The notes under the pieces were generated by a model. That model saw only the letters and a list, made by a program, of their open reading frames with translations. It searched no databases and was not told the origin of the DNA. Positions 1 to 64,000 of a stretch of DNA of 64,000 nucleotides are shown piece after piece. The DNA lies in assembly GCF_030464345.1 (NCBI RefSeq), contig NZ_VCYH01000003.1, forward strand, positions 62,001 to 126,000, written 5' to 3'. How positions within the stretch are numbered: position 1 is the first letter of the stretch; every line of letters begins with the position of its first letter. This stretch comes from Methanoculleus frigidifontis (GTDB taxonomy: Archaea; Halobacteriota; Methanomicrobia; Methanomicrobiales; Methanoculleaceae). Position numbers and translations under genes: made by a program.

Positions 1-152
1 CCATCGCAGAGTACCTGCCGCTCGGCGAGGCGATCAGAGAGTTCTGGCTGGATGAGAAGAACCGGCAGGCCGCCACCTGGACCGAACACCGGGAGATCAA
101 CACGGTGATGCTTGCAACCAGCCTCGCCCCCGGCGAGTTCCTGATGGTATAG
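1..152 (+). CDS. C-terminal end of an unidentified protein
   Basis: An open frame enters from the left edge and ends at TAG 150-152. The last 49 residues read from IAEYLPLGEAIREFWLD to APGEFLMV. Only the C-terminus is visible and I do not recognise a family. The gene is convergent with the minus-strand gene that ends at 188, leaving a 35-bp gap. Confidence 0.55.
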   Translation, partial: IAEYLPLGEAIREFWLDEKNRQAATWTEHREINTVMLATSLAPGEFLMV

Positions 153-187
153 GGGCGATCCGTGCGGAGCAGACGTTGCACCGGCGA

Positions 188-1042
188 TCAGGGCGGCAGG
201 AACCCATACTCACGGTACACCGCCTGCCCGCCGGGGCCGGCGAGAAAATCGAGGAATTCGGCGGCGGCCTGCGGGTGGGGGGCATCGCGCAGCCGTGCGG
301 CGGCATAGGTGCCGGTCTGGTTCTGCTCCGGGGGAACCGTCACCAGCGCTATCGGGTTTCCGATCCGCTGCTGGAAGAGCGCTTCGGTGCACCACACCGG
401 TCCCGCATCGGAAAGGCCCTGCAGGATCCGCATGGGCGTCTGCCGGTGGTGGATCTCGGTCAGGTAAGTGGCTCCCGCATCGACTTTCTCCCGCATCACG
501 GCATCGACGAGCGCCTGCCCCCCCGCCTTTTCATATGCCTCCAGGATCAACCGCCCGACACCTTCGGACCGCGGGTCGGGCATGCTGACCCGCACGTCCG
601 GTCTGCCGAGGTCGGCAAGCCCGGCGACCCGGCAGGGGTTGTCGGCACGGACCATGATCCCGAGCCGATTTTTCGCGTAGGGCTCAATTCGGTCGAACCA
701 GCCGTTTTCCCGGTCGAAGTGCTCGATGCGTGACCTCCCGGCGGTGAAGATGTCCGGCCGGAGTGCGATCCGCAGATTGCCGATCAGCAGAGCTCCGGCA
801 CTGATCTGCTCGGCCAGCACGCCGGGCGGCAGGGTCTGCCAGTAGATCCTCCGGTACCCGGGATATTCCTGCCGGAATGCGGTGATCAGATCGTGGGTGA
901 CCATGAACTGGTTGCCGTTGAAGAAGATCACGAGCTCGGGGTCGACGATATCCCCGTGCAGGTCCGGAACGTTGTTGACCTCCGGGACGGTGAATCTGCG
1001 GCCGCTTCCGTGCGGTTCGGTCCAGGGCGGATAGATCTTCAT
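188..1042 (-). CDS. Solute-binding-fold protein (ModA/TupA-like), no signal peptide
   Basis: This 284-residue protein resembles the type 2 periplasmic binding fold of molybdate/tungstate-type binding proteins. It opens with a VIFFNGNQF-type first strand, has a MVRADNP segment near the middle, and ends LAGPGGQAVYREYGFLPP, which is the usual C-terminal signature of ModA-like proteins. It starts MKIYPPWTEPHG and has neither a hydrophobic signal peptide nor a lipobox, so as written it would be cytoplasmic. The start at 1042 is supported by CTAGGAGGAG just upstream. A longer reading to 1180 would overlap the DsrE gene and is rejected. It lies 8 bp after the DsrE-like gene, so the two are probably one operon. 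A ligand-sensing rather than transport role is inference. Confidence 0.75.
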   Translation of the reverse strand: MKIYPPWTEPHGSGRRFTVPEVNNVPDLHGDIVDPELVIFFNGNQFMVTHDLITAFRQEYPGYRRIYWQTLPPGVLAEQISAGALLIGNLRIALRPDIFTAGRSRIEHFDRENGWFDRIEPYAKNRLGIMVRADNPCRVAGLADLGRPDVRVSMPDPRSEGVGRLILEAYEKAGGQALVDAVMREKVDAGATYLTEIHHRQTPMRILQGLSDAGPVWCTEALFQQRIGNPIALVTVPPEQNQTGTYAAARLRDAPHPQAAAEFLDFLAGPGGQAVYREYGFLPP

Positions 1043-1050
1043 GGCTCCTC

Positions 1051-1509
1051 CTAGTAGTGCATCAGCGCGTAGCCCTTCATCTGATAGGCGGGCAGGACGG
1101 AGAGTGCGGAGAGGGCGTATGTCACCTCCGGGTTCACGTCGTCCCGCCGGTATCCGTGTTTGAGAACCGACTGCCCGCAAACGTAGAGTGCAACGCCGTT
1201 CTGCGTGAGCTGGTGGATGAGGTCGGCGTCCGGATTAACCCTGCCGAAATCCCTCCGATATGCTTCGAGGGTGAGCGTTGCGGGGGTCGCTCCACTATGG
1301 ACGACTCCTGCCAGGTGCAGGTGTTCGCCGGGCACCCCGGCCCACTCGAAGAGGTTGATGGTAAGAGCGATGTGCGAAAGCCCCGGGGTGGGATCGCCCT
1401 CTTTTTCGGGCGGGCTTGATATCCGGTATACGATCCGGTATTCCAGATTTTTATCGGGCTGGCAGGCCGCATCCGGCAGTTTTCGTATTGCACCGTACCC
1501 CTCGATCAT
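1051..1509 (-). CDS. DsrE/DsrF-like family protein
   Basis: The protein is about 152 residues. The N-terminal half has a strand typical of DsrE proteins (HIALTINLFEWAGV). The second half has a single cysteine in a YVCGQSVL motif, the position of the sulfur-carrying cysteine in the DsrE/YchN family, followed by a loop ending ALMHY. DsrE-like proteins relay sulfur or act as small subunits in sulfur metabolism; no reaction can be assigned here. I chose the ATG at 1509 because GGTGAT lies 5 bases upstream; an ATG at 1536 is also open. It is first in a two-gene operon with the solute-binding-fold protein. Confidence 0.75.
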   Translation of the reverse strand: MIEGYGAIRKLPDAACQPDKNLEYRIVYRISSPPEKEGDPTPGLSHIALTINLFEWAGVPGEHLHLAGVVHSGATPATLTLEAYRRDFGRVNPDADLIHQLTQNGVALYVCGQSVLKHGYRRDDVNPEVTYALSALSVLPAYQMKGYALMHY

Positions 1510-1765
1510 CGTATCACCGGTTTTACTTCTCCCCATTCTGGAGTACGGTAATAAAGGTATCCCCTGCGGTCGCGTTACCGTATCCGCCTCCTGGTTGCGG
1601 GGCCTCGATTGGCAAAGGGGCGCGGTCGGTCTGATATCTCCGCGATAGGTATCCGGAAATCTGCCCTGCCCCCGATCAGAAAATCTGCGCGTTTATTGGT
1701 GTTAAACTCTCCGAGATCGGGTAAATGCGGTTAAAATACGAATTGGAAGCGCTTTTCATCGTCTC

Positions 1766-1775
1766 TTTATAAATA
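1766..1775 (+). promoter_or_regulatory. TATA box upstream of the mscS pseudogene
   Basis: TTTATAAATA lies 26-35 bases before the ATG at 1801. GAGGT then stands 4 bases before that ATG. The 1510-1760 interval contains nothing else that I can assign. Confidence 0.6.
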
Positions 1776-1800
1776 CCCGCGTATAGCTTTGAGGTTTACC

Positions 1801-2901
1801 ATGGCGGCTCCGGATCTCTCCCTGCCTGCTATCGATGCTTCCCGTATTATGTAGCTGTCTCTCGAAAACAGCGCGTGTGCGATACTCACCATCATTATTG
1901 GATATATTATCGTTCGGATACTCATTTTCAAACTCGAGGATTAGTCCGAGAAGCATATCCAGATACCCAAAATAATGATGACCCATATCATCAACGCGAT
2001 ACGATGGTTCCTCTACCTTATCGTGGTTCTTCTCGTCCTTGCGTTTCTGGACGAGGATATCGATGCTGTCATTCTGAGTGTCTCTGCGCTGGTTACGTTT
2101 ATCCTGGGCTTCGGACTTCAGGACACCATCAACAATCTTGCGTCGGGCATCTGGATTGCCTCTGCACGGGCGTATGATATCGGGTAGTGCCCTACGAAAC
2201 AACTGATACTCCCTTTGTTGCGATCGCATCCAGGTGTTCCCGATTGATTGCACCCCGGGGCACGGCTTTCCCCTGGGTATCGCCATGACTGCCCCCGCCC
2301 CCTGGGGAGGGGGGAGGAGGCCGGAGGCCGGGCGAGGTTGGGGGGTGAGGTGTGCGGATCTTTGCGTAAGACAGGGGAGGGGGGAGGCTCCATCCCCATG
2401 GCGATAGCCACCACGGTTCACGGCATGGGGAGACGCCGGGACAAGCCCGGTTCGGCACCAATCTCGTCAGGGAAGAATGACAGCCGGAATAGAGCTTCAC
2501 CAAGGCCCGATACTGGAAATCTTCTCCCCATGGTATTTTTTTCATGAACACGGGTTGGCGGGTAGCGTAATTCGGTCGGATTCTCTGAGATCACGTATCA
2601 GGTATATGCTGGAGCACTACCTGATATCGGGGATGAAGTGACCATTGCAGGGCACCGCGGTTATGTTAAGAATGTAAACATTATGTCGACCGAACTGAAG
2701 CAGATTGATAATCCCAGGGTGATTATTCCAAACAGCAAAGTCTGGAACAATCCTATCATCAATGGTACCAGGATGCCGACACGGATGATCGCCCTCGAGT
2801 ACTCGGTATCTTACACCACCGTTATCAGCGATGCAGTGAGCGTGAAGACCCATGAGCAGGAGCGGGGGTGGTTACACCGTATGATCCGCGACAATGAATA
2901 G
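1801..2901 (+). pseudogene. mscS: Broken mechanosensitive channel (MscS family)
   Basis: Removing the insertion at 2183-2621 together with one 8-bp target copy joins the frame exactly at A-Y-D-I-G-D-E-V. The restored product has the MscS pore helix and beta domain: LGFGLQDTINNLASGIWI, then GDEVTIAGHRGYVKNVNIMST and VIIPNSKVWNNPIIN. Two in-frame TAG codons (1852-1854 and 1942-1944) also break the N-terminal transmembrane part. The product stops at 2901 after RGWLHRMIRDNE, short of the usual C-terminal vestibule domain. The gene is thus decayed in at least three ways and cannot make a full channel. An MMTHI start at 1975 would make only a short membrane fragment ending in the element at 2187. 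Confidence 0.9.
2183..2621. mobile_element. 439-bp MITE-like element, copy 1
   Basis: The element begins GGTAGTGCCCTACG and ends GGAGCACTACC, so its ends are imperfect inverted repeats (GGTAGTGC/GCACTACC). It is flanked by exact 8-bp direct repeats TGATATCG at 2175-2182 and 2622-2629. The interior has a GC-rich palindromic stretch but no convincing coding frame. Copy 2 at 35092-35530 has the same length and nearly the same sequence. The terminal sequence and an 8-bp duplication resemble IS1-family ends (inference). No transposase is present in the window. Confidence 0.88.
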
Positions 2902-2915
2902 GTTCTCCAGGATCC

Positions 2916-4112
2916 TTACAGTAACTCGTGCCGCTGGAGGAACGTCCGGATCTTCCGTGACTCGATCCAGCCCCGGTCGAGTTCTTTGATGCAGTCGTTG
3001 ATCCGCGTGACCTGATCGTGGATCGTCTCCATGACCCGCTCCTCGCCGCTGAGGTCCGCCATGCCCAGGATCACCTGGAGCGGCTGGCGGATGTGATCGG
3101 CGAGGACGGCAATCTGCTCGATGTTCCGCTCGATCTGTTCGAATGCCTGAATGCGGATGCGCTCTGCCTGTTTCCTCTCGGTGATGTCGCGGACGATGCA
3201 GAGGACTTCCCGATCGTTCAGCGCCAGGAGACGCGCCTCGAACTGCCGGAGTCCCGACGGCACCGCAAGTTGGTACTCGATGTACTGGAGCTCTTCGGTC
3301 GCAAGAGCCCGTTCGATCGCTTTTAGGATGGCGTCGACGGCTTCGGGAGCAAATCCGGCGTCACGAATGGTCTTCCCGATGATCTCATCGGCAGGCAGGG
3401 CAAGGAGCTGCAGATCGGGCACCTGGAAGTCCCGGTACTCTCCGTCACGGGAGAGGACAAACATCATGTCCGGGATGGCGCCGAGGAGCACGGCGTTTCT
3501 GTGCTCTGCCTCCCGGATCTTCTCCTCAACCTGCCGCCGCTCCTCCATCTCGTAGTGCAGCCGTTCGTTCGCCTCCTGCAGCGCCGCGTTTGTGTCCCTG
3601 ACGTTCTTCGTGGTGAGCGCCATATCGCTGAAGAGATGTGCAAGGCGGGAGAAGAAGTCCATCATCTTCAGCACGTACTCTTTCGAGAGGATCGGAACTT
3701 TTCCGAGCGCCTCGAGATAGGCGTCCGTATCAAAGCCGAACTCTTCGGCCTGCCTGACAAAGAAGTCGCGGTCGGGAGGCTCGAGGAGGAACTGCCCGGT
3801 GACGAAATACCCGATCCTCTCGCCCCGGATGGTGATGGGAACGGACACCGATACAAGACCGTTCCTGCACCGGTAGAGTGCGTAGCCCTCTTTGGTGTCG
3901 GGCTGCATGCCCGGAACCGTCTCGCTCTTCAGGCACCTCGCCGCGGTCCCGGGGTGCGTCCGGTGAAATCGGGCACAGATCTCCTGCCATCCGGTTTCAA
4001 TAAGGATTGCACCTTCCCGGTCGAGGACGGCTGTGGGGGCGCCCGTCAGGTCGGTAAAACTCCTGCAGAGAGCCTCGAGATCGCCGATGTCTACCAGGTC
4101 GGATATATTCAT
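2916..4112 (-). CDS. PocR/PAS sensor protein with degenerate histidine kinase tail
   Basis: The 398-residue cytoplasmic protein has a PocR-type ligand-binding domain at the N-terminus (about 1-165; cysteines in the EICARF and AARCLKSE regions and a YRCRNGL motif). A short coiled coil follows (NAALQEANERLHYEMEERRQ), then a PAS/PAC domain (GAIPDMMFVLSRDGEYRDF to CIVRDITERKQ). The C-terminal 75 residues look like a dimerisation helix pair (LADHIRQPLQVILGMADL) with no HATPase domain, so it probably cannot autophosphorylate ATP-dependently. The ATG at 4112 has GGGAGG 8 bases upstream. The gene stands alone and is divergent from the ATPase gene at 4276. Confidence 0.8.
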   Translation of the reverse strand: MNISDLVDIGDLEALCRSFTDLTGAPTAVLDREGAILIETGWQEICARFHRTHPGTAARCLKSETVPGMQPDTKEGYALYRCRNGLVSVSVPITIRGERIGYFVTGQFLLEPPDRDFFVRQAEEFGFDTDAYLEALGKVPILSKEYVLKMMDFFSRLAHLFSDMALTTKNVRDTNAALQEANERLHYEMEERRQVEEKIREAEHRNAVLLGAIPDMMFVLSRDGEYRDFQVPDLQLLALPADEIIGKTIRDAGFAPEAVDAILKAIERALATEELQYIEYQLAVPSGLRQFEARLLALNDREVLCIVRDITERKQAERIRIQAFEQIERNIEQIAVLADHIRQPLQVILGMADLSGEERVMETIHDQVTRINDCIKELDRGWIESRKIRTFLQRHELL

Positions 4113-4275
4113 GATACCGCCTCCCGTCACCCACGCTCCCGGACGTGCTGGAGGATCATACGCCAGGTATCGGATAATGATAACTCATACTTTTTGAATC
4201 CTTGCTGTGCTCCCGCGTACGATCCCCCTGCTCCCGGGAAAGGCTCTTCTCTGCCCTGCGTCCATACGTTCAGAT

Positions 4276-6012
4276 ATGACGGCAGAGGAGCGAACCCAAC
4301 CCGCCGGCGACCTCTCAAGCACGCTCCGGCGGATCGATGGCAGGGGATACGGGGCGTACCGGGACTGCAGGGGAGCGTATGCCTTTCCCGGGTATACGCT
4401 CACCATCAACCACGTCCAGGCCGACCCGTTCGCGGCGCCGAGCCGGGTGCGGGTACGGGTTCCTGCCGGGACGGCAGGCTATCCCTCCTCCTGCACCCGG
4501 ACGAAAGGGCGGCGGATAGCTCTTGCCGACCATCTTGCCCGGAGGTTCGCGGCGGCGGTTGACGCCCGCCCCCGGAGGCAGCGGGGCAGCGGCAAGAGTG
4601 GCTCTATTGCCATCGCCCGGCCGGGCCGGGAGATCCTGGAGCGCTCATCGGTGGTCGTGGCGGCCGACGGCGCCGTCGAGGCCCGGTTCACCGTCGGTCT
4701 TCCCGCCCGCGGGAGGACCGTGCTCGGCAGGGAGGCGGAGAGGCTCTTTTTTGAGGACGTTCCGGAGATCGTACGCGCATCGCTCCCGTACGCGGCCGTC
4801 GACGCAGAAGACCTTGCCCGGCATATCCGGACAAACGAGGACGCCGACCACCTCCGCTCCTCGCTCGACGCCCTCGGCCTCGTCGGGTTCGTCGCCGACG
4901 GGGCGATTCTGCCGCGGGCGAGCGGGGTGGACGATCGGCCCCTGGAGCGGGAGCGGGCGGTTCCCTTCGCCTCACCCCCCTCGTTGCGGGTCTCCGTCGA
5001 CCTCCCGCACCGGGGAACGCTCACCGGGATGGGTGTCCCGAAGGGGATCACCCTGATCGTCGGCGGCGGATTCCACGGAAAATCCACGCTGCTTGCGGCG
5101 CTCGAACGCGGCGTCTACAATCACGTCCCCGGCGACGGGCGTGAGTTCGTGGTCACGGATGCGTCGGCCGTCAAGATCCGGGCGGAAGACGGGCGGAGGG
5201 TCGAGAACGTCGACATCTCCCCGTTCATCACGGATCTCCCCGGCCGGCCGGACACCCGGTCGTTCTCGACCGAGAACGCCAGCGGGAGCACGTCGCAGGC
5301 GGCGAACATCGTCGAGGCGCTGGAGGTGGGTGCGTCGGTTCTCCTGATCGACGAGGACACCGCGGCGACCAATATGATGATCCGCGACCGCCGGATGCAG
5401 GAGCTCGTCGCCGGCGGGAACGAGCCGATCACGCCGTTCATCGATCGCGCCCGCCCGCTCTTCCATGACGCTCATGTATCGAGCGTGCTGGTGATCGGGG
5501 GCTCCGGCGATTACTTCGAGATCGCCGACACGGTGATCCGCCTGAAGGAGTACCTGCCCGAGGACGTCACCGCAGAGGCGCGGGATATCGCCGCCCGGTA
5601 TGCCACCGGGCGGCTGACGGAGGGGGACGGGAATTTTCGTCAGGTCCGGCAGCGCATACCCCATGCCCGGAGTATCGACGCACGGAAAGGAAAGTATGAG
5701 GCGAAAGTTTCGGCCGTCGGCACCCGGGCGATCCGCTTCGGCCTCCATGAGATAGACCTCTCGGCGGTCGCCCAGATCGTCGACCCGGCACAGACCGCAG
5801 CGATCGGGCGGGCGATCCTCCTTGCCCGCAGTTCCATGGATCGCGAGCGGACGCTCCGGGAGGTGGTTGCGGCCGTCATGGATGCAATAACCGCCGGCGG
5901 TCTGGACGTTCTCTCGCCGTATCCGTCCGGTGACTACGCCGCCTTCCGCCCCCAGGAACTTGCTGCGGCGATCAGCCGGCTGCGCTCGCTCTCCGCCGGT
6001 CAGGCGCCGTGA
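4276..6012 (+). CDS. Predicted ATPase of the ABC class (PF09818-type)
   Basis: The protein is 578 residues. The N-terminal segment LRRIDGRGYGAYRDCRGAY is characteristic of this family. A Walker A-like loop GGGFHGKSTLL and a Walker B-like VLLIDEDTAATN follow. The interval SGSTSQAANIVEALE before Walker B matches the ABC signature position. The C-terminal third is family-specific. It is not linked to membrane subunits, so it is a soluble NTPase of unknown role. The start at 4276 was chosen because homologous sequences begin shortly before the RRIDG motif. An open frame from 4207 is less likely. Confidence 0.85.
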   Translation: MTAEERTQPAGDLSSTLRRIDGRGYGAYRDCRGAYAFPGYTLTINHVQADPFAAPSRVRVRVPAGTAGYPSSCTRTKGRRIALADHLARRFAAAVDARPRRQRGSGKSGSIAIARPGREILERSSVVVAADGAVEARFTVGLPARGRTVLGREAERLFFEDVPEIVRASLPYAAVDAEDLARHIRTNEDADHLRSSLDALGLVGFVADGAILPRASGVDDRPLERERAVPFASPPSLRVSVDLPHRGTLTGMGVPKGITLIVGGGFHGKSTLLAALERGVYNHVPGDGREFVVTDASAVKIRAEDGRRVENVDISPFITDLPGRPDTRSFSTENASGSTSQAANIVEALEVGASVLLIDEDTAATNMMIRDRRMQELVAGGNEPITPFIDRARPLFHDAHVSSVLVIGGSGDYFEIADTVIRLKEYLPEDVTAEARDIAARYATGRLTEGDGNFRQVRQRIPHARSIDARKGKYEAKVSAVGTRAIRFGLHEIDLSAVAQIVDPAQTAAIGRAILLARSSMDRERTLREVVAAVMDAITAGGLDVLSPYPSGDYAAFRPQELAAAISRLRSLSAGQAP

Positions 6013-6030
6013 CGGTTCTGCCGGGTCCCG

Positions 6031-6744
6031 CTATCCGAGCTTCCTCTTTGCTTCTGCGCGCTCCTCCTCTTTCTGCTGCCGCAGCTCTGCAGCCGTTCTC
6101 CGCTCTTCCGGGCTTCCCCGCTGCTCCAGCTCGACGTCCCGGGCCTCCTCCTCTAGCTTCTCGCTGCTCAGATAGCCCGAAGGCTCGATCTTCTCCCGTG
6201 CTTCTCTGAGTTCCTCCTCCTTCTGCTGCCGCAGTCTCGCAGCGTTCCTCTCCGCTTCTGCGGCAGACCCGGGCACCCGGGTATCCGGCTCTTCAGCAAC
6301 CGCGATCTCTCTTCCCCGTGCCTCGGGAGTCTTCGGGAGACGTACCTCCAGCACACCGTTTTTGAAGGTGGCCTGTGCACCCTGTTCGGTGACCTCCGCA
6401 GGCAGCGATACGTCCCGTGAAACTGCTCCGACCGTCCGCTCCCGCATATAGTAGCCTTCCCGCTCTGTTTCTGTCGCCGCCTCGCGCTGGATCGCGATCC
6501 GCAGCGTCATTGGGTCAAGGAGACGGAGCGAGACGTCCTGCCGCTCGACGCCGGGGCAGTCGGCGGCGATCACGACCTCGCCGGGATGCTCGCTGACATC
6601 GACCAGCATCCCGGCGCCAGGGAGCATGGCGGTGCCCGGCGCTTCTCTGAGGCCTGCCAGCATCTCACCAAACTGTCGCCGCATCTCGGCAATCATCTCA
6701 TCGAATTCACTCCACATCCCATACGGGGATCCTCTTCGTGCCAT
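6031..6744 (-). CDS. Hsp20/alpha-crystallin small heat-shock protein with charged C-terminal extension
   Basis: The 237-residue protein carries an alpha-crystallin domain at about 45-145: LVDVSEHPGEVVIAADCPGV, then ATFKNGVLEVRLPK, the usual end of the domain. The next 90 residues are unusual. They contain two similar charged helical blocks (NAARLRQQKEEELREARE and TAAELRQQKEEERAEAKR) joined by a 36-residue linker. Typical Hsp20 proteins end a few residues after an I-x-I motif. GAGGGT lies just before the start. The role as a holdase chaperone comes from the family; the tail may form a coiled coil (inference). Confidence 0.88.
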   Translation of the reverse strand: MARRGSPYGMWSEFDEMIAEMRRQFGEMLAGLREAPGTAMLPGAGMLVDVSEHPGEVVIAADCPGVERQDVSLRLLDPMTLRIAIQREAATETEREGYYMRERTVGAVSRDVSLPAEVTEQGAQATFKNGVLEVRLPKTPEARGREIAVAEEPDTRVPGSAAEAERNAARLRQQKEEELREAREKIEPSGYLSSEKLEEEARDVELEQRGSPEERRTAAELRQQKEEERAEAKRKLG

Positions 6745-6989
6745 CTTTCGTACCCTCCTCTCTGTCGTTGTGCAGGTCTCCCAGTGCCGCCGCTGTCATA
6801 TAAATATTCTGCGCAGGCCGTGCAGTTCCGGCAGATACGCTGCCGCGGGTCTATCGCCGCACGCATAGGCGGCGACCCTCATGCAAACTTTTAACTGTCG
6901 GTGCCGGGGGAGATCCCCATACGCGCTACCGTAGCCTCTGGGTGCGCTGAATTCCTGCTGCGATCGGCGGGGTCCAGGCAATTGATGAG

Positions 6990-7430
6990 ATCCCATCTCT
7001 TGCTCCGGATGACCGCAATCCGGGGTATTCGGGGGCATGGACTTTCCCCTGGGTATCGCCATGACTGCCCCCGCCCCTTGAGGGGTAGTGCCCTCCGAAA
7101 CAACTGATGATACCTTTGTTGAGATCGCATCCGGGTGTTCCCGATTGATTGCAACCCGGGGCACGGCTTTCCATTGGGTATCGCCATGACTGCCCCCGCC
7201 CCTGGGGGCGGGGGAGGAGGCCGGAGGCCGGGCGAGGTGGGGGGGTGAGGTGTGCGGATCTTCGCGGGAGACAGGGGAGGGGGAGATTCCGCCCCCCCCT
7301 GGCGAGAGCCACCACGGTCCACGGCACGGGGAGACGCCCGGGAAAAAGGTCGTCCCCGGCACCAGCCCGGTCAGGGGAAGGACGCGGGAGACGCGCAAAT
7401 CCCCGTATCTCAGGGTAGCGCTAATGGGGT
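6990..7430. mobile_element. Truncated/tandem copies of the 439-bp element
   Basis: A partial copy (about 7003-7083) matches the part of the element around CTTTCCCCTGGGTATCGCC. It runs directly into a second copy that starts with GGTAGTGCCC at 7084. This second copy tracks the intact elements for about 345 bp but lacks the GCACTACC right end, and no flanking duplication is visible. The remaining intergenic sequence (6745-6990) is low in features. The array sits just upstream of the DUF2769 gene. Confidence 0.75.
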
Positions 7431-7455
7431 AGACCCCTCTTTCGGTGATGACCGG

Positions 7456-7761
7456 ATGGGAACATTTGAGGAGACGATGAAGAGGATGCAGCAGATGTCA
7501 CCGGAAGAACGTGCGAAATTTCTCGAAGACGAGGGAAAGAAGTGCATCTGCGGACAGTGTCCGACATACAACGAGTGTGCAAAGAACGCCCATGAGGGTT
7601 TCTTCTGTGCATGGGGGAAGAGCTTTGTCTGCATCGGATCGGAGGAGAAGAAGTGTATCTGTCCGGACTGCCCGGTGATGCAGGACTGGGGGATGCAGCA
7701 CATCTACCACTGCACCCGCGGCGAAGAGCGGGCACAGTGGTTTGGCCGGTCTCTCCGATGA
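7456..7761 (+). CDS. DUF2769 cysteine-rich protein
   Basis: This 101-residue soluble protein has ten cysteines arranged as two related clusters. The first begins KKCICGQCPTYNEC and the second KKCICPDCPVMQDW, so the protein looks like an internal duplication. DUF2769 proteins occur in methanogens and related anaerobes and probably bind metal; the function is unknown. GGTGAT lies 9 bases before the ATG at 7456. An upstream-extended frame would run into the repeat element and is rejected. A hairpin follows the stop. Confidence 0.82.
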   Translation: MGTFEETMKRMQQMSPEERAKFLEDEGKKCICGQCPTYNECAKNAHEGFFCAWGKSFVCIGSEEKKCICPDCPVMQDWGMQHIYHCTRGEERAQWFGRSLR

Positions 7762-7768
7762 TGAGGTG

Positions 7769-7796
7769 AACCGGTTCGGCAGAACCGGTTTTCACT
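7769..7796 (+). terminator. Hairpin terminator after the DUF2769 gene
   Basis: AACCGGTTC and GAACCGGTT form a perfect 9-bp stem with loop GGCA. The stem is followed by a T-rich stretch (TTCACTCCTCTTTTC). It starts 8 bases after the stop codon. Confidence 0.6.
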
Positions 7797-7942
7797 CCTC
7801 TTTTCGTGCCGCGGCCAGGTTTTTTGCCGGATCCGTGCCCTGGTGGATAGGAGACGGATCCCGGGAATACGTTTCCCCCCGGCGTGGTGGAGGGTGCCTG
7901 CCGCCATGAGAAAGTTTTATATCTATGGATGCGCATTCAGGC

Positions 7943-8131
7943 ATGCGGAGGGGGTCTGTGTCCGAACCGTGCACCTTTGGGATATGCGAGTTCTTCATTC
8001 CTGAGCGTGGCCGTTGCGACCTTGCCGACCTGCCCATTGATATCCTGTTCGCTTGTCCCCGAAGCCTCCGGGCGCATGAAAGCGTTTGCCATCACCTCTA
8101 CCGCCCCCTCTCCGCAGAACCGGATCCCTGA
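7943..8131 (+). CDS. Possible small cysteine-containing protein
   Basis: An open frame of up to 63 codons lies behind a TATA-like TTTTATATC (7915-7923). It starts at ATG 7943 or at GTG 7958, the latter just after GGAGGGGG. The product (from GTG: SEPCTFGICEFFIPERGRC and onward) has five cysteines. No family is recognised, and the frame could be chance. It is the only candidate in the 390-bp gap between the DUF2769 and DUF1294 genes. Confidence 0.35.
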   Translation: MRRGSVSEPCTFGICEFFIPERGRCDLADLPIDILFACPRSLRAHESVCHHLYRPLSAEPDP

Positions 8132-8152
8132 ACGTCTCTTCTGCCTCCCGGG

Positions 8153-8431
8153 CTACACCAGGGAGACCAGTATCCAGAGGATCACTGCGGTGTGCATCAC
8201 GGCAAAGACCGGTACGAGCACAAACTTCGTCTTCCGCGTTTTATGCCGGAAGCGGCGCATCGCCGCGTATGCTCCAAACGGCCCGAAGAGGGCGGAGAGC
8301 AGGAGCGTGGTCTCCGGGGTTCTCCATGCATTGCCCTCTGCCTTCCTCTTGTCGCGTGCGAAGAGGAGATACGCACCTGCGTTGAGAAGAGCGTAGATGA
8401 TCAGAAAGAATGGTAGGTATGCTGCGGTCAC
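8153..8431 (-). CDS. DUF1294 small membrane protein
   Basis: The protein is 92 residues with three hydrophobic segments. The family motif is present: a first transmembrane helix, then YLLFARDKRKAEGNAWRTPE, then LLLSALFGPFGAYAAMRRFRHKT, and a last helix. This matches DUF1294 in length and order. The role is unknown; it is an inner-membrane protein. Confidence 0.85.
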   Translation of the reverse strand: MTAAYLPFFLIIYALLNAGAYLLFARDKRKAEGNAWRTPETTLLLSALFGPFGAYAAMRRFRHKTRKTKFVLVPVFAVMHTAVILWILVSLV

Positions 8432-8513
8432 TCGTCACCGTTCCGTTGCTTTTTGTTCTGAATACGGATCCGCTCTGCCTGCGTATCTCTCTTGCCCTTG
8501 CCGGGCGAGGGCG

Positions 8514-9134
8514 TCACCCGCTGCAGGACCCGCTCTCCTCTCCGCGTCCGGCCGCTGCGCGCGCAGCATCTTTTTCCAGGACGGTAACGACGTCTTTTCT
8601 GTGCGGTGTCTGCACCAGGAGATACTCATTGCTCACCGATGCGGTCGTCCTCGCGGCCGTCTGCATGGTGAAGACGATCGTCCGCACCGCCTCTGCCATA
8701 CCGCCGCCTTTCCAGGCTTCCCGGATACACCGGTTGGCGATCTCTTTTGCCACGGCATTCCCGAGAACGGTGAAGGTGCTCCCGGTCCCTTTCGAGACGA
8801 GGGTCATGCTGTCCCCTTCGAAGTCGGCGATGGCGTAGTTCCCCTGCGAGGCGTAGAGCCTCCGCTTCCGGACGATGCCTGCCTCGGTCTCGCCGACCTC
8901 GCCGACGAGGATCCCGTCACGCTCTGCGACCTTGGTCTTCGTGTCCCTGACATGGACGCCGATGCCGATCTCAGCTGCCCGGCGCCGCAGTGCATCGTCG
9001 GTGACGATCCGTCCGTCGTAGAGCTCCGCCTCGAGCGCCTCCCGGCAGGAGGCATCTCCGAGGAAGAGTATCTCCCGCATATCCCCTGCCATGACCGCGC
9101 CCTGCGAACCGATGAATGCAATCACGAGACTCAT
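8514..9134 (-). CDS. DUF2121 family protein of methanogens
   Basis: The 206-residue product begins MSLVIAFIGSQGAVMAGDMR, the characteristic opening of the archaeal DUF2121 family. It continues with an ILVGEVGETEAG segment and a YASQGNYAIADFEG segment. The family fold has been compared to Ntn-hydrolase/proteasome-like subunits because of its first strand, but no activity is known. The start at 9134 agrees with the family N-terminus; the longer open frame to 9305 would cover the divergent promoter. The C-terminal 20 residues are low complexity. Confidence 0.82.
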   Translation of the reverse strand: MSLVIAFIGSQGAVMAGDMREILFLGDASCREALEAELYDGRIVTDDALRRRAAEIGIGVHVRDTKTKVAERDGILVGEVGETEAGIVRKRRLYASQGNYAIADFEGDSMTLVSKGTGSTFTVLGNAVAKEIANRCIREAWKGGGMAEAVRTIVFTMQTAARTTASVSNEYLLVQTPHRKDVVTVLEKDAARAAAGRGEESGSCSG

Positions 9135-9220
9135 TGCTGTGTTGTTCCTCTCCTGCCCGCCGCCCGGCGGTGGGTACAAGGTATGTTCCCGGTCAGGTAT
9201 ACATGCTGCCCTCCAGCCTC

Positions 9221-9229
9221 TTTTTATAG
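9221..9229 (+). promoter_or_regulatory. TATA box for the CWB2-like operon
   Basis: TTTTTATAG lies about 55 bases before the ATG at 9281, leaving a leader of about 25-30 bases. GGTGAGGT stands 11 bases before the ATG. Confidence 0.6.
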
Positions 9230-9280
9230 GATGGACTTTACAACCGGCGTAGCATCTACGGGCACGGTGAGGTACTGCAG

Positions 9281-11470
9281 ATGGTTGAACGACTTGATTT
9301 TCCATCCCCCGATGCCGCCCGGCAGTTCGCCGCCCGTGCCGGGGCGGCCGGATGGCAGGTGGCCTTCCCCGGCGAGAGCGCCGTCCGGATCTTCACCCGG
9401 CGGATGGCCGTGGCGACCCTCGCCGGGATTGCGCTCGGCGCCGCTCTTCTCGGGTTCATCGGGTGGCTCGCGGATACGGGACTTCTTGGTTTTGACCGGC
9501 TCGAGCCGCTCTTCGCCGCCCCGTATGGCACGGTCACCGTCCTCGCCGCCACCGTCGGCGCCTGCGTCGGTTGTCTCGCCGGCACCCTGGCGGCGCTCGA
9601 GCGGGTAGATCCGGCCGCACGAGGAACGGGATCCACTGTTCTCGTGAGCGGAAAGAAGGATCTATCGGAGATGCAGGCACTTGCCGCCGGCTACGGCGGG
9701 CGGGCTGTCGGTGAAGACGAACCTCCGGCCGGGAAGCGCCCTTCGCCGGTGCGGGACCCGGCGCGGATCACCCCGCTCCGGGGCGTCGCCTGGATCGGGA
9801 TCATCATCGTCGCCGCGCTCATCCTCACCGGCACGTCGTACATCTGGATCCTCTCCGCCGCCTACGGCCCGGGGTCGGAGCAGGACAACCGGATCGGGTA
9901 TACGCTCAAGAACGTCCAGCGGATCCCGGGCGACACCCCGCAGGAGGCCGGAGCGTCGATGGCGGAGATCCTGGCAGCGCCGACGATGCCCGCCCCCGCC
10001 GACCCGGTTGCCGCCGCCGTCCTCGCACCTCTTGCGGCGTCGCGGGGAGAGACGCTCGTCTACGGCGGCGCGGCAGGTGCGGCCGATATCGACGCGCTTG
10101 CCGGAGAGGCCTTCGCCGAACTCTCCGAGAGCCGCGACGTCGTCGTCGTCTCCCGGCAGGAGCCCGCGTACGCCATGCCCGGCGCCTATGCCGCAGCGCA
10201 GTTCGGTGCGCCGGTCGTCCCCGTCGGCAGCGACGGCTCGCTTCCGCAGAGTATCCGCGCCGCCCTCGCCGACGGAACGGAGCGGCGGTTCTCCGTCGCC
10301 GCCCCGGCACGCCTCGTCCCGGAGACGGCGCTCGACGGCCTCCGGGAGTACGGCGGCGTCACCCGCGTCGCGGACGAAAACATCTACCTCCACGCCCTCA
10401 CCTGGGCGCGGAGCCGATGGGGGAACTTTGGCTGGGGGATGAACGAGGCCTTCGAGGACGACGGCTACTACTACTACGCGATGGCGAACCCGGCCGATCC
10501 CGGCTTTGCCGCCGCCGGGCTGCCGATGGCCTACCTGGGCAACTACGGCCCGCTCCTCTACACGCCGCATGACGACCTCGACCCCCTCACCGACCAGTAC
10601 CTCTGGCGCGTCTCTCCCGACTTCTTTGTCGCGCCCTCCGACGGGCCGTTCATGAACGTCCGGGTGCTCGGCGGGCCGGCGAGCGTCAGCTACGCGGCGC
10701 AGGCGCGTGCCGATCTTGCGCTCGAGACCCACGAGTACTGGAACCAGGCGACCGGTGCAAGCGGCCTCGCCCTCATCGGCTGGTCCTGGTTCTTCATCGG
10801 GCTTTTTGGGGCGATATGGACACTCTTCGTCATACCCGCCCGCATTCCCGAGACCGGGTTCTACCCGCGGCTCTACTGGCCGCTCGCCGTCCTGATGCTC
10901 GGGCCCGCAGGCCTCACCGCTTTCTTCATGGTCTACTCCGGAAGCCTCGTCGACCGGTCGGGCGCGATGCCGCGGTTCGTCCGCCCGTCCTGGTCGCTTG
11001 CGCTCTCCGCGACGATCATGGGCATCTCGGTCGGGATGGCGCTGATGATCGGGGTGATGTACGCCGTGCAGCTCGTGTTCGGGATGCCGCTCACCACCGC
11101 CTTCGAGTACACCTGGTGGTATTGGCTCGGTGCGCCGATGTCGACGGTGATGTGGGTCGTGATGGTCGTCCCGGCGATCGTTCTCTCGACGCTCCTCTAC
11201 ATGGGGCCGATGCTGGCCGAGATGCACGGCGCCGGATACTGGCGGGGTGTCCGCCTCGCCGCGCCGGTCGTCGTCGTCTCGATGCTCGCGGCATCGGCCG
11301 GGATGTGGTCGATCTCCTGGTACCTGATGGCCTGGCAGGACCAGATGGCGAGTGAGGATCTCTGGCTCTGGATCGTCCCGCTCTGGACAGCTGTGGTGGC
11401 CGGGCTTCTGGCGGCCTATGTCCCGAACTACCTTATGGTCAGGGCCGGGTGGAAGGAAGGTGGTATGTGA
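9281..11470 (+). CDS. Polytopic membrane protein with extracytoplasmic CWB2-like region
   Basis: The 729-residue protein has three N-terminal hydrophobic segments (about 41-63, 84-104, 167-187), a large polar region (about 195-490) and about six transmembrane helices at the C-terminus. The polar region has the alternation of cell-wall-binding repeat 2 (CWB2) domains: an NVQRIPGDTPQEAGASM entry motif, then a DVVVVSRQEP strand and an AAQFGAPVVPVG strand, then an L-P-x-S-I helix. The entry motif recurs in the next gene. The two genes overlap by one base (TGATG), so they are translationally coupled. Function is not known. Confidence 0.7.
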   Translation: MVERLDFPSPDAARQFAARAGAAGWQVAFPGESAVRIFTRRMAVATLAGIALGAALLGFIGWLADTGLLGFDRLEPLFAAPYGTVTVLAATVGACVGCLAGTLAALERVDPAARGTGSTVLVSGKKDLSEMQALAAGYGGRAVGEDEPPAGKRPSPVRDPARITPLRGVAWIGIIIVAALILTGTSYIWILSAAYGPGSEQDNRIGYTLKNVQRIPGDTPQEAGASMAEILAAPTMPAPADPVAAAVLAPLAASRGETLVYGGAAGAADIDALAGEAFAELSESRDVVVVSRQEPAYAMPGAYAAAQFGAPVVPVGSDGSLPQSIRAALADGTERRFSVAAPARLVPETALDGLREYGGVTRVADENIYLHALTWARSRWGNFGWGMNEAFEDDGYYYYAMANPADPGFAAAGLPMAYLGNYGPLLYTPHDDLDPLTDQYLWRVSPDFFVAPSDGPFMNVRVLGGPASVSYAAQARADLALETHEYWNQATGASGLALIGWSWFFIGLFGAIWTLFVIPARIPETGFYPRLYWPLAVLMLGPAGLTAFFMVYSGSLVDRSGAMPRFVRPSWSLALSATIMGISVGMALMIGVMYAVQLVFGMPLTTAFEYTWWYWLGAPMSTVMWVVMVVPAIVLSTLLYMGPMLAEMHGAGYWRGVRLAAPVVVVSMLAASAGMWSISWYLMAWQDQMASEDLWLWIVPLWTAVVAGLLAAYVPNYLMVRAGWKEGGM

Positions 11471-12684
11471 TGGATGCGCGACCGCTCACCACGTTTATCG
11501 CCATCGTCGTCGTAACGCTCGTCTTCCTCGGGCTCATCATCGTCACGTGGTCGTCCTTCGGCGACCCGTTCACGGCGAGCACGCTCAAAAGCCGGGAGAA
11601 CCTCGAGATGACCGGCACGATGGCCCGGCTCTCGGGGAACGATCCTCTGCAGACGGCGGTCGCCTACTCGCAGACGATCTACGCCGCCGCCCAGGACAAG
11701 GACCGGCCCGGCGCGGTGGTGCTCGTCCGCGACGACGACCCGGCGACGGCGATCGCCACGACCCGGCTCCAGCACTTCCCGGTGAACGCCCCGATGCTCT
11801 TTGTGACCGGGAACGGCACCCGGGTTCCCGAGGTGACGATGCGTGAGCTCGAACGGCTCGACCCGGAGGGTGTGATGATGGACAACAACGTGCAGGTCTA
11901 CCTGGCAGGAAACATCAGCGAGGATATCGCGATGCAGATCCGTGACCGGCTCGGCTACACCGTCCGCCGGCTCTACGCCGACGATCCGGTCACCTACACC
12001 GAAGTCCTCGACGAGTTCCTGGCCGTGATGGAGTCAAACCACCCCGACATCGTCTTGGTCGCATCGACGGAGGCGCTCGAGTACGCCTACCCGGCCGCGA
12101 ACTGGAACGCCCACATGGGCAGGGGGTTCGCCTTTGTCACGCCGGAGGGCGTGCCGGACGAGACTAAGAGGATCCTCGAGCGGAGCTGGCCGAACTACCC
12201 CTACATCTACGTCTTCGCCCCTGAGTCGATCGTCGGGCAGGACGTCATGGCGGAGTTCTCCCGCTACGGGCACGTCCAGCGGATACCCGGCGAGACGCCG
12301 CAGGAGATGGCCGTTCGCTGGGCGGGCTACAAGGACTCTGGCCTCAAAGTGACCTGGTGGGTGAGCTTCCGGCCGCGGGCGGTCGGGTGGGGCTACGCCG
12401 AGCCCGGGCATAACATCCTCCTCGGCACCCCGGACGACTGGCGGGTCGTCGTGCCGAGCGGCGTCCTCTCGCATATGGGCAAGCACGCCTTCCTGATCCT
12501 CACCGGGCCGGACGGCACGCTGCCGGACGTCGCCCGGTCGTACCTCGAGGTCTTAAAACCGACCCGCACCTATCCGAATCAGCAGGTCTTCAACTACGGC
12601 TGGGTGCTCGGGCAGGAGGTGCCGGACAGGGCGATGCAGGAGGTGAGCGAGCTCCTCTCCGTTGCGAACGCCTCGCCGGAGTGA
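11470..12684 (+). CDS. Membrane-anchored protein with three CWB2-like repeats
   Basis: The product is 404 residues. A single N-terminal membrane segment (about 8-28) precedes three repeats of about 100 residues. Repeat 1 (about 53-180): RLSGNDPLQTAVAYSQ, a VVLVRDDDP strand, NAPMLFVTG, an EVTMRELERLDPEG helix and QVYLAGNISEDI. Repeat 2 (about 190-285) ends in VQRIPGETPQEMA. Repeat 3 (about 314-395) has FLILTGPDGTLPDVARSYLE. This is the layout of CWB2 modules, which in Gram-positive S-layer proteins come as tandem trios. GGAAGGTGGT provides the binding site within the end of the upstream gene. The archaeal ligand is unknown. Confidence 0.7.
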   Translation: MDARPLTTFIAIVVVTLVFLGLIIVTWSSFGDPFTASTLKSRENLEMTGTMARLSGNDPLQTAVAYSQTIYAAAQDKDRPGAVVLVRDDDPATAIATTRLQHFPVNAPMLFVTGNGTRVPEVTMRELERLDPEGVMMDNNVQVYLAGNISEDIAMQIRDRLGYTVRRLYADDPVTYTEVLDEFLAVMESNHPDIVLVASTEALEYAYPAANWNAHMGRGFAFVTPEGVPDETKRILERSWPNYPYIYVFAPESIVGQDVMAEFSRYGHVQRIPGETPQEMAVRWAGYKDSGLKVTWWVSFRPRAVGWGYAEPGHNILLGTPDDWRVVVPSGVLSHMGKHAFLILTGPDGTLPDVARSYLEVLKPTRTYPNQQVFNYGWVLGQEVPDRAMQEVSELLSVANASPE

Positions 12685-12701
12685 AAAAAGGGAGAGGGCC
12701 G

Positions 12702-13565
12702 TCACTCCCAGAGGGCGGTCTTCTCTTCCGTCCATACCGGGTCCACGAAACTTACGAGCATCGTTGCCGACTCTGCAATGTTCCGGGTCTCCTTCATCAC
12801 ACCCGGCGGAACAAACGCGCCGCTCCCGGCAGGAACACGCAGTCTCTCCCCGTCGGGTGTGGCGATCGCAACCTCGCCGCTGATGACGTAGATGAAGTCC
12901 GACGAGCCGTTGAGCCGGTCGTACGCGACGTATCCGCCGGGGAGGAGTTCTCCATACGCGACGCTGTAGTTGATCGCTATCCCGCGCTTCGGCATCAGCA
13001 CCGGATTTGCGAGCGTATAGACGGTTCCACCCGTCCCGGCGTCCCAGGGAATTCCGTCATCGGGGCCGGCGACGACCACCGGCGTTCCGTTCGTCACGGT
13101 ATCGATCGCGGCGAGCCCATCCCCCGAGACCTCGATTGCATCGGTGAAGGGCGGTTCGATCACGGTGAGGTAGGCAAGATCGGTATCTCCGGCCGCGGCT
13201 ATCGACTGCAGCACGCTTTCCGGCAGGAGCACGACCTCGCCCTTGCGGACGGTCACGGTCTCGTTGTCGCAGGAGATCTCGGCCGTTCCGCTGAGAACGT
13301 AGACGAGTTCCGTCGTCCCGATCAACCGGTGCGGGAGTGTTGCGTTGCCCGGCGGAATGGTGACGAGCCCCATGCTGTAGTTTGCGCAGATATCCGGTGT
13401 TGCATCGCCGATGAGCTCGCTGTACGTCGCCTGGCCGCCGAATATGGGGATGGCGTCTGCCGGGGCGACCGGCCGGATCTGCTCCTCTGCCTGGGACGGG
13501 GCCGCGGTGAGGCATCCGGCGGCAAAGAGCATGCAGGCGAAGAGAAGGAGGACGATTCTGTGCAT
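12702..13565 (-). CDS. Bicupin lipoprotein
   Basis: The 287-residue protein has a signal peptide with the lipobox FAAGC (Cys18), so it is probably anchored outside the membrane. It has two cupin domains. The first has LPHRLIGTTELVYVLSGTAE and the second LLPGGYVAYDRLNGSSDF followed by IYVISGEVAIATPDGE. Each has only part of the usual His-x-His metal set (one His in the first, none in the second), so it may bind a small molecule without metal catalysis. It is convergent with the CWB2 operon and ends 17 bp from it. Confidence 0.8.
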   Translation of the reverse strand: MHRIVLLLFACMLFAAGCLTAAPSQAEEQIRPVAPADAIPIFGGQATYSELIGDATPDICANYSMGLVTIPPGNATLPHRLIGTTELVYVLSGTAEISCDNETVTVRKGEVVLLPESVLQSIAAAGDTDLAYLTVIEPPFTDAIEVSGDGLAAIDTVTNGTPVVVAGPDDGIPWDAGTGGTVYTLANPVLMPKRGIAINYSVAYGELLPGGYVAYDRLNGSSDFIYVISGEVAIATPDGERLRVPAGSGAFVPPGVMKETRNIAESATMLVSFVDPVWTEEKTALWE

Positions 13566-13675
13566 GATCAGTCATTCTGCAACGGACGAGATAAACCCGA
13601 TCGCCGGGTAACTGACGTCTCGTGCGGCGATCCGATCAGGAATCTATACATGCCGACCGTGCGAACGAGTATGTG

Positions 13676-15778
13676 ATGAGCCCGGGCGATGGGAAGCGCC
13701 GCAGCATCGGCCGTTCCGTCGGAACAAAGATATTTCTCGCTTTTTTAGCCCTCTCCACCGCAGCTCTCCTCCTGGCCGGCTTCCTCGCGTTCGCGGAGAC
13801 GGAGGATATAAGCAGCTACGCCCTCCGGCAGAACGCCGAACTTGCCGACCAGGCGGTCGAGAGCACGGCTGCGCTCGAAGAGGATGCCGAGGAGTCGCTC
13901 CTCATGCTCGCAGAGGACCAGGCCTCGATCAGCACTATCGTCTTTGAGCAGGTGAGCGGCGACGTCGGTACCATGGCTGAGTACGCCGGCGAGGTCATGC
14001 ACGATCCGGTGCCCGCTTCGACGGCGCCGGGTGTGGCGCCGCTCCTCTACACGGCGCCCGTTGCCGCCGTCACGGACGACGAACGCAGCGCCGTACTCCG
14101 GATGGAGAGCATCCTTCGCCCCGTCGGCGACGTCGACAGCCGCCTCTCCAGCGTCTATGTCGGAACCGAATCCGGTATGGCTCTGATCTATCCCCGGCCG
14201 GACGGTCTCAACGCTTCGTTCGATCCCCGCACCCGCGGCTGGTTCGTTCAGGCGCTGGCGACGGGGAATACGACCTGGTCGGAGCCCTACGTCGACGTCG
14301 GCGGGCACGGCCTGACGATAGCCTGTTCACAGCCGGTCACGGATGCCGGGCGGGGCTGGGTCTGGGTCGTCGGCGCGGACGTCACCATCGAGACCATCAA
14401 TCAGCAGATCATCGGCACGCAGGTGGGCGACCGGGGGTATGCCCTGCTGGTCGATCGGCAGGGCAACGTCGTCAGCAGACCGGGTCTTGCGGCCGGAGAT
14501 GCGCGGTGGGACGAGTCGTTCGTCACCGAGAACCTCCTTGCAAGCGGCAACCCCGATATCGTCGCGGTCGCGGAGAAGATGATAGCCGGGGAGACGGGCG
14601 TCGCCCGGGTCATGTTTGCGGACGGTGAACGGTTCGTCGCATACGCCCCGGTGGAGAGTGTGGGCTGGAGCGTCGGGGTGGTGATGCCGGTCGAGGAGGT
14701 CCTCGCCCCGGTGCTGGCGACGGAAGAGAGCATCCTGCAGGCGTCGGAGGAGACCGCCGCCCATATCACCGCCGAGCAGCAGCACATGCAGGTCATCTTC
14801 CTCGGGCTGTTCCTCGTCCTCCTGGCGGTGGTCGGCGTCCTCACGCTCCTCGTCGTCCGGCACCTCACCCGGCCGCTTGAAGAACTGCAGAAGGGGTCGG
14901 AGGCCATCGGGCAGGGCGACCTCGACTACCGGGTTGAGATCGCGACCGGCGACGAGTTCGAGGACCTCGCACGCTCGTTCAACCGGATGGCCGCCGATCT
15001 TGCCGCCCACATCGACGAGCTCCGGCAGAAAACCGCGGAAAACGAGCGGATAGGAAAGGAGCTCGAGATAGCGAAGGAGATCCAGCAGAGCATCCTGCCC
15101 GAGGCCGCACCGGTGCTCCCGGGGATCGACCTTGTGGGGTACAACCTCCCGGCGATGGAGGTCGGCGGAGACTTCTACGACTACATCCCCCTCGGGGGCG
15201 ACCGGTGGGGTGTCGCGATCGCCGATGTCTCCGGGAAGGGTGTCCCGGCAGCCCTCTTCATGGCGCTCTCCCGCACCTTCCTCCGGGCGAGTGCCCTCCG
15301 CAGCCCCGACCCTGCCGCATCGGTCAGCGACGCAAACCGCGCCATCGCCCTGGACGCAAAGACCAGCATGTTCGTCACCCTCTTCTACGCCGTCCTGGAC
15401 GCCCGCGAAAAGACCTTCACCTACGTGAATGCGGGTCACAATCCGCCGCTCCTCTTCAGGCCCGGGGCGAGCCGGGCCGCTCTTCTCGAGGGCAGGGGGA
15501 TTGCGCTCGGGATCCTCGACGAGATCGATCCCGAGGTCGTCCGCGTCGGGCTCGGACCCGGCGATATGCTGGTGCTCTACACCGACGGCGTGACCGAGGC
15601 GACGAACGAGGGCGATGAGGAGTATGGTATCGAGAGGCTCGAGGCCTTCGTCTCGGGACTGCCGAAGGGGCTTCCGGCGAGGGAGGTGATCGCCGCGGTT
15701 GCAGAGGACGTGGCCGCCTTCGCCGGGACTGCACCCCAGTTCGACGACATCACGCTGGTGGTGCTGAAGGTGGCGTGA
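13676..15778 (+). CDS. Cache-HAMP-SpoIIE (PP2C) sensor phosphatase
   Basis: The product is about 700 residues. A transmembrane helix (about 17-38) and a double Cache-type sensor domain (RGWFVQALATGNTTWSEPYV, then ERFVAYAPVESVGWSVGVVMP) lie outside the membrane. A second helix (IFLGLFLVLLAVVGVLTLLV), a HAMP domain and a SpoIIE-type PP2C phosphatase domain follow. The phosphatase motifs are present: VGGDFYDYIPL, VAIADVSGKGVPAALFM and FDDITLVVLK at the end. It should dephosphorylate a serine/threonine-phosphorylated partner such as an anti-sigma-antagonist-like STAS protein; none is encoded nearby. The start (ATG 13676) is uncertain; a GTG at 13622 is in frame. Confidence 0.88.
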   Translation: MSPGDGKRRSIGRSVGTKIFLAFLALSTAALLLAGFLAFAETEDISSYALRQNAELADQAVESTAALEEDAEESLLMLAEDQASISTIVFEQVSGDVGTMAEYAGEVMHDPVPASTAPGVAPLLYTAPVAAVTDDERSAVLRMESILRPVGDVDSRLSSVYVGTESGMALIYPRPDGLNASFDPRTRGWFVQALATGNTTWSEPYVDVGGHGLTIACSQPVTDAGRGWVWVVGADVTIETINQQIIGTQVGDRGYALLVDRQGNVVSRPGLAAGDARWDESFVTENLLASGNPDIVAVAEKMIAGETGVARVMFADGERFVAYAPVESVGWSVGVVMPVEEVLAPVLATEESILQASEETAAHITAEQQHMQVIFLGLFLVLLAVVGVLTLLVVRHLTRPLEELQKGSEAIGQGDLDYRVEIATGDEFEDLARSFNRMAADLAAHIDELRQKTAENERIGKELEIAKEIQQSILPEAAPVLPGIDLVGYNLPAMEVGGDFYDYIPLGGDRWGVAIADVSGKGVPAALFMALSRTFLRASALRSPDPAASVSDANRAIALDAKTSMFVTLFYAVLDAREKTFTYVNAGHNPPLLFRPGASRAALLEGRGIALGILDEIDPEVVRVGLGPGDMLVLYTDGVTEATNEGDEEYGIERLEAFVSGLPKGLPAREVIAAVAEDVAAFAGTAPQFDDITLVVLKVA

Positions 15779-15821
15779 CGGACGGCGATAGATTTAGTAC
15801 GCAGGACGGGCACTCCCTGTC

Positions 15822-17837
15822 ATGGCAGCGGCAAAGTACGAGGAGCAGCTCCGCGAGGCGGGCAGGCCGGAGCGCCAAAAGACGCACCGCCACGGCGCCG
15901 GCCATGGAGACGCGCTTGCGGACTTCCGCAGGCGCTTTATCGTCTCTACCATCCTGACGGTGCCCATTCTCCTCCTCTCCCCGACCATCCAGGGTTTCTT
16001 CGGGTTCACCCTCGTCTTCCCGGGCTCCGTCTACCTGCTCCTCGTGCTTGCCACCGTCGTCTACATCTACGGCGGATGGCCGTTTCTTGCCGGGATCGTC
16101 CGGGAACTTCGGGTGCGGTCGCCCGGGATGATGACCCTGATCGCCGTCGCCATCACCGTCGCCTATCTCTACAGCGCTGCGGTCGTTCTCGGGCTGGTCG
16201 GCGGCGACGGGTTTTTCTGGGAACTGGCGACGCTGATCGATATCATGCTCCTCGGTCACTGGATCGAGATGCGCTCGGTGCTCGGCGCCTCCCGGGCGCT
16301 CGAGGAGCTGGTGCGGATCATGCCCGCGGAGGCGCACCGCGTCACCGACGGCGGCGCCGAGGATGTCCCTGTCGAGCGTCTCGCTCCCGGCGACCGGGTG
16401 CGAATCCGGCCCGGCGAGAAGGTGCCGGTGGACGGCGTCGTGGTCGAGGGGGCGACCAGCATGAACGAGGCGATGCTGACGGGCGAGTCGAGGCCGGTCG
16501 CGAAGAAGCCGGGCGACACGGTGATCGGCGGCGCCGTCAACGCCGAGGGCTCGGTCGTCGCCGAGGTGCAGAAGACCGGGAAGGAGACCTACCTTGCGCA
16601 GGTGATCGACCTCGTGGAGCACGCGCAGCAGAGCAGGTCGCGTGCCCAGGACCTGGCTGACCGCGCCGCGTTCGTCCTGGTGGCGATCGCGCTCTCGGTC
16701 GGTGCGATCACCTTCACCGCCTGGCTCCTCGCCGGCGAGACGCTCGGCTTTGCGGTCGAGCGGTCGGCGACGGTGATGGTCATCACCTGCCCGCACGCCC
16801 TCGGGCTTGCGGTCCCGCTGGTGGTGGCGGTCTCGACGGCGCTCGCCGCACAGACCGGTCTTCTGATCCGCGACCGGAGCGCTTTTGAACGGGCGCGGAA
16901 CCTCGAGGCGGTCGTCTTCGACAAGACCGGGACGCTGACCGAGGGGCGGTTCGGCGTGACCGATATCTTCCCGCTCGACACAATCGGCGAGGACGAACTG
17001 CTCCGTCTCGCCGCCGCGGTCGAGAGTGCATCGGAGCACCCCATCGCCCGGGGCGTGGTGCGGGCGGCGGAGGAGCGCGGGCTTGAAGTGCCCGGGGCCG
17101 ATACGTTCCAGGCCATCCCGGGCAAAGGAGTGGAGGCAGACGTGGCCGGGCGGACGATCCGCGCCGTCAGTCCGGGTTACCTGGACGAGCAGGGGATTGC
17201 CGTCCGGAATGAGCGGGTGGCGGCGGCCGGCCGGCAGGGTAAGACCGTCGTCTATCTCCTGGAGGGCAACACTCTCCTGGGAGCGTTCGCTCTTGCGGAT
17301 ATCATCCGGAAGGAGTCGCGGGAGGCGGTCGACCGGCTGAAGGGGATGGGCGTCCGGTGCATGATGCTGACCGGCGACAACCGCTCCGTCGCGGCCTGGG
17401 TGGCGGAGGAGCTCGGGCTCGACGAGTTCTTTGCCGAGGTGCTCCCGACCGAGAAGGCGGAGCGGATAGCCGATGTCGCCCGGCGCTACCGGGTGGCGAT
17501 GGTCGGCGACGGGATCAACGACGCACCGGCGCTGGTGCAGGCCGATGTCGGGGTTGCTATCGGTGCGGGGACCGACGTCGCGGTTGAGAGCGCGGACATC
17601 GTGCTCGTCAGAAACGATCCCCGGGACGTAGCGACGATCGTCACGCTCTCACAGAAGACCTACGCCAAGATGGTGCAGAACCTGCTCTGGGCGACCGGCT
17701 ACAACGCGGTCGCCATCCCGCTCGCCGCCGGCGTGCTGATCGGAGCCGGGATCGTCATGAGCCCGGCCGCCGGCGCGGTGCTGATGAGCGCGAGCACGGT
17801 CATCGTCGCGATCAATGCTCGCCTGCTGCGCCTGTGA
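15822..17837 (+). CDS. copB: P1B-type metal-translocating ATPase, CopB-like (CPH motif)
   Basis: The 671-residue P-type ATPase has all core motifs: LTGESRPV (actuator), FDKTGTLTEG (phosphorylation), MLTGDNRS, and VGDGINDAPALVQADVG. The membrane metal site is TCPHALGLA, a CPH motif typical of P1B-3 (CopB-type) pumps, which export copper or silver. The N-terminus has no CxxC metal-binding domain; instead it has a short His stretch (KTHRHGAGHGD). It follows the phosphatase gene by 43 bp on the same strand with a TATA-like GATTTAGTA between, so it may have its own promoter. Confidence 0.9.
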   Translation: MAAAKYEEQLREAGRPERQKTHRHGAGHGDALADFRRRFIVSTILTVPILLLSPTIQGFFGFTLVFPGSVYLLLVLATVVYIYGGWPFLAGIVRELRVRSPGMMTLIAVAITVAYLYSAAVVLGLVGGDGFFWELATLIDIMLLGHWIEMRSVLGASRALEELVRIMPAEAHRVTDGGAEDVPVERLAPGDRVRIRPGEKVPVDGVVVEGATSMNEAMLTGESRPVAKKPGDTVIGGAVNAEGSVVAEVQKTGKETYLAQVIDLVEHAQQSRSRAQDLADRAAFVLVAIALSVGAITFTAWLLAGETLGFAVERSATVMVITCPHALGLAVPLVVAVSTALAAQTGLLIRDRSAFERARNLEAVVFDKTGTLTEGRFGVTDIFPLDTIGEDELLRLAAAVESASEHPIARGVVRAAEERGLEVPGADTFQAIPGKGVEADVAGRTIRAVSPGYLDEQGIAVRNERVAAAGRQGKTVVYLLEGNTLLGAFALADIIRKESREAVDRLKGMGVRCMMLTGDNRSVAAWVAEELGLDEFFAEVLPTEKAERIADVARRYRVAMVGDGINDAPALVQADVGVAIGAGTDVAVESADIVLVRNDPRDVATIVTLSQKTYAKMVQNLLWATGYNAVAIPLAAGVLIGAGIVMSPAAGAVLMSASTVIVAINARLLRL

Positions 17838-17841
17838 GGAG

Positions 17842-18672
17842 TCACGGTTCCCGGCCGGTGAGGTGCGTTACAACGCGGTAGAGGCCGGTCCCGATCATCC
17901 CTGCCCAGAGCGGGAAGATCGCGATGATGGCGGCTTCGCCCCCGATAACGGCCGCGAGGAACGCCCACGCAAGCGCCAGAACCTGTGCCGACTGAACCCG
18001 GAGTGGATTTAAGGGCCTGCCCGTCCGATCCCCGGCCGCTTCGACGGTGCTCGATCCGCCGATCACCGCCAGGAAGAGGAGTGATGCGAGGATGACGGCG
18101 CCGTTCACCCGCGGCCCGATGATATCGATGGCGAGGCCGCGGCCGGTGACGGCGAAGAGCCCGGTCTCCAGGGCGGCTGCCAGGGCGAACACGAGCTGTT
18201 TCCGGTTTGGGCGGGATAATACCCCGTCGAGGAGAAACGCGGCTATGGCTGCCAGTCCGGCAAAGAGATGCCCCTGCCAGAGCGGCCATGCAGCGACCGC
18301 GAGCACGATGACCGAGTCCGGGTACCCGGCCGCAAGGCCGGTGGTGCGGTTCACCATCCGGAGCAGCAGCAGGGCGAGGAGCGCGATACCCGGGTCGGGG
18401 AGCGGCAGGAGCAGGAGTGCGCCCCCCGCCAGCCCTGCCGCAACGAAAGCGGCATACTCCTTCTCGGGGTCGAGCTCGCGGGCGAGCGCCCAGGCGAGGA
18501 AGACGGACGCCGCTGCCAGAACGGCGGCGATGCCGCTTGCGAGGACGCCTGCCCCGAGTGCGAGGTTCAGGGCGACGGCGGCCGCGAAAACTCCGAGCGT
18601 CAGGATGCTGATGTTGCGGTTCGTCGGGTAGGCAGGATCGACGGACCGGACGAGTGCGGATGCCGGGGGCAT
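17842..18672 (-). CDS. Polytopic membrane protein of unknown function
   Basis: The protein is about 276 residues with seven or eight hydrophobic segments and few charged residues. I do not recognise a family. The ATG at 18672 has GGAGGGGGG about 13 bases upstream; a GTG at 18684 is also possible. It is convergent with the copB-like gene, 4 bp apart. Downstream of the PIN-domain gene it is on the same strand, but the 48-bp gap does not prove an operon. Confidence 0.65.
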   Translation of the reverse strand: MPPASALVRSVDPAYPTNRNISILTLGVFAAAVALNLALGAGVLASGIAAVLAAASVFLAWALARELDPEKEYAAFVAAGLAGGALLLLPLPDPGIALLALLLLRMVNRTTGLAAGYPDSVIVLAVAAWPLWQGHLFAGLAAIAAFLLDGVLSRPNRKQLVFALAAALETGLFAVTGRGLAIDIIGPRVNGAVILASLLFLAVIGGSSTVEAAGDRTGRPLNPLRVQSAQVLALAWAFLAAVIGGEAAIIAIFPLWAGMIGTGLYRVVTHLTGREP

Positions 18673-18720
18673 GGCGATCGGCACCCCCCTCCGCCGCAGG
18701 CACGCATGAATGTTGCGGCG

Positions 18721-19431
18721 CTACTCTCCGGCTTCGGTCTGCCGGCTCTCGAACCGAAGAAGGGGTTCTGACGGCTCTTTCCCGATCGCTCTGAGCGCGG
18801 TTGAGATGTTTCCGTCTATGGTGAGGCGGTGCCCGGTCTTCTCCGCGTACTCGGCGGTCAGGAACGTGATGTGGTTTCTGTAGGTGGCATCGCGGGTGAT
18901 GAGAAGGAGATCGCCGTCTGCCTGCCCGAGGATCATCTCCCAGATCACCTCGTCCCCGATCGTATCTTTCCTCTCGCTCTTCGGGGGATTGCCGAGGAGT
19001 TTTCGCCGGTGTGCCCGCTCGACGTGCTCCTCGGTCCGCCGGATGACGGTCACCGCCGGATCGTCGATGAGCCCGGAGAACGAAACGTACAGCGGGTCCT
19101 TCTGCGGATCGGCGATCATCTCCCTGATGCCGGCGACGAGCGACTGGAGCGCGGTATTGTAGTCGTCGCTTCTCTCCCGGAGCGTGGAGAAACCCTGCTG
19201 CTGCCGGACGAGGAACGGGGGGTGCAGGTCGTCGATCTCCGTTCTCCGCATCTGCCGGGACTGGGAGTCCAGGATCCGGTCGCGGTTGCGGAGAAATTCA
19301 TCGGAGATCATGTCGGGAACGAGCAGGGAGCGCTTCAGCATCTCGATATCGCCGAAGACCTCCCGTACGTCCTCATCCGACCAGTATAATCCCAGGAACA
19401 GGTTGGTGTCGATACATATGCGCATCGTCAT
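18721..19431 (-). CDS. PIN-domain protein (DUF4935-like)
   Basis: The 236-residue protein starts MTMRICIDTNLFLGLYWSDE; this DTN-type first strand and acidic residues further on (SDEFLRNRD, GDEVIWEMI, LLITRDATY) match the PIN nuclease fold. The Asp-Thr-Asn start and the later ITRD motif supply the acidic active-site residues. It would be a metal-dependent ribonuclease. It lies 69 bp behind the MazF-like gene on the same strand, and no antitoxin-sized frame lies between. Confidence 0.78.
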   Translation of the reverse strand: MTMRICIDTNLFLGLYWSDEDVREVFGDIEMLKRSLLVPDMISDEFLRNRDRILDSQSRQMRRTEIDDLHPPFLVRQQQGFSTLRERSDDYNTALQSLVAGIREMIADPQKDPLYVSFSGLIDDPAVTVIRRTEEHVERAHRRKLLGNPPKSERKDTIGDEVIWEMILGQADGDLLLITRDATYRNHITFLTAEYAEKTGHRLTIDGNISTALRAIGKEPSEPLLRFESRQTEAGE

Positions 19432-19499
19432 CCCGGGGTCATGGCCGCGGGGTGTGATAAGGGTTTCTGGCACCGGACGGAGAGACAGCCCGCCTATCG

Positions 19500-19850
19500 C
19501 TACGGCCGCCCGTCCGCCTGCACCGCCGCCGTAAGGGCGGCAACCATCTCGCCGGTGAGTCTCCCTTTCTTTCCGACGACCGAGGCGGTCCTGATGGTGA
19601 CCGTATGCGCCGTTAAGATGTAGCTCTCGTCGAAGAGGTCAAGCCCGCCACGGGCAAAGCCGTCGAGGGAGAGCGGAATACAGGCTGCATCGGTCGGCGG
19701 GGTGCTCGATACCGGGCAGACGATGAGAGCGTTCCTCTCGACTGCGGTGATGACGACTGCAGGCCGCGTCTTCTCGCCTCCGGCTCCGCCGAAGCGGAGG
19801 GGTGCGAGAATGACATCCCCGGCCGCGAAGGATCCCATACCGATATGCAT
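19500..19850 (-). CDS. MazF/PemK-like toxin-fold protein
   Basis: The 116-residue product has the PemK/MazF pattern: GDVILAPLRFGGAGGEKTRPAVVI, then NALIVCPVSSTPP and IPLSLDGFARGGLD, then LTAHTVTIRTASVVGKKGRL. The R-P-A and S-S-T-P motifs are those of MazF-type endoribonucleases. The start is at 19850 or at the second ATG, 19838. No antitoxin gene is next to it; the divergent neighbour is a nitroreductase. Confidence 0.78.
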   Translation of the reverse strand: MHIGMGSFAAGDVILAPLRFGGAGGEKTRPAVVITAVERNALIVCPVSSTPPTDAACIPLSLDGFARGGLDLFDESYILTAHTVTIRTASVVGKKGRLTGEMVAALTAAVQADGRP

Positions 19851-19897
19851 GGACGTTTCGGAGGATAAGGGAATTGATCTTCCTGCCGGGAATGCAC

Positions 19898-19904
19898 CTA
19901 TATA
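19898..19904 (+). promoter_or_regulatory. TATA box for a probably leaderless nitroreductase transcript
   Basis: CTATATA lies 24-30 bases before the ATG at 19928. With usual archaeal spacing the transcript would begin at or next to that ATG. No ribosome binding site precedes it. Confidence 0.5.
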
Positions 19905-19927
19905 GGATGAGTGCCGCAGTCCCCTGC

Positions 19928-20536
19928 ATGCAGCAGCAGGTGACACGTACGGCCGGTGAAGGTGATGCAGAGGCCGTCATCGGAGCGATCAACGGACGGC
20001 GGAGCATCCGGGAGTACGAGAAACGCGATCTTGCGGAGGAGACGGTTCGCCGGCTCATCGATGCAGGTGTCCAGGCGCCGACCGGGCTTGGTTTCCAGCC
20101 CTGGCGGTTCGTCGTCGTCAGGGACAGAGACCTGATGCGGGAGGTCTCGGAGTACTGCAAGAAGACGCTGACCGCAGAACTGGCGGGTGTGGACGACGAG
20201 AGTACGCAGCGGTTCCTCTCGCTCCTCAAACAGGAGGGCTTCAACATCTTCTACAACGCCCCGGTGCTCGTCCTCGTCTTCGGCGCCGCTGACGATCCCA
20301 TGAGTTCCCTCGACTGCACGCTCTGCGCCGAGAATATGATGCTGGCCGCCTGGTCGCTCGGAGTCGGGAGCTGCTGGATCGGATCGGCGAGCGTCGTCGC
20401 CCGGAATTCCGACCTCATGGAGCGCCTGCAGGCGCCGGAGGGCTACAATCTTGTGGCGCCGCTGATCTTCGGCTACCCTGCAGCCATGCCGGAGAAGCCG
20501 GAACGGCGCGATCCGGTGATCACCCGGGTCGGCTGA
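19928..20536 (+). CDS. Nitroreductase family FMN protein
   Basis: The protein is about 202 residues. It has the family N-terminus (INGRRSIREYEKRD, the FMN phosphate site), QAPTGLGFQPWRFVVVRD in the first third, and NAPVLVLVFG with SCWIGSASV in the second half. It should reduce a small electrophile or act in cofactor metabolism using FMN and NAD(P)H; the substrate is unknown. The start is chosen from the TATA spacing and the family N-terminus; ATG 19907 is also open. Confidence 0.85.
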   Translation: MQQQVTRTAGEGDAEAVIGAINGRRSIREYEKRDLAEETVRRLIDAGVQAPTGLGFQPWRFVVVRDRDLMREVSEYCKKTLTAELAGVDDESTQRFLSLLKQEGFNIFYNAPVLVLVFGAADDPMSSLDCTLCAENMMLAAWSLGVGSCWIGSASVVARNSDLMERLQAPEGYNLVAPLIFGYPAAMPEKPERRDPVITRVG

Positions 20537-20559
20537 TCCGCCGGCCAGAACCCCTTTTT

Positions 20560-20961
20560 TCAGATCGGTGCACCCGGGTACTGCGCCGCACACTCCTGGT
20601 AGACGTGGAAGAGCTGGAAGACGAGCGCGATCGTGTAGATGATCACCAGAAAGACCAGCATCAGTGCAAGGTTCGCATTACCCGCCTGCAGGTGCGACCG
20701 GATGTCCCGCAGGACCGGGTACGCCGGGACGACGACGAAGACGACCGCAAAGAGCAGCATCATCACGACGGTGGCGAGGGTGATATCGGTGTCCGGCAGC
20801 CCGTTTCGCAGCAGCTCGATGAGCATCAGGATGATCTGGCGGTACGACAGGATGGTTGCGATCAGCAGAAACCCGAAGAAGGATGCGTAGGACCCGACGA
20901 CGCCGACCTCGCCGGCGGAGAAGAGCGGCTTTCCGGGCGTAAGCGCACGCGTATCAGGCAT
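20560..20961 (-). CDS. Small membrane protein of unknown function
   Basis: The 133-residue product has three hydrophobic segments (GSYASFFGFLLIATILSY; TLATVVMMLLFAVVFVVVPA; LALMLVFLVIIYTIALVFQL). No family is recognised. Its start overlaps the end of the acetyltransferase gene by 8 bp on the same strand, so the two are co-transcribed and probably translationally coupled. Confidence 0.7.
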   Translation of the reverse strand: MPDTRALTPGKPLFSAGEVGVVGSYASFFGFLLIATILSYRQIILMLIELLRNGLPDTDITLATVVMMLLFAVVFVVVPAYPVLRDIRSHLQAGNANLALMLVFLVIIYTIALVFQLFHVYQECAAQYPGAPI

Positions 20962-21439
20962 GTTCCTCTCCCTCTTCGAGGGTGAAATCGACCTCGAACA
21001 TCACGTAGCGCGCCTCCTCCATCCCCGCCGCCCGGTAGGCTTCCTGTGCAGTCACGTTCTCGGCATCGACGTAGAGCCGGAGCCCCGCCACATCAGGCCG
21101 TGCCCGCGCTTCCCGCTCGACCTGCCGGTAGATCCGCCTGAAGACCCCCCGGCGGCGGGCACCCTCCTGCACGTAGACGCTCTGTATCCACCAGAAGAAC
21201 CCGCACCGCCAGTCGCTCCACTCGTACGTCACCATGCACTGACCGAGGATGCGCCCCTCCTCCGCCGCAACGAGGTAGAACCCCCGGCACGGGTCGGCGA
21301 GGACGGCGTCGACCCCCGCCCGTGCCGTTGCCGGATCGAGATCGCGGCCCTCCGTCTCCCGTGCGGTCGCACGGTTGTTCTCTGCAATGGTTCCGGCATC
21401 CTCCGCCACGGCACGCCTCAGGATCAGCGTCATCATCAT
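20954..21439 (-). CDS. GNAT-family N-acetyltransferase
   Basis: The 161-residue protein has the GNAT acetyl-CoA loop: IQSVYVQEGARRRGVFRRIYRQVE (motif A, with the R-R-x-G pattern), followed by LRLYVDAENVTAQEAYRAAGME (motif B). The N-terminal substrate part is TLILRRAVAEDAGTIAENNRA. The substrate cannot be read from sequence. The start lies within ATGATGATG, 21433-21439. It overlaps the small membrane protein gene. Confidence 0.85.
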   Translation of the reverse strand: MMMTLILRRAVAEDAGTIAENNRATARETEGRDLDPATARAGVDAVLADPCRGFYLVAAEEGRILGQCMVTYEWSDWRCGFFWWIQSVYVQEGARRRGVFRRIYRQVEREARARPDVAGLRLYVDAENVTAQEAYRAAGMEEARYVMFEVDFTLEEGEEHA

Positions 21440-21520
21440 ACAGGGGCCTGAGAAGACTATCAGCGTTTCTGAACGCCCCTGCCGCAACTCCCAAATACCC
21501 GGGGGCATGAGAATCCTCCC

Positions 21521-22009
21521 ATGCAGGGCACGGTCAGGGTCTCCATGGAGGACGGTATGCGGACAGCAGAGATACGGGGCATCGGTGCTCTCCGGGTGCG
21601 CTACCGCTCCGCAACGAACCTCACCGAGGCCGTCCTCGACACCGCCGCGGGAGTAGAGTTCCTGAAGGCTGAAGGCGTTACGTCGATCGGGCTCGTCGGC
21701 CACTCATTCGGAGGCGCGGTCGTCATTCAGGCGGCTGCAAACGACGACGCCGTGGACACGGTCGTCACCCTCGCAACGCAGAGCCTCGGCGCCGCCCCGG
21801 TCTCCCGTCTCAAGCCGGAGGCCTCAGTACTGGTGATCCACGGGAAGGAGGATGGCATCCTCCCGCCTTCTTCGTCGGTCTCCACCTACCAGCGTGCCCA
21901 CGAGCCGAAGGCGCTGATCCTCTATGAAGGGGCGGGGCATATGCTCGACGAGGTGGCGGGTACCGTCTCCCGCGACGTGATGGAATGGCTCCTTGGCCGG
22001 CTCGGGTGA
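21521..22009 (+). CDS. Short alpha/beta hydrolase, apparently missing its N-terminal strands
   Basis: The product is about 162 residues. The catalytic triad of the alpha/beta hydrolase fold is in order: nucleophile Ser in GLVGHSFGGAV, Asp in VIHGKEDGILPP, His in YEGAGHMLDE. The protein begins just before the strand that precedes the nucleophile elbow (IGALRVRYRSATNLTEAVLD), so the first strands and the oxyanion-loop HG of full-length members (about 50 residues) are absent. No matching frame lies upstream. It may be a naturally short member or a truncated gene. Confidence 0.65.
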   Translation: MQGTVRVSMEDGMRTAEIRGIGALRVRYRSATNLTEAVLDTAAGVEFLKAEGVTSIGLVGHSFGGAVVIQAAANDDAVDTVVTLATQSLGAAPVSRLKPEASVLVIHGKEDGILPPSSSVSTYQRAHEPKALILYEGAGHMLDEVAGTVSRDVMEWLLGRLG

Positions 22010-22071
22010 TCGCAGGCTCGTTTCGTGCAATTAATGACCTATTTTCTGCAAAACCTGGAGAGGTGGTACGG

Positions 22072-23196
22072 ATGAATCTGCGTGAGTTCAAACTGGAACG
22101 GTTCCTGGCGGAGTACGAGTTTCGTGCACCCTACCTGCTCTGCACCTCGGACTGCGAATCGGTGAGCATCGGCGACCTTCTGGCGATGGAAGAGGGGGCG
22201 GCGGACGCCTTCTCGGCTATCCGGCTCGGATACGGCGAACCTGCAGGCAGCCCTGCGCTGCGGGAGGCGATAGCGGGGCTGTACGAGGGGATAGGGCCGG
22301 ACGCAATCGTCGCCTTCAACGGGGCGTCCGAGGGGATCCTGGCCTACATGAGCGCCGTTCTCGCGCCGGGAGACCACATCGTCGTCCAGTGCCCCGCCTA
22401 CCAGTCGCTCCACGAGACCGCCCGGGCGAACGGCTGCAGTGTGACGCCGTGGCGGATGACCGAGCAGAGCGGCTCCTGGCACCTTGACCTCGATACGCTC
22501 GAGGAGAGTATCCGGAAGACCACCCGGGCGATCGTCATCAACTCGCCCCACAACCCGACGGGGTACCAGATCCCGCGGCGGGACTTCCTCGCCATCGCCG
22601 AGATCGCCGACGACCACGGAATAGCCGTCTTCTCCGACGAGGTCTACCGCTGCCTGGAGCACCCGGGCACCGGGCGGCTTCCCGCCATGGCCGATATCGC
22701 CGAGAACGGCATCTCCCTCGGGGTGATGTCAAAGGCGTTCGGGCTCGCGGGGCTGCGCACCGGCTGGATTGCCACCCATGATACGGCGGTGCTGCGGAGG
22801 GTCGGCGCGTTCAAGGACTACTCGACGATCTGCAACAGCGTACCGAGCGAGTTTCTCGCAGCTCTTGCGCTCCGGCACGCGGATGCGCTGGTGGAGCGAA
22901 ACCTCGGGATTGTCGGAGAGAACATCCGCCTGCTCGAGGGATTCTTCGACCGGCATCGTGACCTCTTCGCATGGTCGCACCCGGCGGCGGGTTCGACCGC
23001 CTTTCCGGCGATCCGGTTCGATGAAGATGTCGAGCAGTTCTGCATCAGGCTGGTCGAGGAGTGGGGCGTGCTGCTGCTGCCCGGCACGGTATTCGACTAC
23101 GACGGCCGGCACTTCCGGATGGGATACGGCCGGCGCGACCTCGCCCGCTCGCTCGAACGGCTCGAAGAAGCCATCGAAGCAGGGTTCTGCCCCTGA
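22072..23196 (+). CDS. Pyridoxal-phosphate aminotransferase, class I/II
   Basis: The 374-residue protein has the fold I aminotransferase motifs: INSPHNPTGYQIPRRDF, FSDEVYRCLE (Asp and Tyr for PLP), and SKAFGLAGLRTGWI, where the Lys forms the Schiff base. The C-terminal RMGYGRRDL has the substrate carboxylate-binding Arg. The substrate is an amino acid, not further resolved. GGAGAGGTGGT stands just before ATG 22072. Confidence 0.88.
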   Translation: MNLREFKLERFLAEYEFRAPYLLCTSDCESVSIGDLLAMEEGAADAFSAIRLGYGEPAGSPALREAIAGLYEGIGPDAIVAFNGASEGILAYMSAVLAPGDHIVVQCPAYQSLHETARANGCSVTPWRMTEQSGSWHLDLDTLEESIRKTTRAIVINSPHNPTGYQIPRRDFLAIAEIADDHGIAVFSDEVYRCLEHPGTGRLPAMADIAENGISLGVMSKAFGLAGLRTGWIATHDTAVLRRVGAFKDYSTICNSVPSEFLAALALRHADALVERNLGIVGENIRLLEGFFDRHRDLFAWSHPAAGSTAFPAIRFDEDVEQFCIRLVEEWGVLLLPGTVFDYDGRHFRMGYGRRDLARSLERLEEAIEAGFCP

Positions 23197-23203
23197 TCCC
23201 CCG

Positions 23204-23878
23204 TCACCCGCGCGTCGCGTCCCGTGCCATGCAGGGGTCGTCGCTGGCAAACCCGTCCACGCCGAGGCTCTCGGCCCGGTGGATATCCTCCACGCTGTTC
23301 AGCACCCAGGGGATCACCAGAAGACCACGCTCGTGCGCCGTGCGCACAAGGCCGCCGTCGAGCCGGTCGAACCGGGGGAGGACGGCGTCGGCGCCGAGGT
23401 CTGCGGCGTCCCGGACGGGATCTCCCTGCTCCTCGGAGAAGATGAGTCCTGCTCCGGCGCCGGGGAGGAGCTTCTTCGCCGCCGCCACGCTCCCGGCGTG
23501 GAAGGAGACGAGCATGCACCGTTCCGGCAGGTTCTCGAGGAGGGTTGAGCAGACGATCTCCTCGGTTCCCTGCTCCTTGATCTCGACGATGAGCCCGGAG
23601 CGTCCGTCGACGAGGCTGAGCACCTCCCGCAGTGTCGGGATCTTCTCCCCCTCTCCGGCGTCGAGGCTCCGGAGGTCGTCGAGAGCGAGGTCGCGCACCC
23701 TGCCCGTCCCGTTCGTCGTCCGGTCGACCGTTGCGTCGTGGATCACCACCGGTATCCCGTCCCTGGTGAGGCGGACGTCGATCTCGACGTAATCGGCGCA
23801 TGCCATGCCCGTGCGGAGTGCGGCAAGGGTATTCTCCGGTGCACGCGCCCGTGCACCCCGGTGCCCTACGATGAACAT
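23204..23878 (-). CDS. ugpQ: Glycerophosphodiester phosphodiesterase
   Basis: The 224-residue cytoplasmic protein begins FIVGHRGARARAPENTL, then has YVEIDVRLTRDGIPVVIHD, giving the His, Arg, Glu and Asp residues of GDPD enzymes. Further matches are LIVEIKEQ and the C-terminal VIPWVLNSVEDI plus GVDGFASDDP. It hydrolyses glycerophosphodiesters from lipid turnover. It is convergent with the aminotransferase gene, 7 bp apart. Confidence 0.92.
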   Translation of the reverse strand: MFIVGHRGARARAPENTLAALRTGMACADYVEIDVRLTRDGIPVVIHDATVDRTTNGTGRVRDLALDDLRSLDAGEGEKIPTLREVLSLVDGRSGLIVEIKEQGTEEIVCSTLLENLPERCMLVSFHAGSVAAAKKLLPGAGAGLIFSEEQGDPVRDAADLGADAVLPRFDRLDGGLVRTAHERGLLVIPWVLNSVEDIHRAESLGVDGFASDDPCMARDATRG

Positions 23879-23984
23879 ACTCCCCCTCTCTGGAACCGGG
23901 CACGATATACCTGATGGGCGGTGGGCGTGCCTCGCGACGAGGGGGAGCTCGGAAAAAAGAACTATTCCGGAATCTCTGATCTCA

Positions 23985-24179
23985 TCAGAGTTTCTTCTCC
24001 ACCGCGATCATGATCGCGGCGGCGATGAGCAGCAGAATAATATCGTTGATGTACGGGATGGAGGAGATGAGCGACTGGATGAGAGACGTGATATGGAAGA
24101 AGTCCTCGACCACCTTCAGGACGATATAAATAACGATGAGCCCCCCGATTAATTTTATAAGGGGTGTGATATCTTTCAT
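23985..24179 (-). CDS. Small membrane protein, 64 residues
   Basis: The sequence MKDITPLIKLIGGLIVIYIV begins a protein with two hydrophobic segments and a lysine tail (EKKL). No family is recognised. The codon usage is more AT-rich than its neighbours. It has no clear operon partner. Confidence 0.6.
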   Translation of the reverse strand: MKDITPLIKLIGGLIVIYIVLKVVEDFFHITSLIQSLISSIPYINDIILLLIAAAIMIAVEKKL

Positions 24180-24427
24180 GCAGGATATTTGGCGATAGTT
24201 CGTATTAAACCATATGCTTTGCGCAGCGGGAAATTCCTCCGAGAATTGCAAAAATCGAGGTTTCTCCTGGACGATATCGCTGCCCTGCGGTGAGGTATCC
24301 GGGAAGGGGTTCGCCCTCTCGGGGATGCCTGCAACGATCGGCGAAAAGAGAGGATTTTTCAGAAAAGGGCACTTCGGCCGCCGCCGCCCGGTGCCTCTTC
24401 CTGCATCGCCGGACCCGGCAGAACGTG

Positions 24428-24670
24428 CTATTTCTGCTGGACCCGGCGAAACTCCGATTCCACGTCCTCGATGGTGTTGTACAGCCGGTCGTCGAACATC
24501 TCAAGGACACGGATAACCGCCGGTATCGCTCCGGTCTTCTTTGCGTGGTCGATGATCCGCTGCTTGGGCGCCGGGTACGTGACCCACTGGATATGCACCT
24601 CAAGTGCGGCAGGGCTCAGCTCCTCGATCGGTACGGCCTTTGCGGACTGTTCTTTCCCCATCTCTTTCAC
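24428..24670 (-). CDS. DUF2795 small protein
   Basis: The 80-residue product has the DUF2795 motif: ALEVHIQWVTYPAPKQRIID, then IPAVIRVLEMFDDRLYNTIEDV. It is soluble and of unknown role. A shorter start (MGKEQ, 24661) is possible. A paralogue lies 294 bp upstream on the same strand. Confidence 0.75.
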   Translation of the reverse strand: MKEMGKEQSAKAVPIEELSPAALEVHIQWVTYPAPKQRIIDHAKKTGAIPAVIRVLEMFDDRLYNTIEDVESEFRRVQQK

Positions 24671-24963
24671 TCCTCCTGGTTTTCTTCGTCACCGGTGCCG
24701 GGCAGATACAGAACCCGGGTGCAGCCAAAATGGTTTCGGTCATCCGGGCGGCCGCCCGGAACCGGTACCAAGTGGCTCTGGTGAAACACCGCGTGAAACG
24801 CTTGGGGGGTACACACCCGGTTGATGGAGATATCTGCTCCGGTTCTCCGAAAAACCCCTCTGACACCTCGCTCCAGGACGGCCATCGCCTCCGCACAGTG
24901 TCCGGTTATGCTATGGCATCCTCGAAAGCCGGAATGAGCACCGTGACAGCCCGAAAAAATTGG

Positions 24964-25230
24964 TTATTTGATCCTGCCGAACTCTTTGCTCACGTCCGCG
25001 GCGGACTGGTACTGCTTGTCGTCGAACTGCTGCAGCGCCGTGATGACGGCGTCGGGCGCGTCGTTCTTCCTGGCATGATCGATCAGGTCATGTTTGCCTG
25101 CCGGATAGTCCATGCCGCCGAGGAATTTCTGGAGTGCGGATGCGCTCAGTTCCTCGAACGACTGTTCCGCATGCAGCGACGCCTGGCCGCCTTTCTGTCC
25201 GCCTCTGACCGATGGTCTCTCTTCTGCCAT
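24964..25230 (-). CDS. DUF2795 small protein, paralogue
   Basis: The protein is 88 residues: SALQKFLGGMDYPAGKHDLI, then DAVITALQQFDDKQYQSAADV. The two DUF2795 proteins align over about 60 residues (P-A-x-K-x-x-(I/L)-I-D-H-A-x-K, Q/M-F-D-D). They may be a small pair of unknown function. The 377 bp between this gene and the lipoprotein gene at 25608 hold no clear frame. Confidence 0.75.
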   Translation of the reverse strand: MAEERPSVRGGQKGGQASLHAEQSFEELSASALQKFLGGMDYPAGKHDLIDHARKNDAPDAVITALQQFDDKQYQSAADVSKEFGRIK

Positions 25231-25607
25231 TGTTCATCTCCCCGCATCCGGTAGATGCAACGCCCCGAAACCGGTTCAGACGACAAATAGGTTGCGGTCG
25301 AAGGATCTCGATGCCGGATGGCGTGGTGGTATCCCGGGCACGTCCCGAACGTGTCTGCGGATGGAACGACCTGTCTCGATCGGCGCACCTTTCCCGTCCT
25401 GCCGGCAGGAACGATGTGCATCATAGGTAGAATCTGTGTGGGGTATTCCCGGGATGCAGATCCCCCAGCTCCCCTCACGTCCACCCGGTACAGGTACGAA
25501 CGGTCGTGGCGCATCCGGCGCAACAAAGAAGGCTTATTGGCATCGCTGCCGTACGCATACCAATAACCTGCCGGTCAGCCGTACCGGCATCGGGACGCAT
25601 CTCTTCC

Positions 25608-27806
25608 ATGACCCTGCGACCGCTCCACCCAGGACCCGGGCTTCTCCCGGTCGTTATGCTCCTCTGCATCGTCACCGCAGCGTTCTCGTCTGCAGGCTGC
25701 ACCGCTCTCGCGGGCACCGATGCCGCCCCCGTCCGTATCGGCGTTCTGCTGCCGGCAAACGGTCCGCTTGCCATGCACGGGCTGGACAGTCTTGCCTGGG
25801 CGGTGGACGCCCTGAACCGGCAGGGCGGATTTGACGGTCGCCCGATCGAGCTCATCTACCGGGACACGAGCACCGGCAATATATCCGCATACGCGGAAGA
25901 ACTCGCCGGGCGGGGCGACATCGGCGTCATCATCGGCCCTGCGACGAGCGCGGAGCTTTCTGAAATTGCCCCGCTCGTCACGAGCCAGGGCAAGATCCTC
26001 ATCTCTCCGAGCGCCACGTCGGGACTCATTACGGCCGGTTTTGCGGAAAGTGACCGCGTCTGGAGAACCTGCGCCGTCGACGGCCAGCAGGTGAAGGCGG
26101 TCTTCCGGGTCCTCCACGATGATGGTGTCCGGAACGTCTCGCTCATCACCGCGGACGCGACCTATGGGGAGACATTTGCGCGGCTCGCCCCTGGAGCGGC
26201 CGCGATGACCGGGATCCGGATCACCGGAGCGGTCTCCGTTGATGCATCCGACGACGTCGCGGGGCTTGCCGCACGGATCGGCGAGGAAGACCCGGATATG
26301 GTCGTTGCTGCGGTGTACCCCGAAGATGCGGCCAGGATCGCAGATGCGCTGGATGCAGCGGGCTCGTCCGCCGATCTCTTCCTGACCGATGCCTGCCGGT
26401 CGCCGTACCTGCTGGAAGCCCTGGGCGAGCGGGCGGAGGGAGTCCGGGGTACGTCGCTCACCTCCGATCCCTCGACCGGGTTTGCCATCGCCTACGAGGA
26501 GACCTTCGGGGAGATGCCTCCGCCGTTTGCCGCAGAGACCTACGACGCGCTCCTCCTCGCCGTCTACACCGCGGCGCGGCAGGAGGCGGCACCGGCCGAA
26601 TCGCCTGCAGAATCTCTCCGCCGGGTCGTCTCCGGCGACGGCATCACCAAAGGCTGGGACCCCCAGGAGGCGGGCGAGGCCATCGCGACGCTCCGTACGG
26701 GCGGGCACCCGGCTGTCACCGGTGCTTCCGGCCCTCTCCGGTTCGGCGCACGATCATCCGCAGGTCCGCTCGTCGGCTACTATACCTGCTGGGCCGTCGA
26801 AGGCGGAGCCTTCTGCGAGAGCACTCCGGTTCCTTCTGCGGACGTCTCTCCGGCACTCCCCGGCCTCTCGTACGACCCGGCCGGCGATACCGGAGACGAC
26901 CGGCCGGTGGTCTGGATGGTCTACCCGCTGGTGAAGGGCGACCGGTCGTTCGCGGACTCGGCGTACCGGGGTCTTTTCCGTGCGCAGGAGTCGTTCTCCA
27001 TCGTCAAGCGGGAGTGCACCTACGGCGACCTTCCGCTCCTCGATGCCGTCTTCGCTGCGCAAACCTTCACCGAGAAACCCGACCTCGTGATAACCGAAGG
27101 GTTCCAGTTCACCGACGCCTCACGGAGATGGGCGGAGGCAAACCCGGGCATCCGGTTCTTCACCCTCGAACAGGCGGACTATGGCCTTCCGAACGCATGC
27201 GACGTCGTGATGGTTCCGTACGGGGCGTCGTATCTCGCGGGCGTGATGGCAGCGAACATTACATCGACGGGCAGGATCGGTGCGATCGCCGGGGCGCCCG
27301 TCTCCGTCATCGATCCGTTCGTCGAGGGATTCCGGGCAGGGTCGGAGGCGTATGACCCGTCCGTGAACGTCACGGTGCGCTATGTCGGCGAGAGCTTCGC
27401 GGGGTTCGGCATGCCGGAGCGTGCGGGTGAGATCGCCCGGGAGCTCCGTAATGAGGGCGTCGACGTCATCCTGATGATCGCCGGCTCCTCGAACACCGGG
27501 ATCGTCGACGCCGTCCGGGAGACCGGCGACGTCTATCTCATCGGCGAGGATACCGACCAATCCTACCTCGCCCCGAGCCTCGTCGTCGCATCGGTGGTAA
27601 AGCAGATCGATCGGATCGTCTGTCATGCGGTGGAGGAGGAGGTCTCCGGGGCGTTCACGCCGGGAAGGGAGGTCTGGACGCTCGAGAACGACGGCACCGG
27701 GCTTTTCATCTCGCCCCGGTTCGCCGACTATGCATGGGCCGCCACCGACTGGCGGGAACGGGCGATCGCTGCGGAGAAAGAGTATCTAAAAACAGCCGTC
27801 ATCTGA
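25608..27806 (+). CDS. Lipoprotein fusing a Leu/Ile/Val-binding domain to a BMP-type domain
   Basis: The 732-residue protein has a signal peptide with lipobox SSAGC (about residue 31). Its first half is a type 1 periplasmic binding domain of the LivJ kind (PVRIGVLLPANGPLAMHGLD, then GVIIGPATSAELSEIAPLVT). The second half, about 430 to the end, is of the BMP/PnrA kind (VVWMVYPLVKGDRSFADSAY, then FVEGFRAGSEAYDPSVNVTV and YLIGEDTDQSYLAP). Each half corresponds to a complete single-domain receptor. No permease genes follow, so it may be a sensor or use another locus. No TATA was fixed. Confidence 0.85.
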   Translation: MTLRPLHPGPGLLPVVMLLCIVTAAFSSAGCTALAGTDAAPVRIGVLLPANGPLAMHGLDSLAWAVDALNRQGGFDGRPIELIYRDTSTGNISAYAEELAGRGDIGVIIGPATSAELSEIAPLVTSQGKILISPSATSGLITAGFAESDRVWRTCAVDGQQVKAVFRVLHDDGVRNVSLITADATYGETFARLAPGAAAMTGIRITGAVSVDASDDVAGLAARIGEEDPDMVVAAVYPEDAARIADALDAAGSSADLFLTDACRSPYLLEALGERAEGVRGTSLTSDPSTGFAIAYEETFGEMPPPFAAETYDALLLAVYTAARQEAAPAESPAESLRRVVSGDGITKGWDPQEAGEAIATLRTGGHPAVTGASGPLRFGARSSAGPLVGYYTCWAVEGGAFCESTPVPSADVSPALPGLSYDPAGDTGDDRPVVWMVYPLVKGDRSFADSAYRGLFRAQESFSIVKRECTYGDLPLLDAVFAAQTFTEKPDLVITEGFQFTDASRRWAEANPGIRFFTLEQADYGLPNACDVVMVPYGASYLAGVMAANITSTGRIGAIAGAPVSVIDPFVEGFRAGSEAYDPSVNVTVRYVGESFAGFGMPERAGEIARELRNEGVDVILMIAGSSNTGIVDAVRETGDVYLIGEDTDQSYLAPSLVVASVVKQIDRIVCHAVEEEVSGAFTPGREVWTLENDGTGLFISPRFADYAWAATDWRERAIAAEKEYLKTAVI

Positions 27807-27920
27807 CCGGGACGATCCCCCGCTCCGATCATGCTCCTGCCGCAGTTTCCCCTTTCATGATCGCTTTCCTACGCGAATCGAATCATCATGTTTATTAGCT
27901 GCTTCGGTGTATCCCTCACC

Positions 27921-29423
27921 ATGGCTCGAAAAATTGTATCATCCGTGCTTATTTCCGGTATTATCGTTACTATGGTCATTTTCGCCGGAACACTCCCTGC
28001 AACGGCGGCTTCCGATGCGCGGCTCGAAGGATTTGATGCCTATATCGAAAAGATGCTCGCCGACTACGAAGTACCCGGCGCCGTCGTTGGAATAGTCGAA
28101 GGTGACCGGGTGATCTATCTGAAAGGGTTCGGCGTCCGGGAAATCGGCGAGCCCGGGACGGTCGACGAGAACACCAGGTTCCAGGTTGCGTCGGTCACGA
28201 AATGGTTTACGGGAGCGGCGATAGGCACTATCGTCGATGAGGGAAAACTCTCCTGGGATACCCCGGTTGTTGAGTATATTCCCGAGTTTGCATTGAAGGA
28301 CGAGTATGCCGGCAGATATGCCACCCTCCGCGACCTCCTCGCCCACCGGGCAGGGCTTGCACCCTATGGCGGCGAACTTCTCGGCAGGATTGGCTACTCG
28401 AATGAGGAGATACTCCACCGGACCCGATACCTGGAACCTGCCGCAAGTTTCCGTGAGCGGTATCTCTACAGCAACGTCGGTTACTTTGTCGCCGGCGAGG
28501 TGGCGGCCCGGATAGACAACCGGTCCTGGGAGGACCTGACGAGAGAACGGATACTTGTGCCCCTCGGGATGACGCGGTCCGGCACCACGCATGAGACCAT
28601 GTACCTCGACAGTAACCACGCATCCGGGCATGCCGGATACGGTTTGGATCTGGAGACGATCCCGCTTGAGTCCGCTTCTATGCCTGCTGCCGGCCAGATT
28701 GTCTCGACGGGCGCGGATATGACCCGGTGGGTCAGGATGCTCGTCGGCAACGGGACGTTTGAAGGAGAGCAGATCCTCGCTCCGGCAACGCTTATGGAGA
28801 TCATGAAGCCGAGCATGGTCAGCGGGCCGGGAGGCCCGTTGGGCGATCCGAACGGGGCGACCGGGCTTGGGTGCGACAGTTACCGTTTCCTCGAGTACCG
28901 TGTTGTCGAGAAGAACGGGGCGCTTGACGGGGTACGGTCGATCGTCGCGATAGTGCCAAAAGAGCAGATCGGAATCGTCGTCATTGCAAACAAACAGCTG
29001 ACGGCATTCCCTGAGGCGGTGCGGTGCGAGTTCCTCGAACGCTTCCTCGGAAGAGCCGGTGTCGATCTTCAGGAGAAGACCCTTGCAAGCCAGAAGATCT
29101 GGGATTCGCTCATTCTTTCCCCCGATATTCCAGCGGACGCTCATCCGCAGACGCGGGACAGCGCAGATTTTGCCGGCACATACATGGGGTCCCTCTTCGG
29201 CGACCTCCGGGTGATTGCTGCCGGGGACGTTCTGACGGTCGAGATCGGCAGGGTAGGTTTCCCCGGAAACCTCACGCATGTGACCGATAACGTGTTCTGG
29301 CTCTCCTGGCCAAATCCCGACGATCAGCCCGGATACATCACCTTTACCACCGGTCCGGACGGGAGCGTGAACGGGATCGATTCAAAGACCTTCGGGAGAT
29401 TTACGCGGACCGGCCAGGCTTAA
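27921..29423 (+). CDS. Secreted serine hydrolase of the class C beta-lactamase/PBP fold
   Basis: The product is about 500 residues with a signal peptide (to about residue 30). The SxxK motif is SVTK (Ser91) and the Y-x-N motif is in RYLYSNVGYF. The third motif position reads EKNGALDG, where the usual His/Lys-Thr-Gly is replaced by Lys-Asn-Gly. A C-terminal lipocalin-like beta domain (FAGTYMGSLFGDLRV) is present. Such archaeal proteins are esterases or peptidases rather than antibiotic-resistance enzymes. The start could also be ATG 27888. Confidence 0.8.
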   Translation: MARKIVSSVLISGIIVTMVIFAGTLPATAASDARLEGFDAYIEKMLADYEVPGAVVGIVEGDRVIYLKGFGVREIGEPGTVDENTRFQVASVTKWFTGAAIGTIVDEGKLSWDTPVVEYIPEFALKDEYAGRYATLRDLLAHRAGLAPYGGELLGRIGYSNEEILHRTRYLEPAASFRERYLYSNVGYFVAGEVAARIDNRSWEDLTRERILVPLGMTRSGTTHETMYLDSNHASGHAGYGLDLETIPLESASMPAAGQIVSTGADMTRWVRMLVGNGTFEGEQILAPATLMEIMKPSMVSGPGGPLGDPNGATGLGCDSYRFLEYRVVEKNGALDGVRSIVAIVPKEQIGIVVIANKQLTAFPEAVRCEFLERFLGRAGVDLQEKTLASQKIWDSLILSPDIPADAHPQTRDSADFAGTYMGSLFGDLRVIAAGDVLTVEIGRVGFPGNLTHVTDNVFWLSWPNPDDQPGYITFTTGPDGSVNGIDSKTFGRFTRTGQA

Positions 29424-29469
29424 CCGTCTCCCTTTTTTAACCCTTTGAGACAGCTGGAGACGCAGACGA

Positions 29470-29660
29470 TGCTGTCCAAAGAGACGTCTGGACACCGTAC
29501 CACCGGGGGTGACGGATCGGTTCCTGACTCCGGGAGCGGCATCTGTCGGTGCACCGGATGATGTTGCGGAGATTGCCACACGGATCCGGAAGAAAGGGCC
29601 GCTGCGGTTGTTGCTGCCGTATACCGGAAAGGTCGTCGGGATCGGAGTGACGGACTGATT
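29470..29660 (+). pseudogene. Frame-broken remnant of a LivJ-type binding domain
   Basis: Reading GAASVGAPDDVAEIATRI then shifting frame to AVVAAVYRKGR gives a match to the gene at 25608 (GAVSVDASDDVAGLAARI, then MVVAAVYPEDA). The match spans about 40 residues with a frameshift and then a stop. No larger frame flanks it, so this is the end of a decayed copy or a partial duplication. It lies between the serine hydrolase and the next binding protein. Confidence 0.55.
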
Positions 29661-29752
29661 GTAAAGAGTCAGGTCTGCGATCGCCCCTCTTCCGCCCTAA
29701 TCCCGGGTCTGATTCCAAAGATATATATTTTCTATGTGTCTATTGTATTTTC

Positions 29753-30544
29753 ATGGAAAGGAACGGATTATTCGTGATGCTGGCCTGCGCTACGGTGCTG
29801 GCCGTGCTCTTCGCCGGCTGCACCGGCACCCAGACCGAGACGCCGGCAGCGACCGGTTCAGAAAAACAGACGTACATCATCGGCATCGACGCCGAGTACC
29901 CGAACTTCACCTTCATCGACAAGGACGGCAACGCCGTTGGCTTCGACGTCGACTCCGCCAAGTGGATCGCCGAGCAGCAGGGTATTGAGGTGACGTTCCA
30001 GCCGGTTGCCTGGGACTCTATCATTCCCGCGCTCCAGGCAAAGAAGATCGATATGGTCTACGCCGGCATGACGATCACCGACGAGCGGAAAGAGAAGGTC
30101 AACTTCACCAACCCCTACTGGACGGTCAACCAGGATGTCGCAGCACGCGAGGGTTCAAGCGTCACGCTTGACGACGTCCTCGCCGGCAGCGCGACGATCG
30201 GAACCCAGCGGGGCTGCACCGCCGCGATCTGGGTCGAGGAGAACCTGATCGAGACCGGCAAGATGCCGGCCGAGAACCTCAAGCAGTACGACAACACCCC
30301 GCTTGCGGTCAACGACCTCGAAGCAGGCAGGGTCGACGCGGTCATGTATGACGACCTGGTGCTCAAGGACATCATCGCCGGCAAGTCCGTACACATCATC
30401 GGATCGGTGGAGACGAACGAGCAGTTCGGTATCGCCATCCGCAAGGACGACGTCGAGCTCCTGAATACCATGAACGAGGGCCTCGGGAAACTGATGAACG
30501 ACCCCTACTGGGACGAGCTCCAGGCAAAGTACAACATGGCGTGA
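29753..30544 (+). CDS. Polar amino acid ABC transporter substrate-binding lipoprotein
   Basis: The 263-residue protein has the lipobox FAGC (Cys23), a Thr-rich linker (TGTQTETPAATGSEKQT) and a type 2 binding fold. Matches include IIGIDAEYPNFTFIDKDGNA, VGFDVDSAKWIAEQQGIEVT, KIDMVYAGMTIT and FGIAIRKDDVELL. It is a close paralogue of the binding protein at 34161-34949, including a linker identical over a long stretch. It is encoded alone and presumably feeds the transporter at 31869-34000 (inference). Hairpins follow the stop codon. Confidence 0.92.
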   Translation: MERNGLFVMLACATVLAVLFAGCTGTQTETPAATGSEKQTYIIGIDAEYPNFTFIDKDGNAVGFDVDSAKWIAEQQGIEVTFQPVAWDSIIPALQAKKIDMVYAGMTITDERKEKVNFTNPYWTVNQDVAAREGSSVTLDDVLAGSATIGTQRGCTAAIWVEENLIETGKMPAENLKQYDNTPLAVNDLEAGRVDAVMYDDLVLKDIIAGKSVHIIGSVETNEQFGIAIRKDDVELLNTMNEGLGKLMNDPYWDELQAKYNMA

Positions 30545-30545
30545 T

Positions 30546-30606
30546 TCTCCCGGATATCCGGGAATCGGAGAGGATGGCCGCTGCGGCACCCTCTCTCCTG
30601 ATTTTT
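30546..30606 (+). terminator. Hairpin and T-run after the binding protein gene
   Basis: A TCCCGGATATCCGGGA palindrome at 30547-30562 is followed by an inverted repeat GGAGAG ... CTCTCC (30567-30598). A T-run (ATTTTT) at 30601-30606 ends the region. It is close to the next start (30617). Confidence 0.6.
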
Positions 30607-30616
30607 CTCATCTACC

Positions 30617-31699
30617 ATGCATGCACACGACCGTAAACCGATAGCCTGCGCCCTTGCGGCCGCGATACTCATCGGCCTCTCCGCACCGCTCGCCAAGCTC
30701 CTGCTCGGGGAGGTGGAACCGATCACCCTCGCTTCGCTCCTCTACATCGGAAGCGGTCTTGGGGTCGTCTGCATCGCCGCCGCACAGGCAGCGTGCGGGC
30801 GAGACCGGCGGCAGACGGAGTCTGCCCTCCAGAAGGCCGACCTCCCCTGGCTTTTCGGGATGACCCTCTTCGGCGGTGTCCTCGCCCCGGTGACGCTCAT
30901 GTTCAGCCTTGGCATGCTCCACGCGGCGACCGCCGCCGTCCTGCTGAACTTCGAGGCGGTGGCGACAACGCTGCTTGCGGCCCTCATCTTCAGCGAACCG
31001 GTCGGCCGGCGGATCTGGGCGGCGATGGGGTGCATCACGGCGGCGTGCCTGCTGCTCTCGTGGGACCCAACGGCCGCGTTCGGGCTCTCCCTGCCGGCGC
31101 TCGGGATCCTGGCGACCTGCACCCTCTGGGCGCTCGACAATAACTTCGGCCAGAGGCTCTCGGGCCGCGATCCCCTTCAGGCGATCGCCGTCAAGGGGCT
31201 GGCCGCCGGCATCGCCACCCTCTGCATCGCTCTCCTGTTCGGGGAGCATCTCCCGAGTCCGCTCACCTGCACTGTTGCCATGCTCTTCGGGTTCATCAGC
31301 TACGGCGGCCTTGTGAGCGTGCTCTTCCTTCTGGCGCTCCGCGGCATCGGCACCGCCCGGTCAGGCTCCCTCATCGCGATCGCACCGCTCTTCGGGGTGG
31401 TCGCCTCGCTCGCCGTCTTTGCCGACCTGCCGGAGATGCTCTTCTTCGCGGCGGCTCCGGTCATGGCAGTCGGTGTCTGGCTGCTGGTCTCGGAGGATCA
31501 CGTGCATTCGCACTGCCACCCGGCGGAGGTACATGCCCACCGGCACCGGCACGACGACCTCCACCACGACCATGAGCACGCTCCCGGCGACCCGCCGGTC
31601 TCGGCGGACGCCGAGCACGCTCACGTCCACCGGCACGCCGAGGTGGTGCATACGCACCAGCACCGGCCGGACATCCATCACCGGCACTCGCACCGGTGA
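30617..31699 (+). CDS. DMT (EamA-type) transporter with 23-histidine C-terminal tail
   Basis: The 360-residue protein has about ten hydrophobic segments arranged as two EamA halves (the first beginning ACALAAAILIGLSAPLAKLL). After the last helix comes a polar tail of about 67 residues with 23 His residues in many H-x-H spacings (HVHSHCHPAEVHAHRHRHDD and beyond). The tail suggests binding of a transition metal such as Ni, Co or Zn, and the protein may export metals or metabolites. The starting ATG lies 11 bp after the terminator T-run. Confidence 0.85.
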   Translation: MHAHDRKPIACALAAAILIGLSAPLAKLLLGEVEPITLASLLYIGSGLGVVCIAAAQAACGRDRRQTESALQKADLPWLFGMTLFGGVLAPVTLMFSLGMLHAATAAVLLNFEAVATTLLAALIFSEPVGRRIWAAMGCITAACLLLSWDPTAAFGLSLPALGILATCTLWALDNNFGQRLSGRDPLQAIAVKGLAAGIATLCIALLFGEHLPSPLTCTVAMLFGFISYGGLVSVLFLLALRGIGTARSGSLIAIAPLFGVVASLAVFADLPEMLFFAAAPVMAVGVWLLVSEDHVHSHCHPAEVHAHRHRHDDLHHDHEHAPGDPPVSADAEHAHVHRHAEVVHTHQHRPDIHHRHSHR

Positions 31700-31827
31700 T
31701 GCGGTTCTTTTTTTCGCGAAAGGGCACACCGGAGCCTTGTGGAGCAGATCCGCTTCAGGAGTGCCTGGGAGTCTTCGTGCTCGCCAGAATTCTGTTATGC
31801 AACTCCACGGTCAGGTATTCGGGAATG

Positions 31828-31863
31828 CCGGATGCGGGCACCCGGCATCCGGAACCAAAAAAA
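31828..31863 (-). terminator. T-run plus inverted repeat at the end of the amino acid transport operon
   Basis: On the minus strand TTTTTTT (31857-31863) follows the last permease gene at once. Beyond it is an inverted repeat CCGGATGC/GCATCCGG (31828-31835 and 31845-31852). Archaeal termination on T-runs is enough to explain it. Confidence 0.5.
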
Positions 31864-31868
31864 GATAC

Positions 31869-32558
31869 TCAGAGCTGCATCGCGGAGGTCTCGCCCCGGA
31901 TCATGCCGGGGACGGAGACGTGCTTCTCGAGGAGATTAACGGCGACCGTCGTGATGGTCACGAGGGCGAGGTAGACCAGTCCGACGACCATGAACGTCTC
32001 GGTATAGGCGAAGTACTTGGTGGCGACGAGTTTTCCCGCGCCGGAGAGCTCGATCACCGTCAGCATGTAGGCGAGCGACGAGTACTTAATCAGGTAGATG
32101 AACTCGTTCGAAAGCCCGGGGATGGCCCGTATCAGCGCCTGCGGGAGGATGATATTCCGGATCGCCTGCAGCCGCGTCATCCCGAGCGCCTGAGCGGCGA
32201 CCATCTGCCCGTCCTTGATCGAGAGGATCGCGCCCCGGATGTACTCCGAGTTGTACGCGCCGTTGCAGAGGATGAACCCGATCACCGATGCGGTGAAGGC
32301 CGAGAAGGTGATCCCGACCGACGGGAGGCCGAAGTAGAGGATGATGAGCAGCAGCAGCAGGGGCGTCCCCTTGATCAGGTAGACGAAGACCTTGCAGACC
32401 GGGGAGAGGATGCCGCCGCCGTACTGCCTTCCCACCGCCACGCCGATCCCGAGCAGGAGGCCGAACGGCGCCGAGACTGCAATGAGCTGCAGCGTGACGA
32501 CAAGGCCGCTCATCAGCGCCGGGAGGAGGATCTCGGTGAGGAAGGTTATCTGATCCAT
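31869..32558 (-). CDS. Amino acid ABC transporter permease (His/Glu/Gln/Arg/opine type)
   Basis: The 229-residue polytopic protein has the inner-membrane permease signature: EYIRGAILSIKDGQMVAAQALGMTRLQAIRNIILPQALIRAIPGL, the EAA loop that contacts the ATPase. It is last of a four-gene operon (binding protein, permease, ATPase, permease). Confidence 0.92.
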   Translation of the reverse strand: MDQITFLTEILLPALMSGLVVTLQLIAVSAPFGLLLGIGVAVGRQYGGGILSPVCKVFVYLIKGTPLLLLLIILYFGLPSVGITFSAFTASVIGFILCNGAYNSEYIRGAILSIKDGQMVAAQALGMTRLQAIRNIILPQALIRAIPGLSNEFIYLIKYSSLAYMLTVIELSGAGKLVATKYFAYTETFMVVGLVYLALVTITTVAVNLLEKHVSVPGMIRGETSAMQL

Positions 32559-32574
32559 GCTTTCTGTTCCTTAT

Positions 32575-33318
32575 TCAGTCGGTGAGCTGGCCGAGGAAAT
32601 TTCGTGTCCGGGTATACTGCGGGTCGGAGAGGAGCGTCTCCGGTGCTCCCTGTTCGGCGATGACGCCGTTCTCCATGAAGAGGATTTCGGTGGCGGCCGA
32701 ACAGGCGAAGCTCATCTCGTGCGTGACCACGAGCATCGTCATCCCCTGCTGCGCGAGTTTCCGCATCACTTCCAGAACCTCGCGTGTCAGCTCCGGGTCG
32801 AGTGCCGAGGTCGGTTCGTCGAAGAGAATGACGTCCGGGTCCATAGCGAGTGCCCGGGCGATCGAGACCCGCTGTGCCTGCCCGCCGGAGAGCTCGGCAG
32901 GATAATGGTCTGCCCAGTCCTCGAGCCCGACCTGGCGGAGTTCGGAGAGCGCCTTTTCACGTGCCTCCTCTTTTTTCATCTTTTTTACCTTCAGGAGCGC
33001 GATCTCGACGTTCTCGATGGCGCTGAGGTGGTCGAAGAGGAAGAAGTTCTGGAAGACCATCCCGATCTTCTGCCGGAAGTGGTTGATCCGCGGCCCGGAA
33101 CCGGTCACCTCCTCGCCGTGCAGCCAGACCCTTCCCCGGTCCGGGGGTGTCAGCTGGTTGATGCAGCGCAGCAGCGTGCTCTTGCCGGTTCCGGAAGGAC
33201 CGATGAAGACCTTGGTGTCGCCTTTCCGGACACCGAAGGAGACACCGCAGAGAACCTCCTTGTTCCCGAAGGACTTGTGAATGTCCTCAACGTTCAGAAT
33301 ATAGTTGTTCGTACTCAT
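32575..33318 (-). CDS. glnQ: Amino acid ABC transporter ATP-binding protein
   Basis: The 247-residue ATPase has Walker A GPSGTGKSTLL, signature LSGGQAQRVSIARAL, Walker B DVILFDEPTSALDPE and the His-loop VVTHEMSF. It is of the GlnQ/HisP kind, 240-250 residues. It is separated from the permease genes by 16 bp and 4 bp. Confidence 0.94.
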   Translation of the reverse strand: MSTNNYILNVEDIHKSFGNKEVLCGVSFGVRKGDTKVFIGPSGTGKSTLLRCINQLTPPDRGRVWLHGEEVTGSGPRINHFRQKIGMVFQNFFLFDHLSAIENVEIALLKVKKMKKEEAREKALSELRQVGLEDWADHYPAELSGGQAQRVSIARALAMDPDVILFDEPTSALDPELTREVLEVMRKLAQQGMTMLVVTHEMSFACSAATEILFMENGVIAEQGAPETLLSDPQYTRTRNFLGQLTD

Positions 33319-33322
33319 GCGT

Positions 33323-34000
33323 TCACACCGCTCCTGACCCGAAGCCCGGTATTGCTATCCTCTTCTCCAGCCGATGCAGGATTCTTATGCCGCCGTAGTT
33401 GAGGAGAATGAAGACACCGGCGGTCGCTATGTAGATCGGCATCGTGACGTGGGTCTGCGAGACGATCTGCGATGCCCGGGTGAGCAGCTCCGCAACACCG
33501 ATGGCATAACAGACCGCCGAGTCGGTCAGAATGTTCGGGTACTCGTTCGACCACCCGGGGAGAGCTATCCGCACCGACTGCGGGAGGATGATCGACCGGA
33601 TCGCCGTCAGCCTGCTCATTCCGAGCGAGCGCGCCGCGATCATCTGCCCTTCTCCGATCGACTGGATCGCTCCCCGGAAGATCTGGGACTGGTATGCGGC
33701 GCCGCGGAGGCCGAGCACAACCGCACCGACGACGAACGCCGGGACGTCGCCGAGGCCGAGACCCGGGAAGATGCCGAAGTAGAAGAGGAAGAGGAGCACC
33801 AGAATGGGGAGCCCCCTGAAGAACCAGACGTAGATGCCGACGATCCAGCGGAGCGGACGCGAGCCGTAGACCTGGCCGAGCGCCATCGGCAGACCCATCA
33901 CGACGCCGAGCCCGAGAGCACTTAGGACAAGACCGAGCGTTACCAGAACGCCGGTGAGGAGATACGGAGCCCAGTCGATGAGGATTGCTAAAACGTCCAT
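33323..34000 (-). CDS. Amino acid ABC transporter permease, first copy
   Basis: The 225-residue permease has the EAA loop FRGAIQSIGEGQMIAARSLGMSRLTAIRSIILPQSVRIALPGW. It resembles the other permease at 31869. The two form a heterodimer with two copies of the ATPase. The gene is 160 bp downstream of the binding protein gene, across an AT-rich gap with a T-rich stretch. Confidence 0.92.
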   Translation of the reverse strand: MDVLAILIDWAPYLLTGVLVTLGLVLSALGLGVVMGLPMALGQVYGSRPLRWIVGIYVWFFRGLPILVLLFLFYFGIFPGLGLGDVPAFVVGAVVLGLRGAAYQSQIFRGAIQSIGEGQMIAARSLGMSRLTAIRSIILPQSVRIALPGWSNEYPNILTDSAVCYAIGVAELLTRASQIVSQTHVTMPIYIATAGVFILLNYGGIRILHRLEKRIAIPGFGSGAV

Positions 34001-34160
34001 TTCTGGTATTCCCTGACTTATCTCATGCTCCTCCGGCGGCGGATAGCCCTGTGGGAGAGAGCAGGCATCACTTGGATATATAACGGTTTTTTGTGGAAAG
34101 GAAATAAAATTTGTTAATTTATCTCCTTCCCGGTGAAAAAGGTGAGAACGGGGGAGCCGT

Positions 34161-34949
34161 TCACATCTCCCATTTGTCCTGGAGTTCGTCCCAGTAGGGA
34201 TCGTTCATCAGTTTCTCGAGGCCTTCGTTCATGGTATTCAGGAGCGCGACATCGCTCTTGCGGATGGCAACCCCGTACTCTTCGCCGGTATCGATCTCAC
34301 CGATGATGTGTGCGGGCTTGTCCGCAATAGCGTCGAGCATCGGGGGCGTGTCGTAGATTGCTGCGTCTATCCGCTTGTTCTGCAGATCGGTGGCGACCAG
34401 CGGGAAGTTGTCGTAGAGCTTGAGGTTCTCGGCCGGCATCTTGCCGGTCTCGATCAGGTTCTCCTCGACCCAGATCTGGCCGGTGGTGCCGCGCTGGGCG
34501 CCGATGATCAGCGTTCCGGCATAGAAGTCATCCATGGTGACCGATGTGTCGTCGTGGATGGCGACCGACTGGTTCACCTTCCAGTAGGGGATGCTGAAGT
34601 TGACCTTCTCCTGCCGCTCCTTGGTGATCGTCATTCCCGAGTAGACCATATCGATCTTGCCGGCCTGGAGTGCGGGGATGATGCCGTCCCACGCGGTCGG
34701 CTGGAACGTCACGTCAAAGCCCTGCTGCTCGGCGATCCACTTTGCGGAGTCCACATCGAACCCGATGGCGTTGCCGTCTTTGTCAAGGTACGAATACGGG
34801 GGATACTCAGCGTCGATGCCGATGATGTACGTCTGTTTTTCTGAACCGGTCGCTGCCGGCGTCTCGGTCTGGGTGCCGGTACAGCCGGCAATCCCGACGA
34901 TCAGAAGAAGCAAGCATGCACAGATTGCTCCTAATGCCTTCCTTTCCAT
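34161..34949 (-). CDS. Polar amino acid ABC transporter substrate-binding lipoprotein, paralogue
   Basis: The 262-residue lipoprotein has lipobox IAGC (Cys22) followed by the same linker as the protein at 29753-30544. It carries IIGIDAEYPPYSYLDKDGNA, FDVDSAKWIAEQQGFDVTFQ and KIDMVYSGMTIT, and a C-terminal LNTMNEGLEKLMNDPYWDEL shared with the other copy. It is the first gene of the transport operon. The nucleotide match with its paralogue in the linker points to recent duplication or conversion. Confidence 0.93.
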   Translation of the reverse strand: MERKALGAICACLLLLIVGIAGCTGTQTETPAATGSEKQTYIIGIDAEYPPYSYLDKDGNAIGFDVDSAKWIAEQQGFDVTFQPTAWDGIIPALQAGKIDMVYSGMTITKERQEKVNFSIPYWKVNQSVAIHDDTSVTMDDFYAGTLIIGAQRGTTGQIWVEENLIETGKMPAENLKLYDNFPLVATDLQNKRIDAAIYDTPPMLDAIADKPAHIIGEIDTGEEYGVAIRKSDVALLNTMNEGLEKLMNDPYWDELQDKWEM

Positions 34950-35091
34950 AGATGAAAGCTATTGGGATGCGCCTATTTAGGTGTTGTGAAATGAAGGCGT
35001 TGAGCGCCCGGATCAGGGAACCGCTCCGTTCTGCAGAACCCAAATGAGCTACTCGCCGTGCTTTATCCATCTGTACATCGATATATTCCTC

Positions 35092-35530
35092 GGTAGTGCC
35101 CTACGAAACAACTGATACTCCCTTTGTTGGGATCGATCCGGGTGTTCCCGATTGATTGCACCCCGGGGCACGGCTTTCCATTGGGTATCGCCATGACTGC
35201 CCCCGCCCCTGGAGGCGGGGGAGGAGGCCGGAGGCCGGGCGAGGTTGGGGGGGTGAGGTGTGCGGATCTTTGCGTAAAACAGGGGAGGGGGGAGGCTCCA
35301 CCCCCATGGCGATAGCCACCACGGTTCACGGCATGGGGAGACGCCGGGACAAGCCCGGTCCGGCACCAATCCCGTCAGGGAAGAATGACAGCCGGAATAG
35401 AGTTTCACCAAGGCCCGATACTGGAAATCTTCTCCCCAGGTTATTTTTGTCATGAACGCGGGTTGGTGGATAGCGTAATTTCGGTCGGATTCTCTGAGAT
35501 CACGTATCAGGCATATGCTGGAGCACTACC
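35092..35530. mobile_element. 439-bp MITE-like element, copy 2
   Basis: It starts GGTAGTGCCC and ends GGAGCACTACC with exact 8-bp flanking repeats TATTCCTC (35084-35091 and 35531-35538). The length is the same as copy 1. The interior is nearly identical to copy 1, apart from small indels and substitutions (for example around 35125-35140). It inserted between a TATA-like CGATATATT and the gene start at 35553. Confidence 0.9.
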
Positions 35531-35552
35531 TATTCCTCCGGAAGCGATACGA

Positions 35553-36047
35553 ATGCGAAAGAAGACCTATATCAAACGGTTCGGTGTCATCCCGGCGGCA
35601 AAATTCACGCCGGTGCTCACGGCGCTCTACGGGCTGGTTATCGGCGTTACTGCCACACTCGCCGGACGGTTCGCGCCTGTCGCGGGAGGGCTCGCACACG
35701 GCATCCCGGGTGCCATCGGCACGATCGGGCTCGGTGTCGGTCTGGTCGTGCTCTTCACGCTTGCCGCGGCGCTGATCGGGTTCATCATCGGGGCGATCCT
35801 TGCCGCCCTCTACAATATCGTCTTCTCCACGACCGGCGGGATCGAGGTCGAACTGGATATCAAAGAGCGAAGCCGCCACCAGCCCCTGCAGATACATAGA
35901 GGTATCCCTCCCCGCCGCACCCGGGCCGCGGCAGTCCCGGCGAATCTCTCCCCCAAAAAGGGTTGCATCCTCTTTTGCGGCACGAAGGGAAAGCGTCCCG
36001 GCCGGCCTCCTCTTCCGCCCGGCGGTGAGCAACACTTAAGTAGATGA
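35553..36047 (+). CDS. Small membrane protein of unknown function, with run-on C-terminus
   Basis: The product begins MRKKTYIKRFGVIPAAKFTP and has two hydrophobic helices ending in GGIEVELDIKE. This resembles small archaeal and bacterial two-helix proteins with an ending GGIEVELE. The final 60 residues after DIKE are polar, Arg/Pro-rich and lie over the promoter of the aldolase gene, so the natural stop has probably been lost by a frameshift. The start is 14 bp after the insertion's target duplication. Confidence 0.6.
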   Translation: MRKKTYIKRFGVIPAAKFTPVLTALYGLVIGVTATLAGRFAPVAGGLAHGIPGAIGTIGLGVGLVVLFTLAAALIGFIIGAILAALYNIVFSTTGGIEVELDIKERSRHQPLQIHRGIPPRRTRAAAVPANLSPKKGCILFCGTKGKRPGRPPLPPGGEQHLSR

Positions 36048-36065
36048 GAACGAGGAGACTTGGAC

Positions 36066-36983
36066 ATGCCAGCCCAGGCCGATATCACAATCCCTCTCGA
36101 CGTGCCCGGCGAGGCGCGGGAGACGTACCTGAACGGGTACCGGACGATGACGCACGGGACCGGGAGACTGATGCTCTTTGCCGGCGACCAGAAAGTCGAG
36201 CACCTCAACGAAGATTTCTCCGGGGAGGGGATCTCGCCGGACGATGCCGATCCCGAGCATCTCTTCCGGATCGCCGACCAGGCGCGTATCGGCGTCTTCG
36301 CAACGCAGCTCGGCCTTATCGCCCGCTATGGGAGCGATTATCCGGACGTGCCCTACCTGGTCAAGCTCAACTCCAAGACCAACCTCGTCGAGACCGCACA
36401 GCGCGACCCGCTCAGCTCCGAGCTGCACCACGTCCGGCAGGCCGTCGATCTCCGTGACCGGGCCGGACTGAAGATCCTCGGCGTCGGGTACACGGTGTAC
36501 CTCGGCAGCGATTACGAGGCGGTGATGCTCTACCAGGCGGCGCAGATCGTCCACCGTGCGCACCAGCACGGCCTCCTCTCCGTGCTCTGGATGTATCCGC
36601 GGGGGCGGGCGGTCAAGGACGAGAAGGACCCGCACCTCATCGCCGGTGCCGCCGGGGTCGCGGCGACGCTCGGTGCCGACTTTGCCAAGGTGAACCCACC
36701 GAAGAAAGGCGGCTCCGCCGACGCGTCGCTTCTGCGTGAGGCAACCCTCGCGGCCGGCCGGACGAAGGTCGTCTGTGCGGGCGGCGCGACCATGGACGCC
36801 GCCGGGTTCCTGCAGCAGCTCTACGACCAGATCCACAGCGGCGGGACAGCGGGGAACGCGACCGGCCGGAACGTCCACCAGCGCGACCTCGACGAAGCCG
36901 TCAGGCTCTGCAATGCGATCTCCGCCATCACGCTGGACGACGCCGGTGTCGACGAAGCGCTGAAGATCTACCAGGGGGCGTGA
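36066..36983 (+). CDS. fba: Class I fructose-bisphosphate aldolase, DhnA type
   Basis: The 305-residue enzyme has FAGDQKVEHLNEDF near residue 40, the archaeal class I aldolase opening. The strand VKLNSKTNLV and the segment GADFAKVNPPKKGGS, where Lys208 is the likely Schiff-base residue, follow. A phosphate-binding CAGGATMDAAGFL lies near the end. It cleaves or forms fructose 1,6-bisphosphate. GAGGAG lies 9 bases before ATG 36066, and a TATA-like ACTTAAGTA lies further upstream. The phosphofructokinase gene follows 6 bp after the stop. Confidence 0.92.
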   Translation: MPAQADITIPLDVPGEARETYLNGYRTMTHGTGRLMLFAGDQKVEHLNEDFSGEGISPDDADPEHLFRIADQARIGVFATQLGLIARYGSDYPDVPYLVKLNSKTNLVETAQRDPLSSELHHVRQAVDLRDRAGLKILGVGYTVYLGSDYEAVMLYQAAQIVHRAHQHGLLSVLWMYPRGRAVKDEKDPHLIAGAAGVAATLGADFAKVNPPKKGGSADASLLREATLAAGRTKVVCAGGATMDAAGFLQQLYDQIHSGGTAGNATGRNVHQRDLDEAVRLCNAISAITLDDAGVDEALKIYQGA

Positions 36984-36989
36984 GGGGCG

Positions 36990-38024
36990 ATGACGACGAT
37001 AGGCGTGCTGACGGGCGGCGGCGACTGTCCGGGGTTGAACGCCGTCATCAGGGCGGTCGTCAGGACGGGGATCAAGTACGGCTACGACACGATCGGGATC
37101 CGGGACGGATGGGCGGGCCTCGTCGAGGGCAACGTCGAGCCCCTCACCGACTACTCGGTGACCGGCATCCTCCCGAAGGGCGGGACGATCCTCGGAACGT
37201 CGCGGACGAACCCGTTCCGGAAGGAGGCGGACCTCCAGCGGCTCACCGACAACGTCAGGAAATTTGGGATCGATGCGATCGTGGCGATCGGCGGTGAGGA
37301 TACTCTCGGGGTCGCGGCAAAGCTCTCTGAGATGGATATCCCGGTCGTCGGCGTCCCCAAGACGATCGACAACGACGTCGCAGGCACCGACTACACCTTC
37401 GGCTTCGATACGGCCGTCGCCATCGTCACCGAGGCGATCGATCGCCTGCACACGACGGCGGAGTCGCACCACCGGGTCATGGTCGTGGAGGTGATGGGGC
37501 GGCACGCCGGCTGGATCGCGACGGTCTCCGGGATCGCCGGCGGTGCCGACGAGATCCTCATCCCGGAAGTCCCCTTCGACCTCGACGAGGTCTGCCGGCA
37601 CCTTCGGGCACGCTACGAGAGCGGGAAGAGTTTCAGCATCGTCGTCGTCGCTGAGGGTGCAAAACCGAAAGAGGGCGGGGGTGTCATCACCCAGTCCGAG
37701 AAGACCGATGCCTTCGGGCACGTCCGGCTCGGAGGGGTGGGAAATTATCTCCGCGAAGAGCTCGAGGAGAGGCTCGGGATGGAGACGCGGGTCACGGTCC
37801 TCGGCCACGTCCAGCGGGGTGGTTCCCCGACCGCCCACGACCGCGTCCTCGCGACCCGGTTCGGTGTCAGGGCGGTCGAGCTTATCCGGGAGAAGAACTA
37901 CGGGAAGATGGTCGCCCTGCACGGCGATGCGATCGTGGCGGTGCCGATCGGGGAGGCGGTCGCGCAGCTCAAGACCGTCGATATGGACCTCTATGACCTT
38001 TCTAAGATCTTCTTCGGGAGCTGA
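36990..38024 (+). CDS. pfp: 6-phosphofructokinase, probably pyrophosphate-dependent
   Basis: The 344-residue protein is a PfkA-family enzyme: TGGGDCPGLNAVIR, PKGGTILGTSR, IGGEDTLGVAAK, PKTIDNDVAGTDYTFGFDTA, and VMGRHAGWIA. In E. coli numbering, residues 104 and 124 are Asp104 (GGEDT) and Lys124 (PKTIDND). In ATP enzymes these are Gly; Asp and Lys are the marks of pyrophosphate-dependent enzymes. It forms an operon with the aldolase, so they interconvert fructose 6-phosphate and triose phosphates. Confidence 0.9.
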   Translation: MTTIGVLTGGGDCPGLNAVIRAVVRTGIKYGYDTIGIRDGWAGLVEGNVEPLTDYSVTGILPKGGTILGTSRTNPFRKEADLQRLTDNVRKFGIDAIVAIGGEDTLGVAAKLSEMDIPVVGVPKTIDNDVAGTDYTFGFDTAVAIVTEAIDRLHTTAESHHRVMVVEVMGRHAGWIATVSGIAGGADEILIPEVPFDLDEVCRHLRARYESGKSFSIVVVAEGAKPKEGGGVITQSEKTDAFGHVRLGGVGNYLREELEERLGMETRVTVLGHVQRGGSPTAHDRVLATRFGVRAVELIREKNYGKMVALHGDAIVAVPIGEAVAQLKTVDMDLYDLSKIFFGS

Positions 38025-38046
38025 TAGACCCAACCCCGCCCCGTAT

Positions 38047-38440
38047 TTACATGACCCAGCGCGAGAGCTCGACCCCGGTCTTCACGGAGTACTCCATCTC
38101 ACCGAAGAGCATCCTGACCGCCAGCCTGGATACCCGATACCCCTTCTCGAGCAGCCACGCATCGACAGGTGCGTTCGCCAGGTTGACCGGGACCGTCACC
38201 CTGGAGAACCCTTCCTGCGCACAGTAGGCCTCGACCCGATCGATCGCTTGCGAGAATGACTCTTCTGATCGGTCTTGCAGCACGAGAGCCTTCACGGAGG
38301 CGCCGTCGTTCGTGCCCCCTCCCGGTTCGGGCGGACCTGCACGAGGGCAAACCCCCTCCACGCTCTGTCCTCTTCAAGCGGGATCACGGCCGTGCCCGGA
38401 TCGGCCTCGCACCCTGATATCGAACCCGTCGATAACCTCG
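38047..38440 (-). pseudogene. Frameshifted C-terminal part of a GNAT-like protein
   Basis: Reading successive frames on the minus strand yields CPACGRMAEITGEVIDGFDI, then AVIPLEEDRAWRGFALVQVR, then the open frame with SVKALVLQDRSEESFSQAID and ending GVELSRWVM. Each piece looks coding but is in another frame or interrupted, and together they continue the acetyltransferase at 38445-38930. Probably one longer two-domain GNAT gene has been broken by several frameshifts. Confidence 0.55.
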
Positions 38441-38444
38441 CCGG

Positions 38445-38930
38445 TTATCTCCGCCATCCGGCCGCAGGCGGGACAATCTCTTGGCATCCCTCCCGCGCAT
38501 CTGTGATCTCTTTCTCGACGATCAGTGTCGGCGTGATGATTCGAAAGCCCGCTCTGCGGTAGAACCCGATGTTGTAGCCGGATTCGGCCGGTGTCTCCAG
38601 GCCGATCACCGGGCACCGTTCGTTTTCCTGCAGGCCTGCACGCGCTGCCCGGAGGAGCCGTTTGCCGATTCCGGCTCCCCGATATGCCTCGTCGACGCCG
38701 AACGTGCCAAGCCACCCGATACTGCCCCACGTGCGCGAAAAGATGAACCCGACGGTGCTGTCGTCATGCTTTGCCGTAAAACATCCCGCCGGGTTCACGC
38801 TGTATGCGTACGCGATGTTCTTTCGCGTCCGGGGAGGGAGGTTATATGACCGAAACGCCAGGTGGTCGATCCGGATGACGTCGCCGAAGTCGTCTTCGCG
38901 CATCTCCTCGATGGTAACGGATGGGGTCAT
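38445..38930 (-). CDS. GNAT N-acetyltransferase, probably the N-terminal part of a broken gene
   Basis: The reading frame is complete over 161 residues. It has a GNAT core: GTFGVDEAYRGAGIGKRLLRAARAG (acetyl-CoA loop with R-G-x-G-I-G), then YNIGFYRRAGFRIITPTLIVEKE. A stop follows after CQEIVPPAAGWRR, where the sequence changes frame into a CPACG motif. ATG 38930 is taken as start; a GTG two codons upstream is possible. Activity of the truncated form is uncertain. Confidence 0.65.
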   Translation of the reverse strand: MTPSVTIEEMREDDFGDVIRIDHLAFRSYNLPPRTRKNIAYAYSVNPAGCFTAKHDDSTVGFIFSRTWGSIGWLGTFGVDEAYRGAGIGKRLLRAARAGLQENERCPVIGLETPAESGYNIGFYRRAGFRIITPTLIVEKEITDAREGCQEIVPPAAGWRR

Positions 38931-39030
38931 CTTCACGCTTCCGTATACGCATCGTATCCGGTGACATATATGTCTCTGCCGGCTGCCCTCACCGCAGGGC
39001 TTAATACCTTCAGGACACTTCTTGCATCCC

Positions 39031-39043
39031 GGAGGCAGGTGGT
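39031..39043 (+). promoter_or_regulatory. Strong ribosome binding site that points to a CTG start
   Basis: GGAGG at 39031-39035 stands 8 bases before CTG 39044-39046. No ATG, GTG or TTG occurs in this frame between the upstream TAA and GTG 39197. The site therefore decides the start of the exporter gene. Confidence 0.5.
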
Positions 39044-40903
39044 CTGTCCGGCATACAGTGTTCAGGGCTCTTCAGGCGCTCCCGCCGGGGACTCTCGTTT
39101 GTCAGGGAGGTCCTCCGCTCTCCTTCCGGGGCGGAACGGCCGGGCGGAACGGAGGATATCGCCTTCTTCCTGCGCTACGTCCGGCCGCTCTGGAAGGTGG
39201 GCGCATCCGCTCTTCTCGCGACGGTGTTCGTCGCGGGGCTGAAGGCTCTCATACCGCTCTCGAGCAAGGTCTTCATCGACGATATCCTGCTCGGGAACGA
39301 AGCCGGCCTCTCCTCCCTCTTCCCCGTCTCCTCCCTCACCGCCCTTGCGGCCGCCCTCCTGCTGCTCGGGGCCGTGATGGGCGGCATGGACGTCCTGAGG
39401 AGTTACCTCATGGCGCAGCTGCGGGAGCGGTTCTCGCTTGCCCTCCAGACCGATCTCTTCGATCATGTCCTCCGGTTCCCGCTCTCCTACTTTCGGTCGC
39501 AGCAGACCGGCTACGTCATGTCGCGGGTCTCCGACGACGTCCAGATCCTGCAGTACGTCTTCTCGCAGTTCCTCCCGACTATGATAGCGAACGTCATGTA
39601 CGTCGCGTTTGCGTTCGTCGTCCTCTTCAGCCTGAACCTGCGGCTGACCCTGGTCGTGCTTGCGTTCGTCCCGTTCTTTCTCCTGGTCAACGTCCTCTTC
39701 ATCGGGCGTATCAGAGCCGCCTCCTACCGTGAGCGGGAACGGCAGGCCTACGTCTCCCGCGACCTTGCCGAGGTGATCACCGGGATCGATACCGTCAAGA
39801 CGCATGCGGCGGAGGACCGCGAAGCCGGGCGGATCTCGCGCACGCTCCGGGACGTCGTGCAGATCCGGATCAAAAACACCATGCTCGCGGCCTTCTCGGA
39901 GTACATCCGCATCGGCGTCCAGTTCCTGATGCTCGTCGCCGTCTTCTGGTACGGCGGCAGCGAGGTGATCGCGGGAGCGATGAGCGTCGGTGACTTCGTG
40001 GCCTTCACGGTCTATATCGCCACCTTTGCCGCATCAGTCAGCATCTTCTTCTCGTTTCCGGTGGTCATCCAGCCCGCCCTGACCTCCGCTGCCCGTATCC
40101 GGGAGATCTTCGGGCTTGAGCGGGAGGTCGGGGAGGAGGGGCTCCTGGCTCCGGAGCATTTCCGGGGACAGATAGCCTTTACGGATATTGCGTTTGCCTA
40201 TCCGGGCGGAGCGCCGGTGCTCCGCGGCGTCTCCTTCACCGCACGGCCGGGTGACGTGATCGCCGTCGTCGGCAGGACGGGTGTGGGCAAGACCACCCTG
40301 ATCAACCTGCTCATGAAGGCATTCTCCCCGCAGGCGGGAACGATCATGCTCGACGGGATCGATCTCGCCGACCTCGATCCCCGGTGGGTGCGCCGGCAGA
40401 TATCGGTCGTCTCCCAGGAGATCTTCCTCTTCCATACCACCATCGAGGAGAACATCCGCTACAGCAGGCCGGAGGCGTCCCGCGGTGAGGTGATCGAGGC
40501 GGCACGAAAAGCGCAGGTTCACGATGACATTCTGGGATTTCCAAACGGTTACGCGACGGTCGTCGGAGAGCGGGGCACCCGGCTTTCGGTCGGGCAGCGG
40601 CAGCGGATCGCCATCGCCCGGGCGTTTCTGAAGGACGCCCCGATCCTTATCCTCGACGAACCGACCTCGGCGCTCGACACCGCGACCGAGCGGCAGGTGC
40701 AGGAGGCGCTCGGCACCCTTGCCCGCCGCCGCACGACGCTCCTCATCTCCCACCGCCCCTCACTGCTCGCGATCGCGGGTCGCATCCTCCTGCTCGAGGA
40801 GGGGCGGGTGCGCGAGGTCGAGCCCGGCAGTATCCCCGCCGGGGATGCGGCGGCCGCAGACGCTCAGAAGCGCCACAGACCGGTTGCCGCCTGCAACCCG
40901 TAA
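39044..40903 (+). CDS. ABC exporter (fused membrane and ATPase domains)
   Basis: The protein is about 619 residues if it begins at CTG 39044 and 568 if it begins at GTG 39197. The longer form includes FVREVLRSPSGAERPGGTED and IAFFLRYVRPLWKVG, the usual amphipathic stretch before the first helix. Six membrane helices are followed by an ATPase: Walker A VVGRTGVGKTTL, signature RLSVGQRQRIAIARAF (the second residue set SVGQ departs from the usual SGGQ), Walker B PILILDEPTSALD, H-loop LLISHRPSLLA. The substrate is unknown; it should work as a homodimer. A TATA-like CATATAT lies near 38964. Confidence 0.85.
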   Translation: MSGIQCSGLFRRSRRGLSFVREVLRSPSGAERPGGTEDIAFFLRYVRPLWKVGASALLATVFVAGLKALIPLSSKVFIDDILLGNEAGLSSLFPVSSLTALAAALLLLGAVMGGMDVLRSYLMAQLRERFSLALQTDLFDHVLRFPLSYFRSQQTGYVMSRVSDDVQILQYVFSQFLPTMIANVMYVAFAFVVLFSLNLRLTLVVLAFVPFFLLVNVLFIGRIRAASYRERERQAYVSRDLAEVITGIDTVKTHAAEDREAGRISRTLRDVVQIRIKNTMLAAFSEYIRIGVQFLMLVAVFWYGGSEVIAGAMSVGDFVAFTVYIATFAASVSIFFSFPVVIQPALTSAARIREIFGLEREVGEEGLLAPEHFRGQIAFTDIAFAYPGGAPVLRGVSFTARPGDVIAVVGRTGVGKTTLINLLMKAFSPQAGTIMLDGIDLADLDPRWVRRQISVVSQEIFLFHTTIEENIRYSRPEASRGEVIEAARKAQVHDDILGFPNGYATVVGERGTRLSVGQRQRIAIARAFLKDAPILILDEPTSALDTATERQVQEALGTLARRRTTLLISHRPSLLAIAGRILLLEEGRVREVEPGSIPAGDAAAADAQKRHRPVAACNP

Positions 40904-40940
40904 AAATACCCTTTTATGCGCGCAGGGCCGAGGTACCTGT

Positions 40941-41657
40941 ATGGAGCATAGAACGGGCTGCCTGGTCTGCGGCCGCGACCTCGTCTACCTGGACGAACCG
41001 CGCCGGGTGACGTGCCTGTACTGCGGCGAGGCGGAGGATGCCGCGGTCGTCTGCCCTGAGGGGCACTATGTCTGCGACCGCTGCCACAGCCTCTCTGCGC
41101 TCGACCTGATCGAGCAGTACTGCACCAGGACGGCCGATGCCGATCCGCTCGCGATCGCCTGCAGACTGATGGAGAGCCCGGCGGTCAGGATGCACGGGCC
41201 CGAGCACCATTTCCTCGTTCCCGCCGCGCTCCTTGCGGCATACTATAACCATACCGGCGAGCCGGAGATGAAGGCGAAGAAGCTTGCCGTTGCGCGGAGT
41301 CGGGCGGAAGCAGTAAAGGGAGGTTTTTGCGGGACTCACGGGACCTGCGGCGCTGCAATGGGCACTGGCATCTTCATCAGCCTGATCACCGGCGCAACGC
41401 CGCTAAAGCAGAAGGAGTGGTCGCTTGCCAATCAGATGACTGCCCGGAGCCTGATGGTGATCGCCCGGCACGGTGGGCCGCGGTGCTGCAAACGCAACTC
41501 CTGGCTTGCGATAACGGCGGCGGTCACCTTCCTCCGTGAACGGTTCGGCATCGACCTGCCGGTCAGGACGACGATTACGTGTACGTTCTCGGCGATCAAC
41601 CGTGAATGCCTCCGTGAGGCCTGCCCGTTCAACCCTGCCGCCGTGCGGGAGTCCTGA
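40941..41657 (+). CDS. DUF5714 zinc-binding-type protein of methanogens
   Basis: The 238-residue protein starts with a set of paired cysteines: CLVCGRDLVYL, CLYCGEAEDAAVVCPEGHYVCDRCH, which looks like a zinc ribbon or rubredoxin-like site. The rest (HHFLVPAALLAAYYNHTG, GFCGTHGTCGAAMGTGIFIS, RCCKRNSWLA) is the DUF5714 part, with conserved Cys and His. The function is not known. GAGGT lies upstream of ATG 40941. Confidence 0.78.
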   Translation: MEHRTGCLVCGRDLVYLDEPRRVTCLYCGEAEDAAVVCPEGHYVCDRCHSLSALDLIEQYCTRTADADPLAIACRLMESPAVRMHGPEHHFLVPAALLAAYYNHTGEPEMKAKKLAVARSRAEAVKGGFCGTHGTCGAAMGTGIFISLITGATPLKQKEWSLANQMTARSLMVIARHGGPRCCKRNSWLAITAAVTFLRERFGIDLPVRTTITCTFSAINRECLREACPFNPAAVRES

Positions 41658-41671
41658 AGAGATACGGCAGG

Positions 41672-41863
41672 TCACTCGATCGGATACCCGGCCGCTCGCA
41701 TCACAAAGGCGATAGCATAGTAGGCGACGACGACCCCGGCAAAGGTCGCTGCGATGCCGGCGATGCCGCCCGGCCAGACCGCCGACACCCACGAACCGAA
41801 GGCGAACCCGATGATGACCGAGAGGAAGAGGACGATGAGATTCATACGATCTGATAGCGGCAT
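41672..41863 (-). CDS. Small two-helix membrane protein
   Basis: The product is about 63 residues (MPLSDRMNLIVLFLSVIIGF and onward) with two hydrophobic segments. GGAG lies 9 bases before ATG 41863. No family is recognised. It is convergent with the DUF5714 gene. Confidence 0.6.
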   Translation of the reverse strand: MPLSDRMNLIVLFLSVIIGFAFGSWVSAVWPGGIAGIAATFAGVVVAYYAIAFVMRAAGYPIE

Positions 41864-41969
41864 GAACGAAAGCTCCACGGGATGGTTTGGCCGCCGCAGG
41901 CTATCAGTCTTCCCTTCCTCTCTCTCGATCAATGCCGTTTAATACCTGCATTCCGGATATCTACAGAAG

Positions 41970-42803
41970 ATGTTCCTTGCATGCCACCTCTTTGCCGGGG
42001 TGCTGATCGGGGTTGTGCTCGCCGTTCATCTCCGGGACAGAAGGCTTCTTCTCTTCGCGGCGGCCGGTGCGCTCCTCCCGGACCTCATCGACAAGCCGCT
42101 CGGCCATATCGTCCTGCACGACTCCATCGATGACGGCCGCATCTTCATGCACGGACTTTTTCTCGCGCTCGTGCTCCTCTTCATCGGCCTCTATCTCTGG
42201 CGGCGGCGCGGGTCGTTCGCGGCCGGCGCCCTCGCGTGCGGCATCCTCTCCCACCAGATCCTCGATACGATGTGGGAGGTGCCCGTCAGCTGGTACTATC
42301 CGCTGCTCGGCCCCTATCAGCCGGGTGACTTCCCGGACTTCCTGGCGTTCGCCCTCTGGAGCGAGGTCGGTTCCCTCTCCGAGTGGGTCTTTGCCGCATC
42401 GTCCGCGATCGTCCTGCTGCTCGCTTTCCGGGAGACAGCGGAGGCGTATCTCGGCAGCCGGGCGGTCGCCCTCGCCGGCAGAGTTTTTCCGGCGGCACCG
42501 TTCCTCTCTGCGGGCATGGGAGCTGTCGCTCTCGGGCTCTTTGGTGCCGGGGTCGAGAGCGACCTTCTCATGGTCGGCGACTCGCCGCAGGCAAACCTGA
42601 TCCTCGCCCTGGCGGGCATCGGCGGAGCGGCGGTGCTCACCCGGTACCGCGATTCGGCGCCCCTGGCATGGTCAGGGGATCCGCGTCACCAGCTCGATCT
42701 GGTGCGGCAGGCGCCGCTCGACCCTGAGAGCGGCACCGGCGGCAGGCTTCATCTCGACGACGAACTCTCCATCGGCGACGAGATCGCTCGGGATGATCGG
42801 TGA
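41970..42803 (+). CDS. YdjM-type membrane protein (metal-dependent hydrolase family)
   Basis: The 277-residue protein has several membrane helices and the His/Asp pattern of YdjM-like proteins: HLFAGVLIG, LLPDLIDKPLGHIV, MHGLFLALVLL and GILSHQILDTMW. Function is unclear even for the family. Its last 44 codons (after RYRDSAPLA) lie on top of the convergent archaellin gene over 132 bp, and their sequence looks like the antisense of it. Its natural C-terminus may have been lost by a frameshift. Confidence 0.72.
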   Translation: MFLACHLFAGVLIGVVLAVHLRDRRLLLFAAAGALLPDLIDKPLGHIVLHDSIDDGRIFMHGLFLALVLLFIGLYLWRRRGSFAAGALACGILSHQILDTMWEVPVSWYYPLLGPYQPGDFPDFLAFALWSEVGSLSEWVFAASSAIVLLLAFRETAEAYLGSRAVALAGRVFPAAPFLSAGMGAVALGLFGAGVESDLLMVGDSPQANLILALAGIGGAAVLTRYRDSAPLAWSGDPRHQLDLVRQAPLDPESGTGGRLHLDDELSIGDEIARDDR

Positions 42804-43253
42804 GATATTGATCCGGAACGTCTCCCCGTCCTCAAGGATGGCATCCCCGTCACCGTTGAAGACCTCCTGGATGCTCCAGCGATTGGCGCGCGGGTTTACG
42901 TACATGAGCGGGTCTTCCGGTTCGAGCTCGCCGTAGTGGTTCCGGCTGAGAAACCGGACCGACATGGTGCTGACGTCGACCCCGTCGCCGCCCGCTGCGA
43001 TGCCGATCGGGATGAGCAATGCCTGAACCTGCACCCGGTTCGGACTGACACCGTAGATCGTCCCGGTGACGGTGAGGCTCGAACTGACCCCCTGCACCTC
43101 TGTATGGATGACCTTCTGGCTCTCCTGGATAGCAGAGAACCCGGTGCCGAGCACCATATACGAAAAGACCGAGGCGACGACGACAAATGCGATCAGGATG
43201 ATGGCAGCCTCAAGCCCGGTGAAGCCTCCGTCCCGGTTGCGCATCGCCATCAT
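42672..43253 (-). CDS. flaB: Archaellin (flagellin-like), first of two
   Basis: The 193-residue protein has a short charged leader ending DGG, then FTGLEAAIILIAFVVVASVF, the class III signal peptide and hydrophobic helix of archaellins. The mature protein would begin at the Phe after the DGG cleavage site. The remainder is a beta-rich domain ending KPAAGAALRVERRLP. It follows the second archaellin 7 bp downstream. Confidence 0.85.
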   Translation of the reverse strand: MMAMRNRDGGFTGLEAAIILIAFVVVASVFSYMVLGTGFSAIQESQKVIHTEVQGVSSSLTVTGTIYGVSPNRVQVQALLIPIGIAAGGDGVDVSTMSVRFLSRNHYGELEPEDPLMYVNPRANRWSIQEVFNGDGDAILEDGETFRINISPIIPSDLVADGEFVVEMKPAAGAALRVERRLPHQIELVTRIP

Positions 43254-43260
43254 CTCCCGT

Positions 43261-43851
43261 TCACATCAGTTCATAGTAGTCGCTCGCCGTGATCTCGGGC
43301 GGAGCCGTCCGCGTCAGGGCGAGGGCGCTGCCCGTATCGGCCGTCAGTTCGATGGTGAAGGTATCTCCTGCGCTGATATCGGCGTCGCGGACGTCGATGG
43401 TTATGCAGGCGAGCTCGTTCTCCTCCAGGATGTCGTCGCTGTCAGCCCGGTAGCGCCAGGTAACGGCGATCCGGGGATCGCCCGGGGGGATCGAGAGCAG
43501 GGTGTCTGCGAGGGCGATCCTGCAGTTGATCCTGGTCATATCCGTCCCGGTTCCTGCCCCGGCGGTCTGGAGGTAGATCCTTACCAGTTTTAATTCCGTG
43601 CCGAGGTTGTTTGCCTGGCAGGCGACCGTCCCCCCCAGGACAAGAGCATTTGCAGACTGGTCGATACCGGCGTGGATCACCTCCTGGCTCTTCTGGGTGG
43701 CAAAAAACCCGCTGCCGAGAACGGCGAAGGCAAAGACCGAGGCGACGACGATGAAGGCGATCAGGATGATCGCCGCTTCGAGGCCCGTGAAGCCGTCGTC
43801 GCATGCGGGGTGCCTGACCGCAGCGATCTCGTTGCTCTTCTTCGGTGCCAT
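43261..43851 (-). CDS. flaB: Archaellin (flagellin-like), second
   Basis: The 196-residue protein has leader ACDDG, then FTGLEAAIILIAFIVVASVF, then a beta domain with TADTGSALALTRTAP at the end. GGAGAT stands before ATG 43851. The two archaellins share the hydrophobic helix almost exactly but differ in the outer domain, so they may be major and minor subunits. The archaellum motor genes (flaHIJ) are not in the window. Confidence 0.87.
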   Translation of the reverse strand: MAPKKSNEIAAVRHPACDDGFTGLEAAIILIAFIVVASVFAFAVLGSGFFATQKSQEVIHAGIDQSANALVLGGTVACQANNLGTELKLVRIYLQTAGAGTGTDMTRINCRIALADTLLSIPPGDPRIAVTWRYRADSDDILEENELACITIDVRDADISAGDTFTIELTADTGSALALTRTAPPEITASDYYELM

Positions 43852-43870
43852 TCCAGTATCTCCTCTCTCG

Positions 43871-45595
43871 TTACCGGAGTTCTGCAAACTCCTGCTGCCC
43901 GGTTATGTGACGTGCGATGAACAGTGCATCGTACATAGTGATCCTGCCGTCCCCGGAGACATCTCCGGCGGGTTTGGTCATGTTCTCGTATCCCGGGACC
44001 CCGAGAAGGTGCCGCGCGAGGTACGCTGCATCGGCTATCGTCACGGTACCGTCCTCGTTCACGTCGCCGTTTCGGATCACCGTGACCGGAATCGTCGTCG
44101 TGTTCACGGTGCCGCGGATAGTGGTTATCGTCACGACAAGATTGCGGGACTGGTAGGTTCCGTTCATGAACGGAGACGGCAAAGCCGCTGAAACGTCGGT
44201 CGACCAGACGCCGTCGCCGGTGTTCGTCATCGGTGATGCCGCGGAGCCGCCGACGTCTGAGAGGTCGATGGTGGCGTTGCTGACGATCCATGCGTTCTCT
44301 GCCGTGAGTGTGATGGTCATCGCCTCTCCCCACCCCGGACTGCCGCCCATGGAAGCGGATATGACGGCCGGCACCGGCCGGGTCTCTATCGTAAATGAAG
44401 TCGGAGAGGCCCAGACGGCTTCTTCAGCGTCCACCCGCCCGAATCCGTAGGAGGAGTCCCGGCCGTCCTGGCCGAGGTCGTCGGCGGTTCCGGCCAGGAC
44501 TGTTCGGACGTTCTCGTTCGTCATTGCCGGGTACCGCGAGAGCACGAGGGCGGCAACGCCGGCAACATGGGGGCAGGCCATCGATGTTCCGCTCATGTAG
44601 CCGTAGGTATCTCCCGGGAGCGTGGCGAGGATCCGTTCGCCGGGCGCCACGAGCTCCTGTGCGCTGCCCTGGTTGGAAAAGCTGCTCAAGGCGCTTGTTT
44701 TTCCGATTGAGCCGATCGCGATGACGGAGTCGTATGCTGCCGGGTACAGGATCTCTGCACCGCCCCCGTTCCCGGAGGCCGCTACGATGATGCAGCCCTT
44801 GCTCCAGGCGTAGTCGCACGCCTCTTTCTGGGTCTGGGAGAAATATTCGCCTCCGAGACTGAGGCTGATGATATCCGCCCCGCTGTCGGCGGCATGGATG
44901 ATACCTTTTGCGACGTTCGAGATGTAGCCGCCTCCTTGGGCGTTGAGCACCTTCTCCGCCATGATGCCGACCTGCGCTACTCCGGCAATGCCCCGGTCAT
45001 TGTCCATGACCGCTGCGGCGATGCCAGCGCAGTGCGTGCCGTGCCCGTTGTCGTCCAGTGGGTCGGCATCATCGTTTACCCAGTCGTATCCGCCGGAGCG
45101 GTAATTTCCGGCAAGGTCGGCGTGGCGGTAGTCGATGCCGGTATCCACGATGGCGATGGTAATATTGCTGTTTCCCTGCTCCATGCTCCAGGCATCGTCC
45201 GCTCCGATGATTTCGAGACTCCACTGGTATGCATACATCGGATCGTCCGGCACGTACGGTGCGGGGCTGCACGCCGATACCGGGTAGTCGGGTTCGATGA
45301 ATGCCACGTTCTTCCGGGATGCCAGATCGGTGACGAACCGGTCGACGTCGTCGACCGAGAATTCCTGTATGGTGAGGTGATCGCAGGTAGCGACGAGTGC
45401 GGTATCGGAGACACCTTCCGGGAGTGGCAGTGCTGTTCTCTGCATGGGTGCGGAGCCGATCCGGTTGTCAAAACCAACAAGCACCCGCTGGTTGTCTTCG
45501 GCACTGTCGCTCCGCGATGCGGCGTGGGCAGCGGGGAGCAGGATAAATCCTGCGAGAAGCGTCAGTACACAGAGTCGCTGCATGAGAGTAGTCAT
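43871..45595 (-). CDS. Secreted subtilisin-like serine protease with C-terminal dockerin
   Basis: The 574-residue protein has a signal peptide to about Ala26, a prodomain region (about 35-105) and an S8 catalytic domain. The catalytic residues are Asp151 (AIVDTGIDYRHAD), His185 (DDNGHGTHCAG), Asn276 (AASGNGGGA) and Ser338 (SGTSMACPHVAG). A beta domain (about 405-500) precedes the dockerin (about 505-570), with Ca-binding repeats GDVNEDGTVTIADAAYLAR and GDVSGDGRITMYDALFIAR. It may be docked on surface cohesins. GGAG lies 10 bases before the ATG. Confidence 0.93.
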   Translation of the reverse strand: MTTLMQRLCVLTLLAGFILLPAAHAASRSDSAEDNQRVLVGFDNRIGSAPMQRTALPLPEGVSDTALVATCDHLTIQEFSVDDVDRFVTDLASRKNVAFIEPDYPVSACSPAPYVPDDPMYAYQWSLEIIGADDAWSMEQGNSNITIAIVDTGIDYRHADLAGNYRSGGYDWVNDDADPLDDNGHGTHCAGIAAAVMDNDRGIAGVAQVGIMAEKVLNAQGGGYISNVAKGIIHAADSGADIISLSLGGEYFSQTQKEACDYAWSKGCIIVAASGNGGGAEILYPAAYDSVIAIGSIGKTSALSSFSNQGSAQELVAPGERILATLPGDTYGYMSGTSMACPHVAGVAALVLSRYPAMTNENVRTVLAGTADDLGQDGRDSSYGFGRVDAEEAVWASPTSFTIETRPVPAVISASMGGSPGWGEAMTITLTAENAWIVSNATIDLSDVGGSAASPMTNTGDGVWSTDVSAALPSPFMNGTYQSRNLVVTITTIRGTVNTTTIPVTVIRNGDVNEDGTVTIADAAYLARHLLGVPGYENMTKPAGDVSGDGRITMYDALFIARHITGQQEFAELR

Positions 45596-45644
45596 TGTGG
45601 TGCTCCGGAAGGCGTGCTTTGGTATACTGTCATTTTGGAAGTTG

Positions 45645-45654
45645 GATATATAAT
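45645..45654 (-). promoter_or_regulatory. TATA box for the dockerin subtilase
   Basis: On the minus strand ATTATATATC lies about 50 bases before ATG 45595. Confidence 0.6.
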
Positions 45655-45689
45655 AGTTCCTTTATTGCGGTCGAACCAATTATTTCATT

Positions 45690-45720
45690 AAAATAAAAAA
45701 GAGCTGTTTTTCATAGCTCT
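45690..45720 (-). terminator. Hairpin and T-run terminator
   Basis: On the minus strand AGAGCT-ATGAAAAAC-AGCTCT (45720-45700) is followed at once by TTTTTTATTTT. It lies about 340 bases after the stop of the cohesin protein at 46064. The 45721-46063 interval between the two has no convincing frame; long ORFs there look like chance. Confidence 0.65.
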
Positions 45721-46063
45721 CTGGCGGGGGGCTGGAGGTGGGAAATATCTCGCACCCCCCGCATCGGTTCGTCTTCTATCCGGGGTAACCGGAAGGCGCA
45801 TCTCCTCTTGCAGACGTACGCTGCCGTGCCCTTGATCGTACCTGACGATGGACATTTCGGGTGTTCTCCGCACCTCCCGGCATGCCTTGAATTGTGTTCC
45901 CCTCTCTGCTGATCGGTGACGGGTGCGGCTTTGAGAACCGTCTGTGATTGCTGTTTTGGGGAGCGGAGTGCGGAGAGGTTCGCTCAAAGTGCACGGTCGT
46001 TCGCGGAACGGGTACGAGTGGCCGGAGGCCGGGATGAAAACAGAAAAAAGTATGGATTCGGGG

Positions 46064-49000
46064 TTACTGGTTCTTCTTCTCCATGTAGAAGAAGGCTGCT
46101 CCCGCAACGATCAGGATCGCGACGATCGCGATGATGATATACATGAACGGGAGTTCTTCCGTTGGCTGTGCCGGCGTGGTCGGAGCAACCTGCGTCGGGC
46201 TGGTCGTCACGACCTCTGTCGGGGTGGGCGTCGGCAGGACGCCGGTGGTGTAGACGACCGCGAACGTACTGAAGTGCGTGACGGTTGCGCTCACCGTTCT
46301 GGTCGTCGGGTTGACCGTGGTCGGGACATCCTCCCAGGCATTGGTCTCTGCGTTGAACCACTTGATCGTCGGCACCTGGCCGCTTGCGATCATCCGGTTC
46401 CAGTCCTCCTCAGAGAGGGTGGCGGAGAGCGTGAGGCCCGGGTTGAAGGTGGCGCCTGCAGGGCTGCACTCATAGACGTAGCCGGAGATGCTGAAGAGCG
46501 CGCCTGCCGGGGCTGCCGGGACGTCGCCGGTCCGCTCGATGCTGATGGTGCTGATCGGGTTGCCGTCCGCGTCGAGTGCCCGCACGCCCGCGTTCAGGGT
46601 GAGTTTCCCGCTATCGTCACTCGCAACGACGGCGATCGACCGGGTCACGATACCGCTGCTGCTGGTCGAGACCGTGGCGCTTCCTTCGTAGGTGGTAACG
46701 CTACGGCTGCTGCCGCCACCGCCACCGCCGCCGCTGGGCGTGTACGGGGTCGGAGTTGGGGTCGGGGTCACCGGGGGCGTGATCTGAACCGTGTACTGAC
46801 CGTAGGCCTCCACGGTTCCGTTGGAACTCTGGCCGATCAGGTAGACGTCATACGTTCCTGCGGCGAGGCCGGACGTGTTCACCGTGGCCTGGTTCGTGTT
46901 CGCTACGACGTAGGCTCCGGCGTCGGGGCTGATGTAGACATTCCCGATGAGTTTCTGGGTCGCGGGGATGCCGTTGTAGGTGAGGTTCAGCTGGAGCGTC
47001 GAGGTGCCGATGGTTGCTGCGTCGATGAGCGCCGTGCCGTCGTAGGTGACGTCACGGATCAGCATGACACCGAGGCGCTCGCACGGGGCGGTGAACTGCG
47101 CCGTGAAACTGTCTCCCTTCTGCACGCTCGTGGCGGAGATGCCGCCCTGGTCGCCGCTCTCCATAACGCTGATCGGCATTGCGCCGAGAGCGCCGAGGCG
47201 GTCGCCGTCCATGGCGATGGCGGCGAGTGCGTAGTCACCTGCGGGGAGCTGGATGGCTTTGAGACCCTGGGCACTCAGCCGGTAGCCGGCGTTCAGGTCG
47301 ACCTGGTTGTCCGGGTGCCGGAGTGTCTGGGAGATATTGCCTGCGTTGGTGATGGCCGTTCCGTTATAGTCGTCCATGATGAAGGTACCGTCGTCACGCA
47401 CGGTGATCTTCGTCCACCCACCGTCGATGAAGAAGTATGCGGTCTTCTTCATGAGTTCGGTGTAGTTGACGGATCTGCTGCCGGAGTCGATCATCTGTTC
47501 GATGTACGACTCGTTGGCCTCGAAGAGCAGGACTGCTGCCTTCGGGGCGTTGGGCACCTGCACCAGGAAGTCGAGCGTTGCACCGGGTTCGTAGACCCAG
47601 AGGTTCTGGTAGGTCTCGGTTCCCTGCATGGTGCGGTTTGCGGTGTTGTCGACCGCTACGAAGGTGTCGGCGGTGACCTGGCCGACGTTGATGACCGACC
47701 GCTGCAGCGTGCCGATGCTCGGGACGGCGACGGTGCGCCCGTTGTAGAGAGTGACCGAGCTGATCGCGGTTCTGCTGATGTCCATCTCTGCGGTGTAGGT
47801 GGTATCGATGCCGGATATCGTGCCCATCTTGGTGGAGTTAATCCAGATCATGTAGTTGTAGTAGAGATGGAAGGTGCGGCTGTCGGAGTTGAGCGCCTGG
47901 TCGTAGGCGCGGAACGCAAGGTCGCGGTTACCGTCGGTGATGGTGGTTGTTGCGGTTCCGCTGATATCGTTGCTGCTCCAGAGTTCCTCGCCCGTGGTGG
48001 TGTCCACGAGGACGACGCGTGCAAAGGACGGGTCGGCCGCGACGTTCCAGTTCAGGGTGAGCGTCTCGCCCGCTTCGACGTAGCCGTCACCGTCGTCGCC
48101 GCTGATCGTGAACGCGGTGATCACCGGTGCGGTGGTATCGAGCGTGAACGTCCAGTTCAGGGAGCGCGGATCGCCGAAGTTGTCCGTACCGCTGGCGTTC
48201 ACCCAGTAGGTGTTGTCTGCAAGCGGGCCGACGATCGTTCCCTTCGCGTAATCGGTCGAGGTGTCGACCGCAAGGGGGACGGGGGCGGAGGTTGCCGTAC
48301 CGAACTGCATACCGACGGTCCCTTTGTTCATCTGGGACATGAACGCCGATGCCTGGGTCGGTGTGGCGTTGACGTAGCCTGTCGGGCTCGGGTCGGAGAA
48401 TCCGACGTTCACGACGTTGATGACCTGGGTGTCGGTTCCCTGCCTCCCGGCCGCATCGGTTGCCGTGACGATGAGGTCAACGCCGTTCTCAATCGGCCAG
48501 GTGACCTGCGTGTTGAAGGTGTAGGTGCTGGCGCCGGTCTGTGTCAGCGGAAGGTTGTACTGGACGGTGTCGGTCGTGTTCTGCAGGGTCGCCGTGGCGG
48601 TGCCCATGCCGCCGACGTCGGTGATGGTGCCGGCGATGTTGAACGTGGACGATACGCTCGTGGGTGTGGAGATCGAGACGACCGGGTCGACTTCATCCAG
48701 GGTGGTGAAGGTGCCGTTCTGGATGGCTGCCGTAAGAATATCTCCCGGGGGGACAACCGTTGAGAGGGTGTTTAATTTCATCCCGAGTTCCGACTGGCTG
48801 CCGTCGTTTTTCAATGCAGAAAGCGTCACCGTGGCAAGCAGAAGGTCGCCGTTGTCGTATCCGCCTGCATTGAAGCCGTTCACGAGAATGTGATCGGCGA
48901 ACGTGTTGGAGTTCGATGCATTGTACTTCTGGATACTGTCCACCGATACGACGGTGTTGTCGAAGTACATCTCAACATTAAACGCTCCGATCTTCGGACT

Positions 49001-49162
49001 GAAGTCGTTCGCGATATAGATACTGACCGTAGCCGTGCTTCCCTGTTGTACATCGGAGGCATTGGTTACGTATAATGTGCCAGTACCTGTTGCCGCGCTT
49101 GCAGCGGGCGTAATGGCCAAAAGCCCTACTACGAGCAGCAGGGCTAGATGAAGAGATTTCAT
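46064..49162 (-). CDS. Membrane-anchored cohesin protein, 1032 residues
   Basis: A signal peptide (to about Ala23) precedes a cohesin-like domain (about 25-150; GTLYVTNASDVQQGSTATVS, then GAFNVEMYFDNTVVSVD, then GDLLLATVTLSALKNDGSQS). Ig-like modules follow (about 155-450), then a long beta region of no recognised family, a Thr/Pro spacer (TPTPTPTPYTPSGG) and a beta module ending VTHFSTFAVVYTTG. A Thr/Pro stem and C-terminal helix (FMYIIIAIVAILIVAGAAFF) with tail MEKKNQ anchor it. It has no dockerin. It is the likely scaffold for dockerin proteins. Confidence 0.83.
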   Translation of the reverse strand: MKSLHLALLLVVGLLAITPAASAATGTGTLYVTNASDVQQGSTATVSIYIANDFSPKIGAFNVEMYFDNTVVSVDSIQKYNASNSNTFADHILVNGFNAGGYDNGDLLLATVTLSALKNDGSQSELGMKLNTLSTVVPPGDILTAAIQNGTFTTLDEVDPVVSISTPTSVSSTFNIAGTITDVGGMGTATATLQNTTDTVQYNLPLTQTGASTYTFNTQVTWPIENGVDLIVTATDAAGRQGTDTQVINVVNVGFSDPSPTGYVNATPTQASAFMSQMNKGTVGMQFGTATSAPVPLAVDTSTDYAKGTIVGPLADNTYWVNASGTDNFGDPRSLNWTFTLDTTAPVITAFTISGDDGDGYVEAGETLTLNWNVAADPSFARVVLVDTTTGEELWSSNDISGTATTTITDGNRDLAFRAYDQALNSDSRTFHLYYNYMIWINSTKMGTISGIDTTYTAEMDISRTAISSVTLYNGRTVAVPSIGTLQRSVINVGQVTADTFVAVDNTANRTMQGTETYQNLWVYEPGATLDFLVQVPNAPKAAVLLFEANESYIEQMIDSGSRSVNYTELMKKTAYFFIDGGWTKITVRDDGTFIMDDYNGTAITNAGNISQTLRHPDNQVDLNAGYRLSAQGLKAIQLPAGDYALAAIAMDGDRLGALGAMPISVMESGDQGGISATSVQKGDSFTAQFTAPCERLGVMLIRDVTYDGTALIDAATIGTSTLQLNLTYNGIPATQKLIGNVYISPDAGAYVVANTNQATVNTSGLAAGTYDVYLIGQSSNGTVEAYGQYTVQITPPVTPTPTPTPYTPSGGGGGGGSSRSVTTYEGSATVSTSSSGIVTRSIAVVASDDSGKLTLNAGVRALDADGNPISTISIERTGDVPAAPAGALFSISGYVYECSPAGATFNPGLTLSATLSEEDWNRMIASGQVPTIKWFNAETNAWEDVPTTVNPTTRTVSATVTHFSTFAVVYTTGVLPTPTPTEVVTTSPTQVAPTTPAQPTEELPFMYIIIAIVAILIVAGAAFFYMEKKNQ

Positions 49163-49197
49163 GAAGTTTTCCCTCCTTTGCTAATCATATTTCATGC

Positions 49198-49206
49198 CGT
49201 ATAAAT
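49198..49206 (-). promoter_or_regulatory. TATA box for the 1032-residue cohesin protein
   Basis: On the minus strand ATTTATACG is about 40 bases before ATG 49162. GGAGGG lies close to the ATG. Confidence 0.6.
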
Positions 49207-49223
49207 CATTCGTAATTGAATTT

Positions 49224-49943
49224 TCACCGTTTTTTCGTGAATGCAAATACTACAAGCACCAGCGCGCAAATTCCGATGATGGGTGACAGCGGTGACTTGG
49301 GTGTTGGTGCCGGTGTCGGCGTCTCTGGTGTTCCGGTGACAGTTCCGGTTGTGCCGGCAGCGGGTGATTCTGATGCCGCCGTCTGCTGCACTCCGGCTGT
49401 TGTCGGCGTCGGTTCGGCCTCTTGCAGGGTTGCAGTGGCCTGCGGTTCATTCGGCTGCGACCCGCCGCTCGATGATCCGGTTCCCGAAGCGGTCGTCGGC
49501 ACTGCCGTCGGCTGCGCTCCCGGGGAGGCGGGTGTGTCCGTGTCGAAGGCCGGGTTCGTCGTCGGGATCGGATCGCCGAGCGGGTTCACCAGATCGTTCA
49601 CATAGACATCGAAACGGGCGTCGCCTGTGTACTGTATCTCTGCGACGGGGACGTCGCCGGTGAGGTGCTGTTCGGTCGTGAACCCGGAAACCCTCACTGT
49701 CTTCTTGTCCTGCTGGATGTTGACTGCGCCCATGAACGGTTCGACGAACGTTACGTCCGTCACGGTGGTCGCTGCCGTATCGTAGCCGATCACGATGCTG
49801 AAGGCGCCAAGGCCGAGGCTGTCATCGACGCCTTTCACGACCAGCTGGCCTTCCGCGACCACGACTTCGGCGGCGCTTGCCGCAGATACCATTGCGCAGA
49901 GAATTGCGATGCCAAAAAGAAAACGGAAATGGGGTTTGTTCAT
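49224..49943 (-). CDS. Small membrane-anchored cohesin protein, 239 residues
   Basis: A signal peptide (to about Ala24) is followed by a minimal cohesin-like domain (about 25-115; VVVAEGQLVVKGVDDSLGLG, then AFSIVIGYDTAATTVTDVTF, then GDVPVAEIQYTGDARFDVYV). A long Thr/Pro/Ser linker (about 125-215) leads to a C-terminal helix (IIGICALVLVVFAF) and a KKR tail. It has no dockerin. It is the simplest candidate anchor. GAGGT stands before the start. The alpha-2-macroglobulin-like gene ends 10 bp before it. Confidence 0.8.
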   Translation of the reverse strand: MNKPHFRFLFGIAILCAMVSAASAAEVVVAEGQLVVKGVDDSLGLGAFSIVIGYDTAATTVTDVTFVEPFMGAVNIQQDKKTVRVSGFTTEQHLTGDVPVAEIQYTGDARFDVYVNDLVNPLGDPIPTTNPAFDTDTPASPGAQPTAVPTTASGTGSSSGGSQPNEPQATATLQEAEPTPTTAGVQQTAASESPAAGTTGTVTGTPETPTPAPTPKSPLSPIIGICALVLVVFAFTKKR

Positions 49944-49953
49944 GTGCTATACC

Positions 49954-52900
49954 TCATGCAACTGGTTGGTAGTACTCGGTGAGGAGGCCGGCGTCGTAGC
50001 TCGCGACGTAGAGAGCGTCGATGATGTTGATGACGCCGTCACCGGTGACATCGGGGTAGTCATACGTTGCCAGGCCCGTAATCAGCTGAGCATCATAACT
50101 CGCGATGTAGAGAGCATCGATGATGTTAACGCTGCCGTCGTTGTTGCTCTCACCGAGGCTCACACCCTCGAACCCGAGTCCGATTGTGTTCTGTCCGTTC
50201 GGTGCATCGTAGATGACCAGCGTCGCGTTTGTGGTGGTGTAGGCTCCTCCGACCGGGTAGGTGAACGTTCCGTTCCGGAACTCGTAGGCGGTCGGGACGC
50301 CGTTCACCGTCACCACCGGGTCGTGCAGCAGGTAGCGCATCGGGAACTCGAGCGCAATGCCGAGCTCGCCGCCGTTGCCGAGCACCGTCACGTTATAGCT
50401 GGTGTTCTCGTTCCGGAGCGCGTTGAGCGTCTCGGGCGGAACCTGCGCCACGCCGGCGATGCTGCCCGAGCCGCCCTCGGAGAGCACCAGGACCGGTGCC
50501 GTCAGGGTCGAGGGGAGCGTGACGTTGTAGAGCGCGGTTGCACCCGGAGTGACGTTGACATTGGAGTGGATCTCGGGGTAGCCGGTCTTGTTCACGACCA
50601 TGCTATAGGTGCCCTCCAGGACGTCTTCGAACGTGTGATTCGATACAGCGGTGACGCTGCTCGCTCCGACCGAGATCCGGTCGGCGGTAACGGCGTCGCC
50701 GTTCTCGTCGACGACGTTGACGCTGACATTACCTCTGCCCTGAACCGTGAACGTGTGGTTGGCGAAGGTCACCTGGCTCTCATCGTAGAGCGGGCGGATG
50801 CGCAGGTTCATCTCCAGCGCGCCGTAGGTGTCGGGCGTCGCCGTGAACGTGTAGGTCATCAGGGTGTTGTTGACCCATGCGAGGGGCTCGATGAAGAGCG
50901 AGAGCTGGTCGGTGCTCGCCGTGCTGTTTGTGACCTCCGATGCGACCGCCTGGCCGTTCTCGTAGACCGTGGAGGCGTTGTCGTAGGCGAATCCGGAGAT
51001 CGGGATCTCGACCATCGGGGAGAAGACGTCCTGCGTCGAGGTGACGGTGAGCGTCACGTCTGCTTCTTCGCCTGCGACCATCGGGGACGGGCTGGACGCA
51101 AATCCGACGGTATAGGGGTTCTCCGCCTGGGCGGCGTAGTCGAGCACGCCGATGTCGGTCGAGATCTGTACGAGATCGCTGCCGGTCTCGTCACCAAACT
51201 CCTGGATCGTCCTGCCGTTGCGGATCGTCGCATCGACTTCGATTATCGGGACGTGCTGCGAGTGGTCGACGCTCACCAGGATCGGGCCGTCGCCGGACGT
51301 GAGCGTGGCGGTGACGTCATGCTCCTTCACGGTGCTGAACCCGTCGCCGAAGATGTCCCGTTTGAGGGTTCCGCCTGCTAAGAGCGCCTCTTCCTGCGCC
51401 TCGGTGAGCGTGTAGACGACCCGCGGGTGTGTCGAATTGACCGGAACGGTGCAGACGTCGGTTCCGTCGATCGCAACGGTCACCGTACCGGTGCTCACTA
51501 CATTCGGCTGGCACTGGATCAGCGCATCGATGGCCACCTGGGAAGCCCACGTGTAGCCCCAGCTGCCACGGTCTTCGTACTGGCTGACGAGCCAGCCGAC
51601 CGCTCTGCTGATGGTTGTATTATCGGCGGGGATTCCGGTCGCGTTCAGCGCCAGGACACCGTACGCAGTGGCTTCGGTCACCCTGCCGTTCGTGTACCAT
51701 CCGTAGTGTGAGCCTGCAGGCCACGAACCGTCGGCGTTCTGGGTGTCGATCAGCCACACGGCTGCTTTTGCTTTTGCGTTCTCGATCTCTTCCGCCGTGA
51801 CGTCGTCCGATGTCAGCGCAAAGGATTCAAGGCCCCAGAGCGCGAGTCCGGTTGCCATCGCCTGATCCTGGCCGGACGACCACGAACCGTCAATGTTCTG
51901 CGTGTCGATGAAGTAGCGGGTCGCGTTCTGCATGTTTTCTTCCATGTAGCCGCGGTAGGGCTGCTGCACATCGGCCGTCTGGTTGATCATGTCGTGGATC
52001 AGCATGACGAACGCGGTGTTGGACTGCGGCGTCCAGGAGTGGCAGACGTTTGCGCTCCAGGTCCAGGTTCCGGTGCTCGGGTTGTCCGGGTTGTCGTGGA
52101 ACCACTCGATCAGTTTCTCGAAGTTCACGGTACCGCTGGTGACGGTGCTGCCGTTCGAGACCTTGTCGACCAGGAGGCGGTTTAAGTCTTCGTCCGTCTT
52201 GTTGATCCGGGCGAGCGTGTAGCTGGCATAGGAGCTCGACGACGACTCGGAGGATCCGCTGCCCCAGAGGCTCCATCCGCCGTCGGCGTGCTGGCCGCGT
52301 TGTCCGCCCTTGACCAGACTGGTGATTCCTCTTTCGATGGATGTGTTTGCCGTGTCTCTAATGGTTTGCCAGTTCGAGGGTCTGTCGGCAGGACGGTCGA
52401 GATAGTAGTTCTTCACGTTCAGCGATGCCATCATCCGGCTGGTCGTCTGCTCGACGCAGCCATAGGGGTAGCCGACCAGGTACTCGAGGCCGGAGAGGGT
52501 GCGTCCGCGGGCGCCGGACTGAATGATGATATCTGTCCGGTTATCGAAGGTGCGATTTGTGTGCAGGGTGTTGAAGGTCATCGCACCGGGTGCACTGGCG
52601 TTGATCGTTGTGGCGTCTACGGACGTTACCTCGATGGAGGGTATCCATATGGAGACGTCAGTCCCGTTCACCGTGTCGCTCTTGCCGTGTGCCGCAATGT
52701 CGAACCGGAACTGGTCTGCGTCGATCGTGCCGGGCCTGTCGGTCCGCATATAAACGCGAACATAGTTCCACTGGCTGGCGTACATATACCTGCTCTGGTT
52801 CCTGCCGCCGTTGACCTCGACGTAGTCGGGTGCGGTGATGTTGAGCCAGATGTTGCCTGCATGGCTGGCGTTCACGTAGAATCTCATGGAGAACCAGTTG

Positions 52901-53757
52901 CCGGCCTGTACCTTGGACCACGGCCCGTAGACGTAGCCGTTGGTGTACTCGAGCGTGTAGTCGACAACCGTGATGCCTTTTGCATCAGTTGTTTTTCCGC
53001 CGATCGAGTCGTCGCTTGTCACGGTGATGACGGCGCGGTAGCGCCCGGTCTGAGCCGGCGTCCACGCAATCCTGTCAGTGAAGCTGCCCCATGCGGGGAT
53101 CACCTCATCGTTGTAGGTCCACGAGTCGACCGAGGCGTTTGTTTCATCAAGGATCTCGACGCTGATGTCGAGCGGGGAAGTTGCGGTGCCCCTCTGGTTT
53201 GTGACCGATGCGACGAGGGTGTTCTCCTGATCGAGGAGCATCCGGTTCGATACGACACCGATGGTGGAGTAGACGACATTATGTTTCAGTGTCGTGATGG
53301 AGGCGTTGGTGATGCCGGAGACCGGGATGTCCTCACCCGACGTGGAGTTCAAGAACCCGTAGTTGTTGACGATGAGCGTGACGGGTGTCGTTCTGCCCGT
53401 GTCGTCGACGGCGGTGAACGTCGCGGTGAAGAGCGTTGCGTCGCCGTTGATGCCGTCAAGGGTGCTGTTCACACCGGCGACCCGTATTCTTCCGCTCTGT
53501 CTGTTCACCTCAATGCTGTTTACCAGGGCTCCTTTCGTTACGTTGTCGGGTGCACTGCTGAGTGCGACGATCTGGGGGTTCCAGCGGAGATCGATATCGA
53601 ACCCGCCGAGATTGCTGACATCTGCCGCAGTAACCGCAAGATTCACGGTTTGCCCATAGGCGCAGGTGCTGCTCGCCGGATCAACCGAGAGCGTGGCAGC
53701 CGAACCGACGCCGCAGAGGAAGGTGAGGAGCAGAATGCTCCACACAATATGTTTCAT
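49954..53757 (-). CDS. Alpha-2-macroglobulin-like thioester protein with N-terminal cohesin and C-terminal dockerin
   Basis: The 1267-residue secreted protein (signal peptide to about Ala20) starts with a cohesin-like domain (about 21-155; LSVDPASSTCAYGQTVNLAV, then LGGFDIDLRWNPQIVALSS). A macroglobulin-type region follows, then a thioester helical domain (about 415-730). The motif Gly433-Cys434-Val-Glu-Gln437 (PYGCVEQTTSRM) is the thioester site of A2M/complement proteins. The domain has helix repeats with QNIDGSW and QNADGSW, as in the alpha/alpha barrels. Later beta domains end in a dockerin with two nearly equal repeats (NNDGSVNIIDALYIASYDA and DVTGDGVINIIDALYVASYD). Confidence 0.85.
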   Translation of the reverse strand: MKHIVWSILLLTFLCGVGSAATLSVDPASSTCAYGQTVNLAVTAADVSNLGGFDIDLRWNPQIVALSSAPDNVTKGALVNSIEVNRQSGRIRVAGVNSTLDGINGDATLFTATFTAVDDTGRTTPVTLIVNNYGFLNSTSGEDIPVSGITNASITTLKHNVVYSTIGVVSNRMLLDQENTLVASVTNQRGTATSPLDISVEILDETNASVDSWTYNDEVIPAWGSFTDRIAWTPAQTGRYRAVITVTSDDSIGGKTTDAKGITVVDYTLEYTNGYVYGPWSKVQAGNWFSMRFYVNASHAGNIWLNITAPDYVEVNGGRNQSRYMYASQWNYVRVYMRTDRPGTIDADQFRFDIAAHGKSDTVNGTDVSIWIPSIEVTSVDATTINASAPGAMTFNTLHTNRTFDNRTDIIIQSGARGRTLSGLEYLVGYPYGCVEQTTSRMMASLNVKNYYLDRPADRPSNWQTIRDTANTSIERGITSLVKGGQRGQHADGGWSLWGSGSSESSSSSYASYTLARINKTDEDLNRLLVDKVSNGSTVTSGTVNFEKLIEWFHDNPDNPSTGTWTWSANVCHSWTPQSNTAFVMLIHDMINQTADVQQPYRGYMEENMQNATRYFIDTQNIDGSWSSGQDQAMATGLALWGLESFALTSDDVTAEEIENAKAKAAVWLIDTQNADGSWPAGSHYGWYTNGRVTEATAYGVLALNATGIPADNTTISRAVGWLVSQYEDRGSWGYTWASQVAIDALIQCQPNVVSTGTVTVAIDGTDVCTVPVNSTHPRVVYTLTEAQEEALLAGGTLKRDIFGDGFSTVKEHDVTATLTSGDGPILVSVDHSQHVPIIEVDATIRNGRTIQEFGDETGSDLVQISTDIGVLDYAAQAENPYTVGFASSPSPMVAGEEADVTLTVTSTQDVFSPMVEIPISGFAYDNASTVYENGQAVASEVTNSTASTDQLSLFIEPLAWVNNTLMTYTFTATPDTYGALEMNLRIRPLYDESQVTFANHTFTVQGRGNVSVNVVDENGDAVTADRISVGASSVTAVSNHTFEDVLEGTYSMVVNKTGYPEIHSNVNVTPGATALYNVTLPSTLTAPVLVLSEGGSGSIAGVAQVPPETLNALRNENTSYNVTVLGNGGELGIALEFPMRYLLHDPVVTVNGVPTAYEFRNGTFTYPVGGAYTTTNATLVIYDAPNGQNTIGLGFEGVSLGESNNDGSVNIIDALYIASYDAQLITGLATYDYPDVTGDGVINIIDALYVASYDAGLLTEYYQPVA

Positions 53758-53782
53758 TTCTTTTCTCCTCCTTTTGCCTCAC

Positions 53783-56700
53783 TTAAAGTATTCGGAAGTA
53801 CGCATCTCTCAGGTCGGCGTTGTACTGTGCGATGAACATCGCATCTCCGACTTCGATGGCACTGTTGCCGGTGACGTCGGTCTGGAAGAACCGCGTTGTT
53901 CCTGCCGTGGGTTTCCCGATGAGGCCGACCACTTCACGCAGGACGTGCAGGGTATCGAGCTGGTTGACCTCCCCGTCGTTGTTCGCATCGCCGTAGAGAA
54001 GCAGGTCGGCGTTGCCGTTCGTGACCTCGACCGGGATCTCGAATTCGTTTGCATCCCAGAGCCGTGCGGTCAGGTTCAGATCGGTCTCATCGCCGCTCGC
54101 CCCGATCACGCTGATACGGATGGTGGCGACGGTGACGGTGCCGCTGACGCCTGCAGTCGCTGCGCCGTTGAAGACTGCGCTGCCGGAACCGATGTTCTGG
54201 GCGGTGACCGGCAGTGCTCCCGGACTGATGCTCTGCACCTCGACGACGGAGCCGTCGAAGGTGAAGGCCATCTGGTAGGCGGCGAGATCGGTGACGTTAT
54301 CGACGACTATTGGGAGGTCATAGGTGGTCCCGGGAACCAGCACACGGTCCTGGGGCAGCCTGATGTGCGTCAGGGTGTGTGCATACGAGTTGACGGTGAG
54401 GTTCGCCACGTTGTTCTCGTAGGTCGTCTCGTAGTCGGTGGCGTGGTTCGGGTTGACCTCCGCCTCGATCAGGTATGCACCGCCGACGAGTGTCTGGTTG
54501 CGCCAGACCGTCGTCGATGCTCCGGATCCGAGGGCCGGGACGGTGATGGTCTCGTCCGGGGTTCCGGTGATGCCGTAGATCAGGGTGGTTGCCTCACTGC
54601 CGACTTCGCCGAGGTTTGTCACTTTGAGCCCTATCTGCGTCGTGCTGAAGGGTGTGGTGACCTGCGGGGCAAGGATGTCGACCTTGAGGTCAGGTGCCGT
54701 GATCCGGACCGGATGGACGATCCGGTTGTTCAGGTAGTTCAGTTCCTCCACCTGCCGGTCGGAGTTGACGGTGATCCCGACGTCGATGTCCACCGGGAGC
54801 CGGTAGTCGCTCGTGTTGATGCCGAAATCAGCGGCATTGCGGGCGATCGTCGTGGCGAGGACGGTCTTAGTCTCCCCGACGGCGAGGTTCTTCTGGAAGT
54901 AGGTGGTCTCGTTGTGGCTGCCGGCCTCCGCCGTGCATTTCACGCCGGGGTCGGCGTAGGTGTAGCCGGCCGTTCCGACGTTGCTGATCGTCAGGACGAC
55001 GTCACGCACCGTGACGACGTCATTCCTCTCGAGTTTTACGACGTGCGGGGCGGAGACGCCGGGGTAGAAGTCAGGCAGCTGCTGCTCGGTGACCGAGAAG
55101 GAGCCGTAATCCGACTGGACGATCTCGCCGTTGTGGAAGCAGGTGACGGTGTAGGGGACGGATGTTCGGTCAGCGAGGGACTTTCGAAGCGCCTGCTGGG
55201 ATGCCGTCGGTGCGGTGAACGTGAGGGTCACCTTGCCGGTGGCGTCCGTGTAGCCGGTCAGGATGCCGGTGTAGGGATCCGGATACCAGCCGGTTGCCGT
55301 CAGGATATTGTAGTCACGTGGATCGCCCGAAGGCCAGATCCAATCTTCGTCCGCCGCCGCTCCCAGTTTCAGCACGACCCGGGCGCCGCTCAGTGCCGCT
55401 CCGGCATCGGTTGATGCGTTGAACGTCACCGGCACCGCAGTTCCGGCGCCGATGTTCTGGCCGAGAGTGTAGGAGACGGATCTGTCCGGGTTATGGAACG
55501 AGCTGTAGAGCGAGTAGCTTCTGCCCCCCTGGCTGGTCGGGTCGAGGAGAACGTACCTGGTCTGGTACCAGCCTTCGTGACCGGGTGTCGCCGATTCGGT
55601 GTGCGTTCCGGTGAAGCCGACGACGGCGGCTTTCTCGGTCCCGCCGAGATACCAGAAGTCATTCTCCGACTGCCTGTCGCACGCGAAGTAGCCTTTCTCC
55701 TGGATTTCGGTGCCGTCGGGCCCGTAGCTGGATGCCGTCACCGCGTAGGACGCACCCGTCCGCTCGATCTCGACCGAGCGTTCGGCCGAGTCGGGATACA
55801 GGTTTCCGGTCGCGATCGGGGCGCCCAGCCTGGCTGCGACCAGTCCTGCTCCGACACGTGACCTGTCATCTACTGAGAACGGTGTACCTCCTATATAGCC
55901 GTGGAACCCCCCGTCGATCCCGTCCGTGACCAGCAGGTACGGGAGCTGCTCATCCTGTCCGGTCACGTCGACCGTGAACGTGTACATGCCGCTCGCGTTG
56001 GTCACGCCGGTCTGCACGCCGTTCTGGGTGTACAGGTATACCGTCTGGTCGGCTGCCGGTTCTTCGGTCTGGGCGGCAGGGTCGTACTCGTAGCCATATG
56101 CGGTGATGAACGCCGCATCTCCGGGCACCGTTGTGTAGGCGATCTGGTCCCAGGTCGCCGGCCAGGTGCCGGTGCTCCAGAGCCACGTCATCGTCCGGTT
56201 GAGGTCTTCCTCGACTGCCGGCGGTGTGCTGCGGTGCAGGAGCCAGGGTTCGAGCGTTCCGTAGACGAGTGCGGTTTGCTCCTCGGTGTACTCCATGTAC
56301 CCGTCGTCCGAGACGAACCTGACGATCGCGATGTAGCCGTTCTCCGGCATCGTGAGATCCTCAAAGAGGCCGAGGCCGTTCGTCATGGTGACGGTGCCGG
56401 TGTACGTGCTCGGCTTCATCGCGTCGATCTCCTCAAGCAGAGCCGCCATGTCGGCAACCTCACCGGTGGTGAGGGTTTCGGCATTGCCGGCAGAGAGCGA
56501 GAGCACGTCCGTCTCCGTCAGCGTGGTGACGTAGACGTCGAAGTCCTTGCTGACAGTCGTGCCCCCATGGTGCGGGAAGGCCATGACACCGATATCGATG
56601 CTCATGCCGGGCGGGCAGATCGCCCGCTCCGGGGTGACCACGCTCTCCTGATAGCTGTGCGGTTCAGTATCGATGTAGATGTTCCCTGCCTGTCGGTCGT

Positions 56701-59056
56701 TGATGTAGATGGAGAGAGATGAGTCACCGACATCCGTCTCGGCAAGGTCGAGGGAGTAGGCGATGACGCCGTTCTCCGGCACGAAGGTTTCACTGACGAT
56801 GGTCTCCGACCAGTTGCTGATTGTGAACGCAACGCTCTCGGTGTATGCCGACCCGTCGGCGTTCAGCAGCGGGTACTTGATCTCGACCGTGTCGTTCGCG
56901 TTCACCGAGTAGGTGTTCCGGTCGAAGATCGGCACGGTCGCCGGTGTCGGCGTGGGTGCCGTGTACTTGTAGAAGCTGTCCGTCACCTCGCGGCCGTCCC
57001 AGGTGATGGAGATCGAGCAGGATCTGCCCGTGGGGACGTTCGCGATGTCGATCAGGGCGATAACGCTGCCGTTCTCATCGGTTGTGCCGGTCTGGTTGAT
57101 GTAGACGGTCTGGTAGTACGGATAAGAGCCGGTTGAGTACCGAACACTGAAATTGACATCCTCGCCGATGATGGGCGTTCCTGCGGTCGTGTTCCAGAGG
57201 ACCGCGAGAAGCGGAAGCGTGTCGCCAGAGCCCGAGGACGGGGCGAGCGATCCGCCGAAGAGCTCTCTGATGATGCCGTCCGACGGTTCGCTGCCGCCGA
57301 GGCCGCCGGTTCTGTTCACCGCTTCATAGGCGTTGATCCTTCCGGCACCGTAGGCGTTGTTCGGCTGCATGACCGCCTGGATAGCGCCGTCTTCGGCGAT
57401 GTGGACGGCGGTCTGCATCATGGCGCTCTTCACGTCGGCCGGGGTGAGCGAGCTGTTGCCCGAGAGCATCAGTGCTGCAGTGCCGGCCACGGCCGGGCAG
57501 GCCATCGAGGTGCCGTCCATGACGGCGTATTTGTTGCCCGGGTAGGCGGAGATGACGCCGACACCGGGAGCCATCACATCAGGCTTGATGTACGGGGTGC
57601 TCCGGTTCACCGGACCCATGCTGCTGAAGGCCGCCCGGTAGTCCATCAGGTACTCGGTAGCACCGACGGTGATGATATCGGCGGCGGTTCCGGGAGTGCC
57701 GACGGTGGACGTGCCGTAGTAGCCGTTGTTGCCGGCCGAAGCGGCCACGATGACGCCGCCGGCGACGACGTTGTTGATCGCCGTGTCCTCAAGCGTAGTC
57801 CCGTCGGACTGGTAGTACTCGGTAAGCCTGATCCCCAGGACGTCCACGTCCGTCGAACCGTTGTTCTTCACGCTGATCTCCCAGTTGCCGTTCCAGCTGC
57901 CGGTGTTGGAGGCGTAGGGCGCCTTGAAGTAGAAGCGGTCGTCCGGCTGGTCGAACCCGAGCCAGTCGATGACCTCACCCGAGGCCGTGTTGCCGTTGGC
58001 ATCCTTCACCGTGATGGTGAGGTTCTGGAGATCGCCGGCGTCGTAGACCTGAACCCTGCCGATGACGAACTGCGGTTCGTACAGGTAGCCGGTATCGCCG
58101 TATTTCTCGGACGAAACCTCAAGGGTTACGACCTCGGTCTCGTTTGCGGTGAGCGTGGTTTGCAGAGCCTCGTTCATGCGGTAGGGATAGCTTCCGAGAC
58201 TCATGGAGATGACATCGGCTCCGTTCTCGACCGCCCACTGGACGCCGCTCAGCACCGCGCTGGTCGACCCTGAGCCTGCGGCGTTCAGGACCTTTGCTCC
58301 CATCAGGTCGGCTTCGGGCGCGATACCCAGTGTAACGTCGATCTCACCCGCGTAGTTGGTAGTGGTGACCGTTCCGCCTGCAGCCGTCCCGGCACAGTGC
58401 GTGCCGTGGCCGTTGTCGTCGTATGCCGTTGCGTTGTCGCCGTTGACGAAGTCGGCGAAGGCTACGATGCGGTCACCGAATGCGGGGTGGCTGCCGTCGA
58501 TACCGGTGTCGATGACCGCGATCGTGACGCCGTCACCCACGTTCCCGGTATCCCAGACCGAGGGGGCTTCGATGTAGTCCGCACTCCAGACAACCGAGGT
58601 CTCATAGGTACCCGGACGCTTGATGGAATCGGGGTCTATCGTGGCAGAGACGTCGACGACCGGGTCATATGCCGTGACCACGAGGTCGGGCTCGATGCGG
58701 GCGACACCCGGGATGGCTGCATAGCTCTCGAGCGCTGCCGGATCGGCTTCGATCCAGATGGCGTTGGCGATCCAGTAGGTTGTTGCCGAGTCGAAAGCCT
58801 CGGCATCGATCGTTCTGATCGACTGGAGCACCTGTGTCTGCTGGCTGGTCACATCGGCCTTGAGCTGGGCGAACGATGTGAACTGCTGCGGCTGTTCCTC
58901 GAGAACCAGAAATACCGGTATCCGCTCTCCGTCTTGCAGAGTGGGTGGATCCGGCATGATGAACCGGTTGTCGAATGGCAGGGCAGCTGCTGTGCCCGCC
59001 ATAAGGAGTACAATAAGCAGGACGAGGAGCCCTGCTTGCAGATTCGATAGTCTCAT
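53783..59056 (-). CDS. Giant secreted subtilase with cohesin and dockerin modules
   Basis: The product is about 1757 residues. A signal peptide (to about residue 26) and propeptide precede an S8 catalytic domain: Asp183 (AVIDTGIDGSHP), His217 (DDNGHGTHCAG) and Ser517 (DGTSMACPAVAG). A beta-sandwich of about 135 residues (about 290-427) is inserted between His and Ser. Many beta domains follow, with CARDB-like repeats (about 1365-1565), a cohesin-like domain (about 1570-1690) and a terminal dockerin (GDANNDGEVNQLDTLHVLR, DVTGNSAIEVGDAMFIAQYN). ATG 59056 is preferred because AGGTG precedes it; GTG 59065 is possible. The following gene starts 25 bp downstream. Confidence 0.9.
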   Translation of the reverse strand: MRLSNLQAGLLVLLIVLLMAGTAAALPFDNRFIMPDPPTLQDGERIPVFLVLEEQPQQFTSFAQLKADVTSQQTQVLQSIRTIDAEAFDSATTYWIANAIWIEADPAALESYAAIPGVARIEPDLVVTAYDPVVDVSATIDPDSIKRPGTYETSVVWSADYIEAPSVWDTGNVGDGVTIAVIDTGIDGSHPAFGDRIVAFADFVNGDNATAYDDNGHGTHCAGTAAGGTVTTTNYAGEIDVTLGIAPEADLMGAKVLNAAGSGSTSAVLSGVQWAVENGADVISMSLGSYPYRMNEALQTTLTANETEVVTLEVSSEKYGDTGYLYEPQFVIGRVQVYDAGDLQNLTITVKDANGNTASGEVIDWLGFDQPDDRFYFKAPYASNTGSWNGNWEISVKNNGSTDVDVLGIRLTEYYQSDGTTLEDTAINNVVAGGVIVAASAGNNGYYGTSTVGTPGTAADIITVGATEYLMDYRAAFSSMGPVNRSTPYIKPDVMAPGVGVISAYPGNKYAVMDGTSMACPAVAGTAALMLSGNSSLTPADVKSAMMQTAVHIAEDGAIQAVMQPNNAYGAGRINAYEAVNRTGGLGGSEPSDGIIRELFGGSLAPSSGSGDTLPLLAVLWNTTAGTPIIGEDVNFSVRYSTGSYPYYQTVYINQTGTTDENGSVIALIDIANVPTGRSCSISITWDGREVTDSFYKYTAPTPTPATVPIFDRNTYSVNANDTVEIKYPLLNADGSAYTESVAFTISNWSETIVSETFVPENGVIAYSLDLAETDVGDSSLSIYINDRQAGNIYIDTEPHSYQESVVTPERAICPPGMSIDIGVMAFPHHGGTTVSKDFDVYVTTLTETDVLSLSAGNAETLTTGEVADMAALLEEIDAMKPSTYTGTVTMTNGLGLFEDLTMPENGYIAIVRFVSDDGYMEYTEEQTALVYGTLEPWLLHRSTPPAVEEDLNRTMTWLWSTGTWPATWDQIAYTTVPGDAAFITAYGYEYDPAAQTEEPAADQTVYLYTQNGVQTGVTNASGMYTFTVDVTGQDEQLPYLLVTDGIDGGFHGYIGGTPFSVDDRSRVGAGLVAARLGAPIATGNLYPDSAERSVEIERTGASYAVTASSYGPDGTEIQEKGYFACDRQSENDFWYLGGTEKAAVVGFTGTHTESATPGHEGWYQTRYVLLDPTSQGGRSYSLYSSFHNPDRSVSYTLGQNIGAGTAVPVTFNASTDAGAALSGARVVLKLGAAADEDWIWPSGDPRDYNILTATGWYPDPYTGILTGYTDATGKVTLTFTAPTASQQALRKSLADRTSVPYTVTCFHNGEIVQSDYGSFSVTEQQLPDFYPGVSAPHVVKLERNDVVTVRDVVLTISNVGTAGYTYADPGVKCTAEAGSHNETTYFQKNLAVGETKTVLATTIARNAADFGINTSDYRLPVDIDVGITVNSDRQVEELNYLNNRIVHPVRITAPDLKVDILAPQVTTPFSTTQIGLKVTNLGEVGSEATTLIYGITGTPDETITVPALGSGASTTVWRNQTLVGGAYLIEAEVNPNHATDYETTYENNVANLTVNSYAHTLTHIRLPQDRVLVPGTTYDLPIVVDNVTDLAAYQMAFTFDGSVVEVQSISPGALPVTAQNIGSGSAVFNGAATAGVSGTVTVATIRISVIGASGDETDLNLTARLWDANEFEIPVEVTNGNADLLLYGDANNDGEVNQLDTLHVLREVVGLIGKPTAGTTRFFQTDVTGNSAIEVGDAMFIAQYNADLRDAYFRIL

Positions 59057-59416
59057 ACGAAACACCTGAAAACGTTAAACAATAGGTTAGATCTGTACTA
59101 TGACTAATAAGAGTATGCATTCTCGAAGAATCCGATGTGCTGATTTTTCAAAAAAACGGGGAAAATAAATCGATCCTTTCCAGTAATATTGTCTGAATAA
59201 TATATTAATGGAATAAATTTTTCCAGAATGCGGTAATTTCTGTCTGGATGGGGAAACAATCGGTAATGGGGTCTATAAATCCTTAAAATCCTCGTATAAT
59301 CAGATAAAAACGGGAAAAAGGCTTTCCGATATGGGTTCCTGACAGCATGTTCCCATTCTGGCAGTTTGCGCGAGCCTGATGTCGGAATACGGCCCGGAAA
59401 AGTATTTTCAACCTTT
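59057..59416. other. AT-rich intergenic region, 360 bp
   Basis: This stretch is AT-rich and has no coding frame. It holds the promoter of the giant subtilase on the minus strand and the end of the transcript from the PKD protein. AATATATTAATGG near 59198-59210 is a possible TATA box, but no site was fixed. Confidence 0.5.
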
Positions 59417-60439
59417 TCACGTGCCGGCCAGACCGAACCACGGGTTGCGGAGCCCGACGTTGCGCTGTGCGATGTACATCGCATCGCCGATATCGATGGC
59501 TCCGTTGAAGGTCACGTCGCTTCTGAGGAATGAAACCGTGCCTGCTGTGGGTTTTGCCGTGAGATCGACCACCTCACGCAGGACATGGAGGGTGTCGAGC
59601 TGGTTGACGTCCCCGTCACCGTTCGCATCGCCGTACAGCACCGAAAGGACGCTGATGAACCTCTCTTCCGTATGTGTCGCCTGACCGAACTCATTCGATG
59701 CGGTCAGGGTGACCGTGAAGTTGCCTTCCCGGGTATAGGTGTGCTCCGGGTTCCGGACGGCGCTGGTTGCGCCGTCCCCGAAGTTCCAGAGCCAGCCCGT
59801 CGGCGTGCCGGCCGACGTGTCCGAGAACCGGACCGCGAGCGGAACCAGGCCTGCCGTCTCATTGGCGGTGAACGACGGCACCGGCGGTGTATCGCCGGGC
59901 GAGAGTATCCGGACGTTCCCACTGACCGTTTCTGCCGGGATCTCCGTTCCGGCCGCTGTTGCCTCCATCATCTCGAGCACCTCGACCGTGAGCGGCGATA
60001 TGTCGCCTGCCGATCCGGCACCGGAGAATGCTACGCTGCAGACGGCGACCGTGCCGTCAAGACCCGGTTCTCCGAGCTGGTATGCGCCGATGGCCACAAA
60101 TCCTCCGGAAGTATTGATGTTTGCGATCGGCCCGGACTCAAAATCTCCGCCATCGACCGAGGTGGCGAGAACTACGGCGGGGTCGTATCTGAGGACGAGC
60201 CATACGCTGCCAAGGTTCGTGACGTCCGCAACGGTGATCGTGGTCGTTCCCGATGCGTTCTGCTGGAGGGTCAGGTTTCCTGCCGTTACCGTCGGCTGGG
60301 CTGATGCGGCGGTCAGCAGGAGAGAGAAGGTGAGTACGGCGATGAGTACTCTGGCAGTGAGACGTATCCCGGCATCTCCGGCATGCGGCTGCGTTGCTGG
60401 CGGGGAGAGGTGCGATATCGCTACTGGCTTTCCGGACAT
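59417..60439 (-). CDS. Secreted cohesin-PKD-dockerin protein
   Basis: The product is about 340 residues. A long N-terminal leader with a hydrophobic core (VLIAVLTFSLLLTAASAQPT) is followed by a cohesin-like domain (about 40-170; LTLQQNASGTTTITVADVTN, then VWLVLRYDPAVVLATSVDGG). A PKD domain (about 175-260; GLVPLAVRFSDTSAGTPTGW, then WNFGDGATSAVRNPEHTYTR) and a dockerin (about 268-330; GDANGDGDVNQLDTLHVLRE, DVTFNGAIDIGDAMYIAQRN) follow. The dockerin is almost the same as that of the giant subtilase. Confidence 0.88.
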   Translation of the reverse strand: MSGKPVAISHLSPPATQPHAGDAGIRLTARVLIAVLTFSLLLTAASAQPTVTAGNLTLQQNASGTTTITVADVTNLGSVWLVLRYDPAVVLATSVDGGDFESGPIANINTSGGFVAIGAYQLGEPGLDGTVAVCSVAFSGAGSAGDISPLTVEVLEMMEATAAGTEIPAETVSGNVRILSPGDTPPVPSFTANETAGLVPLAVRFSDTSAGTPTGWLWNFGDGATSAVRNPEHTYTREGNFTVTLTASNEFGQATHTEERFISVLSVLYGDANGDGDVNQLDTLHVLREVVDLTAKPTAGTVSFLRSDVTFNGAIDIGDAMYIAQRNVGLRNPWFGLAGT

Positions 60440-60703
60440 GCTATGGTCTTTACTGGCCTTTGGAATATTATATAGTTTTGGAAAATACATCTCTACGAAA
60501 TGGTCGCTATAGTAAAATAAATCTCTCAGAAACGTCAATTGCGAGATAATGTCGCATATATGTGGTTTTTCCCCGCACGCGCGCTGTACTGCTTCCGGTG
60601 CGCCCTTTCTGACGAACCGGAGGTTGGGACACCCGCCGGTGAAAAACGGAGCAATGCGAAATAATTATACACTCTACAATTATAAAATTGAGAAGGTATT
60701 AGA

Positions 60704-61975
60704 ATGAAGGATCTGTTACGGTATTCCCTTTTCGGAATGTTTCTTGTCCTCTTTTTCGGCATCGGGGCGGCTTCAGCCGCTTCCATGACCATAAGCCCCG
60801 ATGAGATAGAGAGCGGTGGAGAGATTACTATCGCCATTCAGGATCTGCAGGACAACAGCACGTTCACCATCCTGATAGAATCGACCATCGATCTCGATGG
60901 CGAGACCGCTTTCGACCTTGCCACCGCGAACCTCCAGATCCCCTTCACACTGCGGGACGGGCGGATCCAGGTCAGGGCCGAACCGGTCACCGATACGTAC
61001 CTTGAGGTCCGGAAGGGAAATGCAATGGTGCAGCTCGCTGCCAGTGAGGAGAACGGCCTTGTGGAAGACGGTGTCGCCAGCCTCCGGCACCCGTTCGACG
61101 CTATCAGTGCCGGGACGATCGATCAGCTGAGCGTCTCAGGACACGGGACGGACGGTGCCGGGTCGGTCTCGACATCCATCGAACTGACCGGGAAGAAGCA
61201 GGGGCCGGACGACTCGCAGATCACCTTCGGGCTCGGAGGGGTGCTGCAGGGGAGTGCCCATATCATCACCTACGTCGACGGGAGCCAGGTCCTGGACAAG
61301 GTGATCACCATCGGTGCTGCCGCGCCGACACCGACCCAGACGACGGCAACGCCGACCCAGACCTCGTCTCCGGGCGGCTCTCCGGGCGGCAGCGGATCGG
61401 TGAACCCCTCGCCGACGCCTGCAAGCCTTGCCGTCGTATCGCTGGACGAAATCGCCCGGATCACGGTTGACCGGGAGAGCATCGGAACCGGCTTTGCGGC
61501 CGATCAGATCCGGATCCTGAGCCTGGCGGCGACGAGTGTCCCGGCTGAGTGGCAGAGCATGACGGACGCGTATACCCTCTACCCCGAGGGGCTGACGTTC
61601 GCTTCACCTGCCGTGCTGTCGATCCGCATGGACGATGCCGTGCTGGCCGCTCCGGACGCCTACACACCCTTCATCGCGCGCTATGATTCCGGCACCTGGA
61701 CGATGATCCCCTCACGGATTCAGGGGCAGTATATCACTGCCGATATCACGGATGCCGGAACGTTTGCATTCATGACGCTGGCCGGTGAGAGTGCGGCGCC
61801 GACCCCGGGCCAGGAACAGACCGCAGCCCCGACGACGCCGCCGGGTGCGAGCGGGACTCCTGCCGACACCACCACCCCTGCAGCCGGCGGGACGTCGCTC
61901 CCCGGTATGACGGCCGTCCTCTGCCTCTGCGGGCTTCTGGCAGCGGCATTCGTCTTCCACAGGATCAAACATTAA
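60704..61975 (+). CDS. Membrane-anchored secreted protein of unknown function
   Basis: The 423-residue protein has a signal peptide (to about Ala26), beta domains (about 28-205), a Thr/Pro/Gly spacer (TPTQTTATPTQTSSPGGSPG), a second beta module (about 245-365; YTLYPEGLTFASPAVLSIRM, then DAGTFAFMTLAGE), another Thr/Pro stem and a C-terminal helix (MTAVLCLCGLLAAAFVF). The second beta module resembles the membrane-proximal module of the 1032-residue cohesin protein. No cohesin or dockerin is visible. It is divergent from the PKD protein. GAGAAGGT lies before the ATG and a T-run (61987-61992) follows the stop. Confidence 0.8.
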   Translation: MKDLLRYSLFGMFLVLFFGIGAASAASMTISPDEIESGGEITIAIQDLQDNSTFTILIESTIDLDGETAFDLATANLQIPFTLRDGRIQVRAEPVTDTYLEVRKGNAMVQLAASEENGLVEDGVASLRHPFDAISAGTIDQLSVSGHGTDGAGSVSTSIELTGKKQGPDDSQITFGLGGVLQGSAHIITYVDGSQVLDKVITIGAAAPTPTQTTATPTQTSSPGGSPGGSGSVNPSPTPASLAVVSLDEIARITVDRESIGTGFAADQIRILSLAATSVPAEWQSMTDAYTLYPEGLTFASPAVLSIRMDDAVLAAPDAYTPFIARYDSGTWTMIPSRIQGQYITADITDAGTFAFMTLAGESAAPTPGQEQTAAPTTPPGASGTPADTTTPAAGGTSLPGMTAVLCLCGLLAAAFVFHRIKH

Positions 61976-62187
61976 CCGTTCCATCTTTTTTGGCATCCGC
62001 CTCAGCAAGTATCCGGGTAGCGCCTTGCGATACGACAGATCGCCCAGGTTCGGCATGTACCAAAATGCGGTATCCGTGCCGGATCGATACAAATCGACTG
62101 CTCACTTCCTTTTTGAAAACAGTGCATACGCCGCAGAACGAACGACGAGATATCTTTTTATTTGATCACCCGTTATGAGATAACTGA

Positions 62188-63168
62188 ATGCCACCCCAAG
62201 CCCCCGCCGACACACTCATGCATTCCCTGAATCCACGGGCAGTACCGCAGGATCTTGCGATCATCTACGCCTGGATCGTTCTCACAATCCTCGGCATCTA
62301 CCTGCCCGTCCTCAATACCAGTCCTCTCCGGGTGCTCTTCGCCCTGCCCTTCATCCTCTTCATACCCGGGTATCTCCTGATCGCGGCGCTCTTCCCGAAG
62401 AAGGACGACCTCGACGGCATCGAGCGAACCGCCCTCTCCTTCGGGCTCTCCATTGCCGTCGTGCCGCTGATAGGACTCGCCCTGAACTACACCCCCTGGG
62501 GCATCCGGCTCGACCCGATCGTCGCCTCGCTCCTCATCTTCAGCGCCGCGATGGGGCTCATCGCTCAGTACCGCCGGGCCGCGGTGCCTGCGGACGACCG
62601 GTTCGCCGTGCCGTTCCGCGCCGGGTACGCCGCAGTCAAAGAGGAGTTCTTCAACGAAAGCGCCTCCCGGGTCGACCGGGTCTTAAGCATCGTTCTCCTC
62701 GCCTCCATCCTCGTCGCCGTGACGACGACGGTCTACGTCATCGCCGTCCCGAAAGAGGGGGAGAAGTTCACCGAGTTCTACATCCTCGGGTCGAAGGGGA
62801 AGGCAGCGGACTATCCTACGGCGTTCACCGCCGGAACGCCGCAGACGGTCATCATCGGGATCGGAAACCACGAGTACCGCAACGTCACCTACACCGTCGA
62901 GACGCTGGCTCTCAATCAGGTCTTTGACGAGACGACGAACGAGTCGACCATCCTTTCATCGTCGCTCCTCGACCGGTACGCCGTGACGGTTCCGCACAAC
63001 GAGACGGTCGAGCAGCCCTATACCTTCACCGTCGACGACCCGGCGGTCAACCGGATCGAGTTCCTCCTCTTCGACAGTGCGGCGCCGGATGCCCTCGGGA
63101 CAGAAGAGCTGATAAACGAGAGTTACCGCGACCTCCACCTCTGGGTCACGGTACGACCGACAGGATGA
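62188..63168 (+). CDS. DUF1616 membrane protein
   Basis: The 326-residue protein has four N-terminal helices (YAWIVLTILGIYLPVLN; LRVLFALPFILFIPGYLLIA; then two more), one helix near residue 180, and a C-terminal extracytoplasmic beta domain (NVTYTVETLALNQVFD). The FIPGYLL segment and the overall layout match DUF1616, found next to archaeal surface-protein sorting genes. Its role is unknown. The 3' end overlaps the convergent gene by 23 bp. Confidence 0.82.
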   Translation: MPPQAPADTLMHSLNPRAVPQDLAIIYAWIVLTILGIYLPVLNTSPLRVLFALPFILFIPGYLLIAALFPKKDDLDGIERTALSFGLSIAVVPLIGLALNYTPWGIRLDPIVASLLIFSAAMGLIAQYRRAAVPADDRFAVPFRAGYAAVKEEFFNESASRVDRVLSIVLLASILVAVTTTVYVIAVPKEGEKFTEFYILGSKGKAADYPTAFTAGTPQTVIIGIGNHEYRNVTYTVETLALNQVFDETTNESTILSSSLLDRYAVTVPHNETVEQPYTFTVDDPAVNRIEFLLFDSAAPDALGTEELINESYRDLHLWVTVRPTG

Positions 63169-63922
63169 GCCGGAGGGTCTCGCTGCCCGGCTCAACCGTC
63201 ACCTGTTCGATGGTGCAGGCTCTGCCGGTGCCTTTTGCCAGCATGCAGGCGATCAGGCTGCAGACCGGGCAGGGGCAGATCAGGCAGGCCTTCGGCGACT
63301 CGCTTTGCACCGCACGGCAGCCCTGCAGCAGGCGGAATTCGGAGAGTTCCACGACAATAGAGTCCCCTGCCCGCTCGGCATCGACCCTGCCGGCGACCTC
63401 GAGGACTTCTTCGCAGACCTCTTTTATTGCGGCCAGCACCTCCTCCTCGTCGCCGGGGAGGCGGAGGTCAGAGGATTCTTCCAGCATCCGGAGCAGCGGA
63501 TACCCGAGCGGCGTGATGACGACGCCGTTTCCGTCCCGGCCGGTCACGAACGAGTAGCCGTCGGCCGGTGTCAGAGGACGGTAGTTAGCGACGGGCACCA
63601 CCTGGGTGACGGAAGGGTCTGCCGTCTCATCCGCGGCGGGCACCATATGGGCGTTGCCCTGCAGCCCGAGATCGGCGCAGATCCGGGCGATGCCGAGCGT
63701 CCCCTGCACCGGCAGCAGGCTGGTGAAGCGCATGTCGAGCGGTTCTTCCTTTGCAAACGTCAGGAGAAAGATGCCGGCGATGAAGGCGCTCACGCTCCCG
63801 AGAACCAGGGTCGCACTCGTGATGTCGCCGCGGTTCGTCAGCGTCACGACGATCATGATCAGGGCTGCCGCGGCGAAGAGAACCAGCGCCGCACGTGTCG
63901 TGTCGTTTCTTTTCAGATTCAT
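63146..63922 (-). CDS. Conserved methanogen membrane protein with cysteine cluster
   Basis: The 258-residue protein has two N-terminal helices (AALVLFAAAALIMIVVTL; ATLVLGSVSAFIAGIFLLTF). A polar domain follows, ending with a Cys-rich motif ACLICPCPVCSLIACML. The stem before it has the NYRPLTPADGYSFVTG strand. I do not have a reliable family name. Its ATG overlaps the TGA of the preceding gene (ATGA), so they are translationally coupled. Confidence 0.7.
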   Translation of the reverse strand: MNLKRNDTTRAALVLFAAAALIMIVVTLTNRGDITSATLVLGSVSAFIAGIFLLTFAKEEPLDMRFTSLLPVQGTLGIARICADLGLQGNAHMVPAADETADPSVTQVVPVANYRPLTPADGYSFVTGRDGNGVVITPLGYPLLRMLEESSDLRLPGDEEEVLAAIKEVCEEVLEVAGRVDAERAGDSIVVELSEFRLLQGCRAVQSESPKACLICPCPVCSLIACMLAKGTGRACTIEQVTVEPGSETLRLILSVVP

Positions 63923-64000
63923 GGTGTATCTCCGCCGCTGTATGCTGTTTTCAGCTGGTGTCCGGAGAGCCAGAGAGCGATATACGCCCCCGCAAGCACC
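63919..64000 (-). CDS. C-terminal end of a membrane protein (partial)
   Basis: The frame VLAGAYIALWLSGHQLKTAY ends at TGA 63921-63919, inside the ATG of the next gene. The visible 26 residues include a transmembrane-like helix. The gene continues past the window edge. Confidence 0.6.
   Translation of the reverse strand, partial: VLAGAYIALWLSGHQLKTAYSGGDTP

Follow-up and report, generated by a model that had tools for sequence, protein, structure and literature searches.

The genes H, G, F, E, D, C, B and A, so lettered from position 60439 down to position 42672, all lie on the minus strand of the window (the whole stretch of Methanoculleus frigidifontis DNA analysed here, 64,000 nucleotides), and every open reading frame that a first-pass annotation had listed for them is present at its coordinates. 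H (59417-60439) encodes a secreted protein of 340 aa made up of a cohesin (59903-60298, placed by Pfam and ortholog comparison), a PKD domain (PKD_4, 63.9 bits) and a dockerin (59420-59635). G (53783-59056; 1757 aa) carries an S8 subtilase domain (approximate limits 57332-58609; Peptidase_S8, 179 bits), a CARDB domain (32.6 bits), a cohesin (53996-54379) and a dockerin (53786-53995). The dockerins of H and G, identified with Pfam, are of an asymmetric type that we call alpha; comparison with orthologs shows that of G to be conserved. F (49954-53757; 1267 aa) consists of a cohesin (53284-53697), a thioester core resembling alpha-2-macroglobulin (A2M) and a dockerin (49957-50166) that, judged against its orthologs, is two-fold symmetric (beta type) and divergent between species. 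E (49224-49943; 239 aa) is minimal, with a cohesin (49542-49871), a Thr/Pro linker and a C-terminal transmembrane anchor, seen as a hydrophobic segment in the family alignment. D (46064-49162; 1032 aa) has an N-terminal cohesin (48692-49087), a long ectodomain and a C-terminal transmembrane anchor (FMYIIIAIVAILIVAGAAFFYMEKK). C (43871-45595; 574 aa) is an S8 subtilase (206.7 bits) with a dockerin of a gamma type; it is an associated gene outside the conserved G-F-E-D cassette and is found also in a congener, G080. Adjoining C is B (43261-43887), which like A (42672-43253) is archaellin- or pilin-like (Arch_flagellin, 87.7 and 95.2 bits, respectively). The range of 42672-60439 first assigned to the system also spans these two genes (42672-43887), neither of which encodes a cohesin or dockerin protein.

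The first-pass annotation had proposed four proteins with C-terminal dockerins and five with cohesin-like domains, and both sets were borne out. The dockerins of C, F, G and H score 50.4, 26.4, 24.1 and 24.7 bits against a Pfam cut-off of 22.9, and each contains two calcium-loop-like repeats, with Glu in place of Asp at position 1 of loop 1 in the F dockerin. Two of the dockerin proteins are subtilases (C and G), one is A2M-like (F) and one has a PKD domain (H), as had been read from the letters. The C6 dockerin-like proteins (DLNGNGRLDFADVV) were put aside, as they score under the Pfam cut-off. A genome-wide search for cohesins (PF00963, cut-off 24.1 bits) returned F at 31.2, G at 24.5, H at 20.5 and D at 17.0 bits, with no match for E; G is borderline, falling to 23.2 bits in a whole-protein scan, and a second Pfam score for H, 18.6 bits, is also below the cut-off. 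These four are the only Pfam-detectable cohesins in the 3.17 Mb genome and all lie in the cluster, whereas dockerins occur at about fourteen places. The calls for D and H were made through orthologs and profiles; the D ortholog in genome G062 passes the cut-off with 26.0 bits. The profile of the F cohesin matches cohesin structures, and that of the G cohesin has as its top PDB match 2xdh, an Archaeoglobus cohesin (E-value 2.4e-5). For E, an AlphaFold2 model of 110 residues, built from an alignment of 16 orthologous E domains, is all-beta with a pLDDT of 95.9, and every one of its top 45 PDB matches by Foldseek is a cohesin or a cohesin-dockerin complex, with 2xdh among them (TM-score 0.64, normalised to the query). 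Profile comparison of E with the G cohesin gave a probability of 84 and an E-value of 7e-6. On this predicted fold, E is a cohesin. A transmembrane segment closes both D and E, and neither has a dockerin, as the first-pass annotation had said in likening them to scaffolds. The scaffold label did not hold: they are single-cohesin anchors, and it is F, G and H, with a single cohesin and a single dockerin apiece, that have the make-up of adaptors. No multi-cohesin protein was detected by Pfam in the genome, and one was found in the relatives, among the F' proteins described below.

We found the order and strand of G-F-E-D kept in 17 of 232 genomes of the order, spread over 6 genera. Full-length relatives of F occur in 16 genomes other than that of the window and all 16 have the cassette, so the locus is not a chance arrangement. 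The named carriers belong to Methanoculleus, Methanogenium and Methanofollis; a scan of named genomes gave chiefly distant bacterial proteins with a thioester domain (TED) and just eight cassette loci. The catalytic Asp, His and Ser motifs of G (DTGID, GHGTHCAG and GTSMACP) are kept in all orthologs that have the domain, that is, in all but G031, where the protein at the G position has cohesin-like modules and no subtilase; the protease is thus not obligatory. Eight further genomes have a divergent thioester protein related to F, F', of about 1,700-1,990 aa and with up to two Pfam cohesin matches. A D-like gene (D') adjoins it in all four F' loci examined, and an E-like gene (E') was recognised in two. 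F and F' were not seen together in any genome, an exclusion that would be expected by chance at such counts. In the congener G080 the F' set sits between shared flanks, with C, B and A at one end and J (82%) and K (72%) at the opposite end, which looks like an exchange of the core at an unchanged position. Viral contigs yielded no relative of F and hence no hint of a phage origin.

The dockerins of the cassette fall into two classes. Within one F protein the two dockerin halves are 69% identical, compared with 36% across proteins and about 40% between orthologs (permutation p 5e-5); the positions that change in concert include loop positions 9-11, 14, 15, 17, 18, 20, 21 and 23. Judged by sequence, the F dockerin has the two-fold symmetry that is a feature of dual binding modes, and the F' dockerins likewise look symmetric. 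The halves of the G dockerin are 21% alike, and each half is 77-80% conserved between species. Binding in two orientations is known for symmetric dockerins; in Ruminococcus flavefaciens such dual-mode dockerins are used for attachment to the cell surface, and their asymmetric counterparts for integrating enzymes (PMC5301203).

The alpha dockerin extends beyond the cluster, to four other large secreted proteins encoded elsewhere in the window genome: two beta-helix/PKD proteins (one with a partial subtilase domain), one GLUG/PEGA/PKD protein and one triple-PKD protein. Across the order, 12 of the 17 genomes with the cassette also have alpha dockerins outside it (36 copies, all on secreted proteins unlinked to the cassette), versus 5 of the 215 genomes that lack the cassette (6 copies; Fisher 9e-13); the association is partly phylogenetic, the same clades holding both. 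Clients in relatives include papain-lectin, subtilase-PKD, Kelch and NHL proteins. Scans of 4 dockerin proteins from the cluster, 7 from other parts of the genome and 9 from relatives showed no glycoside hydrolase or cellulose-binding module. These data bear on the suggestion that the modules play no part in assembly, being either vestiges or simple Ig-like adhesive domains. That would suit the cohesins of H, D and E, which score under the Pfam cut-off, and the degenerate or lengthened calcium loops in several orthologous F dockerins (L028, L029 and L030); but the cohesin fold of E, the conservation of the cassette, the concerted dockerin halves and the reuse of the alpha dockerin on many clients make it very improbable.

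Candidate partners of each dockerin were sought by co-variation, using 11-16 independent sequences per test from related species. With background divergence removed (partial Mantel, 15 genomes), variation in the F dockerin parallels that in the D cohesin (0.74) and the E cohesin (0.75; both p 0.0002), whereas the F and G cohesins show no such relation (-0.26 and -0.31, respectively). When 60-residue windows were taken across the whole cassette, its signal was highest at E 61-120 and D 61-120. One plug type is common to the window genome and three Methanofollis genomes, against the background tree, so that about three to four switches are needed; the dockerin, E and D trees concur on this split. 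The sister genomes L042 and L043 are 80-86% identical over F 21-1150 and 17% identical in the F dockerin; across the F dockerin, E and the D cohesin their identity is 17-37%, as it is in D 1-158, and it returns to 66-79% beyond D residue 158. A joint tract of about 1.6 kb (48689-50310 in the window: the F dockerin, the whole of E and the D cohesin) differs as a unit in this pair, in L038/L039 and between the window and L028.

The contiguity of these modules means that exchange of the whole block could by itself yield the overall correlation: a hypervariable DNA segment would recombine, and the F dockerin and the E and D cohesins need not bind one another, an account to which the variation of the modules as a single tract lends weight. 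The test was therefore rerun without the switched genomes and with finer windows. Among the 11-12 genomes with the commoner plug (type 2), the F dockerin still tracks the D cohesin (0.60, p 0.0003; jackknife 0.47-0.73; 0.61, p 0.0007 without L043) but not the E cohesin (0.24, not significant; -0.08 without L043), even though E is encoded between the two; linkage alone is thus insufficient. The signal is flat at D 159-240, and one non-cohesin window, D 240-320, correlates too (0.47). A linkage-only account therefore fits E and fails for D, and with tract edges near module edges and dockerin halves that vary in concert, we consider hitch-hiking unlikely. On these sequence comparisons, an F-D pairing is better supported than an F-E pairing.

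The wiring of the other modules is suggested less directly. The G dockerin shows a weak relation to the F cohesin (0.36, p 0.015) and none to the G cohesin (0.01), which weakly favours the F cohesin as its partner. The H cohesin is closest (39%) to an anchored cohesin in G080 that adjoins subtilase C there, and H may accordingly be a candidate socket for C. The order proposed below would be wrong if the wiring were different, with the F dockerin binding proteins encoded beyond the cluster, or with G and H forming polymers by pairing their own cohesins and dockerins. Cohesin and dockerin do occur together on both G and F, the G dockerin-F cohesin correlation is weak, and self-recognition is known for ScaH of R. 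flavefaciens (PMC5301203). However, the F dockerin does not co-vary with the F or G cohesin, and the genome's Pfam-detectable cohesins all lie within the cluster, so that we regard such rewiring as rather unlikely.

Computation shows how the modules fold, that the cassette is conserved and that modules co-vary; from this we infer an assembly in which F would bind physically to D and E, clients would dock and the chain could be extended. The first-pass annotation had already proposed a cohesin-dockerin complex that is anchored in the membrane, non-cellulolytic and made up of proteases and a thioester protein, and this proposal gains support here from gene content, cassette conservation, predicted folds and the co-variation of the F dockerin with the anchored cohesins. 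In our model, which we think probable as a whole, the chain would run from the membrane through D and E to F and from F to G and other clients (proteases and adhesins), with two orthogonal kinds of plug, a swapped, private F-D/E interface and thioester capture. The anchors D and E would cross the membrane, each displaying one cohesin; the symmetric F dockerin would plug into D, the best-supported step, and probably into E. The N-terminal cohesin of F, that of G or both would take the asymmetric dockerins of G, H and other clients, among them beta-helix, PKD, propeller and peptidase proteins encoded elsewhere. Through their own cohesins G and H could lengthen the chain, with H as a candidate socket for C. 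The F-D/E interface would have diversified by one-block swaps of dockerin and cohesins, leaving the plug private to each lineage.

The least certain step concerns F itself. Its TED (PF07678, 37.9 bits against a cut-off of 22.0; Pfam, model and Foldseek place this alpha/alpha toroid at 51478-52545) carries the thioester motif YPYGCVEQ (52447-52470), unchanged in 17 of 17 orthologs. The best 50 Foldseek matches of the central region are all A2M, C3, C5, TEP1 or CD109 proteins, bacterial A2M included (E-values 1e-26 to 1e-19); human CD109, complement C3 and A2M are among the top ones. On its model the centre of F is in the complement/alpha-2-macroglobulin superfamily, and since the model has a moderate pLDDT of 72 only this superfamily assignment was used. 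CD109 is anchored at the cell surface. Unlike these human proteins, F has a much shorter Ig/MG part before the TED, about 240 residues separating cohesin and TED, and a dockerin as its tether; in this model the bait region and most MG domains were not recognised, and no MG domain exceeds its Pfam cut-off (MG2, 17.0 bits against 32.8). The F thioester would probably bond covalently to an amine or hydroxyl on a target, in which case the complex would capture and cleave protein-containing targets beside the cell.

Within the same assembly, F might instead be a docked regulator or inhibitor that traps or restrains subtilases, either its own G and C or foreign ones. Relatives of A2M are protease traps, F is coupled with subtilase G in nearly all cassettes, and cellulosomal serpins that inhibit subtilisin-like proteases have been described (PMC12484212), a comparable control of proteases having been proposed for the dockerin-bearing serpins of cellulosomes. 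Against this stand the bait region and full MG ring, neither of which was recognised, and the retention of F in G031 beside a G-position protein without a protease. We judge such a regulator possible and the most credible of the alternatives, if still improbable overall. Covalent capture near docked proteases remains our first choice for the role of the thioester, with control of subtilases as its main rival. More speculatively, and as a doubtful extension of covalent capture, the complex could be a membrane-tethered archaeal analogue of complement. The thioester protein, activated or accompanied by a docked subtilase, would then tag targets covalently at the cell surface, on a lineage-private anchor swapped by recombination.

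Several of the component parts are already known: archaeal cohesin-dockerin binding pairs (PMC9705933), many such modules in ANME archaea (PMC9012536) and archaeal thioester proteins (PMC8416519). In Archaeoglobus, AfuCoh76 and AfuDoc75 are reported to bind strongly and specifically (PMC9705933), and the A. fulgidus pair ORF2375/ORF2376, the source of 2xdh, resembles the present system in being archaeal and non-cellulolytic, with dockerin and cohesin on consecutive ORF numbers. It differs in being a single described pair, the account of which includes neither a protease-thioester cassette nor a second class of plug nor an interface that is swapped. The ANME proteins are likewise archaeal surface proteins joined by such modules, some of them multi-cohesin scaffoldins; in the parts of that source available to us, the clients are ABC binding and S-layer proteins, no thioester protein is mentioned and no pairing evidence is given (PMC9012536). 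The R. flavefaciens cellulosome shares symmetric anchor dockerins, asymmetric client dockerins, single-cohesin adaptors and dockerin-bearing peptidases, and it has dockerin-bearing serpins as well; it is bacterial and cellulolytic and has multi-cohesin scaffoldins and glycoside hydrolases, neither of which were found in the window cluster (PMC5301203). The archaeal A2M/TEP homologs have a TED with CxEQ, are secreted, lie in surface-protein neighbourhoods and have a proposed complement-like role (PMC8416519); that paper uses neither the term cohesin nor the term subtilisin, whereas F is flanked by a cohesin and a dockerin in an anchor-subtilase cassette. In the full-text literature searched, which mostly leaves aside subscription journals, no paper combines macroglobulin, dockerin and cohesin, and a complement-family thioester protein and a protease in one predicted surface chain were not found.

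The cassette bears on why non-cellulolytic archaea have cohesins and dockerins, a question that has stood since Archaeoglobus. It offers specific pairings that can be tested, together with a natural experiment in the close relatives whose plug and socket have been switched together, and it supplies candidate orthogonal cohesin-dockerin pairs for protein engineering. The joint swapping of anchor plug and socket among related species points to a real, diversifying assembly.

At the locus of the congener G080, a divergent F'-E'-D' core (L044 5482-15414) lies where the window has H-G-F-E-D (46064-60439), that is, the secreted cohesin-PKD-dockerin protein H, the cohesin- and dockerin-bearing subtilase G, the thioester protein F and the cohesin-bearing membrane anchors E and D. 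The flanks of this core match those of the window, with J and K on one side and C, B and A on the other. In the window, the subtilase-dockerin gene C stands ahead of, and overlaps, two archaellin/pilin-like genes, B and A (42672-45595); the set is found again in G080, where an inserted gene for an anchored cohesin separates C from B. On the opposite side (60704-63922), the divergent neighbour I, the DUF1616 membrane protein J and the protein K remain close to the cassette in several genera; a weak PGF-CTERM tail is possible in I. Elsewhere in the window, one protein (25506-27806) is a fusion of Peripla_BP_6 with PnrA/Bmp, periplasmic binding domains of two kinds. Two SBP_bac_3 solute-binding genes (29753-30544 and 34161-34949), separated by about 4 kb, are oppositely oriented.

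The G-position protein of genome G031 (L041:12492-15254, 920 aa) lacks the subtilase and has cohesin-like modules at its start. In G000, three secreted proteins (L127, G000:C6:188596-193031) terminate in near-identical dockerin-like repeats (EDLNGNGRLDFADVVVYF ... DYNGNGRIDFNDIVVLF), which score under the Pfam cut-off and are possibly another kind of EF-hand tail.

The F' proteins, represented in G080 by the thioester protein at L044:9484-15414, have two Pfam cohesins, additional cohesin-like stretches, CARDB-like repeats, a TED that contains GCPEQ, and a dockerin that looks symmetric. Judged by module content, they look like thioester scaffoldins.
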